From: a virus | DNA length: 64,000 bases | Virus record (IMG/VR): IMGVR_UViG_3300025889_000089 | Span: 26,575-90,574 of that record | Strand: one strand, 5' to 3' | Part shown: piece by piece, positions 1 through 64,000 of the stretch | Numbering within the stretch: position 1 is the first letter of the stretch | Layout: each line of letters opens with the position of its first letter | Position numbers and translations under genes: made by a program | Notes under the pieces: generated by a model | Told to the model about the DNA's origin: nothing | The model's input: only the letters and a program-made list of their open reading frames with translations | Databases searched by the model: none

Positions 1-804
1 AATGACTTTGATTTTGTTATTCAATCTGGTATGGAAAAACCAAAGAAGAAGCACGAAGATAGAAATGCGATTTTGCAGAAGATTAAAAGTATGGGAAAAT
101 CGATACTTGTACTTGACGGTCCTGCTATCCGATTGATAAGCGATGGCTGGGATTATAAGAACATAGAAGGCCAGTGGGTAAAAATGGCGTGGCATAGTTT
201 TTTTGCTGACGAAGCAGTTTTTCCATATGACCCCAGCTATAATAGATGGAAAGAACTACAAAAGGAACACGATATAAACGTCAATGAATGGAAACATAGG
301 GGAGATCATATTCTCGTATGTTTACAGAAACGTTATGATGCAGCAGTAAAAAGAATATATGACAATGGCGATACGTATATTGGTTATATCTCTGATGTCG
401 TAGAGCAACTAAAGAAAAAAACGGACAGACCCATACTTATAAGGTCACATCCAACCGATAAGAGTGTGGGTGATTTACTACGACAAAAATTACCTTATGT
501 AAAAATTAGTACCAACGATAATCTTTATGATGACTTCAATATGACACACACGATGGTTACATACAACAGTCATAGTGCAGTAGAAGCAGTACTTTATGGT
601 TTGCCGACTGTTACGCTGGATAGCAGTGCTATTGCTTGGGATGTATCTGGTAAAAAGGTAACAGATATTTGTAATGCTCCGCAACCAGATAGAACAGAAT
701 GGCTAAAAAGACTTGCTTTTATGCAATGGAGCGTGAAAGAATTGAATGATGGTTATGTTTGGAACTTACTAAAGAAATGTCTGACCGAACACAGTGGTAA
801 ATAA
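1..804 (+). CDS. Capsule-type glycosyltransferase (KpsS/KpsC-like), 5' partial
   Basis: The frame is open from base 1, so the gene begins before the window; the first ATG inside is at 31. The C-terminal half shows the layout of the capsule-synthesis family whose KpsS/KpsC members transfer Kdo from CMP-Kdo: an RPILIRSHP segment, then a YNSHSAVEAVLYGLPTV segment that resembles the donor-binding S-x-x-x-E-A..G-x-P motif. The downstream proteins at 3050 and 4078 share the same motifs and the same W...Q-W-(S/T)-x-K-E ending, so this is one of three paralogues in the island. Family membership is fairly clear. The sugar transferred is inference from the nearby kdsA gene. Confidence 0.6.
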   Translation, partial: NDFDFVIQSGMEKPKKKHEDRNAILQKIKSMGKSILVLDGPAIRLISDGWDYKNIEGQWVKMAWHSFFADEAVFPYDPSYNRWKELQKEHDINVNEWKHRGDHILVCLQKRYDAAVKRIYDNGDTYIGYISDVVEQLKKKTDRPILIRSHPTDKSVGDLLRQKLPYVKISTNDNLYDDFNMTHTMVTYNSHSAVEAVLYGLPTVTLDSSAIAWDVSGKKVTDICNAPQPDRTEWLKRLAFMQWSVKELNDGYVWNLLKKCLTEHSGK

Positions 805-808
805 ACTC

Positions 809-1633
809 ATGAAAATATTGTTTCTAAATGATACATCCCACGTTCATTCTGGTTGTGTAAAAGTTGTTGAGTTCTTTATGAAACAGTTTGAAGGACACGA
901 TGTAGATATTCTTCCACGCAAGACCATCATAGAAGATACGAGCCAGTATGACCTTATCGTTGCTAATGGTGAAGGAACCATGCACGATGATGCGAAACGG
1001 GCATATGAAATAATGAATATCCTTGCTTCTGCTAAATGTAAAACGATGATTGTGAATAGCGTGTGGCAGAATAACTCACCCGAACTTACCGAAATGTTGA
1101 TGGAAGTGGATTATGTAGCAGTTAGAGAAGTCCTTTCCAAGCGTGAAATATTATCTGTTATTGATAGACCCGTGGATATATATCTTGATTTCAGTTATTT
1201 TCATGATGTTCCTGAAACCCCAATAGAAGTAAAGCACGGTCTTGTTACTGGTAATCGTATGGGGTCCATAAAGGATAAACCAAAAGTTAGTGGTATTGGT
1301 GAGAAGCATACCGTGGATATTTTCACACAGTCTTGGGATGAGTTGGTACAACAACTTCGCCAACACCGGATATTGGTTACTGGACGGCACCACGAGTTAT
1401 ATGCGGCGTGTAAGGCGAAATGTAACTTTGTTATACTGGAAGGAAACACTCATAAAAACTCTGGTCTATTTGAGACAGCGGGACTACAAATACCTTGTCT
1501 TCATGTGGATGCGACAATAGAAGAAATACAGCAAGCAGTGGATGATGTTGGTATGTATCAGTTATACCAACAAGAACTGTTGTTTGACTATATGAGAAAG
1601 CAGAAGCCGCCGAGGTTACTGGATTATGCGTGA
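809..1633 (+). CDS. Polysaccharide pyruvyl transferase family protein
   Basis: 274 aa from ATG 809; an in-frame GTG at 794 overlaps the previous gene and is less likely. The protein looks like the CsaB/WcaK family that transfers pyruvate from phosphoenolpyruvate to sugars: an early VANGEGTMHDD segment, a VREVLSK segment, and a late LVTGRHHELYAACKAKCNFV segment with an invariant-looking G-R-x-H, followed by EGNTHKNSG. These match the family order (G-G-G/E-T, R-E/D-x-x-S, G-x-R-x-H). It overlaps the next gene by 8 nt, so the island is read as an operon. It may decorate host or phage-associated glycan. Substrate unknown. Confidence 0.65.
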   Translation: MKILFLNDTSHVHSGCVKVVEFFMKQFEGHDVDILPRKTIIEDTSQYDLIVANGEGTMHDDAKRAYEIMNILASAKCKTMIVNSVWQNNSPELTEMLMEVDYVAVREVLSKREILSVIDRPVDIYLDFSYFHDVPETPIEVKHGLVTGNRMGSIKDKPKVSGIGEKHTVDIFTQSWDELVQQLRQHRILVTGRHHELYAACKAKCNFVILEGNTHKNSGLFETAGLQIPCLHVDATIEEIQQAVDDVGMYQLYQQELLFDYMRKQKPPRLLDYA

Positions 1634-2288
1634 ATGGTTTGCTGGTAAAAGTGTTTGTATTGTTGGTGGTGCCCAAGCTTTATTTGACCAAGCACTTGGC
1701 GAAGAAATAGATAGTTATGATGTCGTGTGCCGACTAAATGGTGGTGCGGAGATAGTAAAGCCTGAAAGCCAAGGAACCAGAAATGATGTATGGGGTATTG
1801 GTAAATGGTGGACCGTTGACCATCTATTTGCGAAATGTTCGTGGGGTAAAGCTATTCATCTTTCGCCCAAAGGTGAATATATGCGATATTGTAGCACTTG
1901 CGGTGATATATATCGTAAAGGGATGAAAAAATGGTATGTGGAAACTGACGAAGTTCATCCCGTTTATGATATTGTAATGCCCAAAACTGTATATCAGCAA
2001 ATGGGCGAACTATATGTAAAAAATACCGACGAAAAAAAGGTTAAGTATTCACACATGAATAGTGATATGAAGGCACCAAGAAAGGTAATAAAGGCAAGCA
2101 CTGGTTTGTTGATGGCTTACTACACATCAATCAACCTTCCAAAATCTATAACACTTTACGGGTTTGATTGGAAGCGAACCCCAACCTGGTATTTTGATGA
2201 AAAAGAGTATAATAAGGCACACCAACCCCACGATTGGGAATGGGAAGAATGGTTTATAAAAGAAGTGCTTGATGTGAGAATAAAGTAG
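1626..2288 (+). CDS. Sialyltransferase-motif (GT29-like) glycosyltransferase
   Basis: 220 aa. The N-terminus (CIVGGAQALFD...IDSYDVVCRLNGG) follows the large sialylmotif of GT29 enzymes, in which a VVGNSG-like start leads to I-D-x-x-D-x-V-x-R-x-N. The segment KASTGLLMAYY...ITLYGFDW follows the small sialylmotif (P-S-T-G ... L-Y-G-F). GT29 enzymes use CMP-activated acid sugars. Given kdsA in the same island, the donor could be CMP-Kdo or a related acid; this is inference. The start overlaps the pyruvyl transferase by 8 nt. Confidence 0.6.
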   Translation: MREWFAGKSVCIVGGAQALFDQALGEEIDSYDVVCRLNGGAEIVKPESQGTRNDVWGIGKWWTVDHLFAKCSWGKAIHLSPKGEYMRYCSTCGDIYRKGMKKWYVETDEVHPVYDIVMPKTVYQQMGELYVKNTDEKKVKYSHMNSDMKAPRKVIKASTGLLMAYYTSINLPKSITLYGFDWKRTPTWYFDEKEYNKAHQPHDWEWEEWFIKEVLDVRIK

Positions 2289-2295
2289 GTACGAT

Positions 2296-2517
2296 ATGGA
2301 AATTGAAACATTTAGAAATATACACACAATTACAGATACTCTAGAAAGCCGTTTCAGAGAATTTGATTATTGTATACCGATGTGTTCCGACGAAGGATTT
2401 TTTCTTGAATTCGGTGTATGGAAAGCATTAAATGAGTGGATACAAGAGTGTGATAGAGAGGTGCAACCCTTATGGCGAACCACTCAGTATTCAGCAGGGG
2501 TTAAAGTACTACGATGA
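2296..2517 (+). pseudogene. Fragment of a TylF-like methyltransferase
   Basis: 73 codons from ATG 2296 with an AGGTACGAT leader. Residues around 30-45 (GFFLEFGVWKALNEWI) recall the SAM-binding motif I of the TylF/macrocin O-methyltransferase family, which normally runs 200 or more residues. After that point the sequence loses family character and stops, overlapping the next gene by 4 nt. The best reading is the N-terminal remnant of a methyltransferase, possibly after deletion. It could instead be a small unrelated protein. Confidence 0.4.
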
Positions 2518-3053
2518 TTATTGAGAGATTGGAAAATTATAATAGGCACGATATTATTAACCTATTAGATGGTAATAATATTCTAGGTGTTGAACTTGGT
2601 ATAGCGGCTGGTATATTTTCCGAGAGAATGTTGTCCACTGGTAAATTTGCTAGTTATGTTGGTGTTGATATGTATACGGATCGTGGGCATGATATTGAAG
2701 AATACAAAACAGCTATTCGAAGAAACGGAATTTTTTCAAACTACAAGATATTGAAAATGTCTTTTGACGATGCCTTAGATTTATTTGATGACGAAAGCAT
2801 CGATTTTCTATATATTGATGGATATGCACATACGGGGCAGAATGATGGGAAAACCTTATCTGATTGGTATCCTAAAGTCAAAACTGGTGGTCTTTTTGCT
2901 GGTGATGACTACAATAAAAAGAAATGGCCCAAAGTAGTGAAGGAAGTAAATGCCTTTCTTGAAACACATGGGTATGATAAAGTATATATCACTGATACGA
3001 GGGAGAAAACTAGTTATTGTAAACATCCAAGTTGGGCTGTGAAGAAGAAATGA
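2514..3053 (+). CDS. Class I SAM-dependent methyltransferase
   Basis: 179 aa with ATG overlapping the previous stop (ATGA). Motif I is GVELGIAAGIFSERML, motif II is VGVDMYT, and the segment SIDFLYIDGYAHTG...DWYPKVKTGGLFAGDDY is the D-x-I-H/D-G...W...L..GG...G-D-D pattern of the Methyltransf_24 group. Members of this group often methylate sugars in O-antigen or antibiotic pathways, which fits the glycan island. The acceptor cannot be told from sequence. Confidence 0.75.
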   Translation: MIIERLENYNRHDIINLLDGNNILGVELGIAAGIFSERMLSTGKFASYVGVDMYTDRGHDIEEYKTAIRRNGIFSNYKILKMSFDDALDLFDDESIDFLYIDGYAHTGQNDGKTLSDWYPKVKTGGLFAGDDYNKKKWPKVVKEVNAFLETHGYDKVYITDTREKTSYCKHPSWAVKKK

Positions 3054-4042
3054 ACAAAATATTTTGGTTTGAAGAATGGGGCGAAGGTTTTAAGTCTTAT
3101 CCGTTTCCAACAAAAGCACCATTTGAAAAAGTTTCCTTTTATGATGAGGAAAAATTGAAAGAAGCAGATGCATTCGTTCAAATTGATATTAAACCACGAA
3201 GACCAAATGAACACAGAAGAAATCAATTCTTTGATTACATCAGTAGTACTGGGAAACCGAAGTTGGTTTTTGAAAGTCATATATTCAGACAAGTAATATT
3301 GACGCAGCATTACTGTAGATTTGCGTGGAACAGTTACTTTAATAATGTGGGTTATTTTGGTAAACTTCGTAACAACCCCGATAGATGGAAAAAGTTTATA
3401 GAGGAAGAAGAGATAGACATAAGAGAACCGACACAGAAGAAAGGTGACTACATACTGATTCTGACACAACCGACATATGGAAGTTGTCTTAACGATCTAT
3501 TTGATTTATATGCGGATACCGCTAGAACCGATGCACTACATTATGACAGAGTATATGCGAAGTGGTTGCATCGTTTGATACAATATATCCAGCAGTATTC
3601 TGAGCTTCCTATCATTATCAGAAAACATCCAGCACAGAGAGATATTAAATTCTTTGATATAAAATACTTTGACAATGTTTATTATTCTGAAGACTCCAAA
3701 GGTATAAAGATAAAATACGCGAATTTATATATTAGATCGGGGGGAAAAGCTTTAACGGAAGAGATTCTAAACTCACAAGCGGTTGTTAGTTGGAATAGTA
3801 CTGGATTGGTTGAGGCAGTCTGCTTGGGTATACCAACTTTTCCTCTTTCACCTTCGTCCCAATGTTATCCCGTTGGTTTCAGAGATTTGCACGATATCGA
3901 TGCGATACATAGGAAAAAATATCCGAAACGTGATGAATGGTTTAATAATATGGCTTACTGTCAATGGACAGACAAGGAAGTTATGCGCGGAACAGCTTTC
4001 CGATTTATAAATGACGGGTATAAATCTTTTTTAGGATACTAG
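3050..4042 (+). CDS. Capsule-type glycosyltransferase (KpsS/KpsC-like), second copy
   Basis: 330 aa from ATG 3050, with a GAAGAAG ribosome-binding site; an upstream in-frame TTG at 3032 is rejected. Family marks are LPIIIRKHPAQR near residue 185 and VVSWNSTGLVEAVCLGIPTF near 245, then a WFNNMAYCQWTDKEVMRG ending. It is clearly related to the first gene of the window and to the gene at 4078, but divergent at sequence level, so these are old paralogues rather than a recent duplication. The next gene has its own early promoter. Probably cytoplasmic and acting on a lipid-linked glycan. Confidence 0.6.
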   Translation: MNKIFWFEEWGEGFKSYPFPTKAPFEKVSFYDEEKLKEADAFVQIDIKPRRPNEHRRNQFFDYISSTGKPKLVFESHIFRQVILTQHYCRFAWNSYFNNVGYFGKLRNNPDRWKKFIEEEEIDIREPTQKKGDYILILTQPTYGSCLNDLFDLYADTARTDALHYDRVYAKWLHRLIQYIQQYSELPIIIRKHPAQRDIKFFDIKYFDNVYYSEDSKGIKIKYANLYIRSGGKALTEEILNSQAVVSWNSTGLVEAVCLGIPTFPLSPSSQCYPVGFRDLHDIDAIHRKKYPKRDEWFNNMAYCQWTDKEVMRGTAFRFINDGYKSFLGY

Positions 4043-4071
4043 TTGACGTAACCATAAAAGAATGATATAAT
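4043..4071 (+). promoter_or_regulatory. Sigma70-type promoter driving a leaderless gene
   Basis: TTGACG (4043-4048), 17-nt spacer, TATAAT (4066-4071). The ATG at 4078 follows the -10 box by exactly 6 nt, so the expected +1 is the A of the start codon. There is no room for a ribosome-binding site. Confidence 0.75.
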
Positions 4072-4077
4072 CACTGT

Positions 4078-4938
4078 ATGACCGAACTGAATATATATGT
4101 ACCCAGAAACAAAGAAGACAGTAAATGCTGGCAAGTCTTCAATCCATTTATGTTGGGTTGGGATGATGAAACTCACGTTGAGTATGATTATGTTCAGCAC
4201 GGCGGCATTAGTATGTTTTGGGGCTTGGTCGGTAAAAACTCAGAAATGATAAAGAAACACGAGGCTGAGTTCAGACCGTATCTCTTTTCGGATATGCCAT
4301 ACTTTGGTAGATGGTCTGGTCTAAAGGAAGCACTTGACCCCGATAGTGATTTCTATTGGCGCATATGTCCAAACAGAATGCATTCACACTTTCAAAAAAC
4401 TGAAGCACAAACACTTTCTTCCGATAGGTTTGATAGACACAATACCCCCATCAAAGAAAAGAAGAAAAGAGGGCACGAGATTATTCTGTGTCCAAGTTCA
4501 GAAAGCGTGACGAGACACCTATGTAACTGTAGCGTAGAAACTTGGATAAACGATACAACGGCAGCAATAAGAGAGTATACAGACCGTCCTATTCGTGTTC
4601 GTCATAAACCAAGACGAAACGGAACATCGGGACCAGCCGCCGCTCTTATCCCGTTTGCCGAAGATATAAAAGATGCGTGGTGTGTGATAACTCTTATTAG
4701 TATGAGTGGTACGGAAGCATTACTAAATGGTGTCCCTATGATGGAGACAGAACATATAAACGGGTACAGTAACTTTCGTTTTCAGCCCGATAAAATAGAA
4801 AGCGTAGAGTGGTCTGGGTATGGAACACAAGTTCTTATGAACTGGCTTGCCTACCAACAGTTCACACCAAAAGAAATGTATACAGGCGAAGCATTAGCAA
4901 TCCTAAAAGAAACTAATCCATACTTCTTTAGCGAATGA
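4078..4938 (+). CDS. Capsule-type glycosyltransferase (KpsS/KpsC-like), third copy
   Basis: 286 aa. It carries RPIRVRHKPRRNG near residue 175 and CVITLISMSGTEALLNGVPM near 205, the same two blocks as the copies at 1 and 3050, and a NWLAYQQFTPKEMYTGEA ending that matches their W-x-x-x-x-A-Y-x-Q-x-T-x-K-E. It has its own perfect-looking early promoter and appears leaderless, unlike the rest of the island. It converges on the minus-strand GT8-like gene, overlapping by 11 nt. Function as for the other copies. Confidence 0.6.
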   Translation: MTELNIYVPRNKEDSKCWQVFNPFMLGWDDETHVEYDYVQHGGISMFWGLVGKNSEMIKKHEAEFRPYLFSDMPYFGRWSGLKEALDPDSDFYWRICPNRMHSHFQKTEAQTLSSDRFDRHNTPIKEKKKRGHEIILCPSSESVTRHLCNCSVETWINDTTAAIREYTDRPIRVRHKPRRNGTSGPAAALIPFAEDIKDAWCVITLISMSGTEALLNGVPMMETEHINGYSNFRFQPDKIESVEWSGYGTQVLMNWLAYQQFTPKEMYTGEALAILKETNPYFFSE

Positions 4939-5677
4939 TATCTTTGTCGGGATCAAAGTCCCTACCAAATGTGGCTTTGAACTCATCAAACCATAAGTCT
5001 TTATAATCAACATCACTCTCGTATTGCTCACGCCATACCATCGGTCCCAAAGTATGGTGAATGTTGAATGGTAGCGTGTCTGGCTTATCGTATTCACCAG
5101 CAAGGAAGTTGAACTCTGTTGGAAGTCCACCAATCAGTTCATCCTTTACCCACATAAACCTGTGTAGAAACTTTGGTTCTGCTGTTTCAACGAGTTCTTT
5201 GGTGAGGTTGTGGTTTTCTGGATGGTCGCAATTATAGATAACGGTGCTTGACCAGTTTTTGCGTGGATATGTTGTCTGTGGCAATCCTCCCATCTTTGGA
5301 TCGGCTTTTGGTTGATAATCGTGCTTCACACATTGGAGTGCTTTGGAAGGATCAAACAGATCAAACATTTCTTTGATATCACGGGTGATAATCATGTCAC
5401 AGTCAAAGAAGATACCAACACCATTGTAATCCATTAAATGTGGAACCATAAAGCGTGTAATACTAAACTGCGTGGACCCACGTGGATCAATAGGACGAGT
5501 ACATAGATCATATGCCAACAGTTCGTCACGAATGATTGGAACGATAACCAGATCATTCATTGTAGTCCTTGAGCGAATACTGTGTGCTAACATCTTGGCA
5601 CAAGCATCTTCTGCTGGATCGTAACCTATGAATACTACTTGTTGTGCTTCTCTTGCGTCTTCTAGTCTGTTAAACAT
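4928..5677 (-). CDS. GT8-like glycosyltransferase
   Basis: 249 aa. The segment GVGIFFDCDMIITRDIKEMFDLF holds a D-x-D motif after a hydrophobic strand, as in nucleotide-sugar-dependent GT-A enzymes such as GT8. A histidine-rich C-terminal part (NIHHTLGPM) could supply the metal ligand that GT8 enzymes carry. Its ATG has a GAGAAG leader site and lies about 30 nt from the reverse arm of a palindromic late promoter at 5700-5713. It is one of several single minus-strand genes inserted between plus-strand operons, most of which encode glycan-related proteins. Confidence 0.65.
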   Translation of the reverse strand: MFNRLEDAREAQQVVFIGYDPAEDACAKMLAHSIRSRTTMNDLVIVPIIRDELLAYDLCTRPIDPRGSTQFSITRFMVPHLMDYNGVGIFFDCDMIITRDIKEMFDLFDPSKALQCVKHDYQPKADPKMGGLPQTTYPRKNWSSTVIYNCDHPENHNLTKELVETAEPKFLHRFMWVKDELIGGLPTEFNFLAGEYDKPDTLPFNIHHTLGPMVWREQYESDVDYKDLWFDEFKATFGRDFDPDKDIIR

Positions 5678-5698
5678 TTCTTCTCAATTATATGCGTA

Positions 5699-5713
5699 TA
5701 TAAATATATTTAT
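5699..5713. promoter_or_regulatory. Bidirectional palindromic late promoter
   Basis: ATAAATATATTTAT (5700-5713) is a perfect palindrome made of two T4-type late boxes head to head. The forward TATAAATA (5699-5706) sits 5 nt before ATG 5712. The reverse box faces the minus gene that starts at 5677. Confidence 0.65.
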
Positions 5714-6191
5714 GCGTGATGATATAGAAAATTGGATTCTCAATTTTGTAGAAGACCCAACCATTTGTCCTTATGCAAAAAAAGCCAGACTTGATAATCA
5801 AATAAAAATAGTTGAAATAAAAGATTTATTAGAACTAATAGAACTGGCGGACACATTAGACGTTGATGTTTGCATTGCCTATACAGATAAAGTATCGGTA
5901 AATGTGACCAGTGTTTTGCGAGATATAAACGCCGAGCTTATGAAAAGAAACTTGGTCGTGCTTGAAGACATAGCCCCGGAAATAATAAATGGGCGTGATA
6001 TGAGTTTTGGTAAATGTCCATTGTTCTTCATTCAGAAATTGAGTTTCCTAAATGACAAAGCCCTAAAACTTATTCATACTGGATACTATGACAACTGGAC
6101 TATGGAAAATTTGGAAGATGTTGTATTATGGCGCTTCCATAATCCCGACGATTTTTTGAAAAGACTTAGACTTCGAATCCCGAATGCATAA
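5712..6191 (+). CDS. DUF1415-like conserved protein
   Basis: 159 aa from ATG 5712, chosen because it follows the late box by 5 nt; an upstream in-frame ATG at 5628 lies inside the opposite gene. The start MRDDIENWILNFVEDPTICPYAKKA resembles the short W...FVE...CP(F/Y)A(K) signature of DUF1415 proteins, whose function is unknown. It converges on and overlaps the minus-strand gene by 66 nt. Confidence 0.5.
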   Translation: MRDDIENWILNFVEDPTICPYAKKARLDNQIKIVEIKDLLELIELADTLDVDVCIAYTDKVSVNVTSVLRDINAELMKRNLVVLEDIAPEIINGRDMSFGKCPLFFIQKLSFLNDKALKLIHTGYYDNWTMENLEDVVLWRFHNPDDFLKRLRLRIPNA

Positions 6192-6794
6192 CTTTTCATA
6201 AAGGGTTTTATCGGTAGACCATTCTGATCCTGTCCACCATTCAAATCCATCAAAATCTTTTTTATAGATACTTGACTTTTCGTATCCAGGCCCTATATAT
6301 AAATACTTCGCACCGCGCCGTGCGCCATACTCCATTTCAAGATATATCGTTCTTATACCAAGTTTTAGTTTTGGGTTTTTATAGTCCCAACAAAACATGG
6401 CAGACTCGAAATCATTATTATCATAATGGCGTAGTTTACTAAAGGCAACGGTTTTACCGTTTACTGCAAAACCCAAGAATTTATCTTCATCAAGTATATT
6501 CTTGATTGGGTTGTATAAATCCTTGAAATTCTTTTTTGTGATGTAGGCTTGGTAAATGTCATTTACTTCTTCAAATGAGATATCAACTATATGAATATCG
6601 TGGCATGACGGTATATTGTGTGGTATTTTTATACGAGTAGAACGGGATTGATACCATAAATCTTGTGTGTATTTTAGCCAACCGTGTGACAACGCATATT
6701 CTGTTTCATCATCTTCAAATCTGGCCATTACCTCTGATATGAATACATCTTGGTTTTCTTGCCACCCCAATCTGTGATCAAATAATATTTCCAT
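6126..6794 (-). CDS. GNAT-fold aminoacyl-protein transferase-like (Bpt/Ate-like)
   Basis: 222 aa. The C-terminal half has the order of Bpt and Ate1 enzymes, which add Leu or Arg to protein N-termini: F-L-G-F-A-V-x-G-K-x-V-A, a W-D-Y strand, LKLGIRTIYLEMEYGARRG, then YLYIGPGYEKSSIYKKDF and a W. In Bpt the matching parts are LSLGTLAVL...LYLGYQI...MNYKVRF. The N-terminal Cys motif of Bpt is not obvious. A plain GNAT acetyltransferase is the alternative. If it is Bpt-like it would make substrates for ClpS, which this phage also encodes. It is leaderless behind a TAAATA box. Confidence 0.45.
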   Translation of the reverse strand: MEILFDHRLGWQENQDVFISEVMARFEDDETEYALSHGWLKYTQDLWYQSRSTRIKIPHNIPSCHDIHIVDISFEEVNDIYQAYITKKNFKDLYNPIKNILDEDKFLGFAVNGKTVAFSKLRHYDNNDFESAMFCWDYKNPKLKLGIRTIYLEMEYGARRGAKYLYIGPGYEKSSIYKKDFDGFEWWTGSEWSTDKTLYEKLCIRDSKSKSFQKIVGIMEAP

Positions 6795-6798
6795 ACAG

Positions 6799-6815
6799 TA
6801 TTTACAATCTAAATA
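6799..6815. promoter_or_regulatory. Divergent pair of late promoters
   Basis: The reverse box (GTAAATA, read on the minus strand from 6805 to 6799) lies 4 nt from the minus-strand ATG at 6794. The forward box (TAAATA, 6810-6815) lies 4 nt before ATG 6820. Both genes would be leaderless. Confidence 0.55.
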
Positions 6816-6819
6816 TCAT

Positions 6820-7635
6820 ATGATTAAAATAAGAGACATTACTATTTCAAATGACCTACCGTTTACACTTATTGCTGGTCCTTGTGCTATGGAAAGCCGT
6901 GATCACGCATTGATGATGCAAACAGAAATAAAGAAAATCACAGATCGTCTTGGTATTCCATTCATCTTCAAAACATCATTTGATAAAGCAAATAGAACAT
7001 CTGTTGATAGTAAGCGCGGTGTTGGTCTTGGCGATGCGGTCCTAGTCTTTGAAGAGCTTAGTAAAAAGACATCTGTCCTCACTGATGTCCACGAACCTTA
7101 CCAATGCGACATTTTAAAAGATGTCGTTGATGTCTTACAAATACCAGCGTTCCTATGTCGCCAAACAGACTTGTTGGTTGAAGCTGGTGATACTGGATTG
7201 GCTATCAACGTGAAGAAAGGTCAGTTTGTTGCGCCGGAAGATATGGTGAATGTGGTGAAGAAGATTGAAAGCACAGGTAATAAGAACATTATGCTTACTG
7301 AACGTGGGACATTCTTTGGTTATGGAAATCTTGTCGTTGATTACAGAGGATTAGAGATAATGAAAGAAACTGGCTATCCAGTTTGTATGGATGCCACACA
7401 CGCCGTGCAGAAACCATCTGGTCTTGGTGGTGTATCTGGTGGTGATAGAAAGTATGTGCCAGTTATGGCGAAGGCTGGATTGGTACAAGGTATTGGTGCG
7501 TTATTTGTTGAGACACACGATGACCCAGACAACGCATTCAGTGATGGTCCAAATATGATTCCATTGGATAAGCTGGAAGAATTTTTGAAGCATATGAAAG
7601 AAATAGACGAGGTAATAAAAAATGGAAGAAACTAA
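6820..7635 (+). CDS. kdsA: 3-deoxy-D-manno-octulosonate 8-phosphate synthase
   Basis: 271 aa, full length for the family. KdsA condenses arabinose-5-phosphate with phosphoenolpyruvate to make Kdo-8-phosphate, the first committed step to Kdo of LPS and capsule. Family marks are AGPCAMES at residues 19-26, FKTSFDKANR near 50-59, TDVHEP, IPAFLCRQTDLL, KKGQFVAPEDM, TERGTFFGYGNLVVD, DATHAVQKPSG and FVETHDDPDNAFSDGPNM. Cys22 in AGPC replaces the Asn of enterobacterial enzymes and marks the metal-dependent class. All expected blocks are present, so activity is likely. It begins an operon with three small genes and seems leaderless. Confidence 0.93.
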   Translation: MIKIRDITISNDLPFTLIAGPCAMESRDHALMMQTEIKKITDRLGIPFIFKTSFDKANRTSVDSKRGVGLGDAVLVFEELSKKTSVLTDVHEPYQCDILKDVVDVLQIPAFLCRQTDLLVEAGDTGLAINVKKGQFVAPEDMVNVVKKIESTGNKNIMLTERGTFFGYGNLVVDYRGLEIMKETGYPVCMDATHAVQKPSGLGGVSGGDRKYVPVMAKAGLVQGIGALFVETHDDPDNAFSDGPNMIPLDKLEEFLKHMKEIDEVIKNGRN

Positions 7636-7828
7636 CGAAGTTATCGACGGCGTATCTGTCAGAACGTACCTGGACGGCGGCGATATTATTGTTGAATATT
7701 CGTATGATGATAGAAATGCTCGCACTGTCATTGAGAAGAATACAAACGAAAGTATCAAGAAGTTCGATTACGATTCATTAGAGCAAATGAAAACGCTGAC
7801 TATACAAATTCTAAAGGAGAATAACTAA
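7622..7828 (+). CDS. Small acidic hypothetical protein
   Basis: 68 aa, overlapping the end of kdsA by 14 nt and the next start by 1 nt. Beta-strand-rich start and a helical end finishing ILKENN. The next protein ends IIKENN, and the nucleotides around both stops are nearly the same (AAAGGAGAATAACTAATG at about 7814 and 8059), giving both following genes an identical strong ribosome-binding site. No family recognised. Confidence 0.6.
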   Translation: MEETNEVIDGVSVRTYLDGGDIIVEYSYDDRNARTVIEKNTNESIKKFDYDSLEQMKTLTIQILKENN

Positions 7829-8073
7829 TGGAAAAGATTGAGTTACCAGGCATTACAGATAATATCTACACAGAAAAAAGTCAATCAGGTAATGAAATAG
7901 TTACAACATTTTTTACAGAAGTTGATGGCGAGACAAAGAAGTTATCAGCAACATACACAACCGCTGTGGAATCCGATTTGCGTAATATAAGTATTGATGT
8001 TGAAAAAGAATTAATGTCTGTATTAGCAGCAGAAATTCAAGCAGAATTGAATATTATAAAGGAGAATAACTAA
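7828..8073 (+). CDS. Small acidic hypothetical protein
   Basis: 81 aa between two copies of the AAAGGAGAATAACTAATG junction. Thr-rich beta strands in the first half, a charged helix in the second. It may be distantly related to the protein before it through the shared C-terminal KENN. Co-transcribed with kdsA and the cupin. Confidence 0.6.
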   Translation: MEKIELPGITDNIYTEKSQSGNEIVTTFFTEVDGETKKLSATYTTAVESDLRNISIDVEKELMSVLAAEIQAELNIIKENN

Positions 8074-8414
8074 TGAAATCTGGTAAGGTATGGGGTCAAA
8101 CAGAACCCCTATTACAAACTCCATTTGTGGAGTTTCACAGGATTGATATTAAGAAAGGTGGCTATTGTTCCCTTCATAAACATACATATAAGTATAACGC
8201 TTTTTACGTGGTTGAAGGCGAGCTAGAGATTGAGGTTCACAAGAATGATTATGACCTTGTTGATACGACATTATTGAAAGCGGGTGATATGACTGTCTGT
8301 AAACCTGGTGAATATCATAAGTTCCACGCTCTAACAGATGTTGTATGTTTTGAGTTATATTATCCTGAACCGCTGAGTGAGGATATTCAACGAAAGAATG
8401 TTGGCGGAACCTAA
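8073..8414 (+). CDS. Cupin-domain protein
   Basis: 113 aa, one cupin barrel. Motif 1 is SLHKHTYKYNAFYVVEGELEI (H-x-H ... G-E-L) and motif 2 is KPGEYHKFHAL. The three histidines can bind a metal. Single cupins of this size resemble the C-terminal part of mannose-6-phosphate isomerase/GDP-mannose enzymes and sugar-modifying cupins. As the last gene of the kdsA operon it may act on a sugar nucleotide, but this is inference. Confidence 0.7.
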   Translation: MKSGKVWGQTEPLLQTPFVEFHRIDIKKGGYCSLHKHTYKYNAFYVVEGELEIEVHKNDYDLVDTTLLKAGDMTVCKPGEYHKFHALTDVVCFELYYPEPLSEDIQRKNVGGT

Positions 8415-8520
8415 ATTATTTACATAGACTTTGGTGCCGTTTGATATTATTTGCACCTATTTCTCTTTCGCATATATCACAAGTAACTTTCTTATATGTG
8501 ATACCTTTGTTCCAAGGAGT

Positions 8521-9270
8521 ATGAAGATTTTGTATGACGTTTGTTGTGTCTGGGTAGGAGACAAGTATTCAAGAGAGTATGTTATCAATCTTTACAACGG
8601 CGTGAAGAAACATACAACCCTACCCTTTCGATTCAATGTTATCACAGACAAACCAGAGATAGCAAACGCAATCCCTTGTAGAACTATACCTATTCCTAAA
8701 TGGCAAATCGATGGGGTAAATCTGCTGGATCATCGTAAGGCGTGGTGGTATAAAATGGCGATGTTCCGGCCAAACAACGGCTTCGACAAGTATGTTATGT
8801 ATTTTGATTTGGATATGATAATCATAAAGAACATAGATCATTTCTATACATATCACCCAAAGCAGTTCTGTATTTTACAAGACTTTAACCGTCAATATAT
8901 TCATGACTATCACGTTAGTAATAGTTCCATAATGCGATGGCAAACAAAGCGTTATTCACAATCTATCTGGGAAGCATTCACCAAAGACATTCCGTATAAT
9001 GTAAATACCTTCCGTGGCGACCAAGACTTCATGACTTTTTATTTTAACACTCACAAGAAAAATAAAACTTGGTGGCCTCGTGAATGGGCAATGTCTTGGA
9101 AATGGGAACTTGAGAAAGGTGGCAAACGAAATAATGGCAATGATAGAAACTCTTATCACGAACCAGATAGGGACTTTGTTTTGCCAGATGATTGTGCTAT
9201 CGTGGTATGCCACGGTGACCCAAAACCACACGAAATACATAAGAAGATTATGGCTCATTGGAATAAATAA
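8521..9270 (+). CDS. GT8-like glycosyltransferase, second copy
   Basis: 249 aa from ATG 8521, which has a good CAAGGAGT site 3 nt upstream; longer in-frame starts lack one. YVMYFDLDMIIIKNIDHF contains the D-x-D of GT-A enzymes. A late VVCHGDPKPHE segment resembles the H-x-x-G/D metal site near the end of GT8-like proteins. It shares fold type and size with the minus-strand gene at 4928-5677 but only motif-level similarity. Confidence 0.65.
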   Translation: MKILYDVCCVWVGDKYSREYVINLYNGVKKHTTLPFRFNVITDKPEIANAIPCRTIPIPKWQIDGVNLLDHRKAWWYKMAMFRPNNGFDKYVMYFDLDMIIIKNIDHFYTYHPKQFCILQDFNRQYIHDYHVSNSSIMRWQTKRYSQSIWEAFTKDIPYNVNTFRGDQDFMTFYFNTHKKNKTWWPREWAMSWKWELEKGGKRNNGNDRNSYHEPDRDFVLPDDCAIVVCHGDPKPHEIHKKIMAHWNK

Positions 9271-9292
9271 TACTGTCAGAAAGGAATAAAAA

Positions 9293-9694
9293 ATGGCGAA
9301 ATATACAATTGAATTAGACTTTTACCAAGATCAATACGGTGAGGAAAATGCCCTTGCTTCCGTGAAATTTGATGGCGAAATGCAGACAGAAAGCTTTGAG
9401 GTATCATCAGCAGACATAAACACACCGAATACATTTGAGTTCGTAACTGACAAGCCAGATGGTGTTTACACTTTGGAAGTTAGGTTTTTGAATGACTCTT
9501 ATGCCGACGAAGCAGGTGATAGGAACCTGAACTGGTGCAATACACGTATCAATGGAGTTGAAATTCCGTGGGATTCTATGGATAGCGGTTCATTAACTTT
9601 TCCAAAAAGTGAAGATAGTGTATACATTGATACTTGGGAAGACTTTCAGATTCCATACGAAACATTTGCAAGAACTGATATAAGTCTACCATAG
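9293..9694 (+). CDS. CBM60-like calcium-dependent carbohydrate-binding module
   Basis: 133 aa. The core YTLEVRFLNDSYADEAGDRNLNWCNTRINGVEI matches the F-x-N-D...G-D-R-N-L...I-x-x-N-G pattern of calcium-dependent xylan-binding modules found at the ends of secreted glycanases and adhesins. Here the module stands alone with no catalytic domain and no signal peptide. It could be a virion decoration that binds host or particle polysaccharide. It follows the GT gene by 22 nt with an AAAGGAATAAAA site. Confidence 0.6.
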   Translation: MAKYTIELDFYQDQYGEENALASVKFDGEMQTESFEVSSADINTPNTFEFVTDKPDGVYTLEVRFLNDSYADEAGDRNLNWCNTRINGVEIPWDSMDSGSLTFPKSEDSVYIDTWEDFQIPYETFARTDISLP

Positions 9695-10675
9695 TTCCAA
9701 TAACTGTCTCCGTAGATTATCTATAAGAACATCCCCGAACTCATTAAAAAAGAAATCACGATTGTGATCAATCGTTTCACTACAAAAGTCTCTCAACTCA
9801 TACATAGATTTGGGAGACATTTTTATTCCCATGAAGTTCCAGTTCTCTTCCAGTGCCTTTATCAATCTATTGTCGTACTCTAAGTTATCATATTCTTCGT
9901 TGAACATAAGCGAGAACGTCTTGAAACCATAATCCCGAACATCCTGTAATGCCCCTTGATGACCCACTATAATAAACGGATGACCCGCAACTATTGCGTT
10001 GAATGTTTTTTCTGTTATTATTCCATACTTTTCGTAATACTGGCTTTCAGTGACGATGCTAAAGAAACTGGTATTGAAGTTTTTCTTTAGGGTAAGAAAG
10101 TTCATTAGATTATCATAATGCTGGTCATATTCTCTGTATGTAAACCCTCTATACTTTAGCTCAACACCCGATTGTTGGTAACTAAGATTACCGTGGCAGT
10201 TTTTCAATGCTTCGTATGTAGCACGTCTATGGTGCTTGTCAATACGGTTCATACAGAGAAAGTTGTCTTCGTAATCTTTGTGATTGAACTCTTCTCGTAA
10301 TACATTTTCGGCTTGTTTATAGCTCTGCCATGTTTCATACTGATGGGGGCTGAACTCAACTACTTTGAAACTGCTTGTCTTGTTCCAATCATTACTCAAC
10401 TGTCTGGGCCAAACCACCACGATAATCTGGTCCAAGTCTACACGGTCTTTGTAATAGTCATTGATACGCAGTAGTTCAGTTGGAAATATATCGTCGGGAG
10501 CCATCGTCAGTATATCTTGTAGAATGAGAACCAAGCGAAAATCTTTTTGGTGAAATCGGCAGTCATCCCAATCTGGAAACTCTATTTCCCACCCGTCTTT
10601 AGTGATTGGATATTTGAGGGCAGCATCCACGATATGACTATTGGGGAAAACTGCTCTAATCGTTTCCATAAACAT
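9686..10675 (-). CDS. Glycosyltransferase-like protein (GT10-like C-terminus)
   Basis: 329 aa from ATG 10675, 4 nt after a TATTTAT-complement late box; the open frame runs on to 11596 but that part lies under three clear plus-strand genes. The end block ITEKTFNAIVAGHPFIIVG..GAL..VRDYGFKTF resembles the S-E-K-x-x-x-A-L-x-x-G-x-x-P-I-x-x-G block of GT10 fucosyltransferases. The minus-strand gene at 31256-32227 has the same block and the same flanking features. The donor is unknown. Confidence 0.5.
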   Translation of the reverse strand: MFMETIRAVFPNSHIVDAALKYPITKDGWEIEFPDWDDCRFHQKDFRLVLILQDILTMAPDDIFPTELLRINDYYKDRVDLDQIIVVVWPRQLSNDWNKTSSFKVVEFSPHQYETWQSYKQAENVLREEFNHKDYEDNFLCMNRIDKHHRRATYEALKNCHGNLSYQQSGVELKYRGFTYREYDQHYDNLMNFLTLKKNFNTSFFSIVTESQYYEKYGIITEKTFNAIVAGHPFIIVGHQGALQDVRDYGFKTFSLMFNEEYDNLEYDNRLIKALEENWNFMGIKMSPKSMYELRDFCSETIDHNRDFFFNEFGDVLIDNLRRQLLELW

Positions 10676-10679
10676 AAAA

Positions 10680-10686
10680 TATTTAT
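10680..10686 (-). promoter_or_regulatory. Late promoter, leaderless gene
   Basis: ATAAATA on the minus strand, 4 nt before the ATG at 10675. It stands back to back with the early promoter at 10701. Confidence 0.55.
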
Positions 10687-10700
10687 TGTGAAAAAAGTGC

Positions 10701-10728
10701 TTGACATAATATGAAAGTATGCTATACT
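10701..10728 (+). promoter_or_regulatory. Early promoter of the TTGACA-N16-TATACT family
   Basis: TTGACA (10701-10706), 16-nt spacer ending TGC, TATACT (10723-10728) followed by GTTTATACAAG. It shares the TGCTATACTGT extended -10 with at least four other promoters in this window. Confidence 0.8.
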
Positions 10729-10762
10729 GTTTATACAAGTTGAGAGAAACAGGAGTTCCAAA

Positions 10763-11161
10763 ATGGCTTATATTGATAACACCGATGTCAAAGCAATCCG
10801 CACTGAACTGAAAAAAGCTTTCCCGAAGATGAAGTTCTCTGTTCGTAAAGAGCATCACTCGTCTGTTCATATCTCCATTGTAAAGGGTCCGGCTGCTCTT
10901 GAGAGCATCTTCGAAGGTGACGAGTACGCCGCCAAGAACCGTTATTCGCAACTGAACCACTTCCACCCGCACTTCTATGGTGAGCATGAAGCACTGGTTC
11001 GCAAGATCAGCGAGATTGCTCACACTGCCCCCGCTGGCGCTGGTGGTGCCAATAACAAAGGCTACTACGATAACAGCGATGCGATGACCGACTACTTTGA
11101 CACCGCATACTATGTCAATCTGGCAATCGGTAAGTGGGACAAGCCCTACGAGGCAGTCTAA
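10763..11161 (+). CDS. LPD29-like domain protein
   Basis: 132 aa with an ACAGGAGT site. The start (IRTELKKAFPKMKFSVRKEHHSSVHISIVKGP) matches the A-F-P-x-x-K-F-S-V-(R/T)...S-(V/I)-x-(V/I) core of the large polyvalent protein-associated domain LPD29 seen in phages and plasmids, role unknown. Codons here favour C at the third base far more than in the structural genes, as in the other strongly promoted early genes. First gene of an early block with separate promoters for each gene. Confidence 0.6.
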   Translation: MAYIDNTDVKAIRTELKKAFPKMKFSVRKEHHSSVHISIVKGPAALESIFEGDEYAAKNRYSQLNHFHPHFYGEHEALVRKISEIAHTAPAGAGGANNKGYYDNSDAMTDYFDTAYYVNLAIGKWDKPYEAV

Positions 11162-11169
11162 AAAACCGC

Positions 11170-11197
11170 TTGACAATATCGTAATCCATGCTATACT
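11170..11197 (+). promoter_or_regulatory. Early promoter of the TTGACA-N16-TATACT family
   Basis: TTGACA (11170-11175), 16 nt, TATACT (11192-11197), followed by a transcribed leader with GAGAGAGAAAGG before ATG 11231. Confidence 0.8.
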
Positions 11198-11230
11198 GTA
11201 TGTAGAGATTGAGAGAGAAAGGTTTTCCAA

Positions 11231-11533
11231 ATGAAAGTTTTCAAGTGTAAAGACGGCAACAATCGGGTTTTCTCCAAGCGTGAGAAAGCGTTTTCGTCCT
11301 ACGACCTCGCTGTGTATCTCATTTCGGACGCTCATTATGAAATGAACGACGAAGATTGTATGGCTAAAATCAAGAGCAAAGCCAAGTCCAAGACCTCGAT
11401 TCTGGATACCGCTTGGGATGTTATCTTCTCGTATGGCACCGAAGTTCCGCACTACCATGTTGACGATTGCGGCTTCGATAACCTTCTCCCCGAAGTTGAA
11501 GAACTGGTCAAAAAAGTTTTCAAAGACCTGTAA
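11231..11533 (+). CDS. Early hypothetical protein
   Basis: 100 aa, lysine- and aspartate-rich, with no recognised motif. It sits between two strong early promoters in the 10.7-12.7 kb early block and shares their GC-richer codon use. A host-takeover role is possible by position only. Confidence 0.65.
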   Translation: MKVFKCKDGNNRVFSKREKAFSSYDLAVYLISDAHYEMNDEDCMAKIKSKAKSKTSILDTAWDVIFSYGTEVPHYHVDDCGFDNLLPEVEELVKKVFKDL

Positions 11534-11540
11534 AAAACGC

Positions 11541-11568
11541 TTGACATACCACTCAAATGTGGTATACT
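11541..11568 (+). promoter_or_regulatory. Early promoter with palindromic spacer (operator candidate)
   Basis: TTGACA (11541-11546), 16 nt, TATACT (11563-11568). The spacer and flanks form the inverted repeat ATACCAC-6 nt-GTGGTAT (11546-11565), well placed for a repressor. Confidence 0.75.
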
Positions 11569-11612
11569 GTAAGAGTAAGTTGGTTGAAACAGTCAAATAG
11601 ATGGAGCGATAA

Positions 11613-12656
11613 ATGACTGCTTATGTAAATATCAAATCTGGTAAAGTTCGCGGCAAGACTATCAAGAACACGATTTTCCCTGTTGTGAAAAACTTCTCAA
11701 CTGGTAAGAACGGCACCTTCATCACTGTTGATGGTTCCAAGGTTCTTGGCGGCAACGTAAAGAATGTCCGTGTTGCGGTTGACCCCGAAATGGTTTCGTG
11801 GGTTGAAGAAGCTGACTACACCAAACAGTGCATCGCCTACGGTGCCATTGAGGCAAACAACGAAGTCAAAGTTGAAATGTCCGAAGAAGAGCGGATGACC
11901 GAAATCGAAGAACGCTTCGACATTCTCCACGATATGACCAAGGCGATGATGCGCCAGAAAATCCGTGGTATGATTGTCTCTGGTCCTCCGGGCGTCGGCA
12001 AGTCTTTTGGTGTCGAGCGTGAACTCGACAAAATGAACACCTTTACCGACTTGGGTGCTAACGGTGGTGTCCGTAAGACCGAAGTGGTCAAGGGTGCTAT
12101 GTCTGCCTTGGGTCTGTACTGCAAGTTGCACGAGTTTCGCAACGCTGGTGATGTGCTGGTGTTCGATGACTGCGATAGCGTCCTGATGGATGACCTGTCA
12201 CTGAACCTTCTCAAAGCCGCTCTGGACAGTGGTCGTACCCGTAAAATCTACTGGAACGCCGACAGCGCCAAGCTTCGTGCCGAAGGCATTGAGAACAGCT
12301 TTGAGTTCAAAGGCTCCGTCATCTTCATCACCAACATCAACTTTGAGCATGTCCGCTCCAAGAAGCTGCAAGACCACCTGCAAGCCCTTATGTCCCGTTG
12401 CCACTATCTGGACCTGACACTGCACACGATGAAAGACAAGATGCTGCGTGTCAAGCAGATCGCTCGTAAGGGTGCCCTCTTCACTTCTTACAAGTTTAAG
12501 AAGGAAGAAGAAGCTGAAATCCTCGACTTTATGTTTAAGAATGTCGATATTTTGCGAGAAGTTAGCCTCCGGATGGCTCTGAAAATCGCTGACTGTAAAG
12601 TGGTCAACGGTGACCGTTGGAAAGTCTTCGCTAAAGCCACTTGTATGAAAAACTAA
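11613..12656 (+). CDS. AAA-family ATPase, early
   Basis: 347 aa with a GGAGCG site. Walker A is SGPPGVGKS near residue 130, Walker B is VLVFDDCD near 190, and a sensor-1-like VIFITNIN lies near 235. The first 100 residues hold no motif known to me. Similar short AAA proteins are common early genes of T4-like phages of marine bacteria, with unknown targets. It has its own promoter with an operator-like palindrome and ends in a strong terminator, so it is a self-standing early unit. Confidence 0.75.
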   Translation: MTAYVNIKSGKVRGKTIKNTIFPVVKNFSTGKNGTFITVDGSKVLGGNVKNVRVAVDPEMVSWVEEADYTKQCIAYGAIEANNEVKVEMSEEERMTEIEERFDILHDMTKAMMRQKIRGMIVSGPPGVGKSFGVERELDKMNTFTDLGANGGVRKTEVVKGAMSALGLYCKLHEFRNAGDVLVFDDCDSVLMDDLSLNLLKAALDSGRTRKIYWNADSAKLRAEGIENSFEFKGSVIFITNINFEHVRSKKLQDHLQALMSRCHYLDLTLHTMKDKMLRVKQIARKGALFTSYKFKKEEEAEILDFMFKNVDILREVSLRMALKIADCKVVNGDRWKVFAKATCMKN

Positions 12657-12693
12657 GCAAGCGTAACGCTCCATCAACTTACAAACGCTTGCG

Positions 12694-12725
12694 GAGAGGG
12701 GGAGAAATCCCCCTCTCTCTCTTTT
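12694..12725 (+). terminator. Intrinsic terminator
   Basis: A 10-bp stem (12694-12703 with 12708-12717), a GAAA loop and a following T-rich tail. It closes the early ATPase unit. Confidence 0.9.
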
Positions 12726-12732
12726 AATTATG

Positions 12733-12738
12733 TAAATA
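12733..12738 (+). promoter_or_regulatory. Late promoter, leaderless gene
   Basis: GTAAATA-type box with TAAATA at 12733-12738, then 4 nt and the GTG start at 12743. Confidence 0.5.
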
Positions 12739-12742
12739 CACT

Positions 12743-13783
12743 GTGTATACCGTACCAGATATCCAAGTCGTAAATCTAGAGATTTCCACACGATGCCAAG
12801 CCGCCTGTCCTTTCTGTCCAAGAAACTATAACGGCTATGGTATCCGTGACGGTTTTCCGTTGATGGATATGTCACTAGACGAATACAAACATATCCTACG
12901 CCAGTTCCTTCCAAACGATGACTTGCTACTTGATTTCTGTGGAACCTACGGTGATCCTTGTATATCATCAAACTTTATGGATATCATAGAGTATACACGC
13001 TCTGTCTGTGATAATCCCATAACTATTCATACCAATGGATCAATGCATAAACCAGAATGGTGGAAAAACTTAGCCAAGTATGATATTGAGATTGAGTTCG
13101 GGCTGGACGGGCTTGGCGACACACATAAGATATACCGTCAAAACACTAGTTGGACAAAGATATTAGAGAATGCTGGTGCGTTTATAGATGCTGGTGGATA
13201 TGCAGTATGGCAGTTTATTGAGTTTGCTCATAATAAACACCAGAAGGAAGCATGTAGAGAACTGGCAAAAGAACTTGGGTTCAAAGAGTTCAAGGTATTC
13301 TATGATAATCGCAATGATGGACAAGCATATACGCCAAAAGGTGAACCATACTGGATAGGTGATAATCCACCAGAAACTATGCCGCCGATTGAGCAGCACG
13401 TGGATTTAGAAAGTTTCTTACAGAAAGAATATGAGAATAATAGGCAAGTTATATTGGATGAACCAGATATGCCAGAAGAAATCGTATGCAAATCCATCAG
13501 GGATAAAGTTATGTATGTTGCGGTAAATGGTGATGCTTGGCCCTGTTGTTGGCTTGGCGGGTCTTTCCCTATGACCTACGATACATCATACGGATATCAA
13601 CTAAAAGCATTGAACCTTGACATAAACATTCTACAACGCCCATTACAAGATGTTATGGATGAATGGTCCAAGATATCTAACACATGGACAGACAAACCAT
13701 TAGGTACTTGCATAGAACAATGCGGTAAATGTGATGGTGTCGGTGGAATGGAGACATTTGGCAAAAATGAAAATCTTGACTAA
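12743..13783 (+). CDS. Radical SAM protein with SPASM-like C-terminus
   Basis: 346 aa from GTG 12743. CQAACPFC near residue 18 is the C-x3-C-x2-C site for the radical SAM [4Fe-4S] cluster. FCGTYGDP fills the glycine-rich SAM-binding place and IHTNG follows. Cysteines at the end (AWPCCWLGG, CIEQCGKC) suggest extra clusters as in SPASM proteins that modify peptides or sugars. It precedes an SGNH hydrolase with overlap, so the two may act on the same substrate. No precursor peptide is evident nearby. Confidence 0.8.
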   Translation: MYTVPDIQVVNLEISTRCQAACPFCPRNYNGYGIRDGFPLMDMSLDEYKHILRQFLPNDDLLLDFCGTYGDPCISSNFMDIIEYTRSVCDNPITIHTNGSMHKPEWWKNLAKYDIEIEFGLDGLGDTHKIYRQNTSWTKILENAGAFIDAGGYAVWQFIEFAHNKHQKEACRELAKELGFKEFKVFYDNRNDGQAYTPKGEPYWIGDNPPETMPPIEQHVDLESFLQKEYENNRQVILDEPDMPEEIVCKSIRDKVMYVAVNGDAWPCCWLGGSFPMTYDTSYGYQLKALNLDINILQRPLQDVMDEWSKISNTWTDKPLGTCIEQCGKCDGVGGMETFGKNENLD

Positions 13784-14411
13784 CGGTTGTTCCTTCACAC
13801 AAGGCATATACGATAACCATGATGAAAAAGATACTTGGCCTTATCTGCTTGGACACGATGTAGTAAATCTTGCCGAAGGTGGTGGTTCTAATCACCGCAT
13901 CTTTCGCACAACTATGGAATACCTTTTAGACAACACTGTTGATCTGGTTATTATAGGATGGACGGGACCAGAACGAATAGAGTTGCCATATTACAAGAAT
14001 GATTGGCTACGAGTATCGCATAGTTTCGTTCTACCAGAAAACGACGATTACCAGAATGATAAGTTTGACCAGAATGAATACTGGTATAGACACTGCCATA
14101 ACGATATAAAGAGCATAGAACAAACAGTATTCTATATCCGTGTGCTACAACAGTTACCAGTTAGAATGATTATGTTTAATGCCCTCCAATGTGATTTCCT
14201 ATGGCAGATAGAACAAGAACACAGTATGGCTAAACAGTTCGGGATGGATCATCTAAAAGAACAAGTGGATAAAATAGATAAGACAGATTGGATACTATGG
14301 GGATCAAGTATGGAGCAACACTTACGAGGTTATCCCAAGGCAGACGATTATGGACACCCTGACAAAACAGGACAACAACAGTGGGCAAGTATTATATTGC
14401 AAAATCTGTAG
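13767..14411 (+). CDS. SGNH/GDSL hydrolase-like protein
   Basis: 214 aa from ATG 13767 (MKILTNGCSFTQG), overlapping the radical SAM gene by 17 nt. The block I serine lies in NGCSFTQG. LAEGGGSNHRIF supplies the glycine and asparagine blocks, and DDYGHPDKTGQQQWA supplies the terminal D-x-x-H block. Members cleave esters such as sugar O-acetyl groups. A second SGNH-type gene lies at 20503-21135. Confidence 0.65.
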   Translation: MKILTNGCSFTQGIYDNHDEKDTWPYLLGHDVVNLAEGGGSNHRIFRTTMEYLLDNTVDLVIIGWTGPERIELPYYKNDWLRVSHSFVLPENDDYQNDKFDQNEYWYRHCHNDIKSIEQTVFYIRVLQQLPVRMIMFNALQCDFLWQIEQEHSMAKQFGMDHLKEQVDKIDKTDWILWGSSMEQHLRGYPKADDYGHPDKTGQQQWASIILQNL

Positions 14412-14425
14412 GCTTTTAGTATAAT
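14397..14425 (+). promoter_or_regulatory. Sigma70-type promoter driving leaderless uvsW
   Basis: TTGCAA (14397-14402), 17 nt, TATAAT (14420-14425), then 6 nt and the ATG at 14432. Confidence 0.65.
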
Positions 14426-14431
14426 AATAGA

Positions 14432-15892
14432 ATGCCGAAAGCAACGATCAAAGTGTTTGATGAATGTAACTGTAAGATTGAAGGGTTAGATTCATCAACT
14501 AGAAAAATGTTAGTGAATAGATTCAAGTATGAAGTGCCTGGTGCTAGATTCATGCCAGCGGTTCGTCTTGGTAGATGGGATGGTAAGGTATCATTCTTTC
14601 AGATGGGCGGCAAGACCTATATCAACCTTCTCCCTGATATTATCCCAATCTTGGAGAAGGAAGGATATACACTTGACTTAGAAGATAACCGTACATATTC
14701 ACACGATATCAAACTTATTCCAGTGGATGAATATTCCTATGAGGATTTCATTTGGCCCGAAGGACACCCGGTAGCTGGACAACCCGTAAAACTCCGTGAC
14801 TATCAAGTAGAGGTTATCAACGGTTTCCTACAGGACCAGCAGAGCATCCAAGAGGTTGCTACTGGTGCTGGTAAGACAATCATTACAGCCGTTCTATCCC
14901 ATCGTTGTGAAGAATACGGTAGAACCCTCGTCGTTGTCCCTAATAAATCTCTTGTAACACAAACAGAAGAAGATTATATCAATATGGGGTTGGATGTCGG
15001 TGTGTTCTATGGTGACCGCAAGGAATACGATAAGACACATACTATCTGTACGTGGCAGTCTCTTGGTAGTATGATGAAGAAGACCCGTGCCAAAGAGCTA
15101 GGGTTTACCATTGACGAGTTTGCATCAGATGTTGTTGCAGTGATCGTTGACGAAGCACATGGTGCCAAGGCAGACCTACTAAAAGAACTATTGACGGGAC
15201 CATTAGCTCACGTTCCCGTGAGGTGGGGGTTGACGGGCACTATCCCCAAAGAGGAAATGGACAGGCAGAGCCTACTTATTGGTATTGGCCCGGTTACGAA
15301 TGATGTTTCATCCAAGGTTTTACAGGACAAAGGTGTTCTGGCTAACTGTCATGTAAACATCGTGCAGATGATTGATATCAAAGAATACCAGAACTACCAG
15401 AGCGAACTGAAATATCTTCTTGCTGACGAAGACCGTCAAGACTATATGGCGAGGCTAATCAACCAGATTTCGGACAGTGGCAATACATTAGTTTTGATTG
15501 ATCGTGTCAAAGCTGGTAAGGAACTGACTGCCAAGATTGGACCTGATGCGGTATTCGTTAGCGGTAATATGAAGAACGATAAGAGAAAGGAACATTACGA
15601 TGAAATTAAAACAGAGGATGGAAAGGTTATTGTTGCCACCTATGGCGTTGCTGCTGTGGGTATCAATATCCCTCGTATCTTTAATTTGGTTCTTATTGAA
15701 CCTGGTAAATCCTTTGTCCGTGTGGTCCAGAGTATCGGGCGTGGTGTACGTAAGGCGGAAGATAAGGACTTCGTGCAAGTGTGGGACATCACCTCAACAG
15801 CGAAGTTTGCGAAGCGGCATCTTACCCAGCGCAAGAAGTTTTACAAAGAGAAAAGCTTTCCGTTTACAATAGAAAAGGTTGACTGGAAATGA
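14432..15892 (+). CDS. uvsW: UvsW-type DNA/RNA helicase
   Basis: 486 aa. T4 UvsW is a superfamily 2 helicase that unwinds R-loops and branched DNA and ends origin-dependent replication. Seen here: a Q-motif-like region (LRDYQVEVINGFL), Walker A EVATGAGKT near residue 143, DEAH box IVDEAHGAK near 235, LTGTIPK motif III, and QSIGRGVRKAEDK motif VI near 440. The length matches marine T4-like versions, which are shorter than T4's 587 aa. Predicted to be translated from a leaderless mRNA. Confidence 0.93.
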   Translation: MPKATIKVFDECNCKIEGLDSSTRKMLVNRFKYEVPGARFMPAVRLGRWDGKVSFFQMGGKTYINLLPDIIPILEKEGYTLDLEDNRTYSHDIKLIPVDEYSYEDFIWPEGHPVAGQPVKLRDYQVEVINGFLQDQQSIQEVATGAGKTIITAVLSHRCEEYGRTLVVVPNKSLVTQTEEDYINMGLDVGVFYGDRKEYDKTHTICTWQSLGSMMKKTRAKELGFTIDEFASDVVAVIVDEAHGAKADLLKELLTGPLAHVPVRWGLTGTIPKEEMDRQSLLIGIGPVTNDVSSKVLQDKGVLANCHVNIVQMIDIKEYQNYQSELKYLLADEDRQDYMARLINQISDSGNTLVLIDRVKAGKELTAKIGPDAVFVSGNMKNDKRKEHYDEIKTEDGKVIVATYGVAAVGINIPRIFNLVLIEPGKSFVRVVQSIGRGVRKAEDKDFVQVWDITSTAKFAKRHLTQRKKFYKEKSFPFTIEKVDWK

Positions 15893-16089
15893 CGAAAAGA
15901 ATACAATACTTACCGCCAGGTTCTCCTAGTAACGAGTTAGTTGCACATTACAATGATGTCTGCGATGCTATCAACGAGCTATACGAAGACTATTATGCGG
16001 AGAAAAAAATGAGAGAAAAATACCCAGCCCTACAAAAAGCGTGGGAACATTATCAGTTCACAAAGAACCTAGTATCGGAACCAGACTAA
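15889..16089 (+). CDS. Small hypothetical protein
   Basis: 66 aa, overlapping the uvsW stop by 4 nt. Predicted helical, with many charged and aromatic residues. Part of a tightly packed run of genes from uvsW to 18622. No family recognised. Confidence 0.65.
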   Translation: MTKRIQYLPPGSPSNELVAHYNDVCDAINELYEDYYAEKKMREKYPALQKAWEHYQFTKNLVSEPD

Positions 16090-16589
16090 TGAGAATACTA
16101 ACAGCAGAAAACCAAACATTTGAGCTTGACGAACTACCAGAAGAAATAGATGACATGCGTTTTGCAGTCCTTGATAACAGTGACCCGACAGACCCTGATT
16201 ATTTCTTCATTCCACTAATCTTTCTGGAAAGCTTCAATGCCCCAGCATTGGTTATGAAAGTAGGCAATAGACATATTAGGATGCCTGTTGATTGGCAAAT
16301 CCTAATCGGCGAACCTGATTTTGGTGACCTTGAGGTTGTTCCGTTGACAAGTGTAAATGACCGTGGGTTCAAAGCATTCACGTTCAATCCCATTGGGAAC
16401 AAAACGCCTGAGTACCATCCAATAGAACTTGCTGACGTATATACAGAGGTTCGTTGGTTTTTCCCTAAACTGAAACCCGGTCAACTACTGGCTATCCCGC
16501 TAGAAGACGGCGATAGTCCAGATTGTGTTTTCTTTGTGAAGGATATTACGAGACAATGCGAAGTTGTTGATATCAGCAAAGTCTGGTAA
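16089..16589 (+). CDS. Conserved-looking hypothetical protein of the replication block
   Basis: 166 aa from ATG 16089, which touches the previous stop. Mainly beta-rich, with many aspartate and proline residues and no nucleotide-binding motif. Position between uvsW and other replication genes suggests a DNA-metabolism role, without direct evidence. Confidence 0.65.
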   Translation: MRILTAENQTFELDELPEEIDDMRFAVLDNSDPTDPDYFFIPLIFLESFNAPALVMKVGNRHIRMPVDWQILIGEPDFGDLEVVPLTSVNDRGFKAFTFNPIGNKTPEYHPIELADVYTEVRWFFPKLKPGQLLAIPLEDGDSPDCVFFVKDITRQCEVVDISKVW

Positions 16590-16870
16590 TGGATGTAATA
16601 GGTGACGTATTGGGAGCGCCAGTGGAACAGATAGTCAAAGAAGAACCGAGGCTGTACCGTGTTGATGCACGAACAAAAGTATCTAGTGAAGTCATTGAGT
16701 TTCTAAAAAATCAAACCAAAATGTACCCTGATAGAGTAGATATTCAGCAAGAGATATTACTTGAAATGGTCCCTTCATATGTGATACAATTTAAAACAGT
16801 CACCGATGCGTTTGCGTTTGACCTAACCTTTGGACACTGTATAAAACAGGTATATGATAACTATGGCTAA
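16589..16870 (+). CDS. Hypothetical protein
   Basis: 93 aa with TAATG coupling to the gene before it. No recognised motif. Coupled translation with both neighbours points to a shared complex or pathway. Confidence 0.6.
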   Translation: MDVIGDVLGAPVEQIVKEEPRLYRVDARTKVSSEVIEFLKNQTKMYPDRVDIQQEILLEMVPSYVIQFKTVTDAFAFDLTFGHCIKQVYDNYG

Positions 16871-17324
16871 ACTCGCACTATCAAGAGTTCTAAACGCTCT
16901 TGACCGTAAAGACAGAAACTTCTATAAGAACCTTCCTGATAACGAAAAGAAGGAAATCCAGCCGTATGTTCTTATGCGTTATCTAAGCACATCCAAGGGA
17001 CCACAGGAGCTACGTGAATGGTATCTCCGTGCTACTAATGAGTATGTAAATAAAGGTTATTGGAATATTCCTTCTACAAAGCATCAGGAACTTCTATGGC
17101 TACTTCTAACCACGGTCAGTCCTAATATGGGTAATCAATACCACGAATGGATTCCGATGAAGAAGGGAAAGAAGAACAAGAAACTGGAAGTATTAGAAGA
17201 ACTGTTCCCAGAAGCTGGCGATATGGAACTAGAGACTTTGGATATGGTCTACGATACAAAAGCTGTAAAACAAATGCTAAGAGATAGGGGATACGATGAC
17301 AAGCACATCAAATCCGTCCTTTAA
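16863..17324 (+). CDS. Possible clamp-loader small subunit (gp62-like)
   Basis: 153 aa from ATG 16863; ATG 16854 in the same frame is possible. KKEIQPYVLMRYLST followed by an (N)-E-Y-V-N-K-G-Y-W segment and an LLWLLLT helix recalls T4-like gp62 proteins, which keep a short NPYxxxRFLS-like block and bind the gp44 loader. The match is short, so this is a suggestion. gp44 is not in this window. Confidence 0.35.
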   Translation: MAKLALSRVLNALDRKDRNFYKNLPDNEKKEIQPYVLMRYLSTSKGPQELREWYLRATNEYVNKGYWNIPSTKHQELLWLLLTTVSPNMGNQYHEWIPMKKGKKNKKLEVLEELFPEAGDMELETLDMVYDTKAVKQMLRDRGYDDKHIKSVL

Positions 17325-17988
17325 ATGTGAGTTTTGCGGTAAGTCGTTCCGTAGAGAAAAGTCACTTATGGCTCACGCTTGTGAGCAGAAGCGCAGACAT
17401 CAACAAGAGAAAGAGATTGGTGTCCAGTTTGGCTATCGTGCTTACAAACGATTCTATGAAATGACACAAAACAAGAAAGTGCCACCATCATATGATGAGT
17501 TTTGTAAGTCTCAGTATTATTTGGCGTTTGTGAAGTTTGGGCGTCATATCAAAATGATAAGGGCGCTGAAACCAGAACGTTTTATTGATTGGGTTATCAA
17601 GGAAAACAAAAAACTGGACAAGTGGTGTACCGATAAGGTTTACGAGGACTACTTACACGATACGATACGAAAAGAGAACCCTAACGATACATTGCAGCGA
17701 GCGTTCACGGAAATGATTGATTGGGGAGACAAGGAAGGTGCGGAGTGGAACCATTACTTCAAATATGCAGCACCTAACAGAGTTGTCCAGTCTATCATCA
17801 GGGGTTCTATATCACCGTGGGTTCTTTATAACTGTGATAGTGGTTTGGAGTTCTTGGGAAAACTAAATGAAGAACAGTTGGGTTTTATCTTTGAGTACAT
17901 TGACCCTGATTACTGGACTTCACGTTTCGGTAACTATGTAGCCGATGCAGAATACATAAAAGACACACTGAAAGAGGCTGGATTATGA
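17296..17988 (+). CDS. C2H2 zinc-finger protein
   Basis: 230 aa. Residues 9-30 (KCEFCGKSFRREKSLMAHACEQ) form a near-classical finger, C-x2-C...H-x-C or H, which could bind DNA or RNA. The rest is helical with many aromatic residues and no known domain. It overlaps both neighbours, within the replication gene run. Single-finger proteins of this type appear in other marine T4-like phages; their role is unknown. Confidence 0.6.
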   Translation: MTSTSNPSFKCEFCGKSFRREKSLMAHACEQKRRHQQEKEIGVQFGYRAYKRFYEMTQNKKVPPSYDEFCKSQYYLAFVKFGRHIKMIRALKPERFIDWVIKENKKLDKWCTDKVYEDYLHDTIRKENPNDTLQRAFTEMIDWGDKEGAEWNHYFKYAAPNRVVQSIIRGSISPWVLYNCDSGLEFLGKLNEEQLGFIFEYIDPDYWTSRFGNYVADAEYIKDTLKEAGL

Positions 17989-18575
17989 AATACGATTTAC
18001 CTGATGTAGACATAGATTGTGCCGACAGGGATAAAGTGTTGGCAGTGCTAGATGGTTATACTAATGCTACCATCGTCAAGAATGATGAGCATACCAAGCA
18101 TAACACTGGTATCTATGTATGTGATATTCCTACTGACCCCCGAACCAATAACTGTACCTTTGACTATAAGGAAGCAGAAGACCGTGGTTTTGTAAAACTG
18201 GATATTCTAAATGTTCATGTTTATGAACTGGTGCGTGATGAGGAACACCTAAACGAACTGATAAGTAAAGAACCTAACTGGGAACGGCTATGGACTGACC
18301 GTGAGTTTTGTGAAAAGATTATTCATATCAACAACTACTATGACTTATTGGGTAAGATGAAACCAGATAGTATTCCACGAATGGCGATGTTCATTTCCAT
18401 TATCCGTCCAGGTAAGAAACATCTTATCGGCAAACCATGGAAAGAGATTGCGGAGACTGTCTGGGAACGCCCAGATGAAGGTTACTTCTTCAAGATGTCA
18501 CATTCCATATCTTATTCACACCTCGTAGCAATCCATATGAACATCATTGAAGAAAAGGAGCATCAAGTATTATGA
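17985..18575 (+). CDS. DNA polymerase III alpha-like short protein
   Basis: 196 aa. Several blocks recall the bacterial replicative polymerase DnaE: LPDVDIDCADRDKVL (the PDIDIDF..R motif with its catalytic aspartates), GFVKLDILNVHVYEL (K-x-D-x-L-G-L) and MKPDSIPRMAMFISIIRPGKK (I..L.RPG). DnaE is over 1100 aa, so at most a scrap of the palm is present and no polymerase activity is expected. Similar short proteins occur in marine phages and are often annotated as Pol III alpha. The role could be to imitate or jam the host polymerase. Confidence 0.55.
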   Translation: MKYDLPDVDIDCADRDKVLAVLDGYTNATIVKNDEHTKHNTGIYVCDIPTDPRTNNCTFDYKEAEDRGFVKLDILNVHVYELVRDEEHLNELISKEPNWERLWTDREFCEKIIHINNYYDLLGKMKPDSIPRMAMFISIIRPGKKHLIGKPWKEIAETVWERPDEGYFFKMSHSISYSHLVAIHMNIIEEKEHQVL

Positions 18576-18622
18576 GTGTTGAGCAGTTGGTAGAGGAACT
18601 GCAAGAAAATGACCAAGCATAA
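18572..18622 (+). CDS. Very short ORF, possibly translated
   Basis: 16 codons, ATG overlapping the previous stop (ATGA) and overlapped by the next start at 18609. Glu- and Gln-rich. The coupling on both sides is the only support. It may simply re-initiate ribosomes for the next gene. Confidence 0.25.
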   Translation: MSVEQLVEELQENDQA

Positions 18623-18824
18623 CTATGAGATTGTATGGTTGCCCATCGGTGATGATGAATATATAGAGAAGTGTACTAAATGCGATACTCTTAGAACTTA
18701 TGATGGTGCGTTTGGATTGAGGGAAATACCTAGCTCTTCGGTTTCACCCTGCGAACCAGTTGTATGTTCGTTCTCTTTATCCTTTTGGCTGAAATCTCTG
18801 CTAGGCTTACATAAGGACCGCTAA
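18609..18824 (+). CDS. Hypothetical protein with Cys pair
   Basis: 71 aa. The first 40 residues contain CTKCD and look like a real protein. The last 30 lie under the convergent minus-strand gene and look random, so the C-terminus may have been changed when that gene was inserted. No family recognised. Confidence 0.4.
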   Translation: MTKHNYEIVWLPIGDDEYIEKCTKCDTLRTYDGAFGLREIPSSSVSPCEPVVCSFSLSFWLKSLLGLHKDR

Positions 18825-19119
18825 CGATATCACAGTCTTTACTGTTTAATGTTGTAAGACAATGCTTTACTGGTTCCCAGTTTTCTTTGAGGAAGATATT
18901 GATGGGAATCATTCTATTACTTTCCCACCACCAAGTATCCCCTAGTTCTAGGAACAAGCGTTTTTCCTCCAAGCTTTTCAACTTAGAATAATCATATAGG
19001 CTGGTAATCATTTTATCCTTATTTTGGATAATACCAACGTATTCCCCGCCCCCATATGTCAAATGAGATATAAAAGGGTATCGCTCTGCGATTTTAGCAA
19101 AAAGGTCTTCATCTTCCAT
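18730..19119 (-). CDS. Conserved phage hypothetical protein
   Basis: 129 aa, leaderless behind a TATAAATA box (minus strand, 19125-19132). Notable block: YVGIIQNKDKMITSLYDYSKL and LELGDTWWWESNRMIPINIFLKENW. The regular pattern suggests a folded conserved protein common to marine T4-like phages, with no assigned function. Confidence 0.7.
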   Translation of the reverse strand: MEDEDLFAKIAERYPFISHLTYGGGEYVGIIQNKDKMITSLYDYSKLKSLEEKRLFLELGDTWWWESNRMIPINIFLKENWEPVKHCLTTLNSKDCDIVSGPYVSLAEISAKRIKRTNIQLVRRVKPKS

Positions 19120-19124
19120 CTTGG

Positions 19125-19132
19125 TATTTATA
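19125..19132 (-). promoter_or_regulatory. Late promoter, leaderless gene
   Basis: Exact TATAAATA on the minus strand, 5 nt before the ATG at 19119. Divergent from the forward late box at 19149. Confidence 0.65.
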
Positions 19133-19148
19133 AGTTGGGAATGAGGGG

Positions 19149-19155
19149 ATAAATA
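19149..19155 (+). promoter_or_regulatory. Late promoter, leaderless gene
   Basis: ATAAATA followed by 5 nt and the ATG at 19161. Confidence 0.6.
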
Positions 19156-19160
19156 ATAAC

Positions 19161-19919
19161 ATGATCAAACAGGACGTATTTTTATATAAGCAGACAATGA
19201 AAGTCAACTTGACCGAGAGCGTCCTCGTGCCAGGGAGAGATGAAATGTTTTATGCTAGACCAATGCAACTTTATAGAGGCGTTGATAATACGGTACATTT
19301 TCAGTTCCGTAATAATGACCAGAAGAAAGTGGCAATCCACCAAAAAACAATCACTTTTAACATTATTGATAACGCTGACCACACAACCCACCTAACCAGA
19401 ACAATGACGATTGAGGATGGCAATAATGGTATTGCTAAACTGGTTATTTCAGAAGCAGATTTACTAGATATCAAGGAACAGTATTACACTTGGAGCGTAA
19501 AGGTTGTGAATGGTGAAGGTGATGAATATGTAGCCTACACTGATGATAACTTTGGTGCGAGAGGCGAGCTACAAGTCAAGCATGGTGTATACCCAGAGTT
19601 TATGGAAAGCGTAAGTGTTGGTTTCCGTGGTGGTAATACCACAGCCGCTATTGATGCGAAACCACGCCTAAACAATAACGCAGCACTTCATACCGCACAG
19701 TTTTATTTTGACCAAGCATATACAGGCACCATCACCGTTCAAGGCACGATGGACAATGTTGCTAACCAAGTATCCGCTAACTGGTTTGATATCAAGACAG
19801 TCACTTATACAGCCGACAGTAGCCCACAATATACCACTTGGAATGGTGTGTTTAGTGCTGTTAGGTTTGTAAAAGCCGACACAACAGGAACAGTGAGTTC
19901 AGTACTGTATAGACACTAA
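19161..19919 (+). CDS. Virion structural protein, baseplate or fibre-like
   Basis: 252 aa, beta-rich throughout. The block MQLYRGVDNTVHFQFRNNDQKKV...ITFNIID near residues 35-75 is typical of the N-terminal Ig-like domain of phage upper-baseplate and fibre proteins. The end (SAVRFVKADTTGTVSSVLYRH) is a common closing strand of marine phage virion proteins. It has a late promoter, as expected. Confidence 0.65.
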   Translation: MIKQDVFLYKQTMKVNLTESVLVPGRDEMFYARPMQLYRGVDNTVHFQFRNNDQKKVAIHQKTITFNIIDNADHTTHLTRTMTIEDGNNGIAKLVISEADLLDIKEQYYTWSVKVVNGEGDEYVAYTDDNFGARGELQVKHGVYPEFMESVSVGFRGGNTTAAIDAKPRLNNNAALHTAQFYFDQAYTGTITVQGTMDNVANQVSANWFDIKTVTYTADSSPQYTTWNGVFSAVRFVKADTTGTVSSVLYRH

Positions 19920-20506
19920 TGAGAGCAACAGAGTTCATCGCCGAATATCGCAACACAGATGACCCCGCTCTCCGAAAATGGTTTGCTGGTTCAAAGGTTG
20001 TGGATAAAGATAGAAAGCCGTTGATTGTATATCACGGCACATTGTTCAACGATGAAATCAAGTCGTTCCACGATTTATCACATTTTGGAACACAAGGTGC
20101 TGCTAATGCTCGTATTGAAGACTTACTAAATCTTCACCCGTCAGCACGTGGATATAATCAACCATCTCCTGGCGAAGAAAAACCGCACATTTATCCCGTA
20201 TATCTAAAAATCGTCAATCCAATACAACTACCAGATTTGGCCGAATGGCATTGGAGTGATATGTGGATGGAACTTATAAAGACACACGAAGATGAGATTG
20301 GTAAACTCCTAAAAGATGACTATGGCGATGAATACGAAAGCACTTGGGATATGCTTGATGCTCTACAAACGTATGATGAAAACCCATGGGAGTTTTTGAA
20401 GTCGTTGGGGCACGATGGTGTTTACTATGTGAATGCCCACGAAGATAAAGGCAAGATAAGTTGGATTCCATTTAGCGGCAAACAAGTGATGAGTGCGTTT
20501 GGATGA
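19919..20506 (+). CDS. ADP-ribosyltransferase-like protein with capsid-targeting-like start
   Basis: 195 aa. KWFAGSKVVDKDRKPLIVYHGTLFNDE near residues 20-46 matches the W-F-x-x-S-K-V-V-D...P-L-V-V-Y-H-G-T block of polyvalent-protein ADP-ribosyltransferases, where Y-H-G-T holds NAD. LGHDGVYYV and the closing W-I-P-F-S-G-K-Q-V-M-S-A also fit. The N-terminus MRATEFIAEY closely resembles the capsid-targeting start of T4 internal proteins, so the enzyme may be packed in the head and injected, like T4 Alt. Coupled to both neighbours by overlaps. Confidence 0.65.
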   Translation: MRATEFIAEYRNTDDPALRKWFAGSKVVDKDRKPLIVYHGTLFNDEIKSFHDLSHFGTQGAANARIEDLLNLHPSARGYNQPSPGEEKPHIYPVYLKIVNPIQLPDLAEWHWSDMWMELIKTHEDEIGKLLKDDYGDEYESTWDMLDALQTYDENPWEFLKSLGHDGVYYVNAHEDKGKISWIPFSGKQVMSAFG

Positions 20507-21135
20507 GATTTGTAGGCTTCGGCTGTTCTTGGATGTACGGTTCAGAACTGGAACATTCAGTTGATCCATCGTTATCATGGCACGAAAAGATAAAATATCA
20601 ACACCAGAACTGTTTCCTTGGGTTATTGGGCGACAACGAAAATCTTTCTGACCCTGGTGGTTCTCTGAAATCTATGTTCTATAAGTTTATGAATCATCAG
20701 GCAACAGCCGATACGGATGAAGTTTTTTATATCTTTGCCTTTACCACACCATCCCGTGAAAGTTGGTATGATAGCGACAAAAAAGAATGGAAGCATAGTT
20801 CTTGGATAAGCGACACAACATTGTTTGAAAACTCTTATAAAGACTATGTAACCCATACATGGTCGCCAGAATACGAAAAGATACAATATACCGCAATGGT
20901 ATCTGCTATGCTGAATACAGCAAGAGCCAAAGGTTTTAGATATATAGGGTTCAACGCTTTGAAGTCACCATATATCGTAAAAGACCCTAATATGTTTTGG
21001 GCTGGAACGAGTATGGAAGAACATATGAAACCAGAACAACTATGTGACGGTGGGCACCCGAATGAAGATGGGCATAAATGGATTGCGGGTAGGATCAAGG
21101 AATTTATAGACACAGCCTATCCAGGTTTGCTATAA
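20503..21135 (+). CDS. SGNH/GDSL hydrolase-like protein
   Basis: 210 aa, ATG overlapping the previous stop. Block I is GFGCSWMYGSELE near residue 4. The final block is CDGGHPNEDGHKWIAGRI, a good D-x-x-H-P-x-x-x-G-H match. Likely an esterase acting on sugar or lipid esters. Related in layout to the gene at 13767. Confidence 0.65.
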   Translation: MRFVGFGCSWMYGSELEHSVDPSLSWHEKIKYQHQNCFLGLLGDNENLSDPGGSLKSMFYKFMNHQATADTDEVFYIFAFTTPSRESWYDSDKKEWKHSSWISDTTLFENSYKDYVTHTWSPEYEKIQYTAMVSAMLNTARAKGFRYIGFNALKSPYIVKDPNMFWAGTSMEEHMKPEQLCDGGHPNEDGHKWIAGRIKEFIDTAYPGLL

Positions 21136-21136
21136 T
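21107..21136 (+). promoter_or_regulatory. Sigma70-type promoter driving leaderless primase
   Basis: TAGACA (21107-21112), 18 nt, TATAAT (21131-21136), then 6 nt and the ATG at 21143. Confidence 0.55.
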
Positions 21137-21142
21137 AACTCT

Positions 21143-22177
21143 ATGAATATCATCCAGCAGACCGTCCACGATGCGTGGGTTTTTGGTCGTAGAACGAAAA
21201 AAGCATCCAAAGGATGGCTTACAGGTAATGCTGTGTGCTGTATTCATAATGGTGAGACACAAGATACTCGTGGTCGCGGTGGTATCATCATGGAAAACGA
21301 CACGATATCTTATCATTGTTTTAATTGCGGTTTCAAAACTGGCTGGAAACCTGGTTGGCATCTATCATATAAGATGCGTAAGCTTATGGGATGGATGGGT
21401 GTTGACGAGAGTACAGTCAAACGGATGGTATTTGAGAGTATGCGTGTCCGTGATGAAATCGGTATCGTTGAGGAAACAGAAGAGTTCAAACCAAAGCTTG
21501 ATTTCAAGGTGCATGACCTACCCGACAAAGCCAAGCGGATAGGCGATACACTACTATGGTACGCAGTCGGTGATGAGAACCTTGAGAACGTCGATGAGAA
21601 CCTAACGGAAGTTATTGAGTATGCCCATGACCGTGGTCTTAGTCCCGCACAGATAGAAGATATGTACTGGACACCAGACCCAATAAACAAGTTAAAAAAG
21701 ATGAATAGACGCTTGATTATACCGATGACTTGGGAAAACCAGATTGTCGGGTATACGGCTAGGTCTATTGAGAATAACAAAGTAAAGTATCTCAATGAGT
21801 ACGACAGTGATTATGTATATAACATTGACAGACAGTTACCAGATGCTAAGTTTGCTATACTTGTAGAGGGACCGCTAGATGCACAATCCATAGGCGGCGT
21901 TGGTATACTGGGGAGCGAGATATCAGAAGTCAAAGCTGATATCATTGATAGATTGGGCAGAGAGATTATCCTAGTGCCTGACCGTGATAGCAAAGGTCAG
22001 AAACTGGTTGACTTGGCGCTTGAGTATGGATGGAGTGTATCGTTTCCAGATTGGGAAGCTCACGATGTGAACGATGCAGTACAACTATATGGTAAAGTAT
22101 ACACACTCAAAAAAATTCTAGAGTGTAAATACGACACACGGTTAAAGATTGAATTGATGAGGAAAAAATACGTATGA
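21143..22177 (+). CDS. 61: T4-like DNA primase (gp61 family)
   Basis: 344 aa. An N-terminal zinc module is suggested by CCIHNGE and YHCFNCGF near residues 30 and 57. A toprim-type segment follows, FAILVEGPLDAQSIGGVGILG near 237 and ILVPDRDSKGQKL near 277, carrying the acidic residues that bind metal. T4 gp61 lays down RNA primers together with the gp41 helicase, and the gp41-like gene follows directly with an ATGA overlap. Expression seems early and leaderless. Confidence 0.88.
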   Translation: MNIIQQTVHDAWVFGRRTKKASKGWLTGNAVCCIHNGETQDTRGRGGIIMENDTISYHCFNCGFKTGWKPGWHLSYKMRKLMGWMGVDESTVKRMVFESMRVRDEIGIVEETEEFKPKLDFKVHDLPDKAKRIGDTLLWYAVGDENLENVDENLTEVIEYAHDRGLSPAQIEDMYWTPDPINKLKKMNRRLIIPMTWENQIVGYTARSIENNKVKYLNEYDSDYVYNIDRQLPDAKFAILVEGPLDAQSIGGVGILGSEISEVKADIIDRLGREIILVPDRDSKGQKLVDLALEYGWSVSFPDWEAHDVNDAVQLYGKVYTLKKILECKYDTRLKIELMRKKYV

Positions 22178-23556
22178 ACTATTCACCAGACTTACAAAAG
22201 CTATTTCTAGAAATGATGGTTGAGAACCCTGAGAGCTTTGTGCGAGTACAGGATATCTACAACGTAGCTAACTTTGATAAGTCTTTGAAAAAACCCGCAA
22301 CTTTTATTTCCGATCATGTCAAAGACCATTCTATAATGCCGACACGACAGCAAATCAAAGCTGCAACCGGTGTAGAACTGCAAGAAGTCCCTGATGTTGG
22401 GGAAGACCATTATGATTGGTTCTATAAAGAGTTTGAAGGTTTCACCAAACAACAAGAGCTAAATCGTGCTATTCTACTGGCGGCAGACCTTATTGAAAAA
22501 CAAGAATATGACCCAGTTGAGAAGATTATCAAAGATGCTGTACAAATCAGTCTAACCAAAGACTTGGGTACTGACTACTTTGAAGACCCACGCTCACGAC
22601 TTCTTTCATTGAAGGATAGCAACGGTCAAGTAAGTACTGGCTGGCCTACACTGGATAAGAGGTTGTTCGGTGGTTTCAATCGTGGTGAGTTGAACATCTT
22701 TGCTGGTGGTTCTGGTTCTGGTAAGTCATTGTTTATGCAAAACCTAGCTGTAAACTGGGTAACAAAAGGTCTAAATGGTGTTTACCTAACATTAGAACTG
22801 TCAGAAGAACTATGCTCTATGCGTCTTGATAGTATGGTGGCTAACCATAGCTCAAAGGAGATATTCAAGAAGCTTGACGATGTTGAGATGAAAGTCAAGA
22901 TGGTTGGGAAGAAGTCCGGGCATATGCGTATCAAGTATATGCCAGCGCAGAGTAATGTCAACCATATTAGAGCATATCTAAAAGAGCTACAGGTAAAGAC
23001 AGGGAAGAAAGTAGACTTCCTGTGCGTCGATTACTTAGACCTATTGATGCCAGTTGGTGTGAAGGTAAACCCAAGTGACCAGTTTATCAAAGACAAATAT
23101 GTATCGGAAGAACTACGTAACCTAGCTAAAGAGCTTGATGTACTTTTCGTCACAGCATCACAGCTAAACCGTTCAGCAGTTGAAGAGATTGAGTTTGACC
23201 ATTCACATATCTCTGGTGGTATTTCTAAAATCAATACAGCAGATAATCTTATTGGTATCTTCACGAGCCGTACTCACCGTGAGCGTGGTATCTATCAAAT
23301 CCAGTTGATGAAAACACGTAGTAGTTCAGGCGTAGGACAAAAGATCGATCTAGGGTTTGATATAGATACTCTAAGGATTACGGATATAGGAGAGGATGCC
23401 CAGGATCATGGTAGTGAACCACCTTCTGACATTATGAAGAAGATAAAAGATAGGCAGACTAGCGAAGATGATGCGGAACAGGGAGAACCTATACACGTGA
23501 AAGCGGATATTCAGTCAGCAAAACTGAAAGATATGCTGAGTAGGCTGAGTAACTAA
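22174..23556 (+). CDS. 41: T4-like replicative helicase (gp41/DnaB family)
   Basis: 460 aa. RecA-type core: ELNIFAGGSGSGKSLFMQ Walker A near residue 182, YLTLELSEE near 206, LCVDYLDLLM Walker B near 285, VTASQLNR H3 motif near 328, then SKINTADNLIG and QLMKTRSSSGVG. It is a 5'-3' hexameric helicase of the replication fork. Coupled to the primase gene. The last 50 residues are acidic and charged. Confidence 0.93.
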   Translation: MNYSPDLQKLFLEMMVENPESFVRVQDIYNVANFDKSLKKPATFISDHVKDHSIMPTRQQIKAATGVELQEVPDVGEDHYDWFYKEFEGFTKQQELNRAILLAADLIEKQEYDPVEKIIKDAVQISLTKDLGTDYFEDPRSRLLSLKDSNGQVSTGWPTLDKRLFGGFNRGELNIFAGGSGSGKSLFMQNLAVNWVTKGLNGVYLTLELSEELCSMRLDSMVANHSSKEIFKKLDDVEMKVKMVGKKSGHMRIKYMPAQSNVNHIRAYLKELQVKTGKKVDFLCVDYLDLLMPVGVKVNPSDQFIKDKYVSEELRNLAKELDVLFVTASQLNRSAVEEIEFDHSHISGGISKINTADNLIGIFTSRTHRERGIYQIQLMKTRSSSGVGQKIDLGFDIDTLRITDIGEDAQDHGSEPPSDIMKKIKDRQTSEDDAEQGEPIHVKADIQSAKLKDMLSRLSN

Positions 23557-24368
23557 GCACGTTTTATATACTTGATCGTGTTGCTTCTACGGTACTGATC
23601 TTCTAAGAGGTCAATATCCAACACTTTACCTATGCATATTGTATCTGTATAATCACTGTGATCATATGAGTTTAGGTTCCAGTGTTTCATCCATTCGCTT
23701 TCGTACTCTTTCCACCATTCTAGCATTTCTGGGTTATCGGAGTTTTGCACGTATCCGTCTTCTAGCAACACATTCGTATTTACGAAGATGTCGGTGAACG
23801 GTTTGATGAGTTCATTGACCCTAGATTGGAGGTTTGGTTCATTGTTTCTGAAGTATGAGCTAGGCGTTTTTCCCAACTCTGTCCATGTTATAAGTATACT
23901 TCCTCTTCTGTGGTTTAATTTTTGTAGCTTTCTGTCTTCTGCGGTTATTTTTCTTGATAACAACCCAGTTTTCGAGAAATAATCAATGATTATGCGCTTG
24001 AGCGGTTTATTTCTTGTTTTTAGTAAACCCTCTATCTTATGGATACACATATGTATAATTTGAAGGTCTGTGTCTTTACAGTACTTTACACAATTCACTT
24101 CATAAATCTGGTGAGCGTAGTTACACCATTCCTGGTTGATATTTCTTTCTATATCAATACCAAGAGAAAACTTATCTGAATACTTCTTCACCTCCGAGAC
24201 GTAAAAAGATATATCTTCGGTAGAATAAGGGTTGTACATTGGATGTTGTAATGCTTCAAGATGCTGAAAATGCTTGGACTGTTTATACCACCAGTTTGCG
24301 GTATAGTTGTCGTATATTTCGCATGGAATAGTCATACCATCTTGAAGAACAAGATTGACTGTTTTCAT
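23553..24368 (-). CDS. Hypothetical protein, minus-strand late gene
   Basis: 271 aa with a late box 4 nt from its ATG. Rich in Trp, Tyr and charged residues, with no nucleotide-binding or catalytic motif that I recognise. It overlaps the helicase stop by 4 nt. Structure suggests a soluble protein. Confidence 0.6.
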   Translation of the reverse strand: MKTVNLVLQDGMTIPCEIYDNYTANWWYKQSKHFQHLEALQHPMYNPYSTEDISFYVSEVKKYSDKFSLGIDIERNINQEWCNYAHQIYEVNCVKYCKDTDLQIIHMCIHKIEGLLKTRNKPLKRIIIDYFSKTGLLSRKITAEDRKLQKLNHRRGSILITWTELGKTPSSYFRNNEPNLQSRVNELIKPFTDIFVNTNVLLEDGYVQNSDNPEMLEWWKEYESEWMKHWNLNSYDHSDYTDTICIGKVLDIDLLEDQYRRSNTIKYIKRA

Positions 24369-24372
24369 ACGG

Positions 24373-24379
24373 TATTTAT
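24373..24379 (-). promoter_or_regulatory. Late promoter, leaderless gene
   Basis: ATAAATA on the minus strand, 4 nt before the ATG at 24368. Confidence 0.55.
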
Positions 24380-24861
24380 TTGTTGAAAGTCATTCCGCCA
24401 AACATTCTTACAGAGTTATAGCACACGGATATTTTCCAAGGTGCGGCTGGTGGTTCTGCTGCTTCCATACCTTTTTTAAATATATCATCACAAACCTTGC
24501 GTGATACTTGCCAATCTGCTACATCTACTCTACGTAGTGTTTGATATAAAAGATCGTGGATAACTGCTGCTCTTGCGATATCCCACGGCGAAATAACAAC
24601 CCAAGCCCCTCTTGGAATACTTGCTAAATCGGTAATGAAGCCTTCATTACAAGTGAGTGTGATGGTTCTTACACCTTTGACTTTTCTGCTACGAAGGTTC
24701 TTGGTTTTAGTAAGACCCATTTCTTTTAGGATTTCATATTCTTCATCAGTGCCTTCCCAAGTGAAAGATAGTGCTTCACTTAGTTCCCAGCGATATTTTA
24801 CCTTTTTTTCGTATGGTCCGGGACCGAGAAAGTTTGCTTTTAGAAGACCGTTAAAGCCCAT
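24376..24861 (-). CDS. DUF1353 protein
   Basis: 161 aa. GFITDLASIPRGAWVVISP near residue 98 and AAVIHDLLYQT near 121 are the hallmark of DUF1353, a family frequent in phages and near lysis or tail genes. Its function is not known; a structural or peptidase-like role has been suggested by position in other phages. The gene has an ATG with a TTGGAGAAC site and a late box at about 24885-24891 on the minus strand. Confidence 0.8.
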   Translation of the reverse strand: MGFNGLLKANFLGPGPYEKKVKYRWELSEALSFTWEGTDEEYEILKEMGLTKTKNLRSRKVKGVRTITLTCNEGFITDLASIPRGAWVVISPWDIARAAVIHDLLYQTLRRVDVADWQVSRKVCDDIFKKGMEAAEPPAAPWKISVCYNSVRMFGGMTFNK

Positions 24862-24902
24862 GATTGTTCTCCAATTCTTTTATGTATTTATTTTACAAGG
24901 GC

Positions 24903-24908
24903 TAAATA
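24903..24908 (+). promoter_or_regulatory. Late promoter, leaderless gene
   Basis: TAAATA, 4 nt, then ATG 24913. Confidence 0.5.
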
Positions 24909-24912
24909 TAGT

Positions 24913-25161
24913 ATGATGAAACGCAAAACCCGTAGCATTCTAGAAGAACTAGACAGTATAGTAATAGAGCGTGATAGAGTTCACGTTCTAGAGAATCGTG
25001 GTAATAATATTATCGATTCTGCTATGAATCTTATATCAATGATTCACGAGAGTTATGATCAAGAGACAGCAGCAGATTTGGAAAAACGACTTATCAACGC
25101 TATCCGTACTAAAGACCCTAGAAAGTTTATCAGGGGTGTGAAGAAGTTGAGGGACTACTAA
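24913..25161 (+). CDS. Small helical hypothetical protein
   Basis: 82 aa, starting MMKRK; the second ATG at 24916 is also possible. Highly charged, with predicted helices only. Coupled to the next gene by TAATG. First of a late group leading to virion genes. Confidence 0.6.
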   Translation: MMKRKTRSILEELDSIVIERDRVHVLENRGNNIIDSAMNLISMIHESYDQETAADLEKRLINAIRTKDPRKFIRGVKKLRDY

Positions 25162-25406
25162 TGGCTGATATTAAGAAACTTATGGACACAATCACCGAAA
25201 TAGAACGCAGCACAGAACTAGATGATTTTGCTGCTGGGAAGACGGATGATTTTAAGAAAAAATGGGCAAGAGCAAATGCTGAAATGAGAAAGCTTATTGG
25301 TCTATATATACAGTACAAGCATAATATGAATCTGGCTGATATTAATGACGAGATTTATGCCTTGGATTCTATTATAGCTAAAATTAACGATAAGATGTAC
25401 GGGTAA
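25161..25406 (+). CDS. Small helical hypothetical protein
   Basis: 81 aa, Lys- and Asp-rich, helical. Overlaps the previous stop. No recognised family. Confidence 0.6.
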   Translation: MADIKKLMDTITEIERSTELDDFAAGKTDDFKKKWARANAEMRKLIGLYIQYKHNMNLADINDEIYALDSIIAKINDKMYG

Positions 25407-25414
25407 AATAACTA

Positions 25415-26200
25415 ATGACTGAATACACTTTTTGGAAAGACGATATTTTTGAGAATGAAGAAGACAAATGGCTTGAAGAGAGACAGTGGATTAGTATTCC
25501 TGTTTCTGAGAGTTCTGAGAAGTATTCCTTTCTAAAAGGCGAACTACAGGAAGCCCGTTATATTCGTATTCCACGCAACGCCGCTGGACATACGATGGCG
25601 GATATCGGTGAAACCTTTTTTGAGCATATGATTATGCTACAGCAACTACGCCACGAAAACCCAGAAGCCGCTGCAAAATACGCCAAAGACACACTAAAGT
25701 TCTATGACTTTAGTAATGTCCGTTCTGGTGCTACCGACCTACATAACCTTGCTTCTATCATTATGAATCCAAGCAAGTTTAAGGATGAGGTTGGCGCTGA
25801 TAGCGGTATTCGTATTCCAGAACTACAGTTTAAGCGTTGGTTACGAGATATCAAGGCGGGTAATATGAATACATCTGTTGATAGGCAGTTTCTATATAAG
25901 CTAGAGAAAGAACTTGGTATCAAAAACAGTATTCTTCGTAATATGAGAAGAATCGTTCAGGACTATTCTATGGCTTCCCCCAATGAACGCAAAATGATAT
26001 CAACAAGACTAATGCTACATTTCCGTCAGGATCGTCGTTTTATGAGTGATATCTTCAAGCCTTGGGCAAGTACCACAAAAGGTATGGTTCCTAATCCTGA
26101 AGATATGGAAAAAGCACAGGATAAGGGTTTCAAAGTACCATTATGGGCGAAGGCTGCTGGGGCATTTGCCGCTGGATATTGGTTAGGTACTAAAATATAG
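25415..26200 (+). CDS. Virion-associated hypothetical with C-terminal membrane-like helix
   Basis: 261 aa. The middle is helical and basic. The last 25 residues (PLWAKAAGAFAAGYWLGTKI) form one short hydrophobic helix. A TAAAATA box 4 nt before the ATG is a weaker version of the late leaderless pattern. By position it may be a virion or head-assembly protein. Confidence 0.55.
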   Translation: MTEYTFWKDDIFENEEDKWLEERQWISIPVSESSEKYSFLKGELQEARYIRIPRNAAGHTMADIGETFFEHMIMLQQLRHENPEAAAKYAKDTLKFYDFSNVRSGATDLHNLASIIMNPSKFKDEVGADSGIRIPELQFKRWLRDIKAGNMNTSVDRQFLYKLEKELGIKNSILRNMRRIVQDYSMASPNERKMISTRLMLHFRQDRRFMSDIFKPWASTTKGMVPNPEDMEKAQDKGFKVPLWAKAAGAFAAGYWLGTKI

Positions 26201-26231
26201 AGTTATTATAGGTATTTTTTCAACGAAAATG

Positions 26232-26238
26232 ATAAATA
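26232..26238 (+). promoter_or_regulatory. Late promoter with a long leader
   Basis: ATAAATA, then a leader of about 55 nt with AAAGGAATAG before ATG 26295. One of the few late genes with a standard ribosome-binding site, suggesting a need for high output. Confidence 0.5.
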
Positions 26239-26294
26239 AAAGTAAGGAAGTAGTTTATCTACGACCATTACATTTTAGATAAAGGAATAGTAAA

Positions 26295-26702
26295 ATGGCA
26301 ACAGTAACAAGAACAAATGGTAGTGCATTTGGTGTACCACACGTTGACCGTGCCACAGCAGGTAGCGGTGCAATCACAGCAGACGAAGCAGTAATCCTAG
26401 ACGGACCACAGCTTGACTTCTTCTCAATCGTCGTTCAGACACCATCTGACGACAACGTTGACCTACGCAACGAACTAGATGCTGGCGAAGCAGTTGAAGG
26501 AATTCTAACAGAAATCCAAACTCGCGGCACAATCGCTATGTATCAAGTTGAAGGTGATAACACAGGTCACATTTCCGTAGCTGTTTACCCAGCAGGCGTT
26601 TGGACAGCAGCAACACTACAAACTGCACTTCGTGCAATCTCACCAAACTCACTAGAAATTGGTGGCACAGACGTAACAGACTCAGGCTTCGAACTAGTCT
26701 AA
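26295..26702 (+). CDS. Probable abundant virion protein
   Basis: 135 aa, Ala-, Thr- and Val-rich beta protein without cysteine. It is a single-gene unit with its own late promoter, a long leader and an intrinsic terminator, which is typical of an abundant structural protein such as a head decoration or tail protein. Codons are strongly biased to A- or C-ending forms. No exact family recognised. Confidence 0.6.
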   Translation: MATVTRTNGSAFGVPHVDRATAGSGAITADEAVILDGPQLDFFSIVVQTPSDDNVDLRNELDAGEAVEGILTEIQTRGTIAMYQVEGDNTGHISVAVYPAGVWTAATLQTALRAISPNSLEIGGTDVTDSGFELV

Positions 26703-26725
26703 GGTTAGTTACTAACTGATTTGGG

Positions 26726-26755
26726 AAAGCCCGGCTTTTAGTCGGGCTTTTTCTT
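26726..26755 (+). terminator. Intrinsic terminator
   Basis: AAAGCCCG (26726-26733) pairs with CGGGCTTT (26743-26750), followed by TTCTTT. It closes the structural gene before it. Confidence 0.9.
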
Positions 26756-26759
26756 TGCC

Positions 26760-26767
26760 TATAAATA
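26760..26767 (+). promoter_or_regulatory. Late promoter, leaderless gene
   Basis: Exact TATAAATA, 5 nt, then ATG 26773. Confidence 0.65.
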
Positions 26768-26772
26768 TCCCT

Positions 26773-27180
26773 ATGAATAACCTTGAGTGTTTGTATAGGG
26801 AACATCCTAACATAAAACCTACCCCCTTACATAAACTATCTCCGACAACATATCATATGGATGGTCGATGGGAATGGCGGGACTTACCTAGTCTTCAAAA
26901 AGATGGATTGATATACCCAATACTTTACCGTAAAGTCACACCAGAATGGTGGAATAAAACATTTACAAACGCTTTTAAACACCTAGAATGCTGGGACAAA
27001 ATAAAAGACCCAAAGATAAACGAAGATGGTATGATATGGTCTATTTCTCTTGGGAACAATCGTATTATATGTGCGGAACATCTTGGGTATGACCATATTG
27101 ACGCTATATTCTTTGATAATCTACCAAAACTAGTCAAGTACACCCATTTCATAAAAGAACAGAATCCCTACAAGGCATAA
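26773..27180 (+). CDS. ParB-like nuclease-domain protein
   Basis: 135 aa from ATG 26773; an in-frame TTG upstream overlaps the promoter. LQKDGLIYPILYRK near residue 47 and ISLGNNRIICAEHLGYDHIDAIFFD near 95 match the ParB/Srx core, where G-x-x-x-P-I and G-x-x-R are followed by A..L-G-(Y/W)..(I/V)-x-A. Phage proteins of this fold can be nucleases or ATP-binding enzymes. The next gene's promoter overlaps its stop codon. Confidence 0.65.
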   Translation: MNNLECLYREHPNIKPTPLHKLSPTTYHMDGRWEWRDLPSLQKDGLIYPILYRKVTPEWWNKTFTNAFKHLECWDKIKDPKINEDGMIWSISLGNNRIICAEHLGYDHIDAIFFDNLPKLVKYTHFIKEQNPYKA

Positions 27181-27183
27181 ATA
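27177..27183 (+). promoter_or_regulatory. Late promoter overlapping a stop codon
   Basis: ATAAATA contains the TAA stop of the gene before it and lies 4 nt from ATG 27188. Confidence 0.55.
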
Positions 27184-27187
27184 CCAT

Positions 27188-27658
27188 ATGCGACTATTTG
27201 ATTTATTTGAGACACGCACCGACGAATCCCTAAAGGACTTCAGCTATGATATGGTAAAAACTGTCATGGATATGTTTGATATTGGGCAAGAGTTGGCTAT
27301 TGAGGTAGTTGATAGAGTTCAGGATTATGATGCCGCCGCATTGGCTCAAACATTAGAGCGTGGTGACCGTAGAGGTTTCGCACAACTGTATACCGATGCT
27401 AAAGCATCACTTGACGAAGGTATGGCGTGGGGAAGAAGCGGTAATAAGGTCGTAAAGAAGTTTCGTTGTACAGGTGGTCCAAGAAACGGTAGAGTAGTAT
27501 CCAAGCCAGCACAATGTTTTGCTCCACCCGACATCAAAAAGCGTATGACTCTAAAGCGCACAAAAGCGAAAATGGGCAAGAAAATGGCTCGTAAGCGTAA
27601 AAAGACAATGCGTACAAATGCGGCATCAAAGCGTGTCCAAGCAATGAATAAAAGGTAA
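27188..27658 (+). CDS. Basic head-associated protein with capsid-targeting-like start
   Basis: 156 aa. It starts MRLFDLFETRTDE, a form shared with other proteins in this window and with T4 prohead-targeted proteins. The C-terminal half is very basic: FRCTGGPRNGRVVSKPAQC followed by many Arg-Lys pairs up to the end, good for binding DNA. Related basic proteins sit beside head genes in marine T4-like phages. Likely an internal head protein. Confidence 0.6.
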   Translation: MRLFDLFETRTDESLKDFSYDMVKTVMDMFDIGQELAIEVVDRVQDYDAAALAQTLERGDRRGFAQLYTDAKASLDEGMAWGRSGNKVVKKFRCTGGPRNGRVVSKPAQCFAPPDIKKRMTLKRTKAKMGKKMARKRKKTMRTNAASKRVQAMNKR

Positions 27659-27662
27659 AAAA

Positions 27663-28559
27663 ATGAAAATCAACCAGATTATCACCGAAAAATCAAGTAG
27701 TAAGAAACAGGCTAAGACAATGACAGCAGCTTGTAAATCTGCAAAGTTCCGCAAGAAGGTAGATATTCCTAAGAAAGTTGCTTGTGATTATCACGAGAAA
27801 GATAAAGGAACGTTTCATGAATCAATGGGACCAGACAGAAGCCAAACATCAAAGTTATTTTATAGTCGTGTCATAAACCATTTGAAATATTGGATTGATG
27901 CTGTTCGCCACGAATATATTCTTCATTGGCCTAAACTAGAAAGTTATATGCATGATTTGCTTACCGATAACGAATATTGGACTTGGAAAAACAACTTCAA
28001 TGGGCGATTCCCGACAAGACTAAAAGTTCAACTTGACCTGTTGGGAAATATTACGAAGAATTATTATGATAGTATTAGAAATATCCCCGGTAAGGTTCCA
28101 AGTAGAGAACAAAAAAATGCCGCATATCAGCAATTCAAAGAAGATTATACTGAAGCTATGATCAAATTTGCCGAACATATGCAAAAGTATTATAACGCTG
28201 AAATCAAGCCGTATATTGGCGGTGTGACTGAAGACATCAATGATATAGAATTCCAACAACAGAATAACATTGTTATGAAAACAAAAGACGGCCAGGATGT
28301 GAATACCAATATGGATGATCCAGCAACACCAACTCTTGTTCGTAACAAACAAACCAAGAAGCTTGAAGTAAAACCGGCTGGCGAAAATCTAAACAAAGCT
28401 GAATACGATGCCGTTGATGATACTGACCCAAATAAAGCTAAGAAAGTTCAGCAAGAACTAGAAAAACAGAAAAAAGAACAGGAGCGTGAAGCCCGTAAAG
28501 CACAACTACAGGCACAACGTCAGCAAACAACCACAGGCACAGGAGCAACCGGAGCCTAA
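27663..28559 (+). CDS. Virion-associated protein, charged
   Basis: 298 aa. The start MKINQIITEKSS again resembles a capsid-targeting peptide. TAACKSAKFRKKVDIPKKVACDYHEKDKG near residues 21-50 is a Cys- and Lys-rich block. The C-terminal 60 residues are a Lys/Glu/Gln-rich coiled coil. It lies in the head-protein run with short spacing on both sides. Confidence 0.55.
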   Translation: MKINQIITEKSSSKKQAKTMTAACKSAKFRKKVDIPKKVACDYHEKDKGTFHESMGPDRSQTSKLFYSRVINHLKYWIDAVRHEYILHWPKLESYMHDLLTDNEYWTWKNNFNGRFPTRLKVQLDLLGNITKNYYDSIRNIPGKVPSREQKNAAYQQFKEDYTEAMIKFAEHMQKYYNAEIKPYIGGVTEDINDIEFQQQNNIVMKTKDGQDVNTNMDDPATPTLVRNKQTKKLEVKPAGENLNKAEYDAVDDTDPNKAKKVQQELEKQKKEQEREARKAQLQAQRQQTTTGTGATGA

Positions 28560-28560
28560 A

Positions 28561-28797
28561 ATGAAACTGGCAGAAATTTTAAACAGCGTCCCAACTTTCA
28601 TAACTAATGATGAGGCATCTCTTGCTAACCGTATCAAACACGAGGGGAAAGTCAACAAGAAAGACTTGACCGAGCAAGATTTGGTTATTGCTGATACGTT
28701 AGTTAATAAGAATGTGTTGAAGAGACGGAGAAATGGAAAGGAAGTCTATTTTGTCAGAAACGATGATAAACAAGATAATCAACCGATTACTGATTGA
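28561..28797 (+). CDS. Small winged-helix-like protein
   Basis: 78 aa from ATG 28561; longer in-frame starts lie inside the previous gene. The end NVLKRRRNGKEVYFVRND resembles the wing of a winged-helix domain, after several helices. It may bind DNA. It also begins with a leader-like MKLAEILNSVP. Confidence 0.5.
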   Translation: MKLAEILNSVPTFITNDEASLANRIKHEGKVNKKDLTEQDLVIADTLVNKNVLKRRRNGKEVYFVRNDDKQDNQPITD

Positions 28798-29179
28798 AGC
28801 CAAGGATAAACTTCTTATTGCTGATTTGGGCAACAAAATCAAAGTTGGTCCATATGATATCATTCAACACGGTAATGTGTTTAGAATAATGCGTGAAGAT
28901 GTTGATATTGATGAGTTCAACAGTAAGAAAGCAGTAATAGCATATGCTATATCACTATTCAACCGATTACCAACTAAAACAATCAAAGACCAAGATATGA
29001 AGATTGGTAAGTATCGTGACGATATCCGTTTCTATCGTCGTTCTTTGCTTATCGCACAGAAGAAACATGATTATACCAGAGAAGAAGTTATGATGTGTCG
29101 TATTGATGCTGCTTTCCGTGACCTAAATATTACTAAACATAGACTTTTAGAAGAAATAAAAAATATCAAAATAGCATAA
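28763..29179 (+). CDS. Hypothetical protein
   Basis: 138 aa from ATG 28763. A short N-terminal IINRLLIEAK helix resembles the leader peptides of its neighbours, with the E-A motif at a possible head-protease site. The rest is basic and helical. In the head-core gene run. Confidence 0.55.
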   Translation: MINKIINRLLIEAKDKLLIADLGNKIKVGPYDIIQHGNVFRIMREDVDIDEFNSKKAVIAYAISLFNRLPTKTIKDQDMKIGKYRDDIRFYRRSLLIAQKKHDYTREEVMMCRIDAAFRDLNITKHRLLEEIKNIKIA

Positions 29180-29182
29180 ATA
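29176..29182 (+). promoter_or_regulatory. Late promoter with leader
   Basis: ATAAATA overlapping the stop of the gene before it, then a short leader with ACGAGGACT before ATG 29203. Confidence 0.5.
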
Positions 29183-29202
29183 GTATAAACGAGGACTCTT
29201 AA

Positions 29203-29958
29203 ATGAAACTTACAAACTTTAACGAAACGCTATCAAGCAGCAAACTAAACAACGCCCTAAAGGATAAGTTTGGTTACCGTCTAAACCTTGACGAACTACC
29301 ACTTGACCGTGCCCAGAAAATGCTTATTTCTGTAAATCACACATTGAAAGAAGCAGTATCCAAGGCTGGTGAAAAGGCTCGTTCTTCCAAGGTATATGCT
29401 GAAAAGAAACTTATCGCTGAAACATTAGAAAAGTTCGTAGCAGAGAAAACTAAAATCATTGCTATGGAAAAACGCCGTGCAATCCTGAAGCGTAAGCTAA
29501 ACGAAGCAGAGCAACAGGAAGCAGAAGTTGTTCTAGCAGCAAAAGATATGGTTGACCGTATGCAGAAAATGGTTGAAGACCTTGGCGAAATGCAGAACGA
29601 ACAGATTCTACCATTGGTTGATCAAATCCGTCAAACACTCGGCGACGAAACAGCAACATCATTTGAAAGTGCAATGACCGCAGCAGTTACATCTGCTATG
29701 GACGCAGTTCGCCAAGCTCGCACAGATGCAGACGGCGCAGCACGTATCCTATCTGGCGGTGAAGCACCAGACAATATGATGGGTGGTGAAACTGATGAAC
29801 TAGATGCTGGCGGTGAAGAACCGATGGCTGATATTCCAGCAGATGCCGAAGAACCAGCAGCAGAGCCAGAAACGGATGCCGCACCAGAAGATGATGGTGA
29901 GGTTGACATGGGGCGTGAAAAGCGTGATGAAGTTGAACTAGACCTATCTGGTCTATAA
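29203..29958 (+). CDS. Prohead core or scaffold-like protein
   Basis: 251 aa. Residues 1-120 form charged helices (coiled coil), then a second helical part. The last 60 residues are very acidic (Glu, Asp, Ala, Pro) and end in ELDLSGL. High helix and charge content with an acidic tail is typical of T4-like scaffold and core proteins that are cleaved inside the prohead. Its start MKLTNFNETL fits the shared leader form. No direct proof of core role. Confidence 0.55.
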   Translation: MKLTNFNETLSSSKLNNALKDKFGYRLNLDELPLDRAQKMLISVNHTLKEAVSKAGEKARSSKVYAEKKLIAETLEKFVAEKTKIIAMEKRRAILKRKLNEAEQQEAEVVLAAKDMVDRMQKMVEDLGEMQNEQILPLVDQIRQTLGDETATSFESAMTAAVTSAMDAVRQARTDADGAARILSGGEAPDNMMGGETDELDAGGEEPMADIPADAEEPAAEPETDAAPEDDGEVDMGREKRDEVELDLSGL

Positions 29959-29970
29959 GAGGCGTCTTCT

Positions 29971-30444
29971 ATGAGATTAGTTGAGTTCAATAATTCTATC
30001 CCAACTCTAGTCGGGTTAGTATCACATCTGAAAAGAAAGGCTGAAGGCAAAGAGTCCGCTAGAGTCCGTACAAAATCTTTTCTGAAGATGCTACATAACC
30101 TTGGCGTGAGCATGGATGTGAATGCTCTCAACAATCTTTTAGGTGGTGGCGCTGTATCTAATCTAATATCAAGCGCAGATGATGAGTGGGTAGAACTCAA
30201 CATGACAGGTGATGCACCTTTAGATGATGAACCTTTGGACCTTGGTATGGATGATACGGGAGGTGAAGAAGACATGGACCTTGACCTCGGTGGTGACGAA
30301 GATATGGGAATGGGTGCCGAAGAACCCGCTGGTGCTACAACCGATGAGTTTGAGCAACCAGAAATGGGTGGTGCCCCAGCCGCACAATCACCACAACAAA
30401 AAGTACAGAATATGGCGAAGTCAGCTTTGTCTAGGAGACAATAA
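29971..30444 (+). CDS. Acidic virion or head-core protein
   Basis: 157 aa. MRLVEFNNSIPTLVG at the start follows the leader form. Residues 80-140 are extremely acidic with Gly-Met-Asp repeats. The C-terminal codons and the intergenic bases are copied downstream at 30772-30840. Probably paired with the gene at 29203. Confidence 0.55.
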   Translation: MRLVEFNNSIPTLVGLVSHLKRKAEGKESARVRTKSFLKMLHNLGVSMDVNALNNLLGGGAVSNLISSADDEWVELNMTGDAPLDDEPLDLGMDDTGGEEDMDLDLGGDEDMGMGAEEPAGATTDEFEQPEMGGAPAAQSPQQKVQNMAKSALSRRQ

Positions 30445-30457
30445 TGAGTGATTTAGA
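30389..30457 (+). repeat. Direct repeat, first copy
   Basis: 69 nt covering the last codons of the 29971 gene and the first codons of the 30444 gene. An identical copy lies at 30772-30840, 383 nt downstream. Confidence 0.9.
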
Positions 30458-30758
30458 ACGTATACTAAAACTAGCAGGAATGAACGGTCTATACGAAACC
30501 GATGTGGAACAAGCACAAGTCCGTGAAATTGATAGTATTCAAGAATCAAAAGGTAAATCCTATACTCCTGTTATGATAGCAGACAATGTTCGTGCGAGAG
30601 CAGATCATTGGAGTGAATCCTTTGGTGAGAAAGAACTATGGTGGGAGCTAGAAATTAATATTGATGGACAATGGCAAAGTGTTCAGGGTGGTCCTTCTGA
30701 TTCTGACCTTTGGCGCAAAATGGGCGTTGCCAAGGAAATCAAGGCACAGGAGCGGTAA
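30444..30758 (+). CDS. Small virion-associated protein
   Basis: 104 aa. Begins MSDLERILKLAGMNGLYE, a form seen at the start of many marine T4-like phage proteins near head genes. The C-terminal domain has a WWELEINIDGQWQSV strand pair. A truncated copy of its start follows at 30827. Confidence 0.55.
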   Translation: MSDLERILKLAGMNGLYETDVEQAQVREIDSIQESKGKSYTPVMIADNVRARADHWSESFGEKELWWELEINIDGQWQSVQGGPSDSDLWRKMGVAKEIKAQER

Positions 30759-30771
30759 TGAGCAAATCAAG

Positions 30772-30840
30772 CACCACAACAAAAAGTACAGAATATGGCG
30801 AAGTCAGCTTTGTCTAGGAGACAATAATGAGTGATTTAGA
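30772..30840 (+). repeat. Direct repeat, second copy
   Basis: Identical to 30389-30457. Beyond it the two copies go on matching at protein level with silent base changes, and another identical run occurs at 30861-30881. Confidence 0.9.
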
Positions 30841-30928
30841 TAGAATACTGAAACTGGCTGGAATGAACGGTCTATACGAATCAGCACTAAACAGCTTCCT
30901 AGAAGTATCTATGGGGGATGACGAATAA
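30827..30928 (+). CDS. Short copy of the 30444 protein start
   Basis: 33 aa (MSDLDRILKLAGMNGLYE then SALNSFLEVSMGDDE). The first 18 residues match the protein at 30444 except one, but the codons differ at several silent places while the upstream bases are identical. It is coupled to the next gene by TAATG. It could be a functional peptide or a leftover of duplication. Confidence 0.5.
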   Translation: MSDLDRILKLAGMNGLYESALNSFLEVSMGDDE

Positions 30929-31293
30929 TGGCTAACTTTCCAACAGCAGCACAGGCAAGAGAACGAGGACAAGGCAACCGTATCATTACGGAAGAGATTA
31001 TGCTATTGGAACTTGCTATCCTTGACGCAGTTTCTAGTGGTGCTTTGGAAGTTGAGTTTGGTGATTCACTTAGTGACTCCACACAATCCACAATATTGGT
31101 AAATGGAACAACAGTCACGGCATCCCCAATGACCGACGATGCTACATATTACAATGTATGGAAAGAAACTTCTACAGACGCCGCAAAGACCGAACAGATG
31201 AAAGAAGTTATTGACCATTTCCAAGCAAAGGGATATACAATCTCCCGTAGGTCTTCTAATAACACCACACTTTATTGGTTAATCTCTTGGTGA
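30928..31293 (+). CDS. Hypothetical virion protein
   Basis: 121 aa. Helical start with ARERGQGNRIITEEI, a beta middle, and a C-terminal YTISRRSSNNTTLYWLISW that resembles the closing strand of small phage structural proteins. The 3' end overlaps the convergent glycosyltransferase-like gene by 38 nt. Confidence 0.55.
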   Translation: MANFPTAAQARERGQGNRIITEEIMLLELAILDAVSSGALEVEFGDSLSDSTQSTILVNGTTVTASPMTDDATYYNVWKETSTDAAKTEQMKEVIDHFQAKGYTISRRSSNNTTLYWLISW

Positions 31294-32227
31294 TTCTTTC
31301 ATCAATATCAATACTATAAAGTAACTCTCTATTGTGACGAAGGACATCTTTCATTTCGTCTAGTATTATTTTCCAATCATCAAGTGAATAACCTTGTAGT
31401 TTTGATATGACATCACCAATCATCGTCAAACGTTTGCCATCACTAGCAACATCATCGTAACTTTCATCCCACCATTCACTAAATGTGATATAACCTTCAT
31501 CATGCAACTGACGCAATCTTCCAACAGGCGCTGCTAATACAAATGGATGATTATTCGCTAATGCTGAATATGTTTTTTCGGTAAGAAACCCTTTTACGGC
31601 GGTTTTGTATTCTGTTTGATACGCTGTTTCTCCAATCACACTATAACAAGTTTTATGGAATATGTCATCTGGTAAGTTTCGAATAAGATTTGTACTGTCA
31701 AATGGCCTAACTGGATTGCATAGAGTATTTGCTTGTTTTAGCTGTTCTTTTGTGAAACCCAACTCGCCTTTGAAAAAATAATCCATGTCCTTGATTTCCA
31801 AGTATGTAAGTATTCCCGTATCATTTAGCAGAGAAGCAATATACCGTCTATGTCCTATATCCTTGCCATTTAGACAAAGATGCGTGTGCGTTTTCTTGTC
31901 AATGTTTAGCGGAATGTTATCCCATATGCGAGTAGCGGCATAGTCGTGTATCGGAAAGTAAATCAACTCCAAGTTGTTTGTGCGATGTAAGTGATAGTTG
32001 CTGTCGCCAGTTATATAATACCCGTTATATCTCCTATCAAAAAACTCTAGTTCTTCCCTGATAAGAAACTCGGCAGCATGCCAAAAAACAACTGGTAAGG
32101 TATCATCTACTGTATATTCTTTCGGGTCAAACACTTGAATGTAAGTGAAATCTAAATCGATATGATTGTCTGTCATGTGAAACCAGCATTTTTCACGACT
32201 AAAACTATCAACAAAAAATATTGACAT
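31256..32227 (-). CDS. Glycosyltransferase-like protein (GT10-like C-terminus), second copy
   Basis: 323 aa. The block FLTEKTYSALANNHPFVLAAPVGRLRQLHDEGYITFSEWWDESYD matches the 9686-10675 protein in order and spacing. Both are single minus-strand genes with late promoters 4 nt from their ATG, so they look like the same kind of cassette placed twice. Acceptor and donor unknown. A non-enzymatic surface protein is less likely given the conserved block. Confidence 0.5.
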   Translation of the reverse strand: MSIFFVDSFSREKCWFHMTDNHIDLDFTYIQVFDPKEYTVDDTLPVVFWHAAEFLIREELEFFDRRYNGYYITGDSNYHLHRTNNLELIYFPIHDYAATRIWDNIPLNIDKKTHTHLCLNGKDIGHRRYIASLLNDTGILTYLEIKDMDYFFKGELGFTKEQLKQANTLCNPVRPFDSTNLIRNLPDDIFHKTCYSVIGETAYQTEYKTAVKGFLTEKTYSALANNHPFVLAAPVGRLRQLHDEGYITFSEWWDESYDDVASDGKRLTMIGDVISKLQGYSLDDWKIILDEMKDVLRHNRELLYSIDIDERITKRLTNKVWCY

Positions 32228-32249
32228 ATCGTATTTATTGATATATAAT
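32221..32249 (+). promoter_or_regulatory. Early promoter overlapping a divergent late promoter
   Basis: Forward: TTGACA (32221-32226), 17 nt, TATAAT (32244-32249), 6 nt, ATG 32256. Inside its spacer lies the minus-strand late box (32232-32238) that serves the gene starting at 32227. The -35 box overlaps the start codon of that minus gene. Confidence 0.75.
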
Positions 32250-32255
32250 AGTGAT

Positions 32256-32975
32256 ATGCTAATCTCAAAATATAACTACAAACCTATTAGTAGGAAAAAC
32301 ATAAACCATAAGCGTCATTACGTTACACCAGATGGCTCACCCGTAGCCTCTGTTACTACCATTCTATCCGCTACAAAGCCGCAGAAAGATATTGATAGTC
32401 TAAATCGTTGGAAGCGAAACTTTGATAGACAGCACGGTAAAGGTGCGGCACAGAAACACACACAGGAAGCCGCAGACCGTGGAACCAAGATGCATGCGTA
32501 TCTTGAGGAATACTGTAAGTCAGATACGATTGAACCTATTATGGAACGCCAAAAGATTCCTCGTGAGAGCATTCTTGAGTCACAGGGATATAAGATGGCG
32601 AATATCGTTATTGATGAAGGTCTAAAGCACCTTGACGAATGTTGGGCAGTAGAAGCACCATTGTATTACACTGGATTGTATGCGGGAACAACAGATTGCG
32701 TTGGTGTATTTGAGGGTCAAGAATCCATCGTTGATTTCAAGCAGACCAATAAGCCAAAGAAGCGTGAGTGGATTGATGAATATTTCATGCAACTATGCGC
32801 CTATGCCGAAGCCCATAATAATATGTTTGGAACGAACATCAAGAATGGCGTAATCCTAATGTGTTCTAAAGATTTACAGTTCCAACGTTTTGACCTATTC
32901 GGTCCCGATTATGATAAGTATATGCATATGTGGTGGGACAGGGTAGATGAATATTTCACAAAGATTGCTGCTTGA
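32256..32975 (+). CDS. PD-(D/E)XK exonuclease (RecB/MGME1-like)
   Basis: 239 aa from ATG 32256, chosen by its position 6 nt after TATAAT. YAGTTDCVGVFEGQESIVDFKQTNK near residue 145 holds the D...D-x-K catalytic residues, and YFMQLCAYAEAHN supplies the following Q-x-x-x-Y motif of RecB-type nucleases. SVTTILSATKP at the start and H-A-Y-L-E-E in the middle fit MGME1-type single-strand exonucleases. Expected to process phage DNA ends or recombination intermediates. Leaderless early gene. Confidence 0.8.
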   Translation: MLISKYNYKPISRKNINHKRHYVTPDGSPVASVTTILSATKPQKDIDSLNRWKRNFDRQHGKGAAQKHTQEAADRGTKMHAYLEEYCKSDTIEPIMERQKIPRESILESQGYKMANIVIDEGLKHLDECWAVEAPLYYTGLYAGTTDCVGVFEGQESIVDFKQTNKPKKREWIDEYFMQLCAYAEAHNNMFGTNIKNGVILMCSKDLQFQRFDLFGPDYDKYMHMWWDRVDEYFTKIAA

Positions 32976-33603
32976 TTGGCGTGAGAAATGGCTGCATAAC
33001 GGTCATTTGATTGGTCGTGATTTTATGTACAGCCCTGATGGTAAGTTTGTACACGTACTCATCCCCAAAAATGCATCAGGTTTCGTGCGCGGCTGTTTTA
33101 TAAACGCTGGATGGAATGAATCGATGGCAAATAATAAGCACATATACAAAGAACACGCTATTATTGTATATCGTGATCCATTTGATAGATGGTTTAGCGG
33201 TATGGCACAATATTTGTACAATCTATATGGAAAACAGCCAAAGTTATTAGATGATGAAAATTTAGTGAAACATCTGTTTGCTGTGCCCGTGGTAGATGAT
33301 CACACTGAAAAACAGATATATTATATCCAAAACATTGATTTGAATAACGCAACTTTTATATTACTAGGTAAAAATATCAACAGTACTCTGGCGAACTGGT
33401 TCTCTAGTAATGGGTACAATGGTAAGATAGGCGAAAACGATAGAGGGCACGACAGTGCCGAAATACCTGTGAAACTTTCGTATAAACAAAGGTTGCACAA
33501 TCTGATGAAAGATGATATGCTGCAAACTCTATTTTATAAAGCATATGAAGACGAACTAAACTTTTACAAGTATTTACAAGGTAATAATCTTTTCTACAAA
33601 TGA
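32947..33603 (+). CDS. Sulfotransferase-like protein
   Basis: 218 aa. VHVLIPKNASGFVRGCF near residue 36 resembles the PAPS 5'-phosphosulfate loop (P-K-x-x-(S/T)), and HAIIVYRDPFDRWFSGMAQYL near 70 resembles the 3'-phosphate block (R-x-P-x-x-R-x-x-S). It would put sulfate on a glycan or lipid. ATG 32947 overlaps the nuclease gene by 29 nt; a later start is possible. Followed by the tail spike gene. Confidence 0.6.
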   Translation: MNISQRLLLDWREKWLHNGHLIGRDFMYSPDGKFVHVLIPKNASGFVRGCFINAGWNESMANNKHIYKEHAIIVYRDPFDRWFSGMAQYLYNLYGKQPKLLDDENLVKHLFAVPVVDDHTEKQIYYIQNIDLNNATFILLGKNINSTLANWFSSNGYNGKIGENDRGHDSAEIPVKLSYKQRLHNLMKDDMLQTLFYKAYEDELNFYKYLQGNNLFYK

Positions 33604-33609
33604 TAAATA
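33603..33609 (+). promoter_or_regulatory. Late promoter of the tail spike gene
   Basis: ATAAATA, then a leader with TGAGGGAGAA before the ATC start at 33636. Confidence 0.5.
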
Positions 33610-33635
33610 CTAATAATACTTGAGGGAGAACTCCA

Positions 33636-35192
33636 ATCGCTATAACTCAGATCAGCCGCATAACCCACCGCAAAGGTACTCAAGAAAACCTACCGCAGCT
33701 TGCCGTTGGTGAGTTTGGTTGGTCCGTTGACCAAAGAAGACTATTCATTGGTAATGGTGGTAGTGATGCGCCATCTATTGAAAACGTGGAAATCCTAACC
33801 GAAAACTCAAGTATTGGTGAAACTACTAACTACACTTATGCTGATAATGATATTGGATATACTGCTGTTACTGGTGTTAGTTCCAGTTCCCCAACAGTTC
33901 GTACCCTACAAGCAAAGATTGACGATTATGTGAGTGTCCGTGATTACGGCGCGAAAGGCGACAGTGCTACTGATGACACAGCCGCTATTAATCGTGCGCT
34001 AACTGATCTATTCGTAACACAAACATTCCAAGCCACACGCAGAGCATTATTATTCCCCGCTGGAACATATATCGTTTCGTCAAGTGCTATCAAAATCCCC
34101 GCCCATGCTACAATCGTAGGTGAAGGCACAAAGGGTAGCATTATCAAACGCAGTGAAACATCTGTTACAAATGTGGCGCAAACCGCCGATAGCAAGAACC
34201 AGATTGGTGCTAACATTGCTACATCCGGTGGTATCGTTCCATCTAATATTTCCGTAATCAATATGGTATTCCAAGCTGGCGCAGAGATTGACGCATTCTT
34301 GGTTGACCAAGCAGACAATATGTATTTTGAAAACTGCACATTCCTTGGTAACAAAACATCCCTTCCAACTGGTATTGGTTCTGGTAAGGCTTGTGTTGTT
34401 GTTGAAAGTGTTGGTGCGAAATATTCCACAAACATCAAGTTCAACAACTGTATCTTCCAAGACCACACTTATGGTGTGAAGATTGATGATGAAGTTCGTT
34501 CAGTTGTATTTGATAACTGCCGCTTTGAGAACCTATGGAAAGGTGCTGTTATCGGTCAAGATGATAGTTCAACATCCCCAACTGGTGTGAAGATTATTGG
34601 TAGCCTATTTGATAACATTTATGACCGTGGTATTCACGTGTATGATGGCACATTCTCATCAGCGTTCAACCATTTCCAAGATGTCGGTAATGCTGGTTCT
34701 GGTAGTGGGTCACCTAATGTACCTGTTATTGAATATGTAGTAGGTGGTTGCTACAGCATTGGCGATACATTCAACCGTCCAGATGCTGACGATGCTACCC
34801 AGCCACGAGTTGAGGTTGGTTCAACTGCATCATTCGGTATGGATAGTGAGCGTGTAAAGCACGGTCAGTATTCCCGCACAAGAGGAACACGAGTAACCCT
34901 AACCGACACGGCATCTGCTGTTGCTACAACTGGACTAACATTCAGCGACACAGACGAAACTTATGTAGAGATTGAGTATAGTTTGGTAAATGGCACAACA
35001 GTTCGTAATGGTGTTATTAGCATTACGCACGATAGTGGTAACCAAGTGATGAGCGAAGAATACGATGAAAACAACGGTCATGTTGGCGTTCATTTCAGTA
35101 TTGCTAACTCTGCTGGCGTAACCACATTATATTATTACACCGACACAGGCGTTGCTCCTACTTTTACATACACCATCCGTACACTAGTCTAA
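33636..35192 (+). CDS. Tail spike with pectate-lyase fold, apparent ATC start
   Basis: 518 aa if read from ATC 33636. The frame is closed by TGA at 33621, and before ATG 33786 there is no ATG, GTG or TTG. Yet the codons from 33636 encode MAITQISRITHRKG...LPQLAVGEFGW...RRLFIGNGG, the standard N-terminus of phage fibre proteins. AGGGAG lies 7 nt before the ATC. After residue about 90, VSVRDYGAKGDSATDDTAAI is the start of a right-handed beta-helix (pectate lyase superfamily), used to bind or cut host polysaccharide. Starting at 33786 would delete the attachment domain. Confidence 0.85.
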   Translation: MAITQISRITHRKGTQENLPQLAVGEFGWSVDQRRLFIGNGGSDAPSIENVEILTENSSIGETTNYTYADNDIGYTAVTGVSSSSPTVRTLQAKIDDYVSVRDYGAKGDSATDDTAAINRALTDLFVTQTFQATRRALLFPAGTYIVSSSAIKIPAHATIVGEGTKGSIIKRSETSVTNVAQTADSKNQIGANIATSGGIVPSNISVINMVFQAGAEIDAFLVDQADNMYFENCTFLGNKTSLPTGIGSGKACVVVESVGAKYSTNIKFNNCIFQDHTYGVKIDDEVRSVVFDNCRFENLWKGAVIGQDDSSTSPTGVKIIGSLFDNIYDRGIHVYDGTFSSAFNHFQDVGNAGSGSGSPNVPVIEYVVGGCYSIGDTFNRPDADDATQPRVEVGSTASFGMDSERVKHGQYSRTRGTRVTLTDTASAVATTGLTFSDTDETYVEIEYSLVNGTTVRNGVISITHDSGNQVMSEEYDENNGHVGVHFSIANSAGVTTLYYYTDTGVAPTFTYTIRTLV

Positions 35193-35195
35193 ATA
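35190..35195 (+). promoter_or_regulatory. Late promoter overlapping a stop codon
   Basis: TAAATA includes the stop codon of the tail spike and lies 4 nt before ATG 35200. Confidence 0.5.
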
Positions 35196-35199
35196 ATGT

Positions 35200-35622
35200 A
35201 TGTTCAACCTATCCGCAGAAGATAGAATAATCTATTGGCGACGATTCCGTATTGACTTACCTAAACAAAATACGTTACAATGTTTAGAGAGTGTTGCTCA
35301 ACTATGGGCGACTGCTCCTATGAGTGGTCAGTTTTTAGCACCTGATTTACCTGAGACTTGGCCCACAGCCTGGGAACTTCTTAGTGATAACTACTATGAT
35401 GATGTGGGTCTTGCTTTGGGTATGTATTACACGCTATATTACAGTGAAATATTTTCACCAGATGATATTATATATACAGTTTATAAACAAAACACGGAGA
35501 TAATTAATACTGTGAATATTCATACGTATGTTCTCAACTTTAATCACGGAGCGGTGGTAGATAGAAAACATATTGAACTTTCACCTATTTTTCAGTATAA
35601 TAGTGAAGACATAAAAACTTAG
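35200..35622 (+). CDS. Conserved-looking hypothetical protein
   Basis: 140 aa. LATAPMSGQFLAPDLPETWPTAWELLSDNYYDDVGLALGMYYTLYY is an aromatic, regular helix-turn pattern that suggests a conserved phage protein. No function known. It lies between the spike and nrdA. Confidence 0.6.
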   Translation: MFNLSAEDRIIYWRRFRIDLPKQNTLQCLESVAQLWATAPMSGQFLAPDLPETWPTAWELLSDNYYDDVGLALGMYYTLYYSEIFSPDDIIYTVYKQNTEIINTVNIHTYVLNFNHGAVVDRKHIELSPIFQYNSEDIKT

Positions 35623-35632
35623 AGGATCAATA

Positions 35633-37936
35633 ATGACAGAAATAACTGTTGTCAAACGGGATGGCAATAAAGAACCATTAGATATCGAGAAATTACATAA
35701 AGTCGTATTTTATGCCTGTGAAGGTATCACAGGTGTATCAGCATCAGAAGTAGAGATTCGTTCCCAGATTCAGTTCTACAGTGGTATCAAGTCAACCGAT
35801 ATTCAAGAGACATTAATTAAATCCGCCGCTGACCTGATTACAGAAGACACCCCAAACTATCAGTATGTGGGCGGAAGACTAATCAACTATCATCTACGCA
35901 AACAAGTCTACGGACAGTTTGAACCATGGCATCTAAAGGAACTAGTGAAGAAGAATGTAGAACAAGGTTTTTATGACCCATCTCTTCTAGAAGATTACGA
36001 TGATGAGGAATATAGCCTACTAAACAGCTACATTCGTCATGACCGTGATAATAACCTTACCTATGCTGCTATGGAACAGTTTAGAGGTAAGTATCTTGTC
36101 CAAAACCGTGTAACCAAAGAAATCTTTGAGACACCACAGGTATGTTACATGCTGGTGGCTATGAGTCTATTCAGTCATTATGATAAGAAAGACCGTCTTC
36201 GTTGGGTCCGTGATTACTACGATGCTATCTCCAACTTTGATATATCTCTACCGACACCTATTATGGCTGGCGTAAGAACTCCCCAGCGTCAGTTCTCATC
36301 TTGTGTTTTGATTGAGACAGATGACTCATTGGATTCTATGAATGCATCTTCATCTGCTATCGTCAAGTATGTCTCACAAAAAGCTGGGATTGGTATTGGT
36401 GCTGGCGCAATCCGTGCTATTGGTTCCCCCATCCGTAACGGTGATGCATACCACACTGGTGTTATTCCGTTCTTCAAACACTTCCAAACGGCAGTAAAAT
36501 CATGCTCACAAGGCGGTGTGCGTGGTGGTGCTGCTACGCTCCATTATCCTATCTGGCATTATGAAGTAGAAGACCTTCTCGTTCTCAAAAACAACAAAGG
36601 CACAGACGATAACCGTGTTCGCCATATTGATTACTCAGTCCAGTTCAACAAACTTTTCTATGAGCGTCTAATCAAAGGCGAAGATATTACTCTATTCTCA
36701 CCAAGTGATGTACCTGGTCTTTACGAGTCTTTCTTCAATGACTACGATAAGTTCAAGGAACTATACGAGACAGCAGAGCGTAATACCAGACTACGGAAGA
36801 AGACAGTAAAAGCACAAGAACTGTTCTCATCGTTTATGGAAGAGCGCAAGAACACTGGGCGTATCTACTTGATGAACGTGGATAATGTAAACGACCATTC
36901 ACCGTACAAACCTGATGTTGCGCCAGTTCGTATGAGTAACCTCTGCCAAGAGATTGCTCTGCCAACTAAACCATTGGAGCATATCTTTGACGAAGAAGGG
37001 CGTATTGCTCTTTGTACACTTAGTGCTATCAACTGGGGTAATGTAAGTGACCCGGATCAGTTCAAAAAGCCATGTGAGCTTGCTGTTCGTGGCTTGGATG
37101 CGCTATTGGATTACCAGAAGTATCCAGTGGTTGCTGCTCAACTACATTCAAGTGATTATCGTCCTCTTGGTATTGGTATTATCAACTTGGCATATTTCCT
37201 CGCCAAGAATGGCTCAACATACAGCGAACCAGACCTAGAGTTGGTTGATGAATATGCGGAAGCTTGGTCATATTACTTGATCAAAGCATCAGCAGACTTA
37301 GCCAAAGAGAAAGGTGCGTGTGACCGTCTTGACCACACACGTTATGGTGATGGTATTCTTCCTATTGATACCTACAAGAAAGACATTGATGAACTCGTAA
37401 AGCACAAAGAGCGCATGCCTTGGAAAGAGTTGCGTAAGCAGTTGAAAGAAACAGGCATCCGTAACTCCACATTGATGGCTCTAATGCCAGCAGAAACATC
37501 AGCACAGATTAGTAACAGTACAAATGGCATTGAGCCACCACGCTCGTATGTATCTGTCAAGCAGTCCAAAGATGGTGTCTTGAAGCAAGTTGTTCCTGGT
37601 TATCCACGATTGAAGAACAAGTATGAACTACTATGGGATCAAAAGTCGCCAGAGGGTTATTTGAAGATTATGGCTGTATTACAGAAATATATTGACCAGA
37701 CTATTTCCACAAACACAAGCTATAATCCAGCCCATTATGATGACGAGAAGATTCCAATGAGTGAGTTGTTGAAGCACCTGTTGATGTGGTATAAGTGGGG
37801 CGGAAAGACCCTGTATTATTTCAACACAATGGATGGACAGGGTGAGATTGAAGTGAAAGAGCCAGAGAAGACAGACTTTGATGATGAGAATAACGCACAG
37901 TTTGATGACGCAGACTGTGATGCATGCGTGATCTAG
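35633..37936 (+). CDS. nrdA: Ribonucleotide reductase class Ia, large subunit
   Basis: 767 aa, full length. An N-terminal ATP-cone (ITVVKRDGNKEPLDIEKLHKVV) is followed by the catalytic barrel: RQFSSCVLIETDDSLDS (first redox Cys), CSQGGVRGGAATLHYPIWHYEVEDLL, NLCQEIALPT (radical Cys with Glu), LMPAETSAQISNSTNGIEPPRS and a C-terminal CDAC redox pair. It reduces ribonucleoside diphosphates for phage DNA synthesis. The C-terminal pair is reduced by glutaredoxin, encoded two genes on. Confidence 0.97.
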   Translation: MTEITVVKRDGNKEPLDIEKLHKVVFYACEGITGVSASEVEIRSQIQFYSGIKSTDIQETLIKSAADLITEDTPNYQYVGGRLINYHLRKQVYGQFEPWHLKELVKKNVEQGFYDPSLLEDYDDEEYSLLNSYIRHDRDNNLTYAAMEQFRGKYLVQNRVTKEIFETPQVCYMLVAMSLFSHYDKKDRLRWVRDYYDAISNFDISLPTPIMAGVRTPQRQFSSCVLIETDDSLDSMNASSSAIVKYVSQKAGIGIGAGAIRAIGSPIRNGDAYHTGVIPFFKHFQTAVKSCSQGGVRGGAATLHYPIWHYEVEDLLVLKNNKGTDDNRVRHIDYSVQFNKLFYERLIKGEDITLFSPSDVPGLYESFFNDYDKFKELYETAERNTRLRKKTVKAQELFSSFMEERKNTGRIYLMNVDNVNDHSPYKPDVAPVRMSNLCQEIALPTKPLEHIFDEEGRIALCTLSAINWGNVSDPDQFKKPCELAVRGLDALLDYQKYPVVAAQLHSSDYRPLGIGIINLAYFLAKNGSTYSEPDLELVDEYAEAWSYYLIKASADLAKEKGACDRLDHTRYGDGILPIDTYKKDIDELVKHKERMPWKELRKQLKETGIRNSTLMALMPAETSAQISNSTNGIEPPRSYVSVKQSKDGVLKQVVPGYPRLKNKYELLWDQKSPEGYLKIMAVLQKYIDQTISTNTSYNPAHYDDEKIPMSELLKHLLMWYKWGGKTLYYFNTMDGQGEIEVKEPEKTDFDDENNAQFDDADCDACVI

Positions 37937-37944
37937 AGGAAGAT

Positions 37945-39033
37945 ATGACAGTATTCAATAAGAAACAGAAAGACCATACGAAGTCCAAGATTTTCTTGGA
38001 TGAGCCAATGGGTATGCAACGCTACGAGAGTGTGAAGTATCCCGCCTTTGAAAAACTGACAGAGAAGCAGATTGGTTTCTTCTGGACGCCACAAGAGGTT
38101 GATATTACACGTGACGCCAAAGACTTCAAAGAGCTTAGTGAGTATGAACAGCACATCTTCACATCCAACTTGAAGCGTCAAATCATTTTGGATAGTGTAC
38201 AAGGTCGTTCACCTAACTTGGCGTTCTTGCCTATTGTATCATTGCCTGAACTGGAAGCGTTCATTGAAACTTGGTCGTTCAACGAAACAATCCATAGTCG
38301 TTCTTACACATACATTATTCGTAACGTATATCCAAACCCAAGCAAGGTATTTGACGCTATCCACGACAACCAAGAAGTAATGGCTTGTGCCGATGCTATC
38401 AGTAAGTATTACGATGATTTGATTCAATATAATAGACAGCATCCTTATGGTGGTAAAAACCAGCAATATGAACACAAGAAAAAGATTTGGCTTGCTATCA
38501 ATGCTGTGAACGCATTGGAAGGTGTTCGTTTCTACGTATCGTTTGCTTGTGCTTGGGCGTTTGCTGAACTTAAAAAGATGGAAGGCAATGCCAAAATCAT
38601 CAAGCTAATCTGCCGCGATGAAAATGTTCACCTTGGCGCAACGCAACAACTAATCAAACTACTACCAGAAGATGATAAAGACTTCAAAAAGATTGCAGAA
38701 GAAACACAAGAAGAATGCCTAAAAATCTTTACTGATGTTGTTGAGCAAGAAAAAGCTTGGGCGCACTATCTATTCAAAGACGGTAGTATGATCGGTCTAA
38801 ACGAAAAACTATTGGTAAACTATGTTGAGTGGATTGCAAACAAACGCTTACAAGCAATCAAGTTGCCATCCCCGTATAAAGTTCCACAAGCTAACCCACT
38901 CCCATGGACACAGAAATGGATTGCTGGCGCAGAAGTCCAAGTCGCGCCACAAGAAACGGAAATAATTTCATATATTTCTGGTGGAACTATTCAGGACTTA
39001 GATGAAAACACTTTTAAAGACATTGAACTATGA
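37945..39033 (+). CDS. nrdB: Ribonucleotide reductase class Ia, small subunit
   Basis: 362 aa from ATG 37945 with a GAGGAAGAT site; an upstream ATG 37924 overlaps nrdA. Metal ligands are visible in ETWSFNETIHSRSY (E..E..H) and GNAKIIKLICRDENVHL (E..H), and the radical Tyr is in HSRSYTYI or the nearby helix. The C-terminal acidic tail binds NrdA. Very close in layout to enterobacterial NrdB. Confidence 0.97.
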   Translation: MTVFNKKQKDHTKSKIFLDEPMGMQRYESVKYPAFEKLTEKQIGFFWTPQEVDITRDAKDFKELSEYEQHIFTSNLKRQIILDSVQGRSPNLAFLPIVSLPELEAFIETWSFNETIHSRSYTYIIRNVYPNPSKVFDAIHDNQEVMACADAISKYYDDLIQYNRQHPYGGKNQQYEHKKKIWLAINAVNALEGVRFYVSFACAWAFAELKKMEGNAKIIKLICRDENVHLGATQQLIKLLPEDDKDFKKIAEETQEECLKIFTDVVEQEKAWAHYLFKDGSMIGLNEKLLVNYVEWIANKRLQAIKLPSPYKVPQANPLPWTQKWIAGAEVQVAPQETEIISYISGGTIQDLDENTFKDIEL

Positions 39034-39269
39034 TTAAAGTATATACAAAAACAACATGCCCACACTGTGTAGAGACTAAGCATAAGCTTCAAGCGATGGG
39101 CATTGATTATGAAGAAGTGAATATTGAGAACTTACCCGAAGAACGGGAGTTCTTGATTAGTGAAGGTCATAAGTCTGTCCCGCAGATTTACATTAACGGC
39201 AAGGTAGTTCCTGGCGGCAACCAGACATTTCAAACTATGACGGAACGCCAAATCAAAGAGTGGAAATAA
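39030..39269 (+). CDS. Glutaredoxin
   Basis: 79 aa, coupled to nrdB by ATGA overlap. Active site TTCPHCVETK (C-P-H-C) at residues 7-16, cis-proline block SVPQIYINGK, and GGNQTFQTM. Its likely partner is the NrdA C-terminal Cys pair. The C-P-H-C centre is less usual than C-P-Y-C. Confidence 0.95.
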   Translation: MIKVYTKTTCPHCVETKHKLQAMGIDYEEVNIENLPEEREFLISEGHKSVPQIYINGKVVPGGNQTFQTMTERQIKEWK

Positions 39270-39272
39270 ATA
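39266..39272 (+). promoter_or_regulatory. Late promoter overlapping a stop codon
   Basis: ATAAATA contains the TAA stop of the glutaredoxin gene and lies 4 nt before ATG 39277. Confidence 0.55.
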
Positions 39273-39276
39273 ATGG

Positions 39277-39507
39277 ATGAAGTTTATGACGTTGTTGTTT
39301 CTGTTGAGCGGGTGTATACCCGCTCCACTTTCATATATGAGTTATGGGAAAACAGGACTTGATGCCATTAGTATTATGAATGGGAACAAGACTACAACGG
39401 ATGCGTTCATATCTGGAATAACCGACAAGGACTGCAATACACACCATTTATTGGATGGTGAAGATTATTGTGAAGATTTATATCTAGAAAGCATAGGAGA
39501 AGAATAA
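39277..39507 (+). CDS. Small lipoprotein
   Basis: 76 aa. Signal peptide MKFMTLLFLLSGC with lipobox L-S-G-C ending at Cys13. The mature part is short and acidic with a KDCNTHH and DYCEDLY Cys pair. Phage lipoproteins of this size act as outer-membrane spanins or in superinfection exclusion. A lysis role is possible but the gene is not beside a holin. Confidence 0.65.
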   Translation: MKFMTLLFLLSGCIPAPLSYMSYGKTGLDAISIMNGNKTTTDAFISGITDKDCNTHHLLDGEDYCEDLYLESIGEE

Positions 39508-39508
39508 A

Positions 39509-39844
39509 GTGTTAGTTCAAAAATATAAAGAAGGCGATATTCTTGTCTTCAAAATGCCAACAGGCGAAGAGATTATTGCTAAACTAAAAGAAGAAAATAT
39601 GGTGTCGTATGTCGTTACTAAACCGGCGACACTTATGGTTGGTGATGCTGGTAATGGGCAGATTGGTGTAGATATGCAACCAAGCCTATTCTGTATGGAC
39701 ATAAATAATACTGTAGAGATTATGAAATCAGGTGTCCTTATGGTAACAAAAGTTCGTAAAGAACTACAAGACGCATATATCAAAAGTACATCTGGTATCC
39801 AAGTAGCAGGAGCAGGTGCATTAGATGGCCTCAAAAGCAGTTAG
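39509..39844 (+). CDS. Hypothetical protein upstream of PAAR
   Basis: 111 aa from GTG 39509 with a TAGGAGAAG site. A beta-barrel-like start (DILVFKMPTGEEIIAKLKEE), a KPATLMV segment and a helical end. Similar small proteins precede tail genes in marine T4-like phages. Overlaps the PAAR gene by 20 nt. Confidence 0.6.
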   Translation: MLVQKYKEGDILVFKMPTGEEIIAKLKEENMVSYVVTKPATLMVGDAGNGQIGVDMQPSLFCMDINNTVEIMKSGVLMVTKVRKELQDAYIKSTSGIQVAGAGALDGLKSS

Positions 39845-40112
39845 AAGAGGTGATGTAAATTCAGCAGGTGGAGCAACTACCACTGGTTCTAAGAAAGTCA
39901 CTGTGAATGGAAGACCATTATGCTATCCGGGAATTCGGGTAACACCGCATCCTTGTTGTGGTAGGCCTGGATGTGGTATTCACTGTTCGGCATCAACATC
40001 GGGCGGCAGTAAGAAGGTTACTGTTGAGGGAAAGCCTGTTATTCGGGTTGTCGATGTTGATACTTGTGGGCATCCTCGTGCTACTGGTAGTCATAACGTG
40101 ATTATAGCGTAG
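39825..40112 (+). CDS. PAAR-motif tail-tip protein
   Basis: 95 aa. PAAR proteins form the sharp cone at the tip of contractile tails and bind a metal through His and Cys. Seen here: two V-N-G/V-E-G-K/R repeats (KVTVNGRPLCYPG, KVTVEGKPVIRVVD), many Gly, and metal-ligand-type Cys and His residues (HPCCGRPGCGIHC, DTCGHP). The length is normal. Coupled to the large tail protein that follows. Confidence 0.88.
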   Translation: MASKAVRRGDVNSAGGATTTGSKKVTVNGRPLCYPGIRVTPHPCCGRPGCGIHCSASTSGGSKKVTVEGKPVIRVVDVDTCGHPRATGSHNVIIA

Positions 40113-40121
40113 GAGTAGAAG

Positions 40122-41918
40122 ATGGCGTGTCCTGGTGTAGGAATGACTGCTGCTGGTTTTGGTTTTGCCGCTGGTGCTATGAGCGGTGGTGGTGGTATGT
40201 TTAGTAAAATGACATCGATTGCTACTAATGCCGGCGGTTCCCTAAGTCCAACAGCAGCATTGGGGGGTATTGCTAAAGCAGCAGCATCTGTCGGTGATCA
40301 TGTTGGTGATCCTTTGCAATATATTCCGGCAAGCGCCGCAGCCGCTGTTGCTGCTATTCCTGGTGCTAACGCTGTAAAAGCCGCACTTACTGGTGCCGCC
40401 CCCGCCGCATTCGCTGGTGCTATGACTAATCCAAGTGATATGCTTTCTTCTCTCGCAAGCCACGCAACAACATACTTACCCGGTGATATGAGTTCTGCTA
40501 TCCAGATTGCTCAACAAGCATTGTCGTTTAGTGAAGCAAGTATTGATATGATGCCTAATCTTACACGAGCATTAAATACAGGCTTTGGGGAGATTGCTGG
40601 AACACTTACTGACTTTACGGACGGTGGGTTTCTTGGAGAAGCATTTAATAACTTTAACGATGTGATTTCTAACGGTCTGGGTAGTCTTACTGATGGTATA
40701 GGTGGTTCTCTAACTGAACTTGGTTCATCTTTCGCTAGTTTGGGTAAGTTTGGTGATATGGCTGATATTGGTAATCTAATGAAACCTGGTCAAATAGCTT
40801 CGCAACTATTATCAAATGATTTAGGTGATATTGGTGGCTTTGCTAATAAGTTACTTGAGAACGGCATTCCTTTAGATGATTTAACCAACGGTATATATCA
40901 AGATAAAATCCAAGGCATTATGAACGGTATGACTAATGTACAGGACTTGATTGATATCAAACAGGTTATGGGGTCAAGCATCAATCTAAACTCATTAGGT
41001 GATGTAACAAACTTCCAAAATGTTCTTGGTTCTGCGGTTGGTAAATCCTTTAGTGACTTTGGTGAAATGGCTGAAAAGTTCACTTCCATAGAAGTAGGAA
41101 AGTTGGCTAATGTGGGCGAGCTTGGTGAAATGATGAGCGAAATGGTTGATTCGACTGACCTGAACTATGTTATGGCTGAAACAGGTTTCTTATCACAAGC
41201 TAACTTTGATGTTCTTTCTGGTATCTACGGTAATGGTTCTGGTCCAGATGGTTCTGTTCTTATGCGTGATATGTTGGGAACAAGTGCTGGTTACGGACAC
41301 GAAGTTTTCCTTGATAGTTATAAGCAAGGAATGGATATACTGGACAGTGATGGTACAACAGGCACACTTGCTACAATGTATGATGAACTAACCGCTGGTC
41401 TAAATGGTGATTACTTGGATGTTCCTGGAGATTTTGGTGGTAGTGTTGATATTACAGACCCACGTTCAGGTAGTGTATTCACAGAAATGGAAGCATTTGT
41501 TACAGCAAAAACAGCACAAATCAGTAGCGAACTAAATGGTATTGTCAATAGTGTATCTACGAATACACAAGAACTACTAACAGTTGTTGGTAATAACTGG
41601 AATACAAGCGCGGCACAGTTGGATAAAGAAGTATCAAACTTGAGTTTGTCTGATGTTGATGTAAGTCTTGTTACTGCTGGGCACAAAGGAAGCATTCTTT
41701 CATTTGCCCAGCAACTAAACCAATACGGAGCAGATGTTAAAAATAAAGGTGAGTTTTTTGCGAAGACAGCACAAAATAACCTTACTGGTGATTTCCTAAA
41801 ACTAGCATTGCGCGAAGGACAAAATAGAGCATTACTAAACGCTAATGATGTGAAATATACTGCCGCCTTGGTAGACGAAGAAGAAGATATTGAGCCATTT
41901 GACACTAGTGTTGGATAA
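40122..41918 (+). CDS. Large tail-tip or tail-associated structural protein
   Basis: 598 aa with a TAGGAGTAGAAG site. The first 100 residues are Ala/Gly-rich and hydrophobic. The middle has many G-x-L-x-x-F/I repeats (about residues 150-360) predicted as amphipathic helices, and the end is a long coiled coil. Position after PAAR suggests a protein at the baseplate hub or a tape-measure-like helper. No lysozyme motif is present. Confidence 0.55.
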   Translation: MACPGVGMTAAGFGFAAGAMSGGGGMFSKMTSIATNAGGSLSPTAALGGIAKAAASVGDHVGDPLQYIPASAAAAVAAIPGANAVKAALTGAAPAAFAGAMTNPSDMLSSLASHATTYLPGDMSSAIQIAQQALSFSEASIDMMPNLTRALNTGFGEIAGTLTDFTDGGFLGEAFNNFNDVISNGLGSLTDGIGGSLTELGSSFASLGKFGDMADIGNLMKPGQIASQLLSNDLGDIGGFANKLLENGIPLDDLTNGIYQDKIQGIMNGMTNVQDLIDIKQVMGSSINLNSLGDVTNFQNVLGSAVGKSFSDFGEMAEKFTSIEVGKLANVGELGEMMSEMVDSTDLNYVMAETGFLSQANFDVLSGIYGNGSGPDGSVLMRDMLGTSAGYGHEVFLDSYKQGMDILDSDGTTGTLATMYDELTAGLNGDYLDVPGDFGGSVDITDPRSGSVFTEMEAFVTAKTAQISSELNGIVNSVSTNTQELLTVVGNNWNTSAAQLDKEVSNLSLSDVDVSLVTAGHKGSILSFAQQLNQYGADVKNKGEFFAKTAQNNLTGDFLKLALREGQNRALLNANDVKYTAALVDEEEDIEPFDTSVG

Positions 41919-41947
41919 TATATAGACATATTCTTTTTCATGAACCA

Positions 41948-41954
41948 ATAAATA
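41948..41954 (+). promoter_or_regulatory. Late promoter with leader
   Basis: ATAAATA about 54 nt before ATG 42009. The leader contains AGAGGCGAT as the ribosome-binding site. Confidence 0.45.
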
Positions 41955-42008
41955 ATAGTAGATATTATTCAATAATATCACTAACAAATAAGCGCAGAGG
42001 CGATAGTG

Positions 42009-42263
42009 ATGAGTGAAAGAAGAGGCCACAGTAGAAGGCAACCCGATAGTTCACAAGAGAACCATACGGATTTGTATTCACTGCTTGCAAGGATTGATGA
42101 GAGAACTCTAGACCTTGGCAAGAGGCTTGACCATTTAGATAAAAGATTAGAAGAATACATTACAAGGCACGAGTTTACGCCTGTAAAACTCATAGCATAT
42201 GGGTTTTCGGGTATCGTGTTCACATCCGTTGTCGCTGCCCTAGTAGCAACGGTGTTGACATAA
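42009..42263 (+). CDS. Small membrane protein, XhlA-like
   Basis: 84 aa from ATG 42009. A charged coiled-coil helix (residues 20-50) is followed by one C-terminal membrane segment (LIAYGFSGIVFTSVVAALVATVLT). This is the layout of XhlA-type holin-associated proteins, which anchor lysis enzymes. Coupled to another small membrane protein. Confidence 0.6.
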   Translation: MSERRGHSRRQPDSSQENHTDLYSLLARIDERTLDLGKRLDHLDKRLEEYITRHEFTPVKLIAYGFSGIVFTSVVAALVATVLT

Positions 42264-42469
42264 TGTGTAGAAAAGTATCAGACGTAAATCTAAAATCCCC
42301 ATCCCATATGTATGCTATAACATTAGTAGTCGGAACGTGGCTTGCCTGTTCTAGTATTGCTGGCGCATTTGCGGTAGATTATAATGGTATGCGAACATCT
42401 GTGACGCATATGATTTCCGAAAAAATATCAAAAAAACCTATTGACATGGACTACCACGACGATATATAA
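42263..42469 (+). CDS. Small membrane protein
   Basis: 68 aa with TAATG coupling. One membrane segment near residues 17-37 (AITLVVGTWLACSSIAGAFA). With the gene before it this may form a holin-type pair. Its last codons contain the -35 and -10 boxes of the tmRNA promoter. Confidence 0.55.
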   Translation: MCRKVSDVNLKSPSHMYAITLVVGTWLACSSIAGAFAVDYNGMRTSVTHMISEKISKKPIDMDYHDDI

Positions 42470-42476
42470 TAAATAC
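42441..42476 (+). promoter_or_regulatory. Dual early and late promoter of the tmRNA
   Basis: TTGACA (42441-42446), 18 nt, TATAAT (42465-42470). The -10 box runs into a T4-type late box (TAATAAATA, to 42475). The tmRNA could therefore be made throughout infection. Confidence 0.75.
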
Positions 42477-42538
42477 ATTAGAACGTTGAAGCAAACTCAA
42501 CGCTATACTGGACGGGGATGCAATTTCCCCCCGGTCCA

Positions 42539-42567
42539 CAAAGCACATTTTGCGGAGTGTTCTTTGT
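42539..42567 (+). other. Intervening segment removed from pre-tmRNA
   Basis: It links the two tmRNA pieces. The acceptor helix continues into it: CCACAAAG (42536-42543) pairs with CTTTGTGG (42562-42569), giving a 13-bp helix in the precursor that processing nucleases could cut. Confidence 0.75.
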
Positions 42568-42655
42568 GGGCCGGATATTTAGGATCGACAGGTAGTTAAT
42601 AGGTAAGTGGAGTTCTCGGTAGGCGATGACCGTAAATCAAGCAAACACAATAAAC

Positions 42656-42703
42656 GCAGCATCTAACGATAATGCTATTGAGGATATCCGCCTAGCGGCA
42701 TAA
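42656..42703 (+). other. tmRNA tag reading frame
   Basis: Codes for AASNDNAIEDIRLAA then stop, or one Ala less depending on the resume codon. The N-D-N core is shared with the Caulobacter-type tag. The LAA end is the signal read by ClpX. Confidence 0.85.
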
Positions 42704-42716
42704 TCTTCTTGGGTTC

Positions 42717-42755
42717 GGTGGGTTCCTAGAAACAGAATACCCACCATTTTATTAT
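42717..42755 (+). terminator. Terminator of the tmRNA
   Basis: GGTGGGT (42717-42723) pairs with ACCCACC (42739-42745), followed by ATTTTATTATT. It may double as the last helix of the coding piece. Confidence 0.75.
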
Positions 42756-42783
42756 TGACAAACTAAAGTAACTATAGTATAAT
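42755..42783 (+). promoter_or_regulatory. Near-consensus sigma70 promoter of a non-coding RNA
   Basis: TTGACA (42755-42760), 17 nt, TATAAT (42778-42783). No gene longer than six codons follows before the terminator at 43004. Confidence 0.85.
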
Positions 42784-42789
42784 GGTCTA

Positions 42790-43032
42790 TGAAATACAGT
42801 AAAAACTCAAGTATAAAGGGAGTTGATACTATGTCGTAGATAAATACTTACAAGTCGTAAGACGGAATATATGATATATTATGGGGCTGATCCCTACAGT
42901 CTATAGTTTAGGCAAAGTGTCCTAATCAAAGAGGTGTTTATTATAGTATATATGAAAGAATACATATACTAAAAATGTAGAGTTTCTAGTATATTTTAGT
43001 CAAAAGGGAGACTAAAAATAGTCTCCCTTTTT
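42790..43032 (+). ncRNA. Unassigned small RNA of about 240 nt
   Basis: Bounded by the promoter at 42755 and the terminator at 43004. Hairpins seen: AACTC/GAGTT (42804-42808 with 42820-42824), CTTAC/GTAAG (42847-42851 with 42857-42861) and TAGTATAT/ATATACTA near 42945-42971. It contains two tiny frames: AAAGGGAG, 8 nt, ATG-TCG-TAG at 42831-42839, and ATG 42952 to TAA 42972 (MKEYIY). The first is a minimal start-stop frame behind a strong ribosome-binding site that a hairpin could hide. No match to 6S, RNase P or tRNA that I can see. Confidence 0.6.
43004..43032 (+). terminator. Strong intrinsic terminator
   Basis: AAGGGAGACTA (43004-43014) pairs with TAGTCTCCCTT (43019-43029), 4-nt loop and T tail. 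Confidence 0.93.
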
Positions 43033-43034
43033 AC

Positions 43035-43063
43035 TTGACTGATACCATATTATATGGTATAAT
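43035..43063 (+). promoter_or_regulatory. Promoter with perfect palindrome in the spacer
   Basis: TTGACT (43035-43040), 17 nt, TATAAT (43058-43063). ATACCATAT-T-ATATGGTAT (43042-43060) is a perfect inverted repeat that fills the spacer and half the -10 box, so it is an operator candidate. Confidence 0.8.
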
Positions 43064-43096
43064 CATCCATCAACATTTATTACAGAGGAGTCCAAA

Positions 43097-43318
43097 ATGG
43101 CTAAAGGAAAAAAACCATCAGGTAAGACTTACGTATCAAAGGGTGAACGCCGCAATGTAGCAAAGTCAATTACGAAGGCGATGAAGCGTGAGCGTACTGG
43201 TGGTGAAAAGATGATGTATGCTTTGGAAGCATATAAGAAGGGTTTCAAGGTCAAAAAGTTTGGTTTTGATAGCCTTCCAGAATATCGTTTCAACCGCTAT
43301 GGCGGAACAAAAAAGTAA
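43097..43318 (+). CDS. Small basic early protein
   Basis: 73 aa with a CAGAGGAGT site. Lys- and Arg-rich (MAKGKKPSGKTYVSKGERRN...), so it may bind nucleic acid or ribosomes. It has its own operator-bearing promoter right after the tmRNA region, which hints at a linked role, but no family is recognised. Confidence 0.65.
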   Translation: MAKGKKPSGKTYVSKGERRNVAKSITKAMKRERTGGEKMMYALEAYKKGFKVKKFGFDSLPEYRFNRYGGTKK

Positions 43319-43327
43319 AATAATATA

Positions 43328-43355
43328 TTGACATATCACAGGAATGTGGTATAGT
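43328..43355 (+). promoter_or_regulatory. Promoter with inverted repeat, leaderless endolysin
   Basis: TTGACA (43328-43333), 16 nt, TATAGT (43350-43355), 6 nt, ATG 43362. ATATCACA-4 nt-TGTGGTAT spans the spacer, an inverted repeat with one mismatch, related to the one at 11546. Confidence 0.7.
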
Positions 43356-43361
43356 AAATAT

Positions 43362-44069
43362 ATGATGTACTCACCAAAGAAAATAGTCTTGCTTCTTACA
43401 GCAAGCTTTGTAGTTGGAGCAGTATCCGCCAAAATGTTTTCGGAAAAGGCTACTGCTTCTATTCCCGATGACGCTCCTGTTATTGAAGCAGTTCCTATTG
43501 AGCGTGTATTGGAAGTAGGACCGTTAAAGGCTACTGCTTCTATTCCAGATAACGCTCCTGTTATTGAAGCAGTTCCCGTTCAACGTGTGTTTGAAATAGG
43601 ACCGTTACCAGAACCGTTTCCTTGGGAAGAAACAAAGGGAACAATCCTTGATTGCGAACAGGAACGCCAGAGTGAGCGTATTGCTTTGGCTTGTAATATC
43701 TATCACGAAGCCCGTGGTGAAACTCTTAAAGGTCAAGTTGCCGTTGCTTTGGTGACTCGTAATCGTGTGAAATCTGAAAAATACCCCGATAGCTATAGTG
43801 AAGTGGTTTGGGAAATCCGCCGTTCAGCCAAAACCAAACGCCGTGTAGCACAGTTCTCTTGGGCGTTGGATGGTAAGCATGATAGGATTTACGATATTCA
43901 ATCATGGAGAACTGCTTGGGAAATCGCGGGTGATGTTATTGCTGGTAAGTATAAAGACTTTACCAATGGTTCTTTATGGTATCACGCCAAGAAGGTGAAA
44001 CCAGTATGGCGTAAAAAGTTTGAGGTTGCTGCGGTTATTGGAGAACATATCTTTTATCGCAAAAAGTAA
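43362..44069 (+). CDS. SleB-type cell wall hydrolase (endolysin) with signal anchor
   Basis: 235 aa from ATG 43362. Residues 5-25 (PKKIVLLLTASFVVGAVSA) are a signal or signal-anchor segment. A tandem 27-residue repeat (KATASIPD...EVGPL) links it to the catalytic domain. ALACNIYHEARGE is the SleB/Hydrolase_2 motif with its catalytic Glu, then VALVTRNRV, QFSWALDGK and GSLWYHAKKVKPVW. It cuts peptidoglycan. Secretion by the host Sec system would allow lysis without a classic holin. Confidence 0.9.
   Translation: MMYSPKKIVLLLTASFVVGAVSAKMFSEKATASIPDDAPVIEAVPIERVLEVGPLKATASIPDNAPVIEAVPVQRVFEIGPLPEPFPWEETKGTILDCEQERQSERIALACNIYHEARGETLKGQVAVALVTRNRVKSEKYPDSYSEVVWEIRRSAKTKRRVAQFSWALDGKHDRIYDIQSWRTAWEIAGDVIAGKYKDFTNGSLWYHAKKVKPVWRKKFEVAAVIGEHIFYRKK
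43446..43607 (+). repeat. Tandem repeat of 81 nt, two copies
   Basis: Copies 43446-43526 and 43527-43607 in the endolysin linker, in frame. They differ mostly at silent or conservative places. Confidence 0.92.
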
Positions 44070-44075
44070 TAAATA
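44069..44075 (+). promoter_or_regulatory. Late promoter, leaderless gene
   Basis: ATAAATA overlapping the endolysin stop, 5 nt, ATG 44081. Confidence 0.6.
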
Positions 44076-44080
44076 ACTTT

Positions 44081-44788
44081 ATGTTATTGAATGAACTTTT
44101 TAATAAAACGCAGACTTTCGTAGTTGAAGGCGGGAAAGTGTTCAAGGATGCAGATAAAAATCCGCTGACACAACGTATTAATCGTGATGACGTAGAACCA
44201 ACTGTTCGCTGGTTAGAAGATTTAACTGGTCTAAGTTTAGTTGACAATATGCTAGGCACCACTGGCAAAAAAGACACAAGTGGCGATTTAGATTTAGCAG
44301 TTGATGAAAATGAAATAGATAAAGATACACTAGTAAAAATTCTTTTACAAAAAGGTGTTGATAAAACAGACATCAAGAAGAGTGGCGACAATGTGCATTA
44401 TAAGACGCCAATAAATGGTGAACCAGTCAATGGATATGTACAAACCGATTTTATGTTTGGTAATCCACAGTGGCAAAAGTTTAGTATGCAAGGCAGTGGT
44501 GAAGAAAGTAAGTTCAAAGGTGTTCATAGACACATTCTTCTATCAAGCATTGCGAAAACTATGGGATATAAGTGGAGTTACAAGAACGGTCTTGTTGACA
44601 GAGAAACCAATGCTGTTCTTGATGGCGGCAAAAACCCCGTAATAATTAGCAAGACTTTAGGTATTCCTATTCAGAATCTAAATGATGTTGATGGTATTAT
44701 CACGGCTATAAAAGACCGACCAAATTATCAAGAGTTAGTAGCAGACGCCAGAGAAACTTTTGCAAGAGACAATCTGGAACTGCCATGA
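44081..44788 (+). CDS. Nucleotidyltransferase-like protein
   Basis: 235 aa. MLGTTGKKDTSGDLDLAVDENEID near residue 60 fits the G-(S/T)...D-x-D core of the Pol-beta nucleotidyltransferase superfamily. TDFMFGNPQWQKF near 125 could give the third acidic residue. Members add nucleotides to RNA, protein or small molecules. The start MLLNELFNKTQTF resembles a head-targeting leader. Coupled to the ligase-like gene. Confidence 0.6.
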   Translation: MLLNELFNKTQTFVVEGGKVFKDADKNPLTQRINRDDVEPTVRWLEDLTGLSLVDNMLGTTGKKDTSGDLDLAVDENEIDKDTLVKILLQKGVDKTDIKKSGDNVHYKTPINGEPVNGYVQTDFMFGNPQWQKFSMQGSGEESKFKGVHRHILLSSIAKTMGYKWSYKNGLVDRETNAVLDGGKNPVIISKTLGIPIQNLNDVDGIITAIKDRPNYQELVADARETFARDNLELP

Positions 44789-45930
44789 GATTTTTTGAAT
44801 TCGCCAATCCACTCGTAGAGGATGAACTACTTATGGAAGCTGCCCGTATCCAACACGCAGAAGATGTTGTTTTTTGGGAAGGAAGTAAGGGTGCAATAAG
44901 AGCATTGCATAGTTTGAGAAATATGGACAAAGGCTCCCATAAAGATACTACTATAAAGTGGGATGGTAGTCCTGCTGTTATTTTCGGGCGTGATGAAGAA
45001 GGTAACTTTATCTTCACTGATAAATCAGGTTTTACCGCAAAAGGTTATGATGGTAAGGCAAAGAGTGCAGAACATCTAGAAAAAATGCTAACGAGCCGCC
45101 CCGGTTTCGCCAAAAATCCAAAAGGGTATGGTCCATTTATTGCTGCAATGAAATCTGCCTACAATAGTTTTGAAAGAGCAGTTCCGTTGGATTACCGTGG
45201 ATTCTTCAAAGGAGACATGCTTTATTTCACTACACCGAAAGTAAAGAATGGCGAATACGTTTTCACTCCAAACATCGTAACGTATAGCGTTGACGTAGAC
45301 AGTGAGCTAGGAAACAAAATAGGTAAAAGTGTAGCTGGTGTAGTTATTCATAGACAAGTTGGGCCAGATGGAACAGAAAGTCCATTGGATGGATATGACA
45401 TATTCCAAGGCGAAGAAGTTTTGGTTGTCCCACCGGTTACCGTTGAAAAGGAACCATTTGTTCCACATGATAGCTTGAATATATTAGAGAAGATTATTAA
45501 GAAAGATGCGGCGGCGATTGATACAATGCTTGACACTGATACGTTACGTGCTTTGAAGATAACTGATTTCCCCCAAGTCTTGTATGCCTATACCAATAGT
45601 AAAGTCGATACAGGTCTTACCGAAATGGGCAAGGATTTTGGTGCGTGGCTAAAGAACTCGAAACTAAGTGAACGAAAGAAACAAAATATCGCCCAATACA
45701 TTTCCGAAAATAGTGCTGGATGGAAAGCATTATGGGAAGTTGTCGGTGGCATTATGAAAGCAAAAGACGAAATAATCTATGATATCGATTCACAAGGTAG
45801 TACTGTCAAACAAAGCATTGCTGGACAAGGCGGCGGCGAAGGTTATGTCTTAGCCCATCCAGAAGGCGATATAAAACTAGTCCCGCGAGAATACTTCTCA
45901 AAAGCAAACCGTGCAGCAAGGATGACATAA
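44785..45930 (+). CDS. Ligase-like nucleotidyltransferase (K-x-D-G family)
   Basis: 381 aa. TTIKWDGSPAVIFGRD near residue 55 is the adenylation motif of DNA/RNA ligases and capping enzymes (K-x-D-G with Lys58). EGYVLAHPEGDIKLVPRE near 360 fits motifs IV and V (E-G-x-V ... K-L). The middle differs from known ligases, so it may join or cap an unusual substrate. It begins MRFFEFANPLVED, a head-targeting-like start. It lies between two other nucleotidyl-transfer genes. Confidence 0.65.
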   Translation: MRFFEFANPLVEDELLMEAARIQHAEDVVFWEGSKGAIRALHSLRNMDKGSHKDTTIKWDGSPAVIFGRDEEGNFIFTDKSGFTAKGYDGKAKSAEHLEKMLTSRPGFAKNPKGYGPFIAAMKSAYNSFERAVPLDYRGFFKGDMLYFTTPKVKNGEYVFTPNIVTYSVDVDSELGNKIGKSVAGVVIHRQVGPDGTESPLDGYDIFQGEEVLVVPPVTVEKEPFVPHDSLNILEKIIKKDAAAIDTMLDTDTLRALKITDFPQVLYAYTNSKVDTGLTEMGKDFGAWLKNSKLSERKKQNIAQYISENSAGWKALWEVVGGIMKAKDEIIYDIDSQGSTVKQSIAGQGGGEGYVLAHPEGDIKLVPREYFSKANRAARMT

Positions 45931-45931
45931 A

Positions 45932-46570
45932 ATGAGCGACATTTCATACTTACGCAAACTAATGGATGCGGTTGAAAACCCGTCAAAGATTATTGCTATC
46001 TATCCTGGTCGCTTTCATCCTTTCCACAAGGGACACGCAAGCGTATATGATTTCCTCGTTCAAAACTATGGCGATGCTTATATCGCAACATCAGCAAAGG
46101 TAGACCCACCAAAATCCCCATTCACATTTGACGAAAAGAAAATGATGATGGAGTTTTCTGGTGTCCCAGCCGATAAAATCGTTCAGTGCCGCCAACCATA
46201 TGTTCCAGTAGAAATCTTACAAAACTTTGATGAAACTGTTGATAAGGTTGTATTTGCTGTATCACAGAAGGATATGGACGAAGACCCACGTTTCCAGTTC
46301 AAGCCAAAGCGTGATGGTTCAGCACCATATTTCCAGCCTTGGACTGACGATGAAAGTATGCAACCGTTCAGTAAGCACGGTTATATTCGTGTAGCACCTA
46401 CACTGGACTTTGATGTATTGGGTGAGCCAATGCGTTCCGCTACACAGTTGAGGGCACAGTTCGCCCAAGCAGATGGCGACACACAAAAAGCAATCATTGA
46501 AGACCTTTATGGTTCTTATGACGAAACCATCCATAAGATTATGTATATCAAACTAAAAGGAATGAGATAA
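45932..46570 (+). CDS. Cytidylyltransferase-fold enzyme (NMN adenylyltransferase-like)
   Basis: 212 aa. IIAIYPGRFHPFHKGHASVYDFL near residue 18 contains the H-x-G-H nucleotide-binding motif, and MRSATQLRAQF near 168 matches the ISSTxIR-type second motif. These enzymes link a nucleotide to a phosphate-bearing small molecule, as in NAD or lipid-head synthesis. A related fold is used by NadM and NadR in phage NAD salvage. Substrate unknown. Confidence 0.7.
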   Translation: MSDISYLRKLMDAVENPSKIIAIYPGRFHPFHKGHASVYDFLVQNYGDAYIATSAKVDPPKSPFTFDEKKMMMEFSGVPADKIVQCRQPYVPVEILQNFDETVDKVVFAVSQKDMDEDPRFQFKPKRDGSAPYFQPWTDDESMQPFSKHGYIRVAPTLDFDVLGEPMRSATQLRAQFAQADGDTQKAIIEDLYGSYDETIHKIMYIKLKGMR

Positions 46571-47265
46571 TGAGACTTCACGAAATCACCGAAGGCATCC
46601 TTGATCCAGATCAAGAGTTTATGCAGCGTTTCACATACGCTGTTGAGGACGCCGCACGTGAATACGCAGAGTTTCTAAAAGACAATAACGACCAAGACGA
46701 TCCAGAAGAACTTGCTTCTATCCTTGAAACATTCTTTGAGGAAGAAGACCTACCCATTACCGTTCATGTTGGTGAGTCTGGACGAAATGCTGTTGATTGG
46801 TATATCCAAGCCGCACAAGTCACAGGTAGTGGCGAAATGGACCTGATACTTGACCCTGATAGTATTGATGGGCATTGGGGTCCAGAAACATTCATTGATG
46901 TGATGACGAAAACATTTGAGCATGAAACAATCCATCTACAACAGCGTGATCGTATGGGTGCAGACAAATATAACAAACTACCATCTGGCTATATGAAAGG
47001 TCTAAAGAAGGCAGAAAAAACAGGTAAAGAGCGTGACCTTATGAGAACCTATTTCCGTGACCCACAAGAGTTGATGGCACACGGACACGACATTTACCGT
47101 GAAGTTATCAAACTTTCTGATCCAGAAGCGGTATTACGAAACCCCGAAAAACACCGTGAAGACCTACCAACATACGACAAACACCGCCAAATCTTCCCAC
47201 CAAACGCCAAACCTTTACAGCGTATGATGAAATACGCCTATCAATATTTCCAAAAAAACGCTTGA
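46570..47265 (+). CDS. Zinc metalloprotease-like protein with head-targeting-like start
   Basis: 231 aa. TFEHETIHLQQRDR near residue 118 is an H-E-x-x-H zinc site, and YFRDPQELMAHGHDIY could give the third ligand. The start MRLHEITEGILD resembles the cleaved leader of T4 Alt. The gene could be an injected protease or a maturation protein. Coupled by TAATG. Confidence 0.6.
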   Translation: MRLHEITEGILDPDQEFMQRFTYAVEDAAREYAEFLKDNNDQDDPEELASILETFFEEEDLPITVHVGESGRNAVDWYIQAAQVTGSGEMDLILDPDSIDGHWGPETFIDVMTKTFEHETIHLQQRDRMGADKYNKLPSGYMKGLKKAEKTGKERDLMRTYFRDPQELMAHGHDIYREVIKLSDPEAVLRNPEKHREDLPTYDKHRQIFPPNAKPLQRMMKYAYQYFQKNA

Positions 47266-47289
47266 CATAATCATAATCTGTGCTATACT
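47262..47289 (+). promoter_or_regulatory. Early promoter of the TTGACA-N16-TATACT family
   Basis: TTGACA (47262-47267), 16 nt ending TGTGC, TATACT (47284-47289), then GTATACAG. Confidence 0.8.
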
Positions 47290-47313
47290 GTATACAGATT
47301 GATGGAGATATCT

Positions 47314-47598
47314 ATGTGGAATGAACCCCCCAACAGCTTTACTTTCTGTGACGAGAATGCTTCCCCCGAAGATGTGGAACTGTTTCTTGGTCCTGATCCC
47401 GAAGAAAAAACCACCTTCATTCGTTTTGGTGAAGACTTCACGATGGCTGATGTAGCCGTCGCCACGGGCAAGTTCCCGTCCAAATCACAGGCTCGTAAGA
47501 ATGGTTGGGATGGTGATATCCCCACTGGTTTCACTGAAAAAACTCTTGGTAAGAACGCCAAGAAGGTTCACATCTGGATTTTCAAGAAGTTCGACTAA
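47314..47598 (+). CDS. Early protein, S4-like block
   Basis: 94 aa from ATG 47314, with GGAG 6 nt before it. VATGKFPSKSQARKNGWDGDIPTG near residue 50 resembles an S4-like RNA-binding helix pair (K-F-x-x-S-x-x-x-A-R-K). The next gene, coupled by TAATG, is an Smr nuclease, so a ribosome or RNA link is plausible but unproven. Confidence 0.5.
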   Translation: MWNEPPNSFTFCDENASPEDVELFLGPDPEEKTTFIRFGEDFTMADVAVATGKFPSKSQARKNGWDGDIPTGFTEKTLGKNAKKVHIWIFKKFD

Positions 47599-47837
47599 TG
47601 CCACTTGACCTTCACGGATATCACACCCACGATGGCTGGAAACGCTTTATGGATGAAGTGGATGATGCCTATGATCGTGGTGTAAAATCATTCAAAGTGA
47701 TCACTGGCAAAGGTCAGATGCGTGTAGAGTTTCGCATTTGGGCAGAGAACCATTCTAAAGTGCGTAAAGTTGAACTGAACAAAGATGGCGGAAGTTTCAA
47801 AGTAACATTACGCAAAAAACCACTTGACAAATCCTAA
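47598..47837 (+). CDS. Stand-alone Smr-domain nuclease
   Basis: 79 aa, essentially one Smr domain. PLDLHGYHTHDGWKRFMDEV at the start gives the D-L-H-G motif and FKVITGKGQMRVEF gives the T-G-K-G loop. Smr proteins include SmrB, which cuts mRNA between collided ribosomes and hands them to tmRNA, and MutS2. The typical loop is H-G-x-G; here it is T-G-K-G, as in many small alphaproteobacterial Smr proteins. Expression is early. Link to the phage tmRNA is inference. Confidence 0.85.
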   Translation: MPLDLHGYHTHDGWKRFMDEVDDAYDRGVKSFKVITGKGQMRVEFRIWAENHSKVRKVELNKDGGSFKVTLRKKPLDKS

Positions 47838-47856
47838 ATCTGTGCTATGATAAATA
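47824..47856 (+). promoter_or_regulatory. Overlapping early and late promoters
   Basis: TTGACA (47824-47829), 16 nt ending TGTGC, TATGAT (47846-47851), which runs into the late box GATAAATA (47849-47856). The TCAGGAG site precedes ATG 47875. Confidence 0.7.
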
Positions 47857-47874
47857 CATAGTCAGGAGAAAACA

Positions 47875-48075
47875 ATGATTGAAGTCAAAGTAAAGAATGT
47901 TGTCAACGAAGCCACTGGTGAAGTGGAAGAAGTTATCGTCAATGAAGAAGAAGTTGCCGCTTACCTTGCTGAATCCGAAAAGGGCATTGAGGAAGCGGAA
48001 GTTATTGCTCCTGAGAACTTCTTAGAACATACCCGTAGCCGCATCGCAGAGCGCCGTAAGCAACTTGGAAAATAA
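47875..48075 (+). CDS. Small acidic hypothetical protein
   Basis: 66 aa, Glu- and Val-rich, helical. VIVNEEEVAAYLAE and ARSRIAERRKQ pieces, no family. Served by the dual promoter. The next gene begins 1 nt after its stop. Confidence 0.65.
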   Translation: MIEVKVKNVVNEATGEVEEVIVNEEEVAAYLAESEKGIEEAEVIAPENFLEHTRSRIAERRKQLGK

Positions 48076-48612
48076 ATGCGTTTATGGGAGTTCATAACAG
48101 AAACGAGCAGAGGCATTACTGGCATCAAAGAGACTGATGGTTACATCGATTCTTTGATTGATATCATAGACAAACATCCCGCCGCTGAAAAAATCATTGA
48201 AGATGCAATGAAGAAGTTCATTGCGGTAAAGACTCGTGATTCACAGGAACCTTACAACAATAAGGATTACGGTCACCAAGGCGTACTGAAAGGTTATAAA
48301 CACGTTCATCTTCTAAAAAGTAATAAAATAAGCAATGGTACGAACCCTGTGGTTTTGTATTATCGCATTGAGGCTGGTATTCTTATTTTGGTTCATATAC
48401 AGTTTCATATCAACGCCGCCAATAGAAGTAGTGAAGATAAGCGTTTAGTCAAAAAACTACGCAGAGCAGAACAGAACGATACATCTATGGTAATGCCAGT
48501 AGATGACCCAACTGAAAAGAAGAAAACACAAGGCGACTATAATCAACAAAAGAAAGACGATTATAAAGACCAGCAATGGTACAAAGATCAACAAGAGTTC
48601 TATAACCACTAA
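48076..48612 (+). CDS. Hypothetical protein with head-targeting-like start
   Basis: 178 aa. MRLWEFITETSRGITG matches the MR-x-x-E-F-I-x-E form. The C-terminal 60 residues are Gln-, Lys- and Asp-rich and repetitive (QQKKDDYKDQQWYKDQQEF). Possibly an internal head protein. Confidence 0.55.
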   Translation: MRLWEFITETSRGITGIKETDGYIDSLIDIIDKHPAAEKIIEDAMKKFIAVKTRDSQEPYNNKDYGHQGVLKGYKHVHLLKSNKISNGTNPVVLYYRIEAGILILVHIQFHINAANRSSEDKRLVKKLRRAEQNDTSMVMPVDDPTEKKKTQGDYNQQKKDDYKDQQWYKDQQEFYNH

Positions 48613-48626
48613 CAAAAGAGGGGCAT

Positions 48627-48908
48627 ATGCCCGATCAACTTACTAAAGAACAGTTCTGGCATATCCTGTCTTCGCCGATTATTGCTCGTCAATGCGGCAC
48701 TTGCAAATACGAAGATAGAGAAGGGGATGAATGTTTTCATCCTACTGCTGCACGGAAGCCATTTGAGTTTATATCGGGGCAGATGGTTGACGATATCAAA
48801 TGCTCTGGTTATTACCATGATGGACTCAGTTTTGACCGTGAAGTGTACGAAGCGGATTGGGGTAACCATATCGTAGACCTTTGGGAGTGGAACGGTGAAA
48901 CTTACTAA
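48627..48908 (+). CDS. Cysteine-containing hypothetical protein
   Basis: 93 aa with an AGGGGC site. CGTCKY...CFHP near residue 23 and a later C-S-G-Y-Y may make a small zinc-binding unit. Overlaps the deaminase gene. Confidence 0.55.
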   Translation: MPDQLTKEQFWHILSSPIIARQCGTCKYEDREGDECFHPTAARKPFEFISGQMVDDIKCSGYYHDGLSFDREVYEADWGNHIVDLWEWNGETY

Positions 48909-49314
48909 TAAAGAGAAGCGTTTATTTGACTTTCTCAAACGACAGGCTATTGATGTTGAGCCTGTGAGGTCTTCCCGTATCGTTGCTGCTGTTGTACTCA
49001 ATGGGCAGATTATTAGCGTTGGGAATAACTCAATGAAGTCCCATCCGTTTGCCGCCAAGTATGGTAAGAATGAACACGCCGTGTTTCTTCATGCTGAAAC
49101 GGACGCTATCAAAAAAGCGTTGAACCATCTTGGTCCCAAAGATTTTAGTAAAGCAACGCTATATGTCCAGCGAGTAAAGCGACCAGACCCATCTAGGAAG
49201 AGAGGTTGGGTGAATGGTTTGTCCAAGCCGTGCCGTGGATGTATGAAAGCGGTTGTTGAGTTTGATTTTAAAAAGGTTGTTTATTCAACCGACGAAGGAT
49301 ATGAAGTCTTATAG
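48895..49314 (+). CDS. Zinc-dependent deaminase (cytidine/dCMP type)
   Basis: 139 aa from GTG 48895. FLHAETDAIKKAL near residue 59 (H-A-E) and SKPCRGCMKAV near 109 (P-C-x-x-C) form the zinc and catalytic site. It might deaminate dCMP for dUMP supply, or a base or nucleoside. T4-like phages carry a longer dCMP deaminase, so substrate is uncertain. Confidence 0.8.
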   Translation: MKLTNKEKRLFDFLKRQAIDVEPVRSSRIVAAVVLNGQIISVGNNSMKSHPFAAKYGKNEHAVFLHAETDAIKKALNHLGPKDFSKATLYVQRVKRPDPSRKRGWVNGLSKPCRGCMKAVVEFDFKKVVYSTDEGYEVL

Positions 49315-50508
49315 ACCCAATGCCCACTTGTTGTTTAGGTAGTTCTCAACGTTTCCAATCTCAACAGAGTTTAGTGTTCGGTCAAAGATAACGATTTCAG
49401 CAACATATCCTGTGTAGTTATTGGCATTTGCGCTATCCGCGCCGATAACCATTACGTTATTCAAGCTATTCGTTGTGGTTGTTCTTGTTCCAGCAAACCC
49501 TAGTGTATCTGTTGTTAAATCGTAACGGAATACTAGGTTTGCGGCATCTGTTCCCGCAGTACCGTCATATACTAAAGCAAAAATATGGAAGTCTGTGGTA
49601 TCGCCAGCATTTGTTCCTGTTCCGGTGAGTGTATTTGTTCCATCGTCCATACGAACATTCCATGTGCCGCCACTGTGGTAGATTTGTAGATCGTCTTGAC
49701 GGGTAGTAGTCAAGTATGATGTGCCAGCGAGACTCAATGCTCTTGCTACCACGAAGATACTGAATCCAGCAGCACTTGCCATATTAGTGAATGGATTGAT
49801 ATCCATGTAATCGTTAATACCATCAAACTCAACATAGCCGTAACCGTTTTGTGGCGTGGTGTTTTCGTATGTTGGTTTGCTGCTGCCTGTACTGTTTGCG
49901 TTGTGTGCATAATCTGATTTATCGGCCCATTGTGTAATCTGACCTTCATCTGTAGCACTTGGGATATATGTAGCGGTATCAGCACCATCATACCAAATTT
50001 GTAGAGCAGTGTCGGCGTCAGTAACTGCATCATTTGGGTCTTCAACAACAGCCCCTGCACCAGATACCCAGGGTCTATGTGGGACCAACGGGTTTATAGT
50101 TGTGCTATCGTCCACTAGGCTATTTCCTGTGTATGGACGAGCGAGAGCTAAAACATCATAAGTATTCCATTCTCTAAAGAAGGTTGCGGTATCGTCACCG
50201 TCTGCTTGTCTTTTTTCTTGTGCAATCTCTAATCTCATAAGTTGGTTGTTTTCTTTATCTGCTTGATTTTTAGCACAGCAGTCAATGTAATCACCTGTAG
50301 TAAGACCTAATGATGCGAGGGTATCTCCGCTATTATTGATGTCGTTTATTACTCTCGTGTTTCTCTCGCAGATTGTGTAGTAAGCGGAACTCAACCCTTC
50401 ATCTGCTGCGATAGCAGTAAGAAGCTGAGACATAGTTTGTCCATCATCAATGACAAGAGTATAACCTTGTCCAGTAAGTCCTTTGTAGTTTAGAGTAATG
50501 TTAGCCAT
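49309..50508 (-). CDS. Virion protein with ubiquitin-like N-terminus and LamG-like lectin domain
   Basis: 399 aa from ATG 50508, 5 nt after TATAAATA; an upstream in-frame start lacks support. Residues 1-75 (GYTLVIDDGQTMSQLLTAI ... TLASLGLTTGDYIDC) have a beta-grasp, ubiquitin-like look. Residues 175-399 are a concanavalin/LamG-like domain (YVEFDGINDYM, FSIFVVARAL, YVAEIVIFDRTLNSVEI), which usually binds sugar. Likely a fibre or decoration that sticks to cell-surface glycan. Late single minus-strand gene. Confidence 0.7.
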   Translation of the reverse strand: MANITLNYKGLTGQGYTLVIDDGQTMSQLLTAIAADEGLSSAYYTICERNTRVINDINNSGDTLASLGLTTGDYIDCCAKNQADKENNQLMRLEIAQEKRQADGDDTATFFREWNTYDVLALARPYTGNSLVDDSTTINPLVPHRPWVSGAGAVVEDPNDAVTDADTALQIWYDGADTATYIPSATDEGQITQWADKSDYAHNANSTGSSKPTYENTTPQNGYGYVEFDGINDYMDINPFTNMASAAGFSIFVVARALSLAGTSYLTTTRQDDLQIYHSGGTWNVRMDDGTNTLTGTGTNAGDTTDFHIFALVYDGTAGTDAANLVFRYDLTTDTLGFAGTRTTTTNSLNNVMVIGADSANANNYTGYVAEIVIFDRTLNSVEIGNVENYLNNKWALGL

Positions 50509-50513
50509 ATCTA

Positions 50514-50521
50514 TATTTATA
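50514..50521 (-). promoter_or_regulatory. Late promoter, leaderless gene
   Basis: Exact TATAAATA on the minus strand, 5 nt before the ATG at 50508. Divergent from the box at 50555. Confidence 0.65.
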
Positions 50522-50554
50522 ATATATTGCAAGTTATCGTCTGTATATGTTAGA

Positions 50555-50561
50555 ATAAATA
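50555..50561 (+). promoter_or_regulatory. Late promoter, leaderless gene
   Basis: ATAAATA, 4 nt, ATG 50566. Confidence 0.55.
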
Positions 50562-50565
50562 CTGT

Positions 50566-52200
50566 ATGAAAAGTACTGCTGTAATGGGCTGGCTTGCCCT
50601 CTTTATGTCTTTAGCTATCGCCGCTTGTGCGGCGTATTTTAGTATTGCTGGTTTGGCGGTATTGTTTGCCGCCGCTCTCATTCCTGTTATCATTATGGCT
50701 ACCACGCTGGAGATTGGGAAGCTCGTAGCAACTTTCTTCCTGCATAGATTTTGGGAAGAATTGCCGGGGCAAATAAAATATCCAATGACAATGATGGTCG
50801 TTATTCTTATGCTTATTACGAGTATGGGTATCTTTGGTTTCTTATCTAAGGGACACATTGAACAAGAAGCACCAGAAATCTCAATGCAAACTGAGATAGA
50901 TAACGTTGATAATCAGATCGGTTTCCACAAGGGTGCTATCAAGGACATTGAGAAAGACCTTGCACAAATTCGTGAAAGTCTAGACAGATACACTGAATTA
51001 GGTGCTGTTACAAAAGGTCTAGCAGCACGAGAAAAACTACAAAAAGATATTGACGGTCTACGAGAAAAGATTGCTAAAGAGCGTAAAGAAATCCGTACCC
51101 TTGAAGAAGAGAAGTTAAATATTAGACAACGAATAAATGAGATTGAAGCCAAGCTTGGTCCTGTAAAGTACGTTGCAGAATTATTTGGCTTTGACCTCAA
51201 GGAAGACCCGCAAGGTAAGGGTAAAGCAGTCCGTATTGTTATTGTGCTATTCATGCTTGCTTTTGACCCGTTGGCTATTTGGCTGGTCATGGCTAGTGAT
51301 TGGGCTTTCCTAAAGTATCGCAGAGAAAGAGAAGAACTAGGCTTAGACGAAAAAGAGGAAGAAGAGCGTCAGCGTAAACTAGAAGAAGAAGAGCAAAGAA
51401 GACTACAAAAGATAGCTGAAAAAGAAAAAGAACTAGAAGAAAAACTATCTAAAAAAAACCTGACCAAAGAGGAAGAAATGACCGAGCTTGAGGAAGCATT
51501 GGTCCAAGTGTATCATCAACTAGAGGAAAAAGAAATGGAACTAAAAGAGTATACCGCAATCCTAGAAGAGCTAGGTCGCACGTTGGATGAAAAGCCAACG
51601 GAAATTGAGAAAATCGTTGAGATTGAGAATACTGAAAAACTAGAAGAAATGGTTGCCGAAATTAACCAACTTGAAAGTCAGAAGATAAACCTAGAGCAAG
51701 AAATGGAAAGTATTCGTGCTAGTTTGATGACAAAGGAACAAGTTGCAGACGAGCTAAAACAAGCTTTGGTAGAAGTTAGAAACGAACTAGAAAGTATTCG
51801 CCAAGAGAATAACGCTCTCAGAAGTGACATTGAAGCACGTGATAATGCAGTTGCTTCGTTGAATAAGAAATATAATCTTGTTGAGAAAATCCCAGGTATG
51901 GTTCTTCGTCCCGACACAGGTACGCCAAAAGACGCTACCTTTGGTACAGATTTCCCATCTAACCCAGTAAACGGTCAGCAGTTTCTTCGTGTTGATGAAC
52001 TACCAAGTAAACTATACAAGTACGATGGTTCCCGTTGGGTAGAAGTTGTAAAAGACGTTGATGTTGAGTACGATGAACAATATCTACAGCATCTTATTAA
52101 CGAGTTGGGAGAAGGCAACGTTGAACTTGACGACTTGAGCCAAAAAGAACAAGAGGAAATCCAAGCCTTATTAAGCAAAGACGATGTACTCGGACAATAA
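50566..52200 (+). CDS. Membrane protein with long coiled coil
   Basis: 544 aa. Three or so N-terminal membrane segments lie at about residues 5-50 and 70-92. A periplasmic or cytoplasmic coiled coil (about 105-205) follows, then another membrane segment (about 222-245), then over 200 residues of Glu/Lys-rich coiled coil, ending in a small Trp/Tyr-containing domain. This layout could sense or tether envelope and cytoplasm. Found, as far as I recall, in other marine T4-like phages without known role. It leads the operon to ClpX. Confidence 0.7.
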   Translation: MKSTAVMGWLALFMSLAIAACAAYFSIAGLAVLFAAALIPVIIMATTLEIGKLVATFFLHRFWEELPGQIKYPMTMMVVILMLITSMGIFGFLSKGHIEQEAPEISMQTEIDNVDNQIGFHKGAIKDIEKDLAQIRESLDRYTELGAVTKGLAAREKLQKDIDGLREKIAKERKEIRTLEEEKLNIRQRINEIEAKLGPVKYVAELFGFDLKEDPQGKGKAVRIVIVLFMLAFDPLAIWLVMASDWAFLKYRREREELGLDEKEEEERQRKLEEEEQRRLQKIAEKEKELEEKLSKKNLTKEEEMTELEEALVQVYHQLEEKEMELKEYTAILEELGRTLDEKPTEIEKIVEIENTEKLEEMVAEINQLESQKINLEQEMESIRASLMTKEQVADELKQALVEVRNELESIRQENNALRSDIEARDNAVASLNKKYNLVEKIPGMVLRPDTGTPKDATFGTDFPSNPVNGQQFLRVDELPSKLYKYDGSRWVEVVKDVDVEYDEQYLQHLINELGEGNVELDDLSQKEQEEIQALLSKDDVLGQ

Positions 52201-52564
52201 ACTTATCATAGTTTCTTCTCCTACGTACTATCACGGCAATGTACCAAGTCTTATGCTTTATGATATAGAACCCGATGATATGAAGATCATTATGGAGATT
52301 CTACTTGATTCGGATATCGTTATGAGTGTTCATTTGGGGTATTCCGATAAATCAGAGCGCGAATGGTTGTTAAATACTAGTAGACAGGTTGACAGAACGA
52401 TTGTTAATCTTCAAAAACATGATTTGATTAAAGGATTTATATTGAATTACCCCACTGTTTCGTATTATAATAATACACACGATATAGAGTCGTTGAATAT
52501 GAACCAACTAACTGATCCCATCGATTACATACTGAGGTTTGTGCATGAGCAAAGAGACGAATGA
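52184..52564 (+). CDS. Hypothetical protein before clpX
   Basis: 126 aa, overlapping the genes on both sides (17 and 20 nt). Mixed alpha-beta with LIIVSSPTYYHGNVPSLMLYDIEP at the start. No known motif. Tight coupling to clpX suggests a role with it, for example as an adaptor, but this is only context. Confidence 0.6.
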   Translation: MYSDNKLIIVSSPTYYHGNVPSLMLYDIEPDDMKIIMEILLDSDIVMSVHLGYSDKSEREWLLNTSRQVDRTIVNLQKHDLIKGFILNYPTVSYYNNTHDIESLNMNQLTDPIDYILRFVHEQRDE

Positions 52565-53804
52565 AAAGAACTTAAACTGCGACTTTTGTGGAAAGAACCG
52601 CAACGAGGTCGATAAGCTTATTGTGGGCAACGATACAAGCATTTGTAATGAGTGTGTTGATCTATGTCATGACATTCTTGAGAACGATAGGTTTACCAAA
52701 CTAAAGAAAAACCTAATCAACAAAGACTATCTAAATCCCATCAAAATCAAAGAACACCTAGACAAATATGTTATTTCACAAGATAAAGCAAAGATTGCTT
52801 TATCCGTTGCCGTAGCAAATCATTTCAAGCGTATTAATCATCCCCCCAAAGACCTAAAGATTGAGAAGTCAAATATCATGATTGCTGGTCCTACTGGTAA
52901 CGGTAAGACTATGCTTGCCCGTGCAATCGCGGAATATCTAGAGGTTCCATTTGTTATCGCTGACGCCACTACTCTTACAGAGGCTGGTTATGTAGGCGAT
53001 GATGTAGAAAGCATTATTTCCCGTTTGCTACACGTTGCTGATTACGATGTGGAGAAAGCACAGAACGGTATTATCTTCATTGACGAGATTGATAAGATTG
53101 CCCGTAAAAGTGAGAATGTATCTATTACCCGTGATGTATCTGGTGAAGGCGTACAGCAAGCCCTATTAAAACTAGTAGAAGGCACGGATTGTCGTGTAGC
53201 ACCACAAGGTGGGCGTAAGCACCCATCACAAGAGTTGATCAATGTCAACACAGAAAACATCCTATTCATTGCGTCTGGCGCATTCGTGGGACTTGATAAG
53301 ATTATTGAGAAACGCAAAACACCAGGTAGTATCGGCTTCGGTGCAACTATTTCTGAAAAAGAAAAAGACACACTAGAAATGTTGAATGATATTGAACCTC
53401 ACGATTTCGTGAGTTTCGGTCTTATCCCTGAGTTCACTGGTCGTTTCCCTGTATTCACTCATGTTGAGAAACTTGATGCGGCTGATTTGGTTCATATTAT
53501 GACTGATACTAAGAACTGTATTATTGACCAGTATAAGTATTATTTCACCTTACAGGACATTGAGTTGGAGTTCAGCAAGGAAGCGTTAGTGGCTATTGCT
53601 GATAAAGCGGTTACATTAGAAACTGGTGCCCGTGGTCTAAAGAGCATCATTGAGGATGTATTATTGCCACATCAGTTTCATATGTATGATTACGCCAAGG
53701 ATGGTGTAAAAAAACTTATTGTAGATGAGGCTACAATCGAGTATAATGATAAGATAAAGTTTGTTTATGAAGAGGTATCAAATGGCAAAACAGAAAGAGT
53801 TTAA
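52545..53804 (+). CDS. clpX: ClpX unfoldase
   Basis: 419 aa from ATG 52545. Zinc domain C12-x2-C15...C34-x2-C37, Walker A GPTGNGKT (115-122), pore loop GYVG (148-151), Walker B IIFIDE (176-181), RKH loop (224-226), ClpP-docking IGF loop (263-265) and a C-terminal [11 protein letters not shown] sensor-2 block. ClpX unfolds proteins with C-terminal LAA tags and feeds them to ClpP. All loops for tag binding and ClpP docking are kept, so it can probably work with host ClpP. No clpP is seen here. It overlaps both neighbours. Confidence 0.97.
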
Positions 53805-54048
53805 CGGCTCAACTATTACAATCAAGTATCCCCCGAATCCTACTGACGAACAGAAGGCAAAAGCGTTCAACAACGGTTTGCGTAAGTTCAAGAAGATGGT
53901 TCAGACTGAGGGTATCATCCAGGAATATCGTGAACGTGAGTTTTATGAGAAACCAACTACTCGTCGCCGAAGAGAAAAGTCGATGGCTCGTAAGCGTTGG
54001 CTAAAGCGCCAGCGTGAACTAGAGAACGAGCGTTGGGGTAATACTTGA
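53782..54048 (+). CDS. rpsU: Ribosomal protein bS21
   Basis: 88 aa from ATG 53782 ([10 protein letters not shown]), overlapping the clpX end by 23 nt. FNNGLRKFKKMVQTEGIIQEYREREFYEKPTTRRRREKSMARKRW matches the bS21 core (A-L-R-x-F-K-x-x-x-x-x-x-G-I-x-x-E-x-x-x-R-x-x-Y-E-K-P). bS21 sits by the anti-Shine-Dalgarno end of 16S rRNA and shapes initiation. Phage-encoded bS21 is known from pelagiphages and huge phages. It may replace the host copy to favour phage mRNAs. Confidence 0.92.
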   Translation: MAKQKEFNGSTITIKYPPNPTDEQKAKAFNNGLRKFKKMVQTEGIIQEYREREFYEKPTTRRRREKSMARKRWLKRQRELENERWGNT

Positions 54049-54074
54049 CAAATCCCATTATATTGTGATATAAT
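54045..54074 (+). promoter_or_regulatory. Promoter of hsp20, overlapping early and late boxes
   Basis: TTGACA (54045-54050), 18 nt, TATAAT (54069-54074), followed at once by GATAAATA. The leader to ATG 54186 is about 105 nt. Confidence 0.75.
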
Positions 54075-54085
54075 GATAAATAAGA

Positions 54086-54188
54086 GTGAGGATATGCCAT
54101 AAGGGTGTCCTCACCTTACTACCCGCAGATGCCGAATGGTTCGGGTCTGCATTACATAACTTGCTTAGATATAAGGAGTAAAGCAATG
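54086..54188 (+). promoter_or_regulatory. ROSE-like RNA thermometer in the hsp20 leader
   Basis: Three successive hairpins: GTGAGGA/TCCTCAC (54086-54092 with 54108-54114); GCAGA/TCTGC with inner CCGAA/TTCGG (54125-54150); and a weak last one in which ACTTGCTT (54159-54166) pairs with AAGGAGT (54173-54179), burying the ribosome-binding site with one bulged G. TTGCT against AGGAG with a bulged G is the signature of ROSE elements, which control hsp20 genes in alphaproteobacteria and melt on heating. Confidence 0.7.
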
Positions 54189-54614
54189 AAAACATTAACA
54201 CATCGTGATTTTCCACAACTCGTCGGCTTTGACCGTCTATTCAATGAACTAGATCGTTTGACTACAGCATCTTCTGGTTCATCCGCAGGGTATCCCCCAT
54301 ACAACGTAATCAGTGAGAGTGACAACGATTATATCGTAGAGATTGCTGTTGCTGGTTTCAGCGAGGATGCTTTGAGCATTGAAGAGCATGACGGAACATT
54401 GACTATTCGTGGTATTCCAGCAGAAGGTGAAGAAGATCGTAAGTACGTTCATAAAGGTATTTCTAACCGTAAGTTTGAGCGTTCATTTACATTGGCTGAC
54501 CACGTTCATGTCGAAGGTGCATCTGTTGAGAACGGACTTCTGACCATTAAGTTGATTCGTGAAGTCCCAGAGGAACTACAACCTCGTAAGATTGCTATTG
54601 AATATAAGAAGTAA
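54186..54614 (+). CDS. Small heat-shock protein (Hsp20/IbpA type)
   Basis: 142 aa from ATG 54186. The alpha-crystallin domain runs from about residue 38 to 130: YPPYNVISESDNDYIVEIAVAGF, LTIRG, then GISNRKFERSFTLADHVHVEGA and the closing NGLLTIKLIRE. It holds unfolding proteins. T4-like cyanophages also carry hsp20 genes. Here the gene has its own promoter and RNA thermometer, unlike most phage genes. Confidence 0.95.
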   Translation: MKTLTHRDFPQLVGFDRLFNELDRLTTASSGSSAGYPPYNVISESDNDYIVEIAVAGFSEDALSIEEHDGTLTIRGIPAEGEEDRKYVHKGISNRKFERSFTLADHVHVEGASVENGLLTIKLIREVPEELQPRKIAIEYKK

Positions 54615-54636
54615 TCTTCAAAAAGAGTTCCCTTAC

Positions 54637-54672
54637 AAGAGCGGTAGAGAAGTCTGCCGCTCTTTCTTTTTG
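54637..54672 (+). terminator. Intrinsic terminator after hsp20
   Basis: AAGAGCGG and CCGCTCTT arms around 54638-54665, followed by TCTTTTT. Confidence 0.8.
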
Positions 54673-54680
54673 TATAAATA
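54673..54680 (+). promoter_or_regulatory. Late promoter of the proton-channel operon
   Basis: Exact TATAAATA. The leader runs to ATG 54714 with AAGAAGGGTG. Just before it, GAGCGGTAGA...TCTGCCGCTC (about 54639-54663) with TTTCTTTTT makes a terminator for hsp20. Confidence 0.6.
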
Positions 54681-54713
54681 ACTTAGTATATTATTCAAAG
54701 AAGGGTGCTATCA

Positions 54714-55196
54714 ATGAAACAGAATCCGATACTATTCAAATGGTGGATACAAACAGTTGTTATTATATTTGCGTCTGTTATCGCTGGTCATCTTGGTTGG
54801 TGGGAAGCACTATGGGATGCTGACCAAACAAAGATTTCTATTCTTATTCTATTTCTATTCGTTCTTTCAACTTTGGGCGCTGGATATATCAGTAAGGAAA
54901 ATACCCAAGAAGTTTTAGAAAAATATCAGAACTATGTTTGGTTCGCCAGTGAAGCAATGATTACCCTTGGGATGATTGGAACGGTTGCCGGCTTCCTTAT
55001 TCTTCTTGGAAATGGGTTTGAAAGTATTGATGTTACCGATACAAAAAGTCTGCAAAATATTATTGCTGGCATGGCGGTTGGTATGAGTACAGCCCTTACA
55101 ACTACTTTGGTTGGTCTGATTGGTTCAGTATTGACTAAACTGCAAATGGTTATTATTGAGAACAGTTGGGAAGACGATGAGGAAGTACAGAAGTAA
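54714..55196 (+). CDS. MotA/TolQ/ExbB-family proton-channel subunit
   Basis: 160 aa from ATG 54714. Two membrane segments at residues 15-30 and 43-60, then SEAMITLGMIGTVAGFLILLG near 85 and IIAGMAVGMSTALTTTLVGLIGSVLTKLQ near 120, which is the conserved pore part of ExbB/TolQ/MotA. These proteins form a pentamer that turns proton flow into motion with ExbD/MotB-type partners. The next gene is such a partner. Confidence 0.88.
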   Translation: MKQNPILFKWWIQTVVIIFASVIAGHLGWWEALWDADQTKISILILFLFVLSTLGAGYISKENTQEVLEKYQNYVWFASEAMITLGMIGTVAGFLILLGNGFESIDVTDTKSLQNIIAGMAVGMSTALTTTLVGLIGSVLTKLQMVIIENSWEDDEEVQK

Positions 55197-55845
55197 TCAG
55201 CGTTTTAAAGCAAGTTTTGGAATGATTGACTTATTATTCAATCTATTGATTGGATTCGTCTTTCTTTTCATTATTGCTTTCATTATGATTAGACCTATTA
55301 CCAAGACAAAAACCATTGATCCAAAAGCGGAATACTTGATTATTATGAGTTGGCCGGAGGGTGATGAAAACGACATTGATTTATGGGTAAAAGCAGAGAA
55401 ATCAAAGATTGTAAGTTTTCGTTCCAAGGATAGTGGATTGATGCACCTTGACCGCGACGATCTTGGTGGAACAAACGATACTATCATTGTTGATGGAAAA
55501 CCTACTAAAAGCAAAATCAACCGTGAAGTTGTTTCCATCCGTCAAAAAATACAAGACAAATATTATGTAAATGTTCATTGGTATTCACAAAAGGGTGAGA
55601 ATAGTGCGATTGCTGATATCAAAGTAGAAGTAATATTGCTTCGTGTGAATCCTTATAAAGAAGTTGCTAAATCAACAGTTGTTCTTCCTACGAAGGGAGC
55701 AGAGGGCGCAGCATTTCAGTTCTACATTGGGGAAGATGGTGATATTGAGCAAGTTACAAAAGATGAAGAACGATGGGTAATGGGTGAAGTACAAGCATAT
55801 ATTGATAATGCCGGTGGCGCTATGGATAGAGTGAACGGACCATAA
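55177..55845 (+). CDS. ExbD/MotB-like partner subunit
   Basis: 222 aa from ATG 55177, overlapping by 20 nt. FGMIDLLFNLLIGFVFLFIIAFIMI near residues 14-38 is one membrane helix with an early Asp, the proton-carrying residue in ExbD/TolR/MotB. The rest is a beta-rich periplasmic domain (about 50-222), larger than in ExbD, with no peptidoglycan-binding motif I can see. It would be the moving part of the complex. Confidence 0.75.
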   Translation: MRKYRSNQRFKASFGMIDLLFNLLIGFVFLFIIAFIMIRPITKTKTIDPKAEYLIIMSWPEGDENDIDLWVKAEKSKIVSFRSKDSGLMHLDRDDLGGTNDTIIVDGKPTKSKINREVVSIRQKIQDKYYVNVHWYSQKGENSAIADIKVEVILLRVNPYKEVAKSTVVLPTKGAEGAAFQFYIGEDGDIEQVTKDEERWVMGEVQAYIDNAGGAMDRVNGP

Positions 55846-56348
55846 TGGAACTATTTTTTACAACAACCGAACTTCTAGTAGTCTTTTGGGTAGGGTTTTC
55901 TATTGTCGCACTTGGTCTTGTATTTCGTTCATCATTATCTTTTTCACGAAAAATGTTGATTGTTCCCTTGACTTTCCTTGCACTATATGTTACAATAACA
56001 CAATCAATAGAACTATTAGGAAAACCATACGAAGGGGTGCCATCAGACGAGTTTGTTTTTGTTTCATATAGAATATCCGTTGACCCTACTACCAAGAAAA
56101 AGTCTATCTTGCTTTGGACTAATAACAAGGAAGAGGGTGATAGACTGTATATTCTTCCATATAATGAACAGGCAAAGAATAAACTACAGCAAGCCGCCCA
56201 GCGTCAGAAGCAAGGTGTTATGCAGATGGGTAAGTTTAAGAAAACAAAACAAACAGGCAAGCGACTAGAAAGCACACTATGGGCAGATATACAACTTTAT
56301 GATTTTCCTATGCAGACATTGATACCGAAAGACAACCCTAACAAATAG
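55845..56348 (+). CDS. Third membrane protein of the proton-channel operon
   Basis: 167 aa, ATG overlapping the previous stop. Two N-terminal membrane helices (residues 8-26 and 36-54) and a periplasmic or cytoplasmic domain with a Lys/Gln-rich stretch near 115-145. No family recognised. Its coupling suggests that it is part of the same complex. Confidence 0.65.
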   Translation: MELFFTTTELLVVFWVGFSIVALGLVFRSSLSFSRKMLIVPLTFLALYVTITQSIELLGKPYEGVPSDEFVFVSYRISVDPTTKKKSILLWTNNKEEGDRLYILPYNEQAKNKLQQAAQRQKQGVMQMGKFKKTKQTGKRLESTLWADIQLYDFPMQTLIPKDNPNK

Positions 56349-56356
56349 AGGACCGT

Positions 56357-56659
56357 ATGACTGATACTGATATTGCTGAAAAAGTAAAGACTAATACCCG
56401 ACTAAAAGAACCATCAATGTTCAATGTTATCTATCTAAACGACGAACAGACAACGATGCAGTTTGTCGTTGATACACTTATTCGTCATTTTGATTATGAT
56501 GATTCAAGTGCTATGGAAAAGATGGCTGAAATCCATGATGAAGGTGCTGGTGTTGTTGCTACACTACCATATGAAATGGCTGAACAGAAAGGTGTAGAAG
56601 TAACGATTGAAGCACGAAATCTTGGTTTCCCGTTACAGGTAAAGGTGGAACCAGCGTAA
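56357..56659 (+). CDS. clpS: ClpS adaptor
   Basis: 100 aa. PSMFNVIYLNDEQTTMQFVVDTLIRHFDYD matches the ClpS pocket region, with the N-D pair that contacts the N-terminal residue. IHDEGAGVVATLPYEMAEQKGVEVTIEARNLGFPLQVKVE completes the fold. ClpS brings N-end-rule substrates to ClpAP and blocks tag-bearing ones. The unstructured N-terminal tail is present but short. Coupled to the next gene by overlap. Confidence 0.93.
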   Translation: MTDTDIAEKVKTNTRLKEPSMFNVIYLNDEQTTMQFVVDTLIRHFDYDDSSAMEKMAEIHDEGAGVVATLPYEMAEQKGVEVTIEARNLGFPLQVKVEPA

Positions 56660-57183
56660 TGCGTGTGGTGAATCTATTTTCGGGTCCAGGTGCTGGTAAA
56701 TCAACTACCGCATCTGGACTTTTTTTTGAAATGAAAACCCGTGATATGGAAGTAGAACTGGTTACAGAATATGCTAAAAAGTTGGTATGGCAGAAACGTC
56801 ATAACACTTTACAGGACCAGTTATATGTAACGGCAAAACAGAACCATCGCATGCAAATCCTACGGGAACAAGTGAACTGGTGTATCACAGATAGTCCTAT
56901 TCTACTTGGTCTACATTATTCACCGCACTTTTACCCACGGACATATCCATCCTTTATTCTGGATGTTTTCAACTCATACGACAATATGAACTTTTGGATT
57001 GAGAGAACAAAGAAATATAATCCAAATGGAAGGAATCAGACAGAAGACGAAGCAAGAGAAGCAGACGCAAATATTCGTGCTATCCTTGATGATAACAAGA
57101 TTGACTATACAGTTATTAAAGGAAATCCAGATGCCCCGAAGCGTATTATGGAAACTATTTTGGCAACAGGAGATTACGTGTGA
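56659..57183 (+). CDS. P-loop kinase/ATPase (AAA_28-like)
   Basis: 174 aa. NLFSGPGAGKSTTASGLFFEMK holds Walker A at residues 8-16, ELVTEYAKKLVW near 32 and CITDSPILLGLHY near 76 act as Walker B-like and lid elements. Close to NadR-type kinases and T4-like phage ATPases of unknown job. A nucleotide or nucleoside kinase is possible. Confidence 0.8.
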   Translation: MRVVNLFSGPGAGKSTTASGLFFEMKTRDMEVELVTEYAKKLVWQKRHNTLQDQLYVTAKQNHRMQILREQVNWCITDSPILLGLHYSPHFYPRTYPSFILDVFNSYDNMNFWIERTKKYNPNGRNQTEDEAREADANIRAILDDNKIDYTVIKGNPDAPKRIMETILATGDYV

Positions 57184-57494
57184 GGAAAATGTGGCCCAAG
57201 ACGCACATACTGAACGGACTTGGCGAACAGCAAGTCAATCATGCACAGTATTATGCTTTGCGAATGGCAGAAGAAATGGATAAAGCTGAAAGAAAACTAC
57301 GCGAAACAAACGATAGACTAAATGATGATGAACGTCTGGCGGATGATATTATCAAAGAGCAGATAATAAAGAAAAAGCTAGAGGTAGCAGAACATTGGTT
57401 AGTTCCATTGACAACCTATGTAGAACAAGCACGAGAAAACTTGGATTATATTGAGCCAGAAGATAACCCGATTATGAAGGAACGTGGAGAATGA
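57180..57494 (+). CDS. Coiled-coil hypothetical protein
   Basis: 104 aa, highly charged helix throughout, coupled on both sides by 4-nt overlaps. No recognised family. Confidence 0.6.
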   Translation: MRKMWPKTHILNGLGEQQVNHAQYYALRMAEEMDKAERKLRETNDRLNDDERLADDIIKEQIIKKKLEVAEHWLVPLTTYVEQARENLDYIEPEDNPIMKERGE

Positions 57495-57676
57495 GAAATA
57501 CAGTCTTTGATCTATTTTTATATCTCTATGTAGTATTCGCTTCAATTACTATGGCGGGTTTGATCGGTGCTTGGGCAACAGTAGGTATACAGGATACTAA
57601 ACTATGGTTTGTGATCCCATTACTGGTTAGTGCAGCCTTTGCTGCTAAAATGATGACACAGCGAGAACAGAAATGA
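57491..57676 (+). CDS. Small two-helix membrane protein
   Basis: 61 aa. Hydrophobic helices at residues 4-28 and 36-52 with a basic end. Coupled to both neighbours. Could be a holin-like or complex subunit. Confidence 0.6.
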   Translation: MRNTVFDLFLYLYVVFASITMAGLIGAWATVGIQDTKLWFVIPLLVSAAFAAKMMTQREQK

Positions 57677-58029
57677 AAATTATTTTTGGAAGAGAAAACG
57701 CAGAAAAGTTCAAAGACAACTATATCGTTCTTGAACTGGACACATTCAATGTGACCAATGTTGGTGAGGTAGTAACCTTTTGTGTATTATCCGCAGAAGA
57801 AATCCCGCTTGGTATGTTACCAGAACTACCACACTGGACAGAGTTTCATAATAAACTATTGAATGGTTATAGAACCAAGCAATGGAACTTTTGCCTTGAC
57901 TGTATCTCAAACCTAAAGGGAAAACTTGGTGGCGAGATTGATACATTCTATGATAATCTAAAACAGCGTATTGAAGTATATAGGGACACTGGCGTTCCCG
58001 ACGATTGGACACATATACTCCAACGATAA
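57673..58029 (+). CDS. Hypothetical protein
   Basis: 118 aa, mixed alpha-beta, coupled to the previous gene. NAEKFKDNYIVLELDTF, LPHWTEFHNKLLNGYRTKQW blocks. No known family. Confidence 0.6.
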   Translation: MKIIFGRENAEKFKDNYIVLELDTFNVTNVGEVVTFCVLSAEEIPLGMLPELPHWTEFHNKLLNGYRTKQWNFCLDCISNLKGKLGGEIDTFYDNLKQRIEVYRDTGVPDDWTHILQR

Positions 58030-58032
58030 ATA
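58026..58032 (+). promoter_or_regulatory. Late promoter overlapping a stop codon
   Basis: ATAAATA contains the TAA stop before it and lies 4 nt before ATG 58037. Confidence 0.6.
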
Positions 58033-58036
58033 TTGT

Positions 58037-58258
58037 ATGAAGTTATTCATAGTAGCCTTTATCTATATATGTACAAATGGTGGGTTCGTATGTAATGAAG
58101 AACCTATCACTAAAACGTGGCGATACGAAGATGGGAAAGACCCATCCATCATTAAAGAAAAGTGTGAGAAATGGATTCATGAAAAGATATGGGAAATGCC
58201 TTTGAAGCCTGGTGAAATAGCACAAGCAAGATGCCAGTTACAGCTAATAAAAGAATAA
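58037..58258 (+). CDS. Small secreted protein
   Basis: 73 aa from ATG 58037. Signal peptide MKLFIVAFIYICTNGGFVC followed by a charged mature part with Cys residues. Predicted periplasmic. No family recognised. Confidence 0.6.
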   Translation: MKLFIVAFIYICTNGGFVCNEEPITKTWRYEDGKDPSIIKEKCEKWIHEKIWEMPLKPGEIAQARCQLQLIKE

Positions 58259-58304
58259 AAAATATGCTGAAAAAATAGTGGAGAAAAAAGTAGACGATAT
58301 TATC

Positions 58305-58310
58305 TAAATA
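58305..58310 (+). promoter_or_regulatory. Late promoter, leaderless gene
   Basis: TAAATA, 4 nt, ATG 58315. Confidence 0.5.
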
Positions 58311-58314
58311 CTGT

Positions 58315-58878
58315 ATGTATGAACAGTTATTTATATGGACCGTCCTAACTTTAGTTCCTCTTATTCCAACTTATGTAACACATAGGTTTTTAGAGAGTTC
58401 TGCTACATATAAAGCCGCACACCAGGGTATCAAACTTGGTGGTGCTATTGCTGCTTATTTCATTCTATTGGGCACAGCGTTTTACACATATAATAATATG
58501 TTCAATGACCCGCTTTCAGATATTCGCCAAGCATTATCTGGTGAATGGTCTTGTACGGGTTCCATCACTGAATCTGATAAAGAGTTTGACCCAACAAAGT
58601 CTATTTCATCGTCAATGAATATTCATGTAAATGGCGGTAATCGTATTTCACTAACTGGTCATATTCCTTCTATTTTTCTACACTGGCAAGCAGAAGAAGT
58701 TATCGTGACTGAAAAAGAGTTGATTTACATCTTCAATATTCCAATCAAAAACTCAACAGGCATTACTTGGTTATCGTTCAACCGCACAGATGGTGAGATT
58801 CTTGGTCTTTTCGGTCATTGGGTTATCTCAGGCGAAAAAGGCAAAGGTTCGCTAACCTGTTTCAGAAATAATCAATAA
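58315..58878 (+). CDS. Membrane protein with periplasmic beta domain
   Basis: 187 aa. Two membrane segments (residues 2-20 and 42-60), then a beta-rich domain (about 78-187) that begins GEWSCTGSITESD and ends GEKGKGSLTCFRN with two cysteines that may bridge. This lipocalin-like pattern suggests an envelope protein. Role unknown. Confidence 0.6.
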   Translation: MYEQLFIWTVLTLVPLIPTYVTHRFLESSATYKAAHQGIKLGGAIAAYFILLGTAFYTYNNMFNDPLSDIRQALSGEWSCTGSITESDKEFDPTKSISSSMNIHVNGGNRISLTGHIPSIFLHWQAEEVIVTEKELIYIFNIPIKNSTGITWLSFNRTDGEILGLFGHWVISGEKGKGSLTCFRNNQ

Positions 58879-58884
58879 AAACAC

Positions 58885-58912
58885 TTGACAATATCATAAT
58901 TTATGCTATACT
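58885..58912 (+). promoter_or_regulatory. Early promoter of the TTGACA-N16-TATACT family
   Basis: TTGACA (58885-58890), 16 nt ending TTATGC, TATACT (58907-58912), followed by GTATATAG, giving CTATA-CTGTA-TATAG, a small inverted repeat at the start site. Confidence 0.8.
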
Positions 58913-58943
58913 GTATATAGAAATTGAGATTGGAGAGATACAA

Positions 58944-59195
58944 ATGATCAACTATATTTCTGCTAACGACGGTGGTCTTGAGTTTCACACTGGGAATGGT
59001 GGGGCTTTCTTGGTTTCACGCGACATCAATGAGTTGGTTGGTTTTGCGCTGGATCATGGTTTCGCTGAAACTGTGATGGGTTCGTCCACGATGGACTTTG
59101 CCAGTGAGTATGGCTTTGAGACTAACGAAGGTGCCGATGAACTCTTGGAGAAAGTGTTTCGGCGGGTTGCTTTTGTAACGGAAGGTGTTGTCTAA
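58944..59195 (+). CDS. Early hypothetical protein
   Basis: 83 aa with a TTGGAGAGAT site. Gly- and Phe-rich with an acidic end. First gene of an early operon of five tightly coupled small genes, all with GC-richer codons. No family recognised. Confidence 0.65.
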   Translation: MINYISANDGGLEFHTGNGGAFLVSRDINELVGFALDHGFAETVMGSSTMDFASEYGFETNEGADELLEKVFRRVAFVTEGVV

Positions 59196-59368
59196 TGGAT
59201 CAATATACCGCAGTTGGCCTTGCTGAAGGTTTCATTGAAGCTGAAAGCGAAGAACAAGTGATTGAAGCGTGGCAGTATCTGATCGATACAGGGCTGGCCT
59301 ATCGTCTACAAGGATGGTTTGGCCGCACCGCAACCGACCTGATTGAACAGGGGATTTGTGATGGATAA
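59195..59368 (+). CDS. Early small protein
   Basis: 57 aa, coupled by TAATG. Helical, acidic: EAESEEQVIEAWQYLIDTG then GRTATDLIEQGIC. Short proteins with the same W-Q-Y-L-(I/V)-D-T-G...A-x-x-L-I-x-x-G pattern are common in phages of this kind. Function unknown. Confidence 0.65.
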   Translation: MDQYTAVGLAEGFIEAESEEQVIEAWQYLIDTGLAYRLQGWFGRTATDLIEQGICDG

Positions 59369-59534
59369 AGTGTTTATTGTTGAAGTAATGCGTGATGGTG
59401 TCGTTTCACGCGAAGGTGTGTATGCTTCGGTTGAAAAAGCCAACGCGGTACAGAAACGGCTTGAAGAATGCCGTGATGCATCTGGCGAACCGTTTTACGA
59501 TTTCGTCTTCAACCAAGAGGCGATTGTAAACTGA
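59361..59534 (+). CDS. Early small protein
   Basis: 57 aa from ATG 59361, overlapping by 8 nt. KVFIVEVMRDGVVSREGVYASVEKANAVQKRL resembles small beta-alpha proteins common among phage early genes. Coupled to the next gene. Confidence 0.6.
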   Translation: MDKVFIVEVMRDGVVSREGVYASVEKANAVQKRLEECRDASGEPFYDFVFNQEAIVN

Positions 59535-59734
59535 TGACTGATAAGCCAGAAATCTACCCGTATATTACGATTGAGCGGTCTTCTGTTGATCCCGAAGGAT
59601 GGGGTGGCGATGTTCGTTATTACAAAACGATTGGCCACGCTCGTTCTGTAAAGGAAACGATTGAAGAAGCTTACCGTGATTCGGATGGCGAAACCGTGGA
59701 TATTCGTATCTACAAACTTGAAGAAATCACTTGA
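59534..59734 (+). CDS. Early small protein
   Basis: 66 aa. Similar in size and beta-alpha layout to the gene before it. Ends just before the promoter of the Pth2 gene. Confidence 0.6.
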   Translation: MTDKPEIYPYITIERSSVDPEGWGGDVRYYKTIGHARSVKETIEEAYRDSDGETVDIRIYKLEEIT

Positions 59735-59758
59735 CAATCCACCAAAATATGTTATACT
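59731..59758 (+). promoter_or_regulatory. Early promoter with inverted repeat at the -10 box
   Basis: TTGACA (59731-59736), 16 nt, TATACT (59753-59758). GTTATA-CTGTA-TATAAC (59751-59767) is a perfect inverted repeat over the -10 and start site. Confidence 0.8.
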
Positions 59759-59781
59759 GTATATAACAGTTGGAGAGATTT

Positions 59782-60225
59782 ATGACCGATACATTCCCCG
59801 TTCTTTACATCCTGATGCGTAATGACCTTGCCAGCATGAACGCTGGTAAGGCGATGGCACAGGCTTCCCACGCTTCTAACGCTTTTGTTGATCAAATGTC
59901 ACAAGAAGAAGATAAGTTTGAAGGATATTCTACCAACCCTGACGACGATGCCGACTTGAAGCTGTTTTGGAAATGGCGTACAGAGACTGAACAGGGTTTC
60001 GGCACTGTTTTGGTTCTGGCTGTGAACGAAGCACAGATGCGTACCGCAGTTGAAGTTGCTGGTGCGATGGGGTTTGTTTCTGGCGTTGTTCACGATCCAA
60101 CCTACCCGTTGCGTGATGGCGACACGACACACTTCTTGCCGGTTGACACCTGTTCGTTCATCTTTGGCGACAAAAACGATCCAATGCTTGGCGCTGTTGT
60201 TGGCAACTTCCCACTGCATCCATAA
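59782..60225 (+). CDS. Pth2-type peptidyl-tRNA hydrolase-like protein
   Basis: 147 aa from ATG 59782 with a TTGGAGAG site. YILMRNDLASMNAGKAMAQASHASNAF at residues 8-34 matches the Pth2 signature (V-R-x-D-L-x-M-x-x-G-K-x-x-A-Q-x-x-H-A). A GFGTVLVLAVNEAQM strand, a VAGAMGFVSGVVHDPTYP segment and a closing D-T-x-S-x-x-x-G follow the family order. An acidic insertion of about 30 residues lies in the middle. Pth2 frees tRNA from stalled peptides. It has its own strong early promoter. Confidence 0.75.
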   Translation: MTDTFPVLYILMRNDLASMNAGKAMAQASHASNAFVDQMSQEEDKFEGYSTNPDDDADLKLFWKWRTETEQGFGTVLVLAVNEAQMRTAVEVAGAMGFVSGVVHDPTYPLRDGDTTHFLPVDTCSFIFGDKNDPMLGAVVGNFPLHP

Positions 60226-60235
60226 GGATAGTATA

Positions 60236-60526
60236 ATGAAAAAGGCTGAACGATTAGCGCAAGCCAAGCGTGAGTTAGAAAAAACTCTCAAACGTGTTGG
60301 CTATACTGGTAAGGGCAAGACCTATCGTTCCCCTATCCCTTCGTACAAGGTTGAGGATAGAGGGTTGCCGCCTACCAGTGATGTTATTTGTGCTATCAAA
60401 TCAAGCACACAGTTAGCCAAAGAAGAACGCATTGAGCGTAGTAAGAAGTATACCGTAGCCCCCGCCTACAATAAGGGTGCTTACCAACTTCGTAGTAAAT
60501 CTGATATAAAGGATATTGGACGATGA
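60236..60526 (+). CDS. Basic early hypothetical protein
   Basis: 96 aa from ATG 60236, 10 nt after the Pth2 stop with an AAGGATAG site, so both share a transcript. Lys-rich helical start, then KGKTYRSPIPSYKVEDRGLPPTSD. Could bind RNA or ribosome. Seen in similar form in other marine phages, function unknown. Confidence 0.65.
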   Translation: MKKAERLAQAKRELEKTLKRVGYTGKGKTYRSPIPSYKVEDRGLPPTSDVICAIKSSTQLAKEERIERSKKYTVAPAYNKGAYQLRSKSDIKDIGR

Positions 60527-60624
60527 AACGGTTTGATTGGTTTGATTTTGTTCTGTATTCTGTTGGGTTGATAGTAGTGCTGTTGGTTGGTGTTAACCCT
60601 GTCTTTAGGAAGGAAAGAAAGTGA
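60523..60624 (+). CDS. Membrane peptide
   Basis: 33 aa, one membrane helix (FVLYSVGLIVVLLVGV) between charged ends. ATGA coupling in front and GTGA coupling behind support translation. Confidence 0.6.
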   Translation: MKRFDWFDFVLYSVGLIVVLLVGVNPVFRKERK

Positions 60625-60857
60625 ATAACTGGACTCTTCATTATAAGCCAGGACCGTTCTCTGGTTCTTGGACATTGGCGGAACTACAACGATTTCCAGC
60701 AACAATGTCTTTACGTCATGCAATCGTTTATATGGACATTTATAGCAACTATCCAACTGATACGGTTATCTATGCTGAAAATAAAAATGGTAAGCGTATC
60801 TATCCAAATAAGCTAACTAAAGCCCTATCAACCATTATCACAACTTTCGGAGGATAA
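60621..60857 (+). CDS. Early small protein
   Basis: 78 aa from GTG 60621, coupled to the peptide before it. Aromatic start (NNWTLHYKPGPFSGSWTLAEL), no family recognised. Confidence 0.6.
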   Translation: MNNWTLHYKPGPFSGSWTLAELQRFPATMSLRHAIVYMDIYSNYPTDTVIYAENKNGKRIYPNKLTKALSTIITTFGG

Positions 60858-60858
60858 A

Positions 60859-60987
60859 ATGTTTAAGTTTCTATTGGGTGTTATCGTGGGCGGTTTGTTC
60901 GTCTATAATGTAGATGTTGACCGTCTTATTCAGAACGTTGAGTTTGAGAAAAAGCAAGTAGAAATTTCTGTGCCCACTCTAAAATAA
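60859..60987 (+). CDS. Membrane-anchored peptide
   Basis: 42 aa. N-terminal helix (FKFLLGVIVGGLFVYNV) and a charged tail. The CGGAGGATAAA site is strong. Confidence 0.6.
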   Translation: MFKFLLGVIVGGLFVYNVDVDRLIQNVEFEKKQVEISVPTLK

Positions 60988-61035
60988 CTAAATAAAGTTG
61001 CAGAGCAATCTGCTTCTTTATAAAGGAGAAACAAA

Positions 61036-61197
61036 ATGGGAGTATTCCTAGTACTATCAATGCTGCTACTTGGTGGCGCTTCCTACGATCAGTGTGCAAC
61101 AGACGAAATGTTCGCTGGTGATTGGGACGGCTACAAAGTAGCAATGGAAGACGGCAAGAGCCGTTGGAATCCAGACGAAGCCAAGCGTTGTAAGTAA
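61036..61197 (+). CDS. Small secreted protein
   Basis: 53 aa with a TAAAGGAGAAAC site. Signal peptide MGVFLVLSMLLLGGAS, then a short acidic part with two Cys. Followed by a terminator. Confidence 0.6.
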   Translation: MGVFLVLSMLLLGGASYDQCATDEMFAGDWDGYKVAMEDGKSRWNPDEAKRCK

Positions 61198-61221
61198 GGC
61201 TTTATCGACATTCGATATAAG

Positions 61222-61252
61222 AAGAGGGGTGTTTTTATCCCCTCTTTTTTTA
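61222..61252 (+). terminator. Intrinsic terminator
   Basis: AAGAGGGG and CCCCTCTT arms with a T-rich tail, closing the early operon. Confidence 0.92.
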
Positions 61253-61256
61253 TGCC

Positions 61257-61264
61257 TATAAATA
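61257..61264 (+). promoter_or_regulatory. Late promoter with short leader
   Basis: Exact TATAAATA, leader with TTTGGAG, ATG 61283. Confidence 0.6.
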
Positions 61265-61282
61265 TCTTTTTGGAGTATCAAA

Positions 61283-62275
61283 ATGAAGATAGCAATCGTT
61301 GGATTCGGACGAATAGGCAAAGCAATAAAAAAGCGTTTAAATGAACACTATATTGAGGCTGACGCATATGATGTAGTGGAACAGCAATATAGCACTATTT
61401 TAAGCGATTTTTCGCAACTTGACGGATATGATACCATATGCTGTGCTACACCGCCGAAAACTAACCGTGAAATTGCAACATATTGTGCCAAAAATAATAA
61501 GCATTATTTGGACTTATCGGAAGATGTTGAAACAACAGAATATCTAAAAACTTTACAAACATCCGCAAGTATTATTCCGCAATGTGGTCTTGCTCCTGGT
61601 GCTGTGAATATCATTGCTCACAATCTTGCTTTACAGTTTGATACTGTTGATACAATCCAAATGCGTGTAGGTGCATTACCAAGATACCCAAACAACAATA
61701 TGAAATATTATTTCAGTTGGAGTCCCGAAGGTGTTATCAATGAATATTGTAACTGGTGTGATGCCGTAGAGGGCGGTGAAGTATGTAAGATTCCACCATT
61801 GGCTGGATATGAAACACTTATCATTGATGGAACAGAATACGAAGCATTCAATACCAGCGGCGGATTAGGAACGCTACACGAAACGTGGGATGGTAAAGTT
61901 TATGATATGAACTACCGAACCATTCGTTATCCTGGTCATAGGCAACACATGAAGTTTCTTTTTGAAGATTTGAATATGAGCAAATATCGTGAAGACTTTG
62001 TAAAGATATTCAAGCAAAGCGTCCCTACGACAAAAGATGACCAAGTTATCCTATATGTAAAGGTGATCGGTGAAAAGAAAGGTGTATTAGAAGAAAGCAC
62101 ATTTCAACGAACTTTCATAAGTAATCATCAAATGACTGCTATTGAATATACAACGGCATCTGGTATTTGTGCTTGGCTATGGGAACTAAAAAATAGAAAA
62201 GTAAAAACTGGATTTATTCGTCAGGAAGATTACCCATTTGCGACAGAACATAACCCATATTGGATATGGTCGTAA
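61283..62275 (+). CDS. Saccharopine-dehydrogenase-like oxidoreductase
   Basis: 330 aa. Rossmann start MKIAIVGFGRIGKAI, then TICCATPP, YLDLSED and IIPQCGLAPGAVNIIAHNLAL, the C-G-x-x-P-G motif of saccharopine dehydrogenase and related polyamine enzymes. Later blocks YFSWSPEGVINEYCN, EAFNTSGGLGTL and MNYRTIRYPGHRQHMKFL are typical. It would make or split an amine-carboxyl conjugate with NAD(P). Possible jobs are lysine metabolism or carboxy-polyamine synthesis for DNA condensation. A late gene, so it may serve virion assembly. Confidence 0.8.
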   Translation: MKIAIVGFGRIGKAIKKRLNEHYIEADAYDVVEQQYSTILSDFSQLDGYDTICCATPPKTNREIATYCAKNNKHYLDLSEDVETTEYLKTLQTSASIIPQCGLAPGAVNIIAHNLALQFDTVDTIQMRVGALPRYPNNNMKYYFSWSPEGVINEYCNWCDAVEGGEVCKIPPLAGYETLIIDGTEYEAFNTSGGLGTLHETWDGKVYDMNYRTIRYPGHRQHMKFLFEDLNMSKYREDFVKIFKQSVPTTKDDQVILYVKVIGEKKGVLEESTFQRTFISNHQMTAIEYTTASGICAWLWELKNRKVKTGFIRQEDYPFATEHNPYWIWS

Positions 62276-62308
62276 TAAACACCATAGAAGACCTATGCTG
62301 AAATCCTA

Positions 62309-63058
62309 TTGGGGTTAGTATTGGAAGGTGAAGTATCTATTGAAGAAGCCAGAGAAATCCTATCAAAAATCGAGCGTGGTGAAACATCAGCACTTGACTC
62401 CATAGACGATCTTGTGGTAGAATATAGAGAAGAAGGAGGTACAGATGAAACAGACGCGAACCTTGGTAACGAACCTTATGTGGGTAATGGCGACAATATT
62501 CGCAGTGTTGATGGTAACAGCGTTGATGACTTACAAACCAGCGGTGAAACCGAACAGCCAGTTCAGTCTGCCGCTGTGCAAGAAGATATTGGAACGCCAG
62601 AACAGTCCCAAGCGGATAGTCCAACGGTGCAAGGAACTACACAGGGAGTTATAGATGCTACAGCGAATATCATATCAACTACCACTACGGAACTTGATAA
62701 TGAACAAACGCAAGTCGTTGAAGAGCTTTCGGACAATGGAACGGATGAAGGAAATACAACAGTTCGTCAAGAGTCTGGACAAGAAAATGACCAAACCGTA
62801 CAAGACAACAACCAAACAACGCAGAATGAGGATGATGTAAATGAGCGTACTTCTACTAACACCAGTAATGACGCCGGCGATGCTAACGGACCAACTAATG
62901 AAACCAGCGACACATCTACAGGCATTACGCCAGAAGACACAGGCGATGATGGAAACACTGATGGTGGGGGCGATGATGGAACTGACCCTAATAATGGCGA
63001 TGATACTACCGACGATGATGTAGGCTCCATAGCGGATTTGTTCGTCAAGACGAGATAA
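62309..63058 (+). CDS. Acidic low-complexity late protein
   Basis: About 249 aa. The frame opens after TAG 62285; no ATG lies near, and TTG 62309 or TTG 62321 are the only usual starts. The first 40 residues (EGEVSIEEAREILSKIERG) fold as helices. The rest is a long disordered stretch of Thr, Asp, Glu, Gln, Asn and Gly, ending in DDVGSIADLFVKTR. Similar acidic tails occur in head-core and tail chaperone proteins. Start uncertain. Confidence 0.5.
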   Translation: MGLVLEGEVSIEEAREILSKIERGETSALDSIDDLVVEYREEGGTDETDANLGNEPYVGNGDNIRSVDGNSVDDLQTSGETEQPVQSAAVQEDIGTPEQSQADSPTVQGTTQGVIDATANIISTTTTELDNEQTQVVEELSDNGTDEGNTTVRQESGQENDQTVQDNNQTTQNEDDVNERTSTNTSNDAGDANGPTNETSDTSTGITPEDTGDDGNTDGGGDDGTDPNNGDDTTDDDVGSIADLFVKTR

Positions 63059-63061
63059 ATA
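63055..63061 (+). promoter_or_regulatory. Late promoter
   Basis: ATAAATA overlapping the previous stop, with CAAAGGACA before ATG 63081. Confidence 0.5.
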
Positions 63062-63080
63062 TCTCAAAGGACAACGCATT

Positions 63081-63506
63081 ATGGGTATATTCGGACGAGT
63101 AAAATCTTGGTTCAAAAAAGAAGAACCAAAAAACGCACAGGAATACTACGACAAGCATATTACTAAACCAGTAGATAATGATGCTATTGTACAACATATG
63201 CGTGAGCAACAAGCGGCGGCAGATGAATCCGCAGCAAGAGTATTTGATGCTATTCTAAACGAGCAGCAGACATTTGAGTATCAGGCTAGGCATCGCACAG
63301 CAGAAGAAACAGAAGAAATCAAAGCACAGATACAAGAACGTCCACCACAAGAACCCCTACCCCAATCAAAACCAGTTGCTGAACCACGTATTCCGTTAAA
63401 CCGTCAAACAAACATTCGTGCAAGAAAACTATTAGAACGAAGAAAAAATCTACGTGAGTTATCCAAAATCAGACCAAACGGCACAGAAGTTGTACCAGAC
63501 GCTTAA
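63081..63506 (+). CDS. Charged late protein
   Basis: 141 aa. MGIFGRVKSWFKKEE is an amphipathic start; the rest is Gln-, Glu- and Arg-rich coiled coil with a Pro-rich linker (RPPQEPLPQSKP). Probably virion-associated. No family recognised. Confidence 0.55.
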   Translation: MGIFGRVKSWFKKEEPKNAQEYYDKHITKPVDNDAIVQHMREQQAAADESAARVFDAILNEQQTFEYQARHRTAEETEEIKAQIQERPPQEPLPQSKPVAEPRIPLNRQTNIRARKLLERRKNLRELSKIRPNGTEVVPDA

Positions 63507-63691
63507 TACTCAAAAGTTATTTTACCATCAACTACACATATAGAAGCCGGTTGTGGTACAAGTATGAAATCGTTTGGGTTTTTCTTTACTTGTTCTTTAT
63601 ATCTTTTCCAGTTATTTTCTGGGGAGAAATATTCTAACTTGTGTGATAGTTCGATGTCTTCCAGTGCGATCACATACACTTGTAACCACAT
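63503..63691 (-). CDS. Small late protein, start in doubt
   Basis: 62 aa from ATG 63691. The end YFSPENNWKRYKEQVKKNPNDFILVPQPASICVVDGKITFEY looks like a real folded piece. No ribosome-binding site precedes this ATG. A strong AGGAGGG lies 5 nt before an ATG at 63716 in another frame, which stops after 34 codons, so one base may have been lost or gained between 63665 and 63690. Confidence 0.45.
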   Translation of the reverse strand: MWLQVYVIALEDIELSHKLEYFSPENNWKRYKEQVKKNPNDFILVPQPASICVVDGKITFEY

Positions 63692-63752
63692 TCAAAAACT
63701 TATCTACTACGGACATATTGCCCTCCTGGTATACATTGTGCTATAATAACAC

Positions 63753-63759
63753 ATAAATA
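63753..63759 (+). promoter_or_regulatory. Late promoter with leader
   Basis: ATAAATA, then a leader with two TATAGGAGT sites before ATG 63790. A TATAAT at about 63742 also lies upstream. Confidence 0.5.
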
Positions 63760-63789
63760 CTATAGGAGTTTATAGGAGTCAATAACAAA

Positions 63790-64000
63790 ATGGAACCAAT
63801 CGGAAAAGTAGATATTGCAGAAGGATCGGTAAAAGTCATTAGAACTGATGGCTCAACTGTGTCTTTAAACGAAGGTGACACAGTTGATTCGAATGATACA
63901 ATCATTACAGATGAAAATTCCGGAACAACAATCGAGTTTGTAGATAAATCTACTCTTGTTGTAACTGAAAGTGGTAAAATCACATTAGACGAAATGGTAT
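63790..64000 (+). CDS. Large adhesin-like protein, 3' partial
   Basis: 70 codons to the window end. MEPIGKVDIAEGSVKVIRTDGSTVSLNEGDTVDSNDTIITDENSGTTIEFVDKSTLVVTESGKITLDEMV follows the FecR-like retention-module start of large RTX/LapA-type adhesins. In marine T4-like phages such starts lead very long virion proteins with cadherin or VCBS repeats. Two ribosome-binding sites in tandem precede it. Confidence 0.7.
   Translation, partial: MEPIGKVDIAEGSVKVIRTDGSTVSLNEGDTVDSNDTIITDENSGTTIEFVDKSTLVVTESGKITLDEMV

Follow-up and report, generated by a model that had tools for sequence, protein, structure and literature searches.

A permuted tmRNA gene and a conserved ClpX-bS21-Hsp20-ClpS cluster in an aquatic jumbo myophage

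Each of the parts considered here has already been reported in phages, and nearly the same set is present in a published Sinorhizobium jumbo phage, AP-J-162, which encodes a tmRNA, six Clp proteins, Hsp20, S21 and peptidyl-tRNA hydrolases (PMC11242549). A preliminary description of the DNA analysed here had taken the whole set to be unreported in phages, which in view of AP-J-162 overstated its novelty; a literature search for tmRNA, ClpS, phage and peptidyl-tRNA hydrolase together found no paper, and AP-J-162 surfaced through other terms. The Sinorhizobium jumbo phage Phosso (PV764938) carries a permuted tmRNA, ClpX, bS21, Hsp20, ClpS, Smr, PTH2 and ClpP in one genome, with the order clpX...S21...hsp20-tk-clpS. 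The Agrobacterium phage Atu_ph07 has seven Clp-type proteins, including ClpX and ClpS, and two peptidyl-tRNA hydrolases (PMC6102473), to which our searches add bS21 and Smr matches. In the Pseudomonas phages PA5oct and MIJ3 (vB_PaeM_PA5oct; Wroclawvirus, Arenbergviridae), nrdA-nrdB are followed further downstream by clpX-rpsU(bS21)-2 orfs-hsp20-clpS. Permuted phage tmRNAs with a degradation tag are known from the marine myophages Melnitz and Mosig, and 50 of the 53 two-piece phage tmRNAs in a survey came from aquatic phages (PMC9004378).

We examined a window of 64,000 nt, which is part of a 90.6-kb contig and thus a fragment of a genome. The contig derives from an aquatic jumbo myophage; its T4-type terminase is 53% identical to that of PA5oct, and by terminase the PA5oct group contains the nearest named relatives. 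Parts of the stretch from tmRNA to ClpX were found on three other contigs at 99.9–100% nucleotide identity, which excludes an assembly accident there. A host call from the nearest bacterial ClpX was dropped, because the best matches are only ~50% identical and come from many phyla, and the phage ClpX proteins form a separate, old clade. The seven genes named in the preliminary description are all present at the positions it gives, each scoring above the curated cut-off of Rfam or Pfam. The features, all on the + strand, are as follows.

42441..42470, +, consensus sigma-70-type promoter (TTGACA-18-TATAAT) before tmRNA
42480..42703, +, permuted (two-piece) tmRNA gene, precursor core (RF04321)
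42514..42538, +, tmRNA acceptor piece: T arm GGGGA-UGCAAUU-UCCCC, acceptor 3' strand CCGGUCC, discriminator A
42568..42574, +, tmRNA acceptor 5' strand GGGCCGG, giving the G3-U70 pair (alanine identity)
42656..42703, +, tmRNA tag frame AASNDNAIEDIRLAA*, resume codon inferred by alignment
47262..47289, +, near-consensus promoter (11/12) before g101-Smr
47598..47837, +, stand-alone Smr domain protein, 79 aa, with DLH and TGKG motifs (Pfam, predicted fold)
50566..52200, +, g108, membrane/coiled-coil protein, fixed upstream neighbour of the cluster
52545..53804, +, ClpX, full length (Pfam zinc finger, AAA and D2-small; NCBIfam)
53782..54048, +, ribosomal protein bS21 (Pfam, NCBIfam)
54045..54074, +, consensus promoter (12/12) before Hsp20
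54186..54614, +, Hsp20, IbpA/IbpB-like small heat-shock protein (Pfam, NCBIfam)
56357..56659, +, ClpS, with conserved N-degron pocket and ClpA-contact positions (Pfam)
57673..58029, +, g120, 118-aa protein that usually follows ClpS downstream
59731..59758, +, near-consensus promoter (11/12) before PTH2
59782..60225, +, PTH2-fold protein, diverged peptidyl-tRNA hydrolase 2 family (Pfam, predicted fold)

The gene order from ClpX to ClpS is that of PA5oct and MIJ3, although those phages have no match to the permuted tmRNA, Smr or PTH2, encode ClpP and FtsH nearby, and have a ClpX only 41% identical to that of the window. AP-J-162 and Phosso differ in that their genomes are 469–471 kb, their genes are spread over the genome (the Phosso tmRNA lies 48 kb from clpS) and they also encode IF-3 and RRF, whereas Atu_ph07 has no tmRNA either in our search or in the published table (PMC11242549). 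Melnitz and Mosig belong to a different phage group, and their tmRNA is linked to a glutamine riboswitch, none of which was seen in the window.

ClpX scores 550 bits versus 359 with NCBIfam and retains the zinc-binding domain, Walker A and B motifs, GYVG and RKH pore loops, the IGF ClpP-docking loop and sensor 2; in a tree, 27 of the 30 phage ClpX rows fall in one clade (support 100/99). Scores for bS21 are 51.5 versus 27 with Pfam and 55 versus 28.95 with NCBIfam, and the Hsp20 alpha-crystallin domain scores 70.4 against a Pfam cut-off of 20.8. ClpS exceeds its Pfam cut-off, and alignment to E. coli ClpS shows N28, D29, T32, H60, E73 and K78, which we take to be the N-degron pocket and ClpA-contact residues, to be invariant in 17 of 17 sequences. 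ClpS, Smr and the PTH2-like protein all score below the NCBIfam equivalog cut-offs, and we therefore regard them as diverged family members.

The tmRNA was correctly recognised in the preliminary description, which did not mention its two-piece, permuted form. The permuted model RF04321 matches the core with 93.4 bits against a cut-off of 47, the beta model RF01850 matches 42427–42751 with 86.5 bits, and the one-piece standard model RF00023 has no match above its cut-off among 41 records; ARAGORN did not detect the tmRNA, and its identity was decided by the Rfam models. The locus is 100% identical in L273 and L274. The downstream 5' strand pairs with the upstream 3' strand to form a 7-bp acceptor stem, and CCA is not encoded in the window species, which has ACAA at that place. 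G1-C72, G2-C71 and G3-U70 are present in 14 of 14 phage tmRNAs, with compensatory changes at pairs 4–7. The tag AASNDNAIEDIRLAA ends in -LAA, a Clp-type degron end, and the tags of related phage tmRNAs all end in -[L/V/M/I]AA. Judged from these sequences, alanine identity and Clp-type tags are kept in phage tmRNAs, as expected under selection.

The Smr protein is above its Pfam cut-off and has the catalytic DxH motif as DLH, as in SmrB; a sequence search against PDB gave nothing useful, but structure prediction followed by Foldseek gave matches to collided-ribosome Smr domains. It shares the Smr fold with E. coli SmrB and B. subtilis MutS2 (PMC10897456), but consists of 79 aa only, with TGKG in place of HGxG and without a KOW or ATPase domain. 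The uS2-binding N-terminal hook, which recruits SmrB to ribosomes (motif description, PMC10897456), is likewise absent, since the motif starts at residue 4 and the open frame has only 94 codons. The PTH2-like protein is above its Pfam cut-off, with 23.2 bits against a cut-off of 126 for the NCBIfam Pth2 equivalog. Its sequence also found nothing useful in PDB, whereas Foldseek with the predicted structure matched Pth2 structures (7e-07), with a TM of about 0.75–0.78 by target to archaeal and eukaryal peptidyl-tRNA hydrolase 2 (1rlk, 1xty, Bit1). The MxxGKxxAQxxHA-type N-terminal motif is shared with these enzymes, but identity is about 20% and the C-terminal active-site segment has diverged and is rebuilt (D-P-T-Y-P plus inserts), so that an intact site is not seen. 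The family corresponds to phrog_1866, listed as of unknown function.

Synteny in relatives separates these genes into two sets. In loci anchored on ClpX, ClpS lies within 3.7 kb in 53/57, and the counts for Hsp20 and bS21 are 54/57 and 41/57; g108 is upstream of ClpX in 66 of 68 loci, Hsp20 adjoins ClpS in all 82 ClpS loci, and g120 is the downstream neighbour in 58 of 82. ClpX-bS21-Hsp20-ClpS is a collinear cluster of ancient origin. Its Hsp20 and ClpS genes occur almost universally, and ClpX and bS21 are optional members. The other genes are distributed differently. Within 6 kb of ClpS we found tmRNA in 0/12, Smr in 0/7 and PTH2 in 3/10 (the window species and one relative type), absence calls being soft because the relatives are incomplete contigs, partly picked via ClpS; in 12 records the tmRNA is 7–119 kb from ClpS. 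The preliminary description had suggested looking for co-occurrence in relatives, and among the 19 records of 200 kb or more tmRNA and ClpX occur together in 3 or 4, an odds ratio of 0.5–0.8 in Fisher tests that disregard relatedness and serve as a screen only, so that no positive association is seen; nor is one seen between tmRNA and PTH2. A positive result was obtained only for the ClpX/bS21/Hsp20/ClpS core, as linkage, and the parts do not co-occur above chance as one linked system would. In the two nearest lineages with both tmRNA and Smr (G033 and G034), the cluster lacks ClpX and retains bS21, Hsp20 and ClpS. In these lineages and the window species, tmRNA and Smr share a segment with the cluster, about 7–14 kb upstream of ClpS, and the order tmRNA-Smr-bS21-Hsp20-ClpS is collinear in all three.

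Partners for these products were also sought. Trans-translation requires SmpB, which was found in none of 41 records and is not on the 90.6-kb contig of the window. ClpP was not found on that contig; 17 of the 19 related records of at least 200 kb have a ClpP-family match, a mixed set of strong (200–270 bits) and weaker (about 95–146 bits) matches, among which other S14 peptidases, for instance prohead proteases, may be present.

We favour, with a probability of roughly 0.72, the interpretation that there are two separable things here, an old proteostasis cluster, g108-[ClpX]-bS21-Hsp20-ClpS, and an independently gained and lost permuted tmRNA, Smr and PTH2-like protein, the parts plugging separately into host SmpB, ClpP and ClpA. 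This builds on the observed identities, motifs, synteny and co-occurrence, from which we infer every biochemical step. Host RNases would process the two-piece tmRNA and host enzymes would add CCA and alanine; with host SmpB it could then free ribosomes stalled on broken mRNAs, adding an -LAA tag readable by host or phage ClpX. The IGF loop of phage ClpX would dock on ClpP, either that of the host or one encoded in another part of the phage genome, bS21 may exchange into host ribosomes, and Hsp20 may hold aggregation-prone phage proteins. ClpS would dock on host ClpA and shift ClpAP to N-degron substrates; ClpS is known to switch ClpAP away from ssrA-tagged proteins (PMC9663308). Because ClpS is a partner of ClpAP and holds back its breakdown of ssrA-tagged substrates, it does not lie downstream of tmRNA and ClpXP, where the preliminary description had placed it. 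Cluster and accessory products would act in parallel on shared resources (free ribosomes, amino acids, folded virion proteins) and not as a linear chain.

It is possible, though we think it rather improbable, that the cluster serves virion production, with ClpX, Hsp20 and ClpS helping, as chaperones or adaptors, to fold, assemble or clear phage structural proteins, bS21 biasing translation, and tmRNA, Smr and PTH2 as unrelated passengers. Here the cluster follows RNR and tail/PAAR-type genes, in PA5oct it follows RNR, and Hsp20 is tied to ClpS in all 82 loci; Chen et al. describe late expression of phage bS21 and Hsp20, with Clp genes among the bS21 neighbours (PMC9723584), and Iyer et al. suggest that ClpX may aid virion assembly (PMC7824862). 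However, the promoters at Hsp20 here and before bS21 in G033 and G034 are of host sigma-70 type and not the T4-late TATAAATA, and the intact N-degron motifs of ClpS and ClpP-docking motif of ClpX are unneeded for assembly alone.

Counter-defence or host takeover is unlikely; here ClpS and ClpX would give host ClpAP and ClpXP the specificity to destroy defence proteins or other proteins of the host, and the tag would be put on host proteins. The ClpS pocket is conserved, phage ClpS has been proposed to bring targets to host ClpAP (Iyer et al., PMC7824862), and the Melnitz authors proposed that host proteins could be tagged by tmRNA and so recycled (PMC9004378), but our data identify no target, no unusual motif is seen in the tag, and there is no link between tmRNA and ClpX.

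Promoters raise a further idea. Strong host-type promoters lie directly 5' of tmRNA, the g101-Smr pair, Hsp20 and PTH2; the window has 4 perfect TTGACA-18-TATAAT sites versus 0.13 expected, whereas the T4-late TATAAATA is not enriched (8 matches versus 5.2 expected), and the relative G006 has a near-perfect promoter at the equivalent place before tmRNA. This arrangement, together with the segment that tmRNA and Smr share with the cluster in three lineages, would fit a common programme. That such a dispersed host-sigma-70-driven programme of tmRNA, Smr, Hsp20-ClpS and PTH2 frees ribosomes during mRNA destruction, with ClpX as an optional disposal arm for the phage -LAA tag and the programme, not a gene cluster, as the selective unit, seems to us doubtful.

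Least probable is the single co-adapted chain originally proposed. In that chain mRNA would be cut by Smr where ribosomes collide, the products would be tagged by tmRNA and degraded by phage ClpX and ClpP, ClpS would adjust the process and Pth would remove peptidyl-tRNA. The proposal draws on the presence of all parts within 18 kb of one genome, the catalytic DLH and fold of Smr, the -LAA tag end, the strong promoters and the collinearity in three lineages, but tmRNA is positively associated with neither ClpX nor PTH2, tmRNA, Smr and PTH2 seldom lie close to the cluster, with tmRNA up to 119 kb from ClpS, G033 and G034 lack ClpX, SmpB is absent, Smr lacks the SmrB hook, ClpS opposes ClpAP degradation of ssrA substrates (PMC9663308), and the Pth protein is a diverged member of the archaeal/eukaryal type 2 family.

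What stands of the earlier proposal is that the phage invests in translation and proteolysis, since its genes for these are real, have largely intact motifs and are also conserved among relatives; the tempting account suggested by the proximity of the parts in one genome did not hold up against relatives and is corrected here. In an abundant group of aquatic jumbo phages the ClpX-bS21-Hsp20-ClpS cluster is deeply conserved, and whether phages control ribosome rescue and the Clp proteases of their hosts can be tested in cultured phages, with PA5oct offering the cluster and Phosso the full set.

The preliminary description had joined an Smr nuclease, tmRNA, ClpX, bS21, Hsp20, ClpS and a Pth2-like hydrolase, all within 18 kb, in one phage system running from Smr cutting through tmRNA tagging, ClpXP and ClpS to Pth. 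The seven-part gene set is real: Rfam supports the tmRNA, and all six proteins score above the Pfam cut-off where they had been placed. NCBIfam confirms ClpX and S21, and scores ClpS, PTH2 and Smr below its equivalog cut-offs. AlphaFold models searched with Foldseek confirm the PTH2 and Smr folds, and matches of the Smr model include Smr domains of SmrB and MutS2 solved on collided ribosomes. Neither ClpP nor SmpB was found on the 90.6-kb contig. Two RNA features of the region are:

42480–42703, permuted (two-piece) tmRNA (Rfam, 93.4 bits; cut-off 47)
42755–43037, + strand, candidate phage small RNA between the tmRNA and gene g95

The viral record has 90,574 bases, of which the window is bases 26575–90574, and is probably a fragment of a larger genome, since relatives reach 200–500 kb. 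Its terminase is T4-type, with the Pseudomonas PA5oct group as best named relatives (53% identity), followed by jumbo myophages that include Sinorhizobium phage Phosso. Parts of the tmRNA–ClpX region are matched at 99.9–100% nucleotide identity by three other contigs.

The conserved element is the ClpX-bS21-Hsp20-ClpS core. In a survey anchored on ClpS (82 loci from viral contigs plus PA5oct and Phosso, many of them short), Hsp20 is present in 82/82, bS21 in 54/82 and ClpX in 27/82. In an independent survey anchored on ClpX, 53/57 loci have ClpS on the same strand no more than 3.7 kb downstream, with Hsp20 in 54/57 and bS21 in 41/57; g108, a membrane/coiled-coil gene, precedes ClpX in 66/68 loci, and PTH2 and Smr were found in none of the ClpX-anchored loci. 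PA5oct has the order clpX-rpsU-two orfs-hsp20-clpS, which Phosso retains with insertions. In a tree of 30 phage and 28 bacterial ClpX proteins, 27/30 phage sequences form one clade (support 100/99), and ClpX of the window type has therefore long been a phage gene. Hsp20 and Clp proteases were already listed as phage bS21 neighbours (Chen et al., PMC9723584). Between Hsp20 and ClpS (54705–55845, + strand) are a MotA/ExbB/ZorA-like protein, with weak ZorA matches (NCBIfam, PADLOC), and then a membrane protein, a pair present in only 5/82 related clusters.

Co-occurrence of the parts above chance was not borne out, and outside the core the genes assort freely. Among 41 records we counted permuted tmRNA in 15, ClpX in 20, bS21 in 25, ClpP-family genes in 25, Smr in 7, PTH2 and ClpS above cut-off in 12 and 33, and SmpB in none. 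Of the 19 records that are 200 kb or longer, 3 have both tmRNA and ClpX (4 if one contig is completed from its sister), an odds ratio of 0.5–0.8, and no gene pair is significantly positive by Fisher tests uncorrected for incomplete contigs or relatedness of the phages. Within 6 kb of ClpS are bS21 (22/23) and ClpX (17/18), and tmRNA (0/12), Smr (0/7), PTH2 (3/10) and ClpP (0/22) are there rarely or never. G033 and G034, the closest two lineages with Smr, carry tmRNA, Smr, g108, bS21, Hsp20 and ClpS arranged as in the window except that Smr is inverted; ClpX was found in neither. Stated conservatively, the window lineage has tmRNA and Smr in one genomic segment with the cluster, and ClpX is not coupled to tmRNA.

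Other jumbo phages (Vibrio 2.275.O, CBB, Munch, 121Q and XaC1) have ClpS-family and ClpP-family genes, the XaC1 ClpS match being below cut-off; neither a ClpX zinc-finger match nor a permuted tmRNA was found in these five. One relative's contig (G031; 524,565 bases) carries ClpX/bS21/ClpS/ClpP genes twice, on opposite strands near both ends; it probably represents a single genome assembled as a palindrome, and its 524 kb is thus not to be trusted.

Promoter placement, which is evidence at the sequence level only, is the strongest remaining argument for a shared programme. Four perfect TTGACA-16/18-TATAAT sites are present in the window (0.13 expected), and the 90-kb contig has 18 near-perfect sites, where first-order random sequence would give about 3. 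Promoter-like sites lie directly 5' of tmRNA, g101-Smr, Hsp20 and PTH2, and none directly 5' of ClpX. Among relatives, such sites precede tmRNA in G006, the nearest relative, and bS21 in G033 and G034.

The proposed mechanism was also checked part by part. The DLH motif of Smr, whose residues have a catalytic role in SmrB, is shared without change by all ten phage proteins compared; SmrB is recruited through an N-terminal hook (PMC10897456), whereas the window protein (79 residues) lacks one. ClpX has all working motifs intact, IGF included, and the pocket and ClpA-contact positions of ClpS are intact as well. ClpS favours N-degron substrates and inhibits ClpAP degradation of ssrA-tagged ones (PMC9663308), and would therefore be a parallel switch, not a chain step; at most, it may spare tagged proteins for ClpXP. 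PTH2 has the correct fold with a diverged C-terminal active region, and belongs to a phrog family of unknown function. SmpB and ClpA would be supplied by the host, and ClpP by the host or another part of the phage genome. The gene set stands as described; the claim that it forms a system has partial support, and its reading as a single chain is disfavoured. A nearly identical set was published for Sinorhizobium phage AP-J-162 (PMC11242549) and its Clp/Pth part for Atu_ph07 (PMC6102473), and huge phages carrying tmRNA, SmpB and S21 have been reported (PMC7162821).

A seven-pair acceptor stem forms in the window tmRNA and 13 other phage permuted tmRNA genes, in all of which G1-C72, G2-C71 and G3-U70 are kept and pairs 4–7 vary with compensation. 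Every tag frame finishes with -AA, preceded by L, V, M or I: AASNDNAIEDIRLAA in the window, ASNDNFVPMAVAA in G006, ANDNVSTKVALAA in Phosso, and ANDNFAHEDFALAA and ANDNVAYEDYALAA in the nearest relatives that have Smr. To judge from sequence, this conservation is the pattern that selection for AlaRS charging and a Clp degron would be expected to leave. Among these genes only the window tmRNA lacks an encoded CCA after the acceptor (ACAA), and so requires CCA addition by the host. Two-piece tmRNAs of marine myophages were already described, with similar functional ideas (PMC9004378).

The candidate small RNA has a perfect sigma-70-type promoter followed by a non-coding stretch of ~245 nt that folds more favourably than shuffled sequence (z -4.0) and terminates in a strong hairpin followed by a T run; it had no Rfam match above cut-off. 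Downstream of its permuted tmRNA, at a distance of ~2 kb, G006 carries a GOLLD RNA (202 bits; L415 14305–14766, - strand) together with a tRNA. An 81-base tandem duplication, 89% identical, lies in the N-terminal region of the lysin gene g96 (window 43445–43607, + strand).

Two classes of ORF occur in the spacers excised from phage permuted tmRNAs:

L133, L135, L130, L234 (tmRNA loci in relatives); L285, L286, L296, L303, L312, L320, L340: transmembrane type
L290-L293, L298, L313, L317, L333, L355 and others: second class

ORFs of the second class encode 18–28 aa, many with a GDSDEEPSSKK-like motif, and end about 74–92 nt 5' of the acceptor stem. The transmembrane type, found in many of these tmRNAs and absent from the window spacer, has a Shine-Dalgarno sequence and 21–48 aa predicted to form a single-transmembrane peptide; MDHEAVLLGAFVLIGLVLVFF and MNPAYVISGILLLTVVLIHVYF are examples. 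Most of these ORFs have a stop codon that ends one base 5' of the acceptor stem. Spacer pairing accounts partly for the start and stop context, and not for the hydrophobic middle. These transmembrane-peptide ORFs in phage tmRNA spacers are worth separate study.
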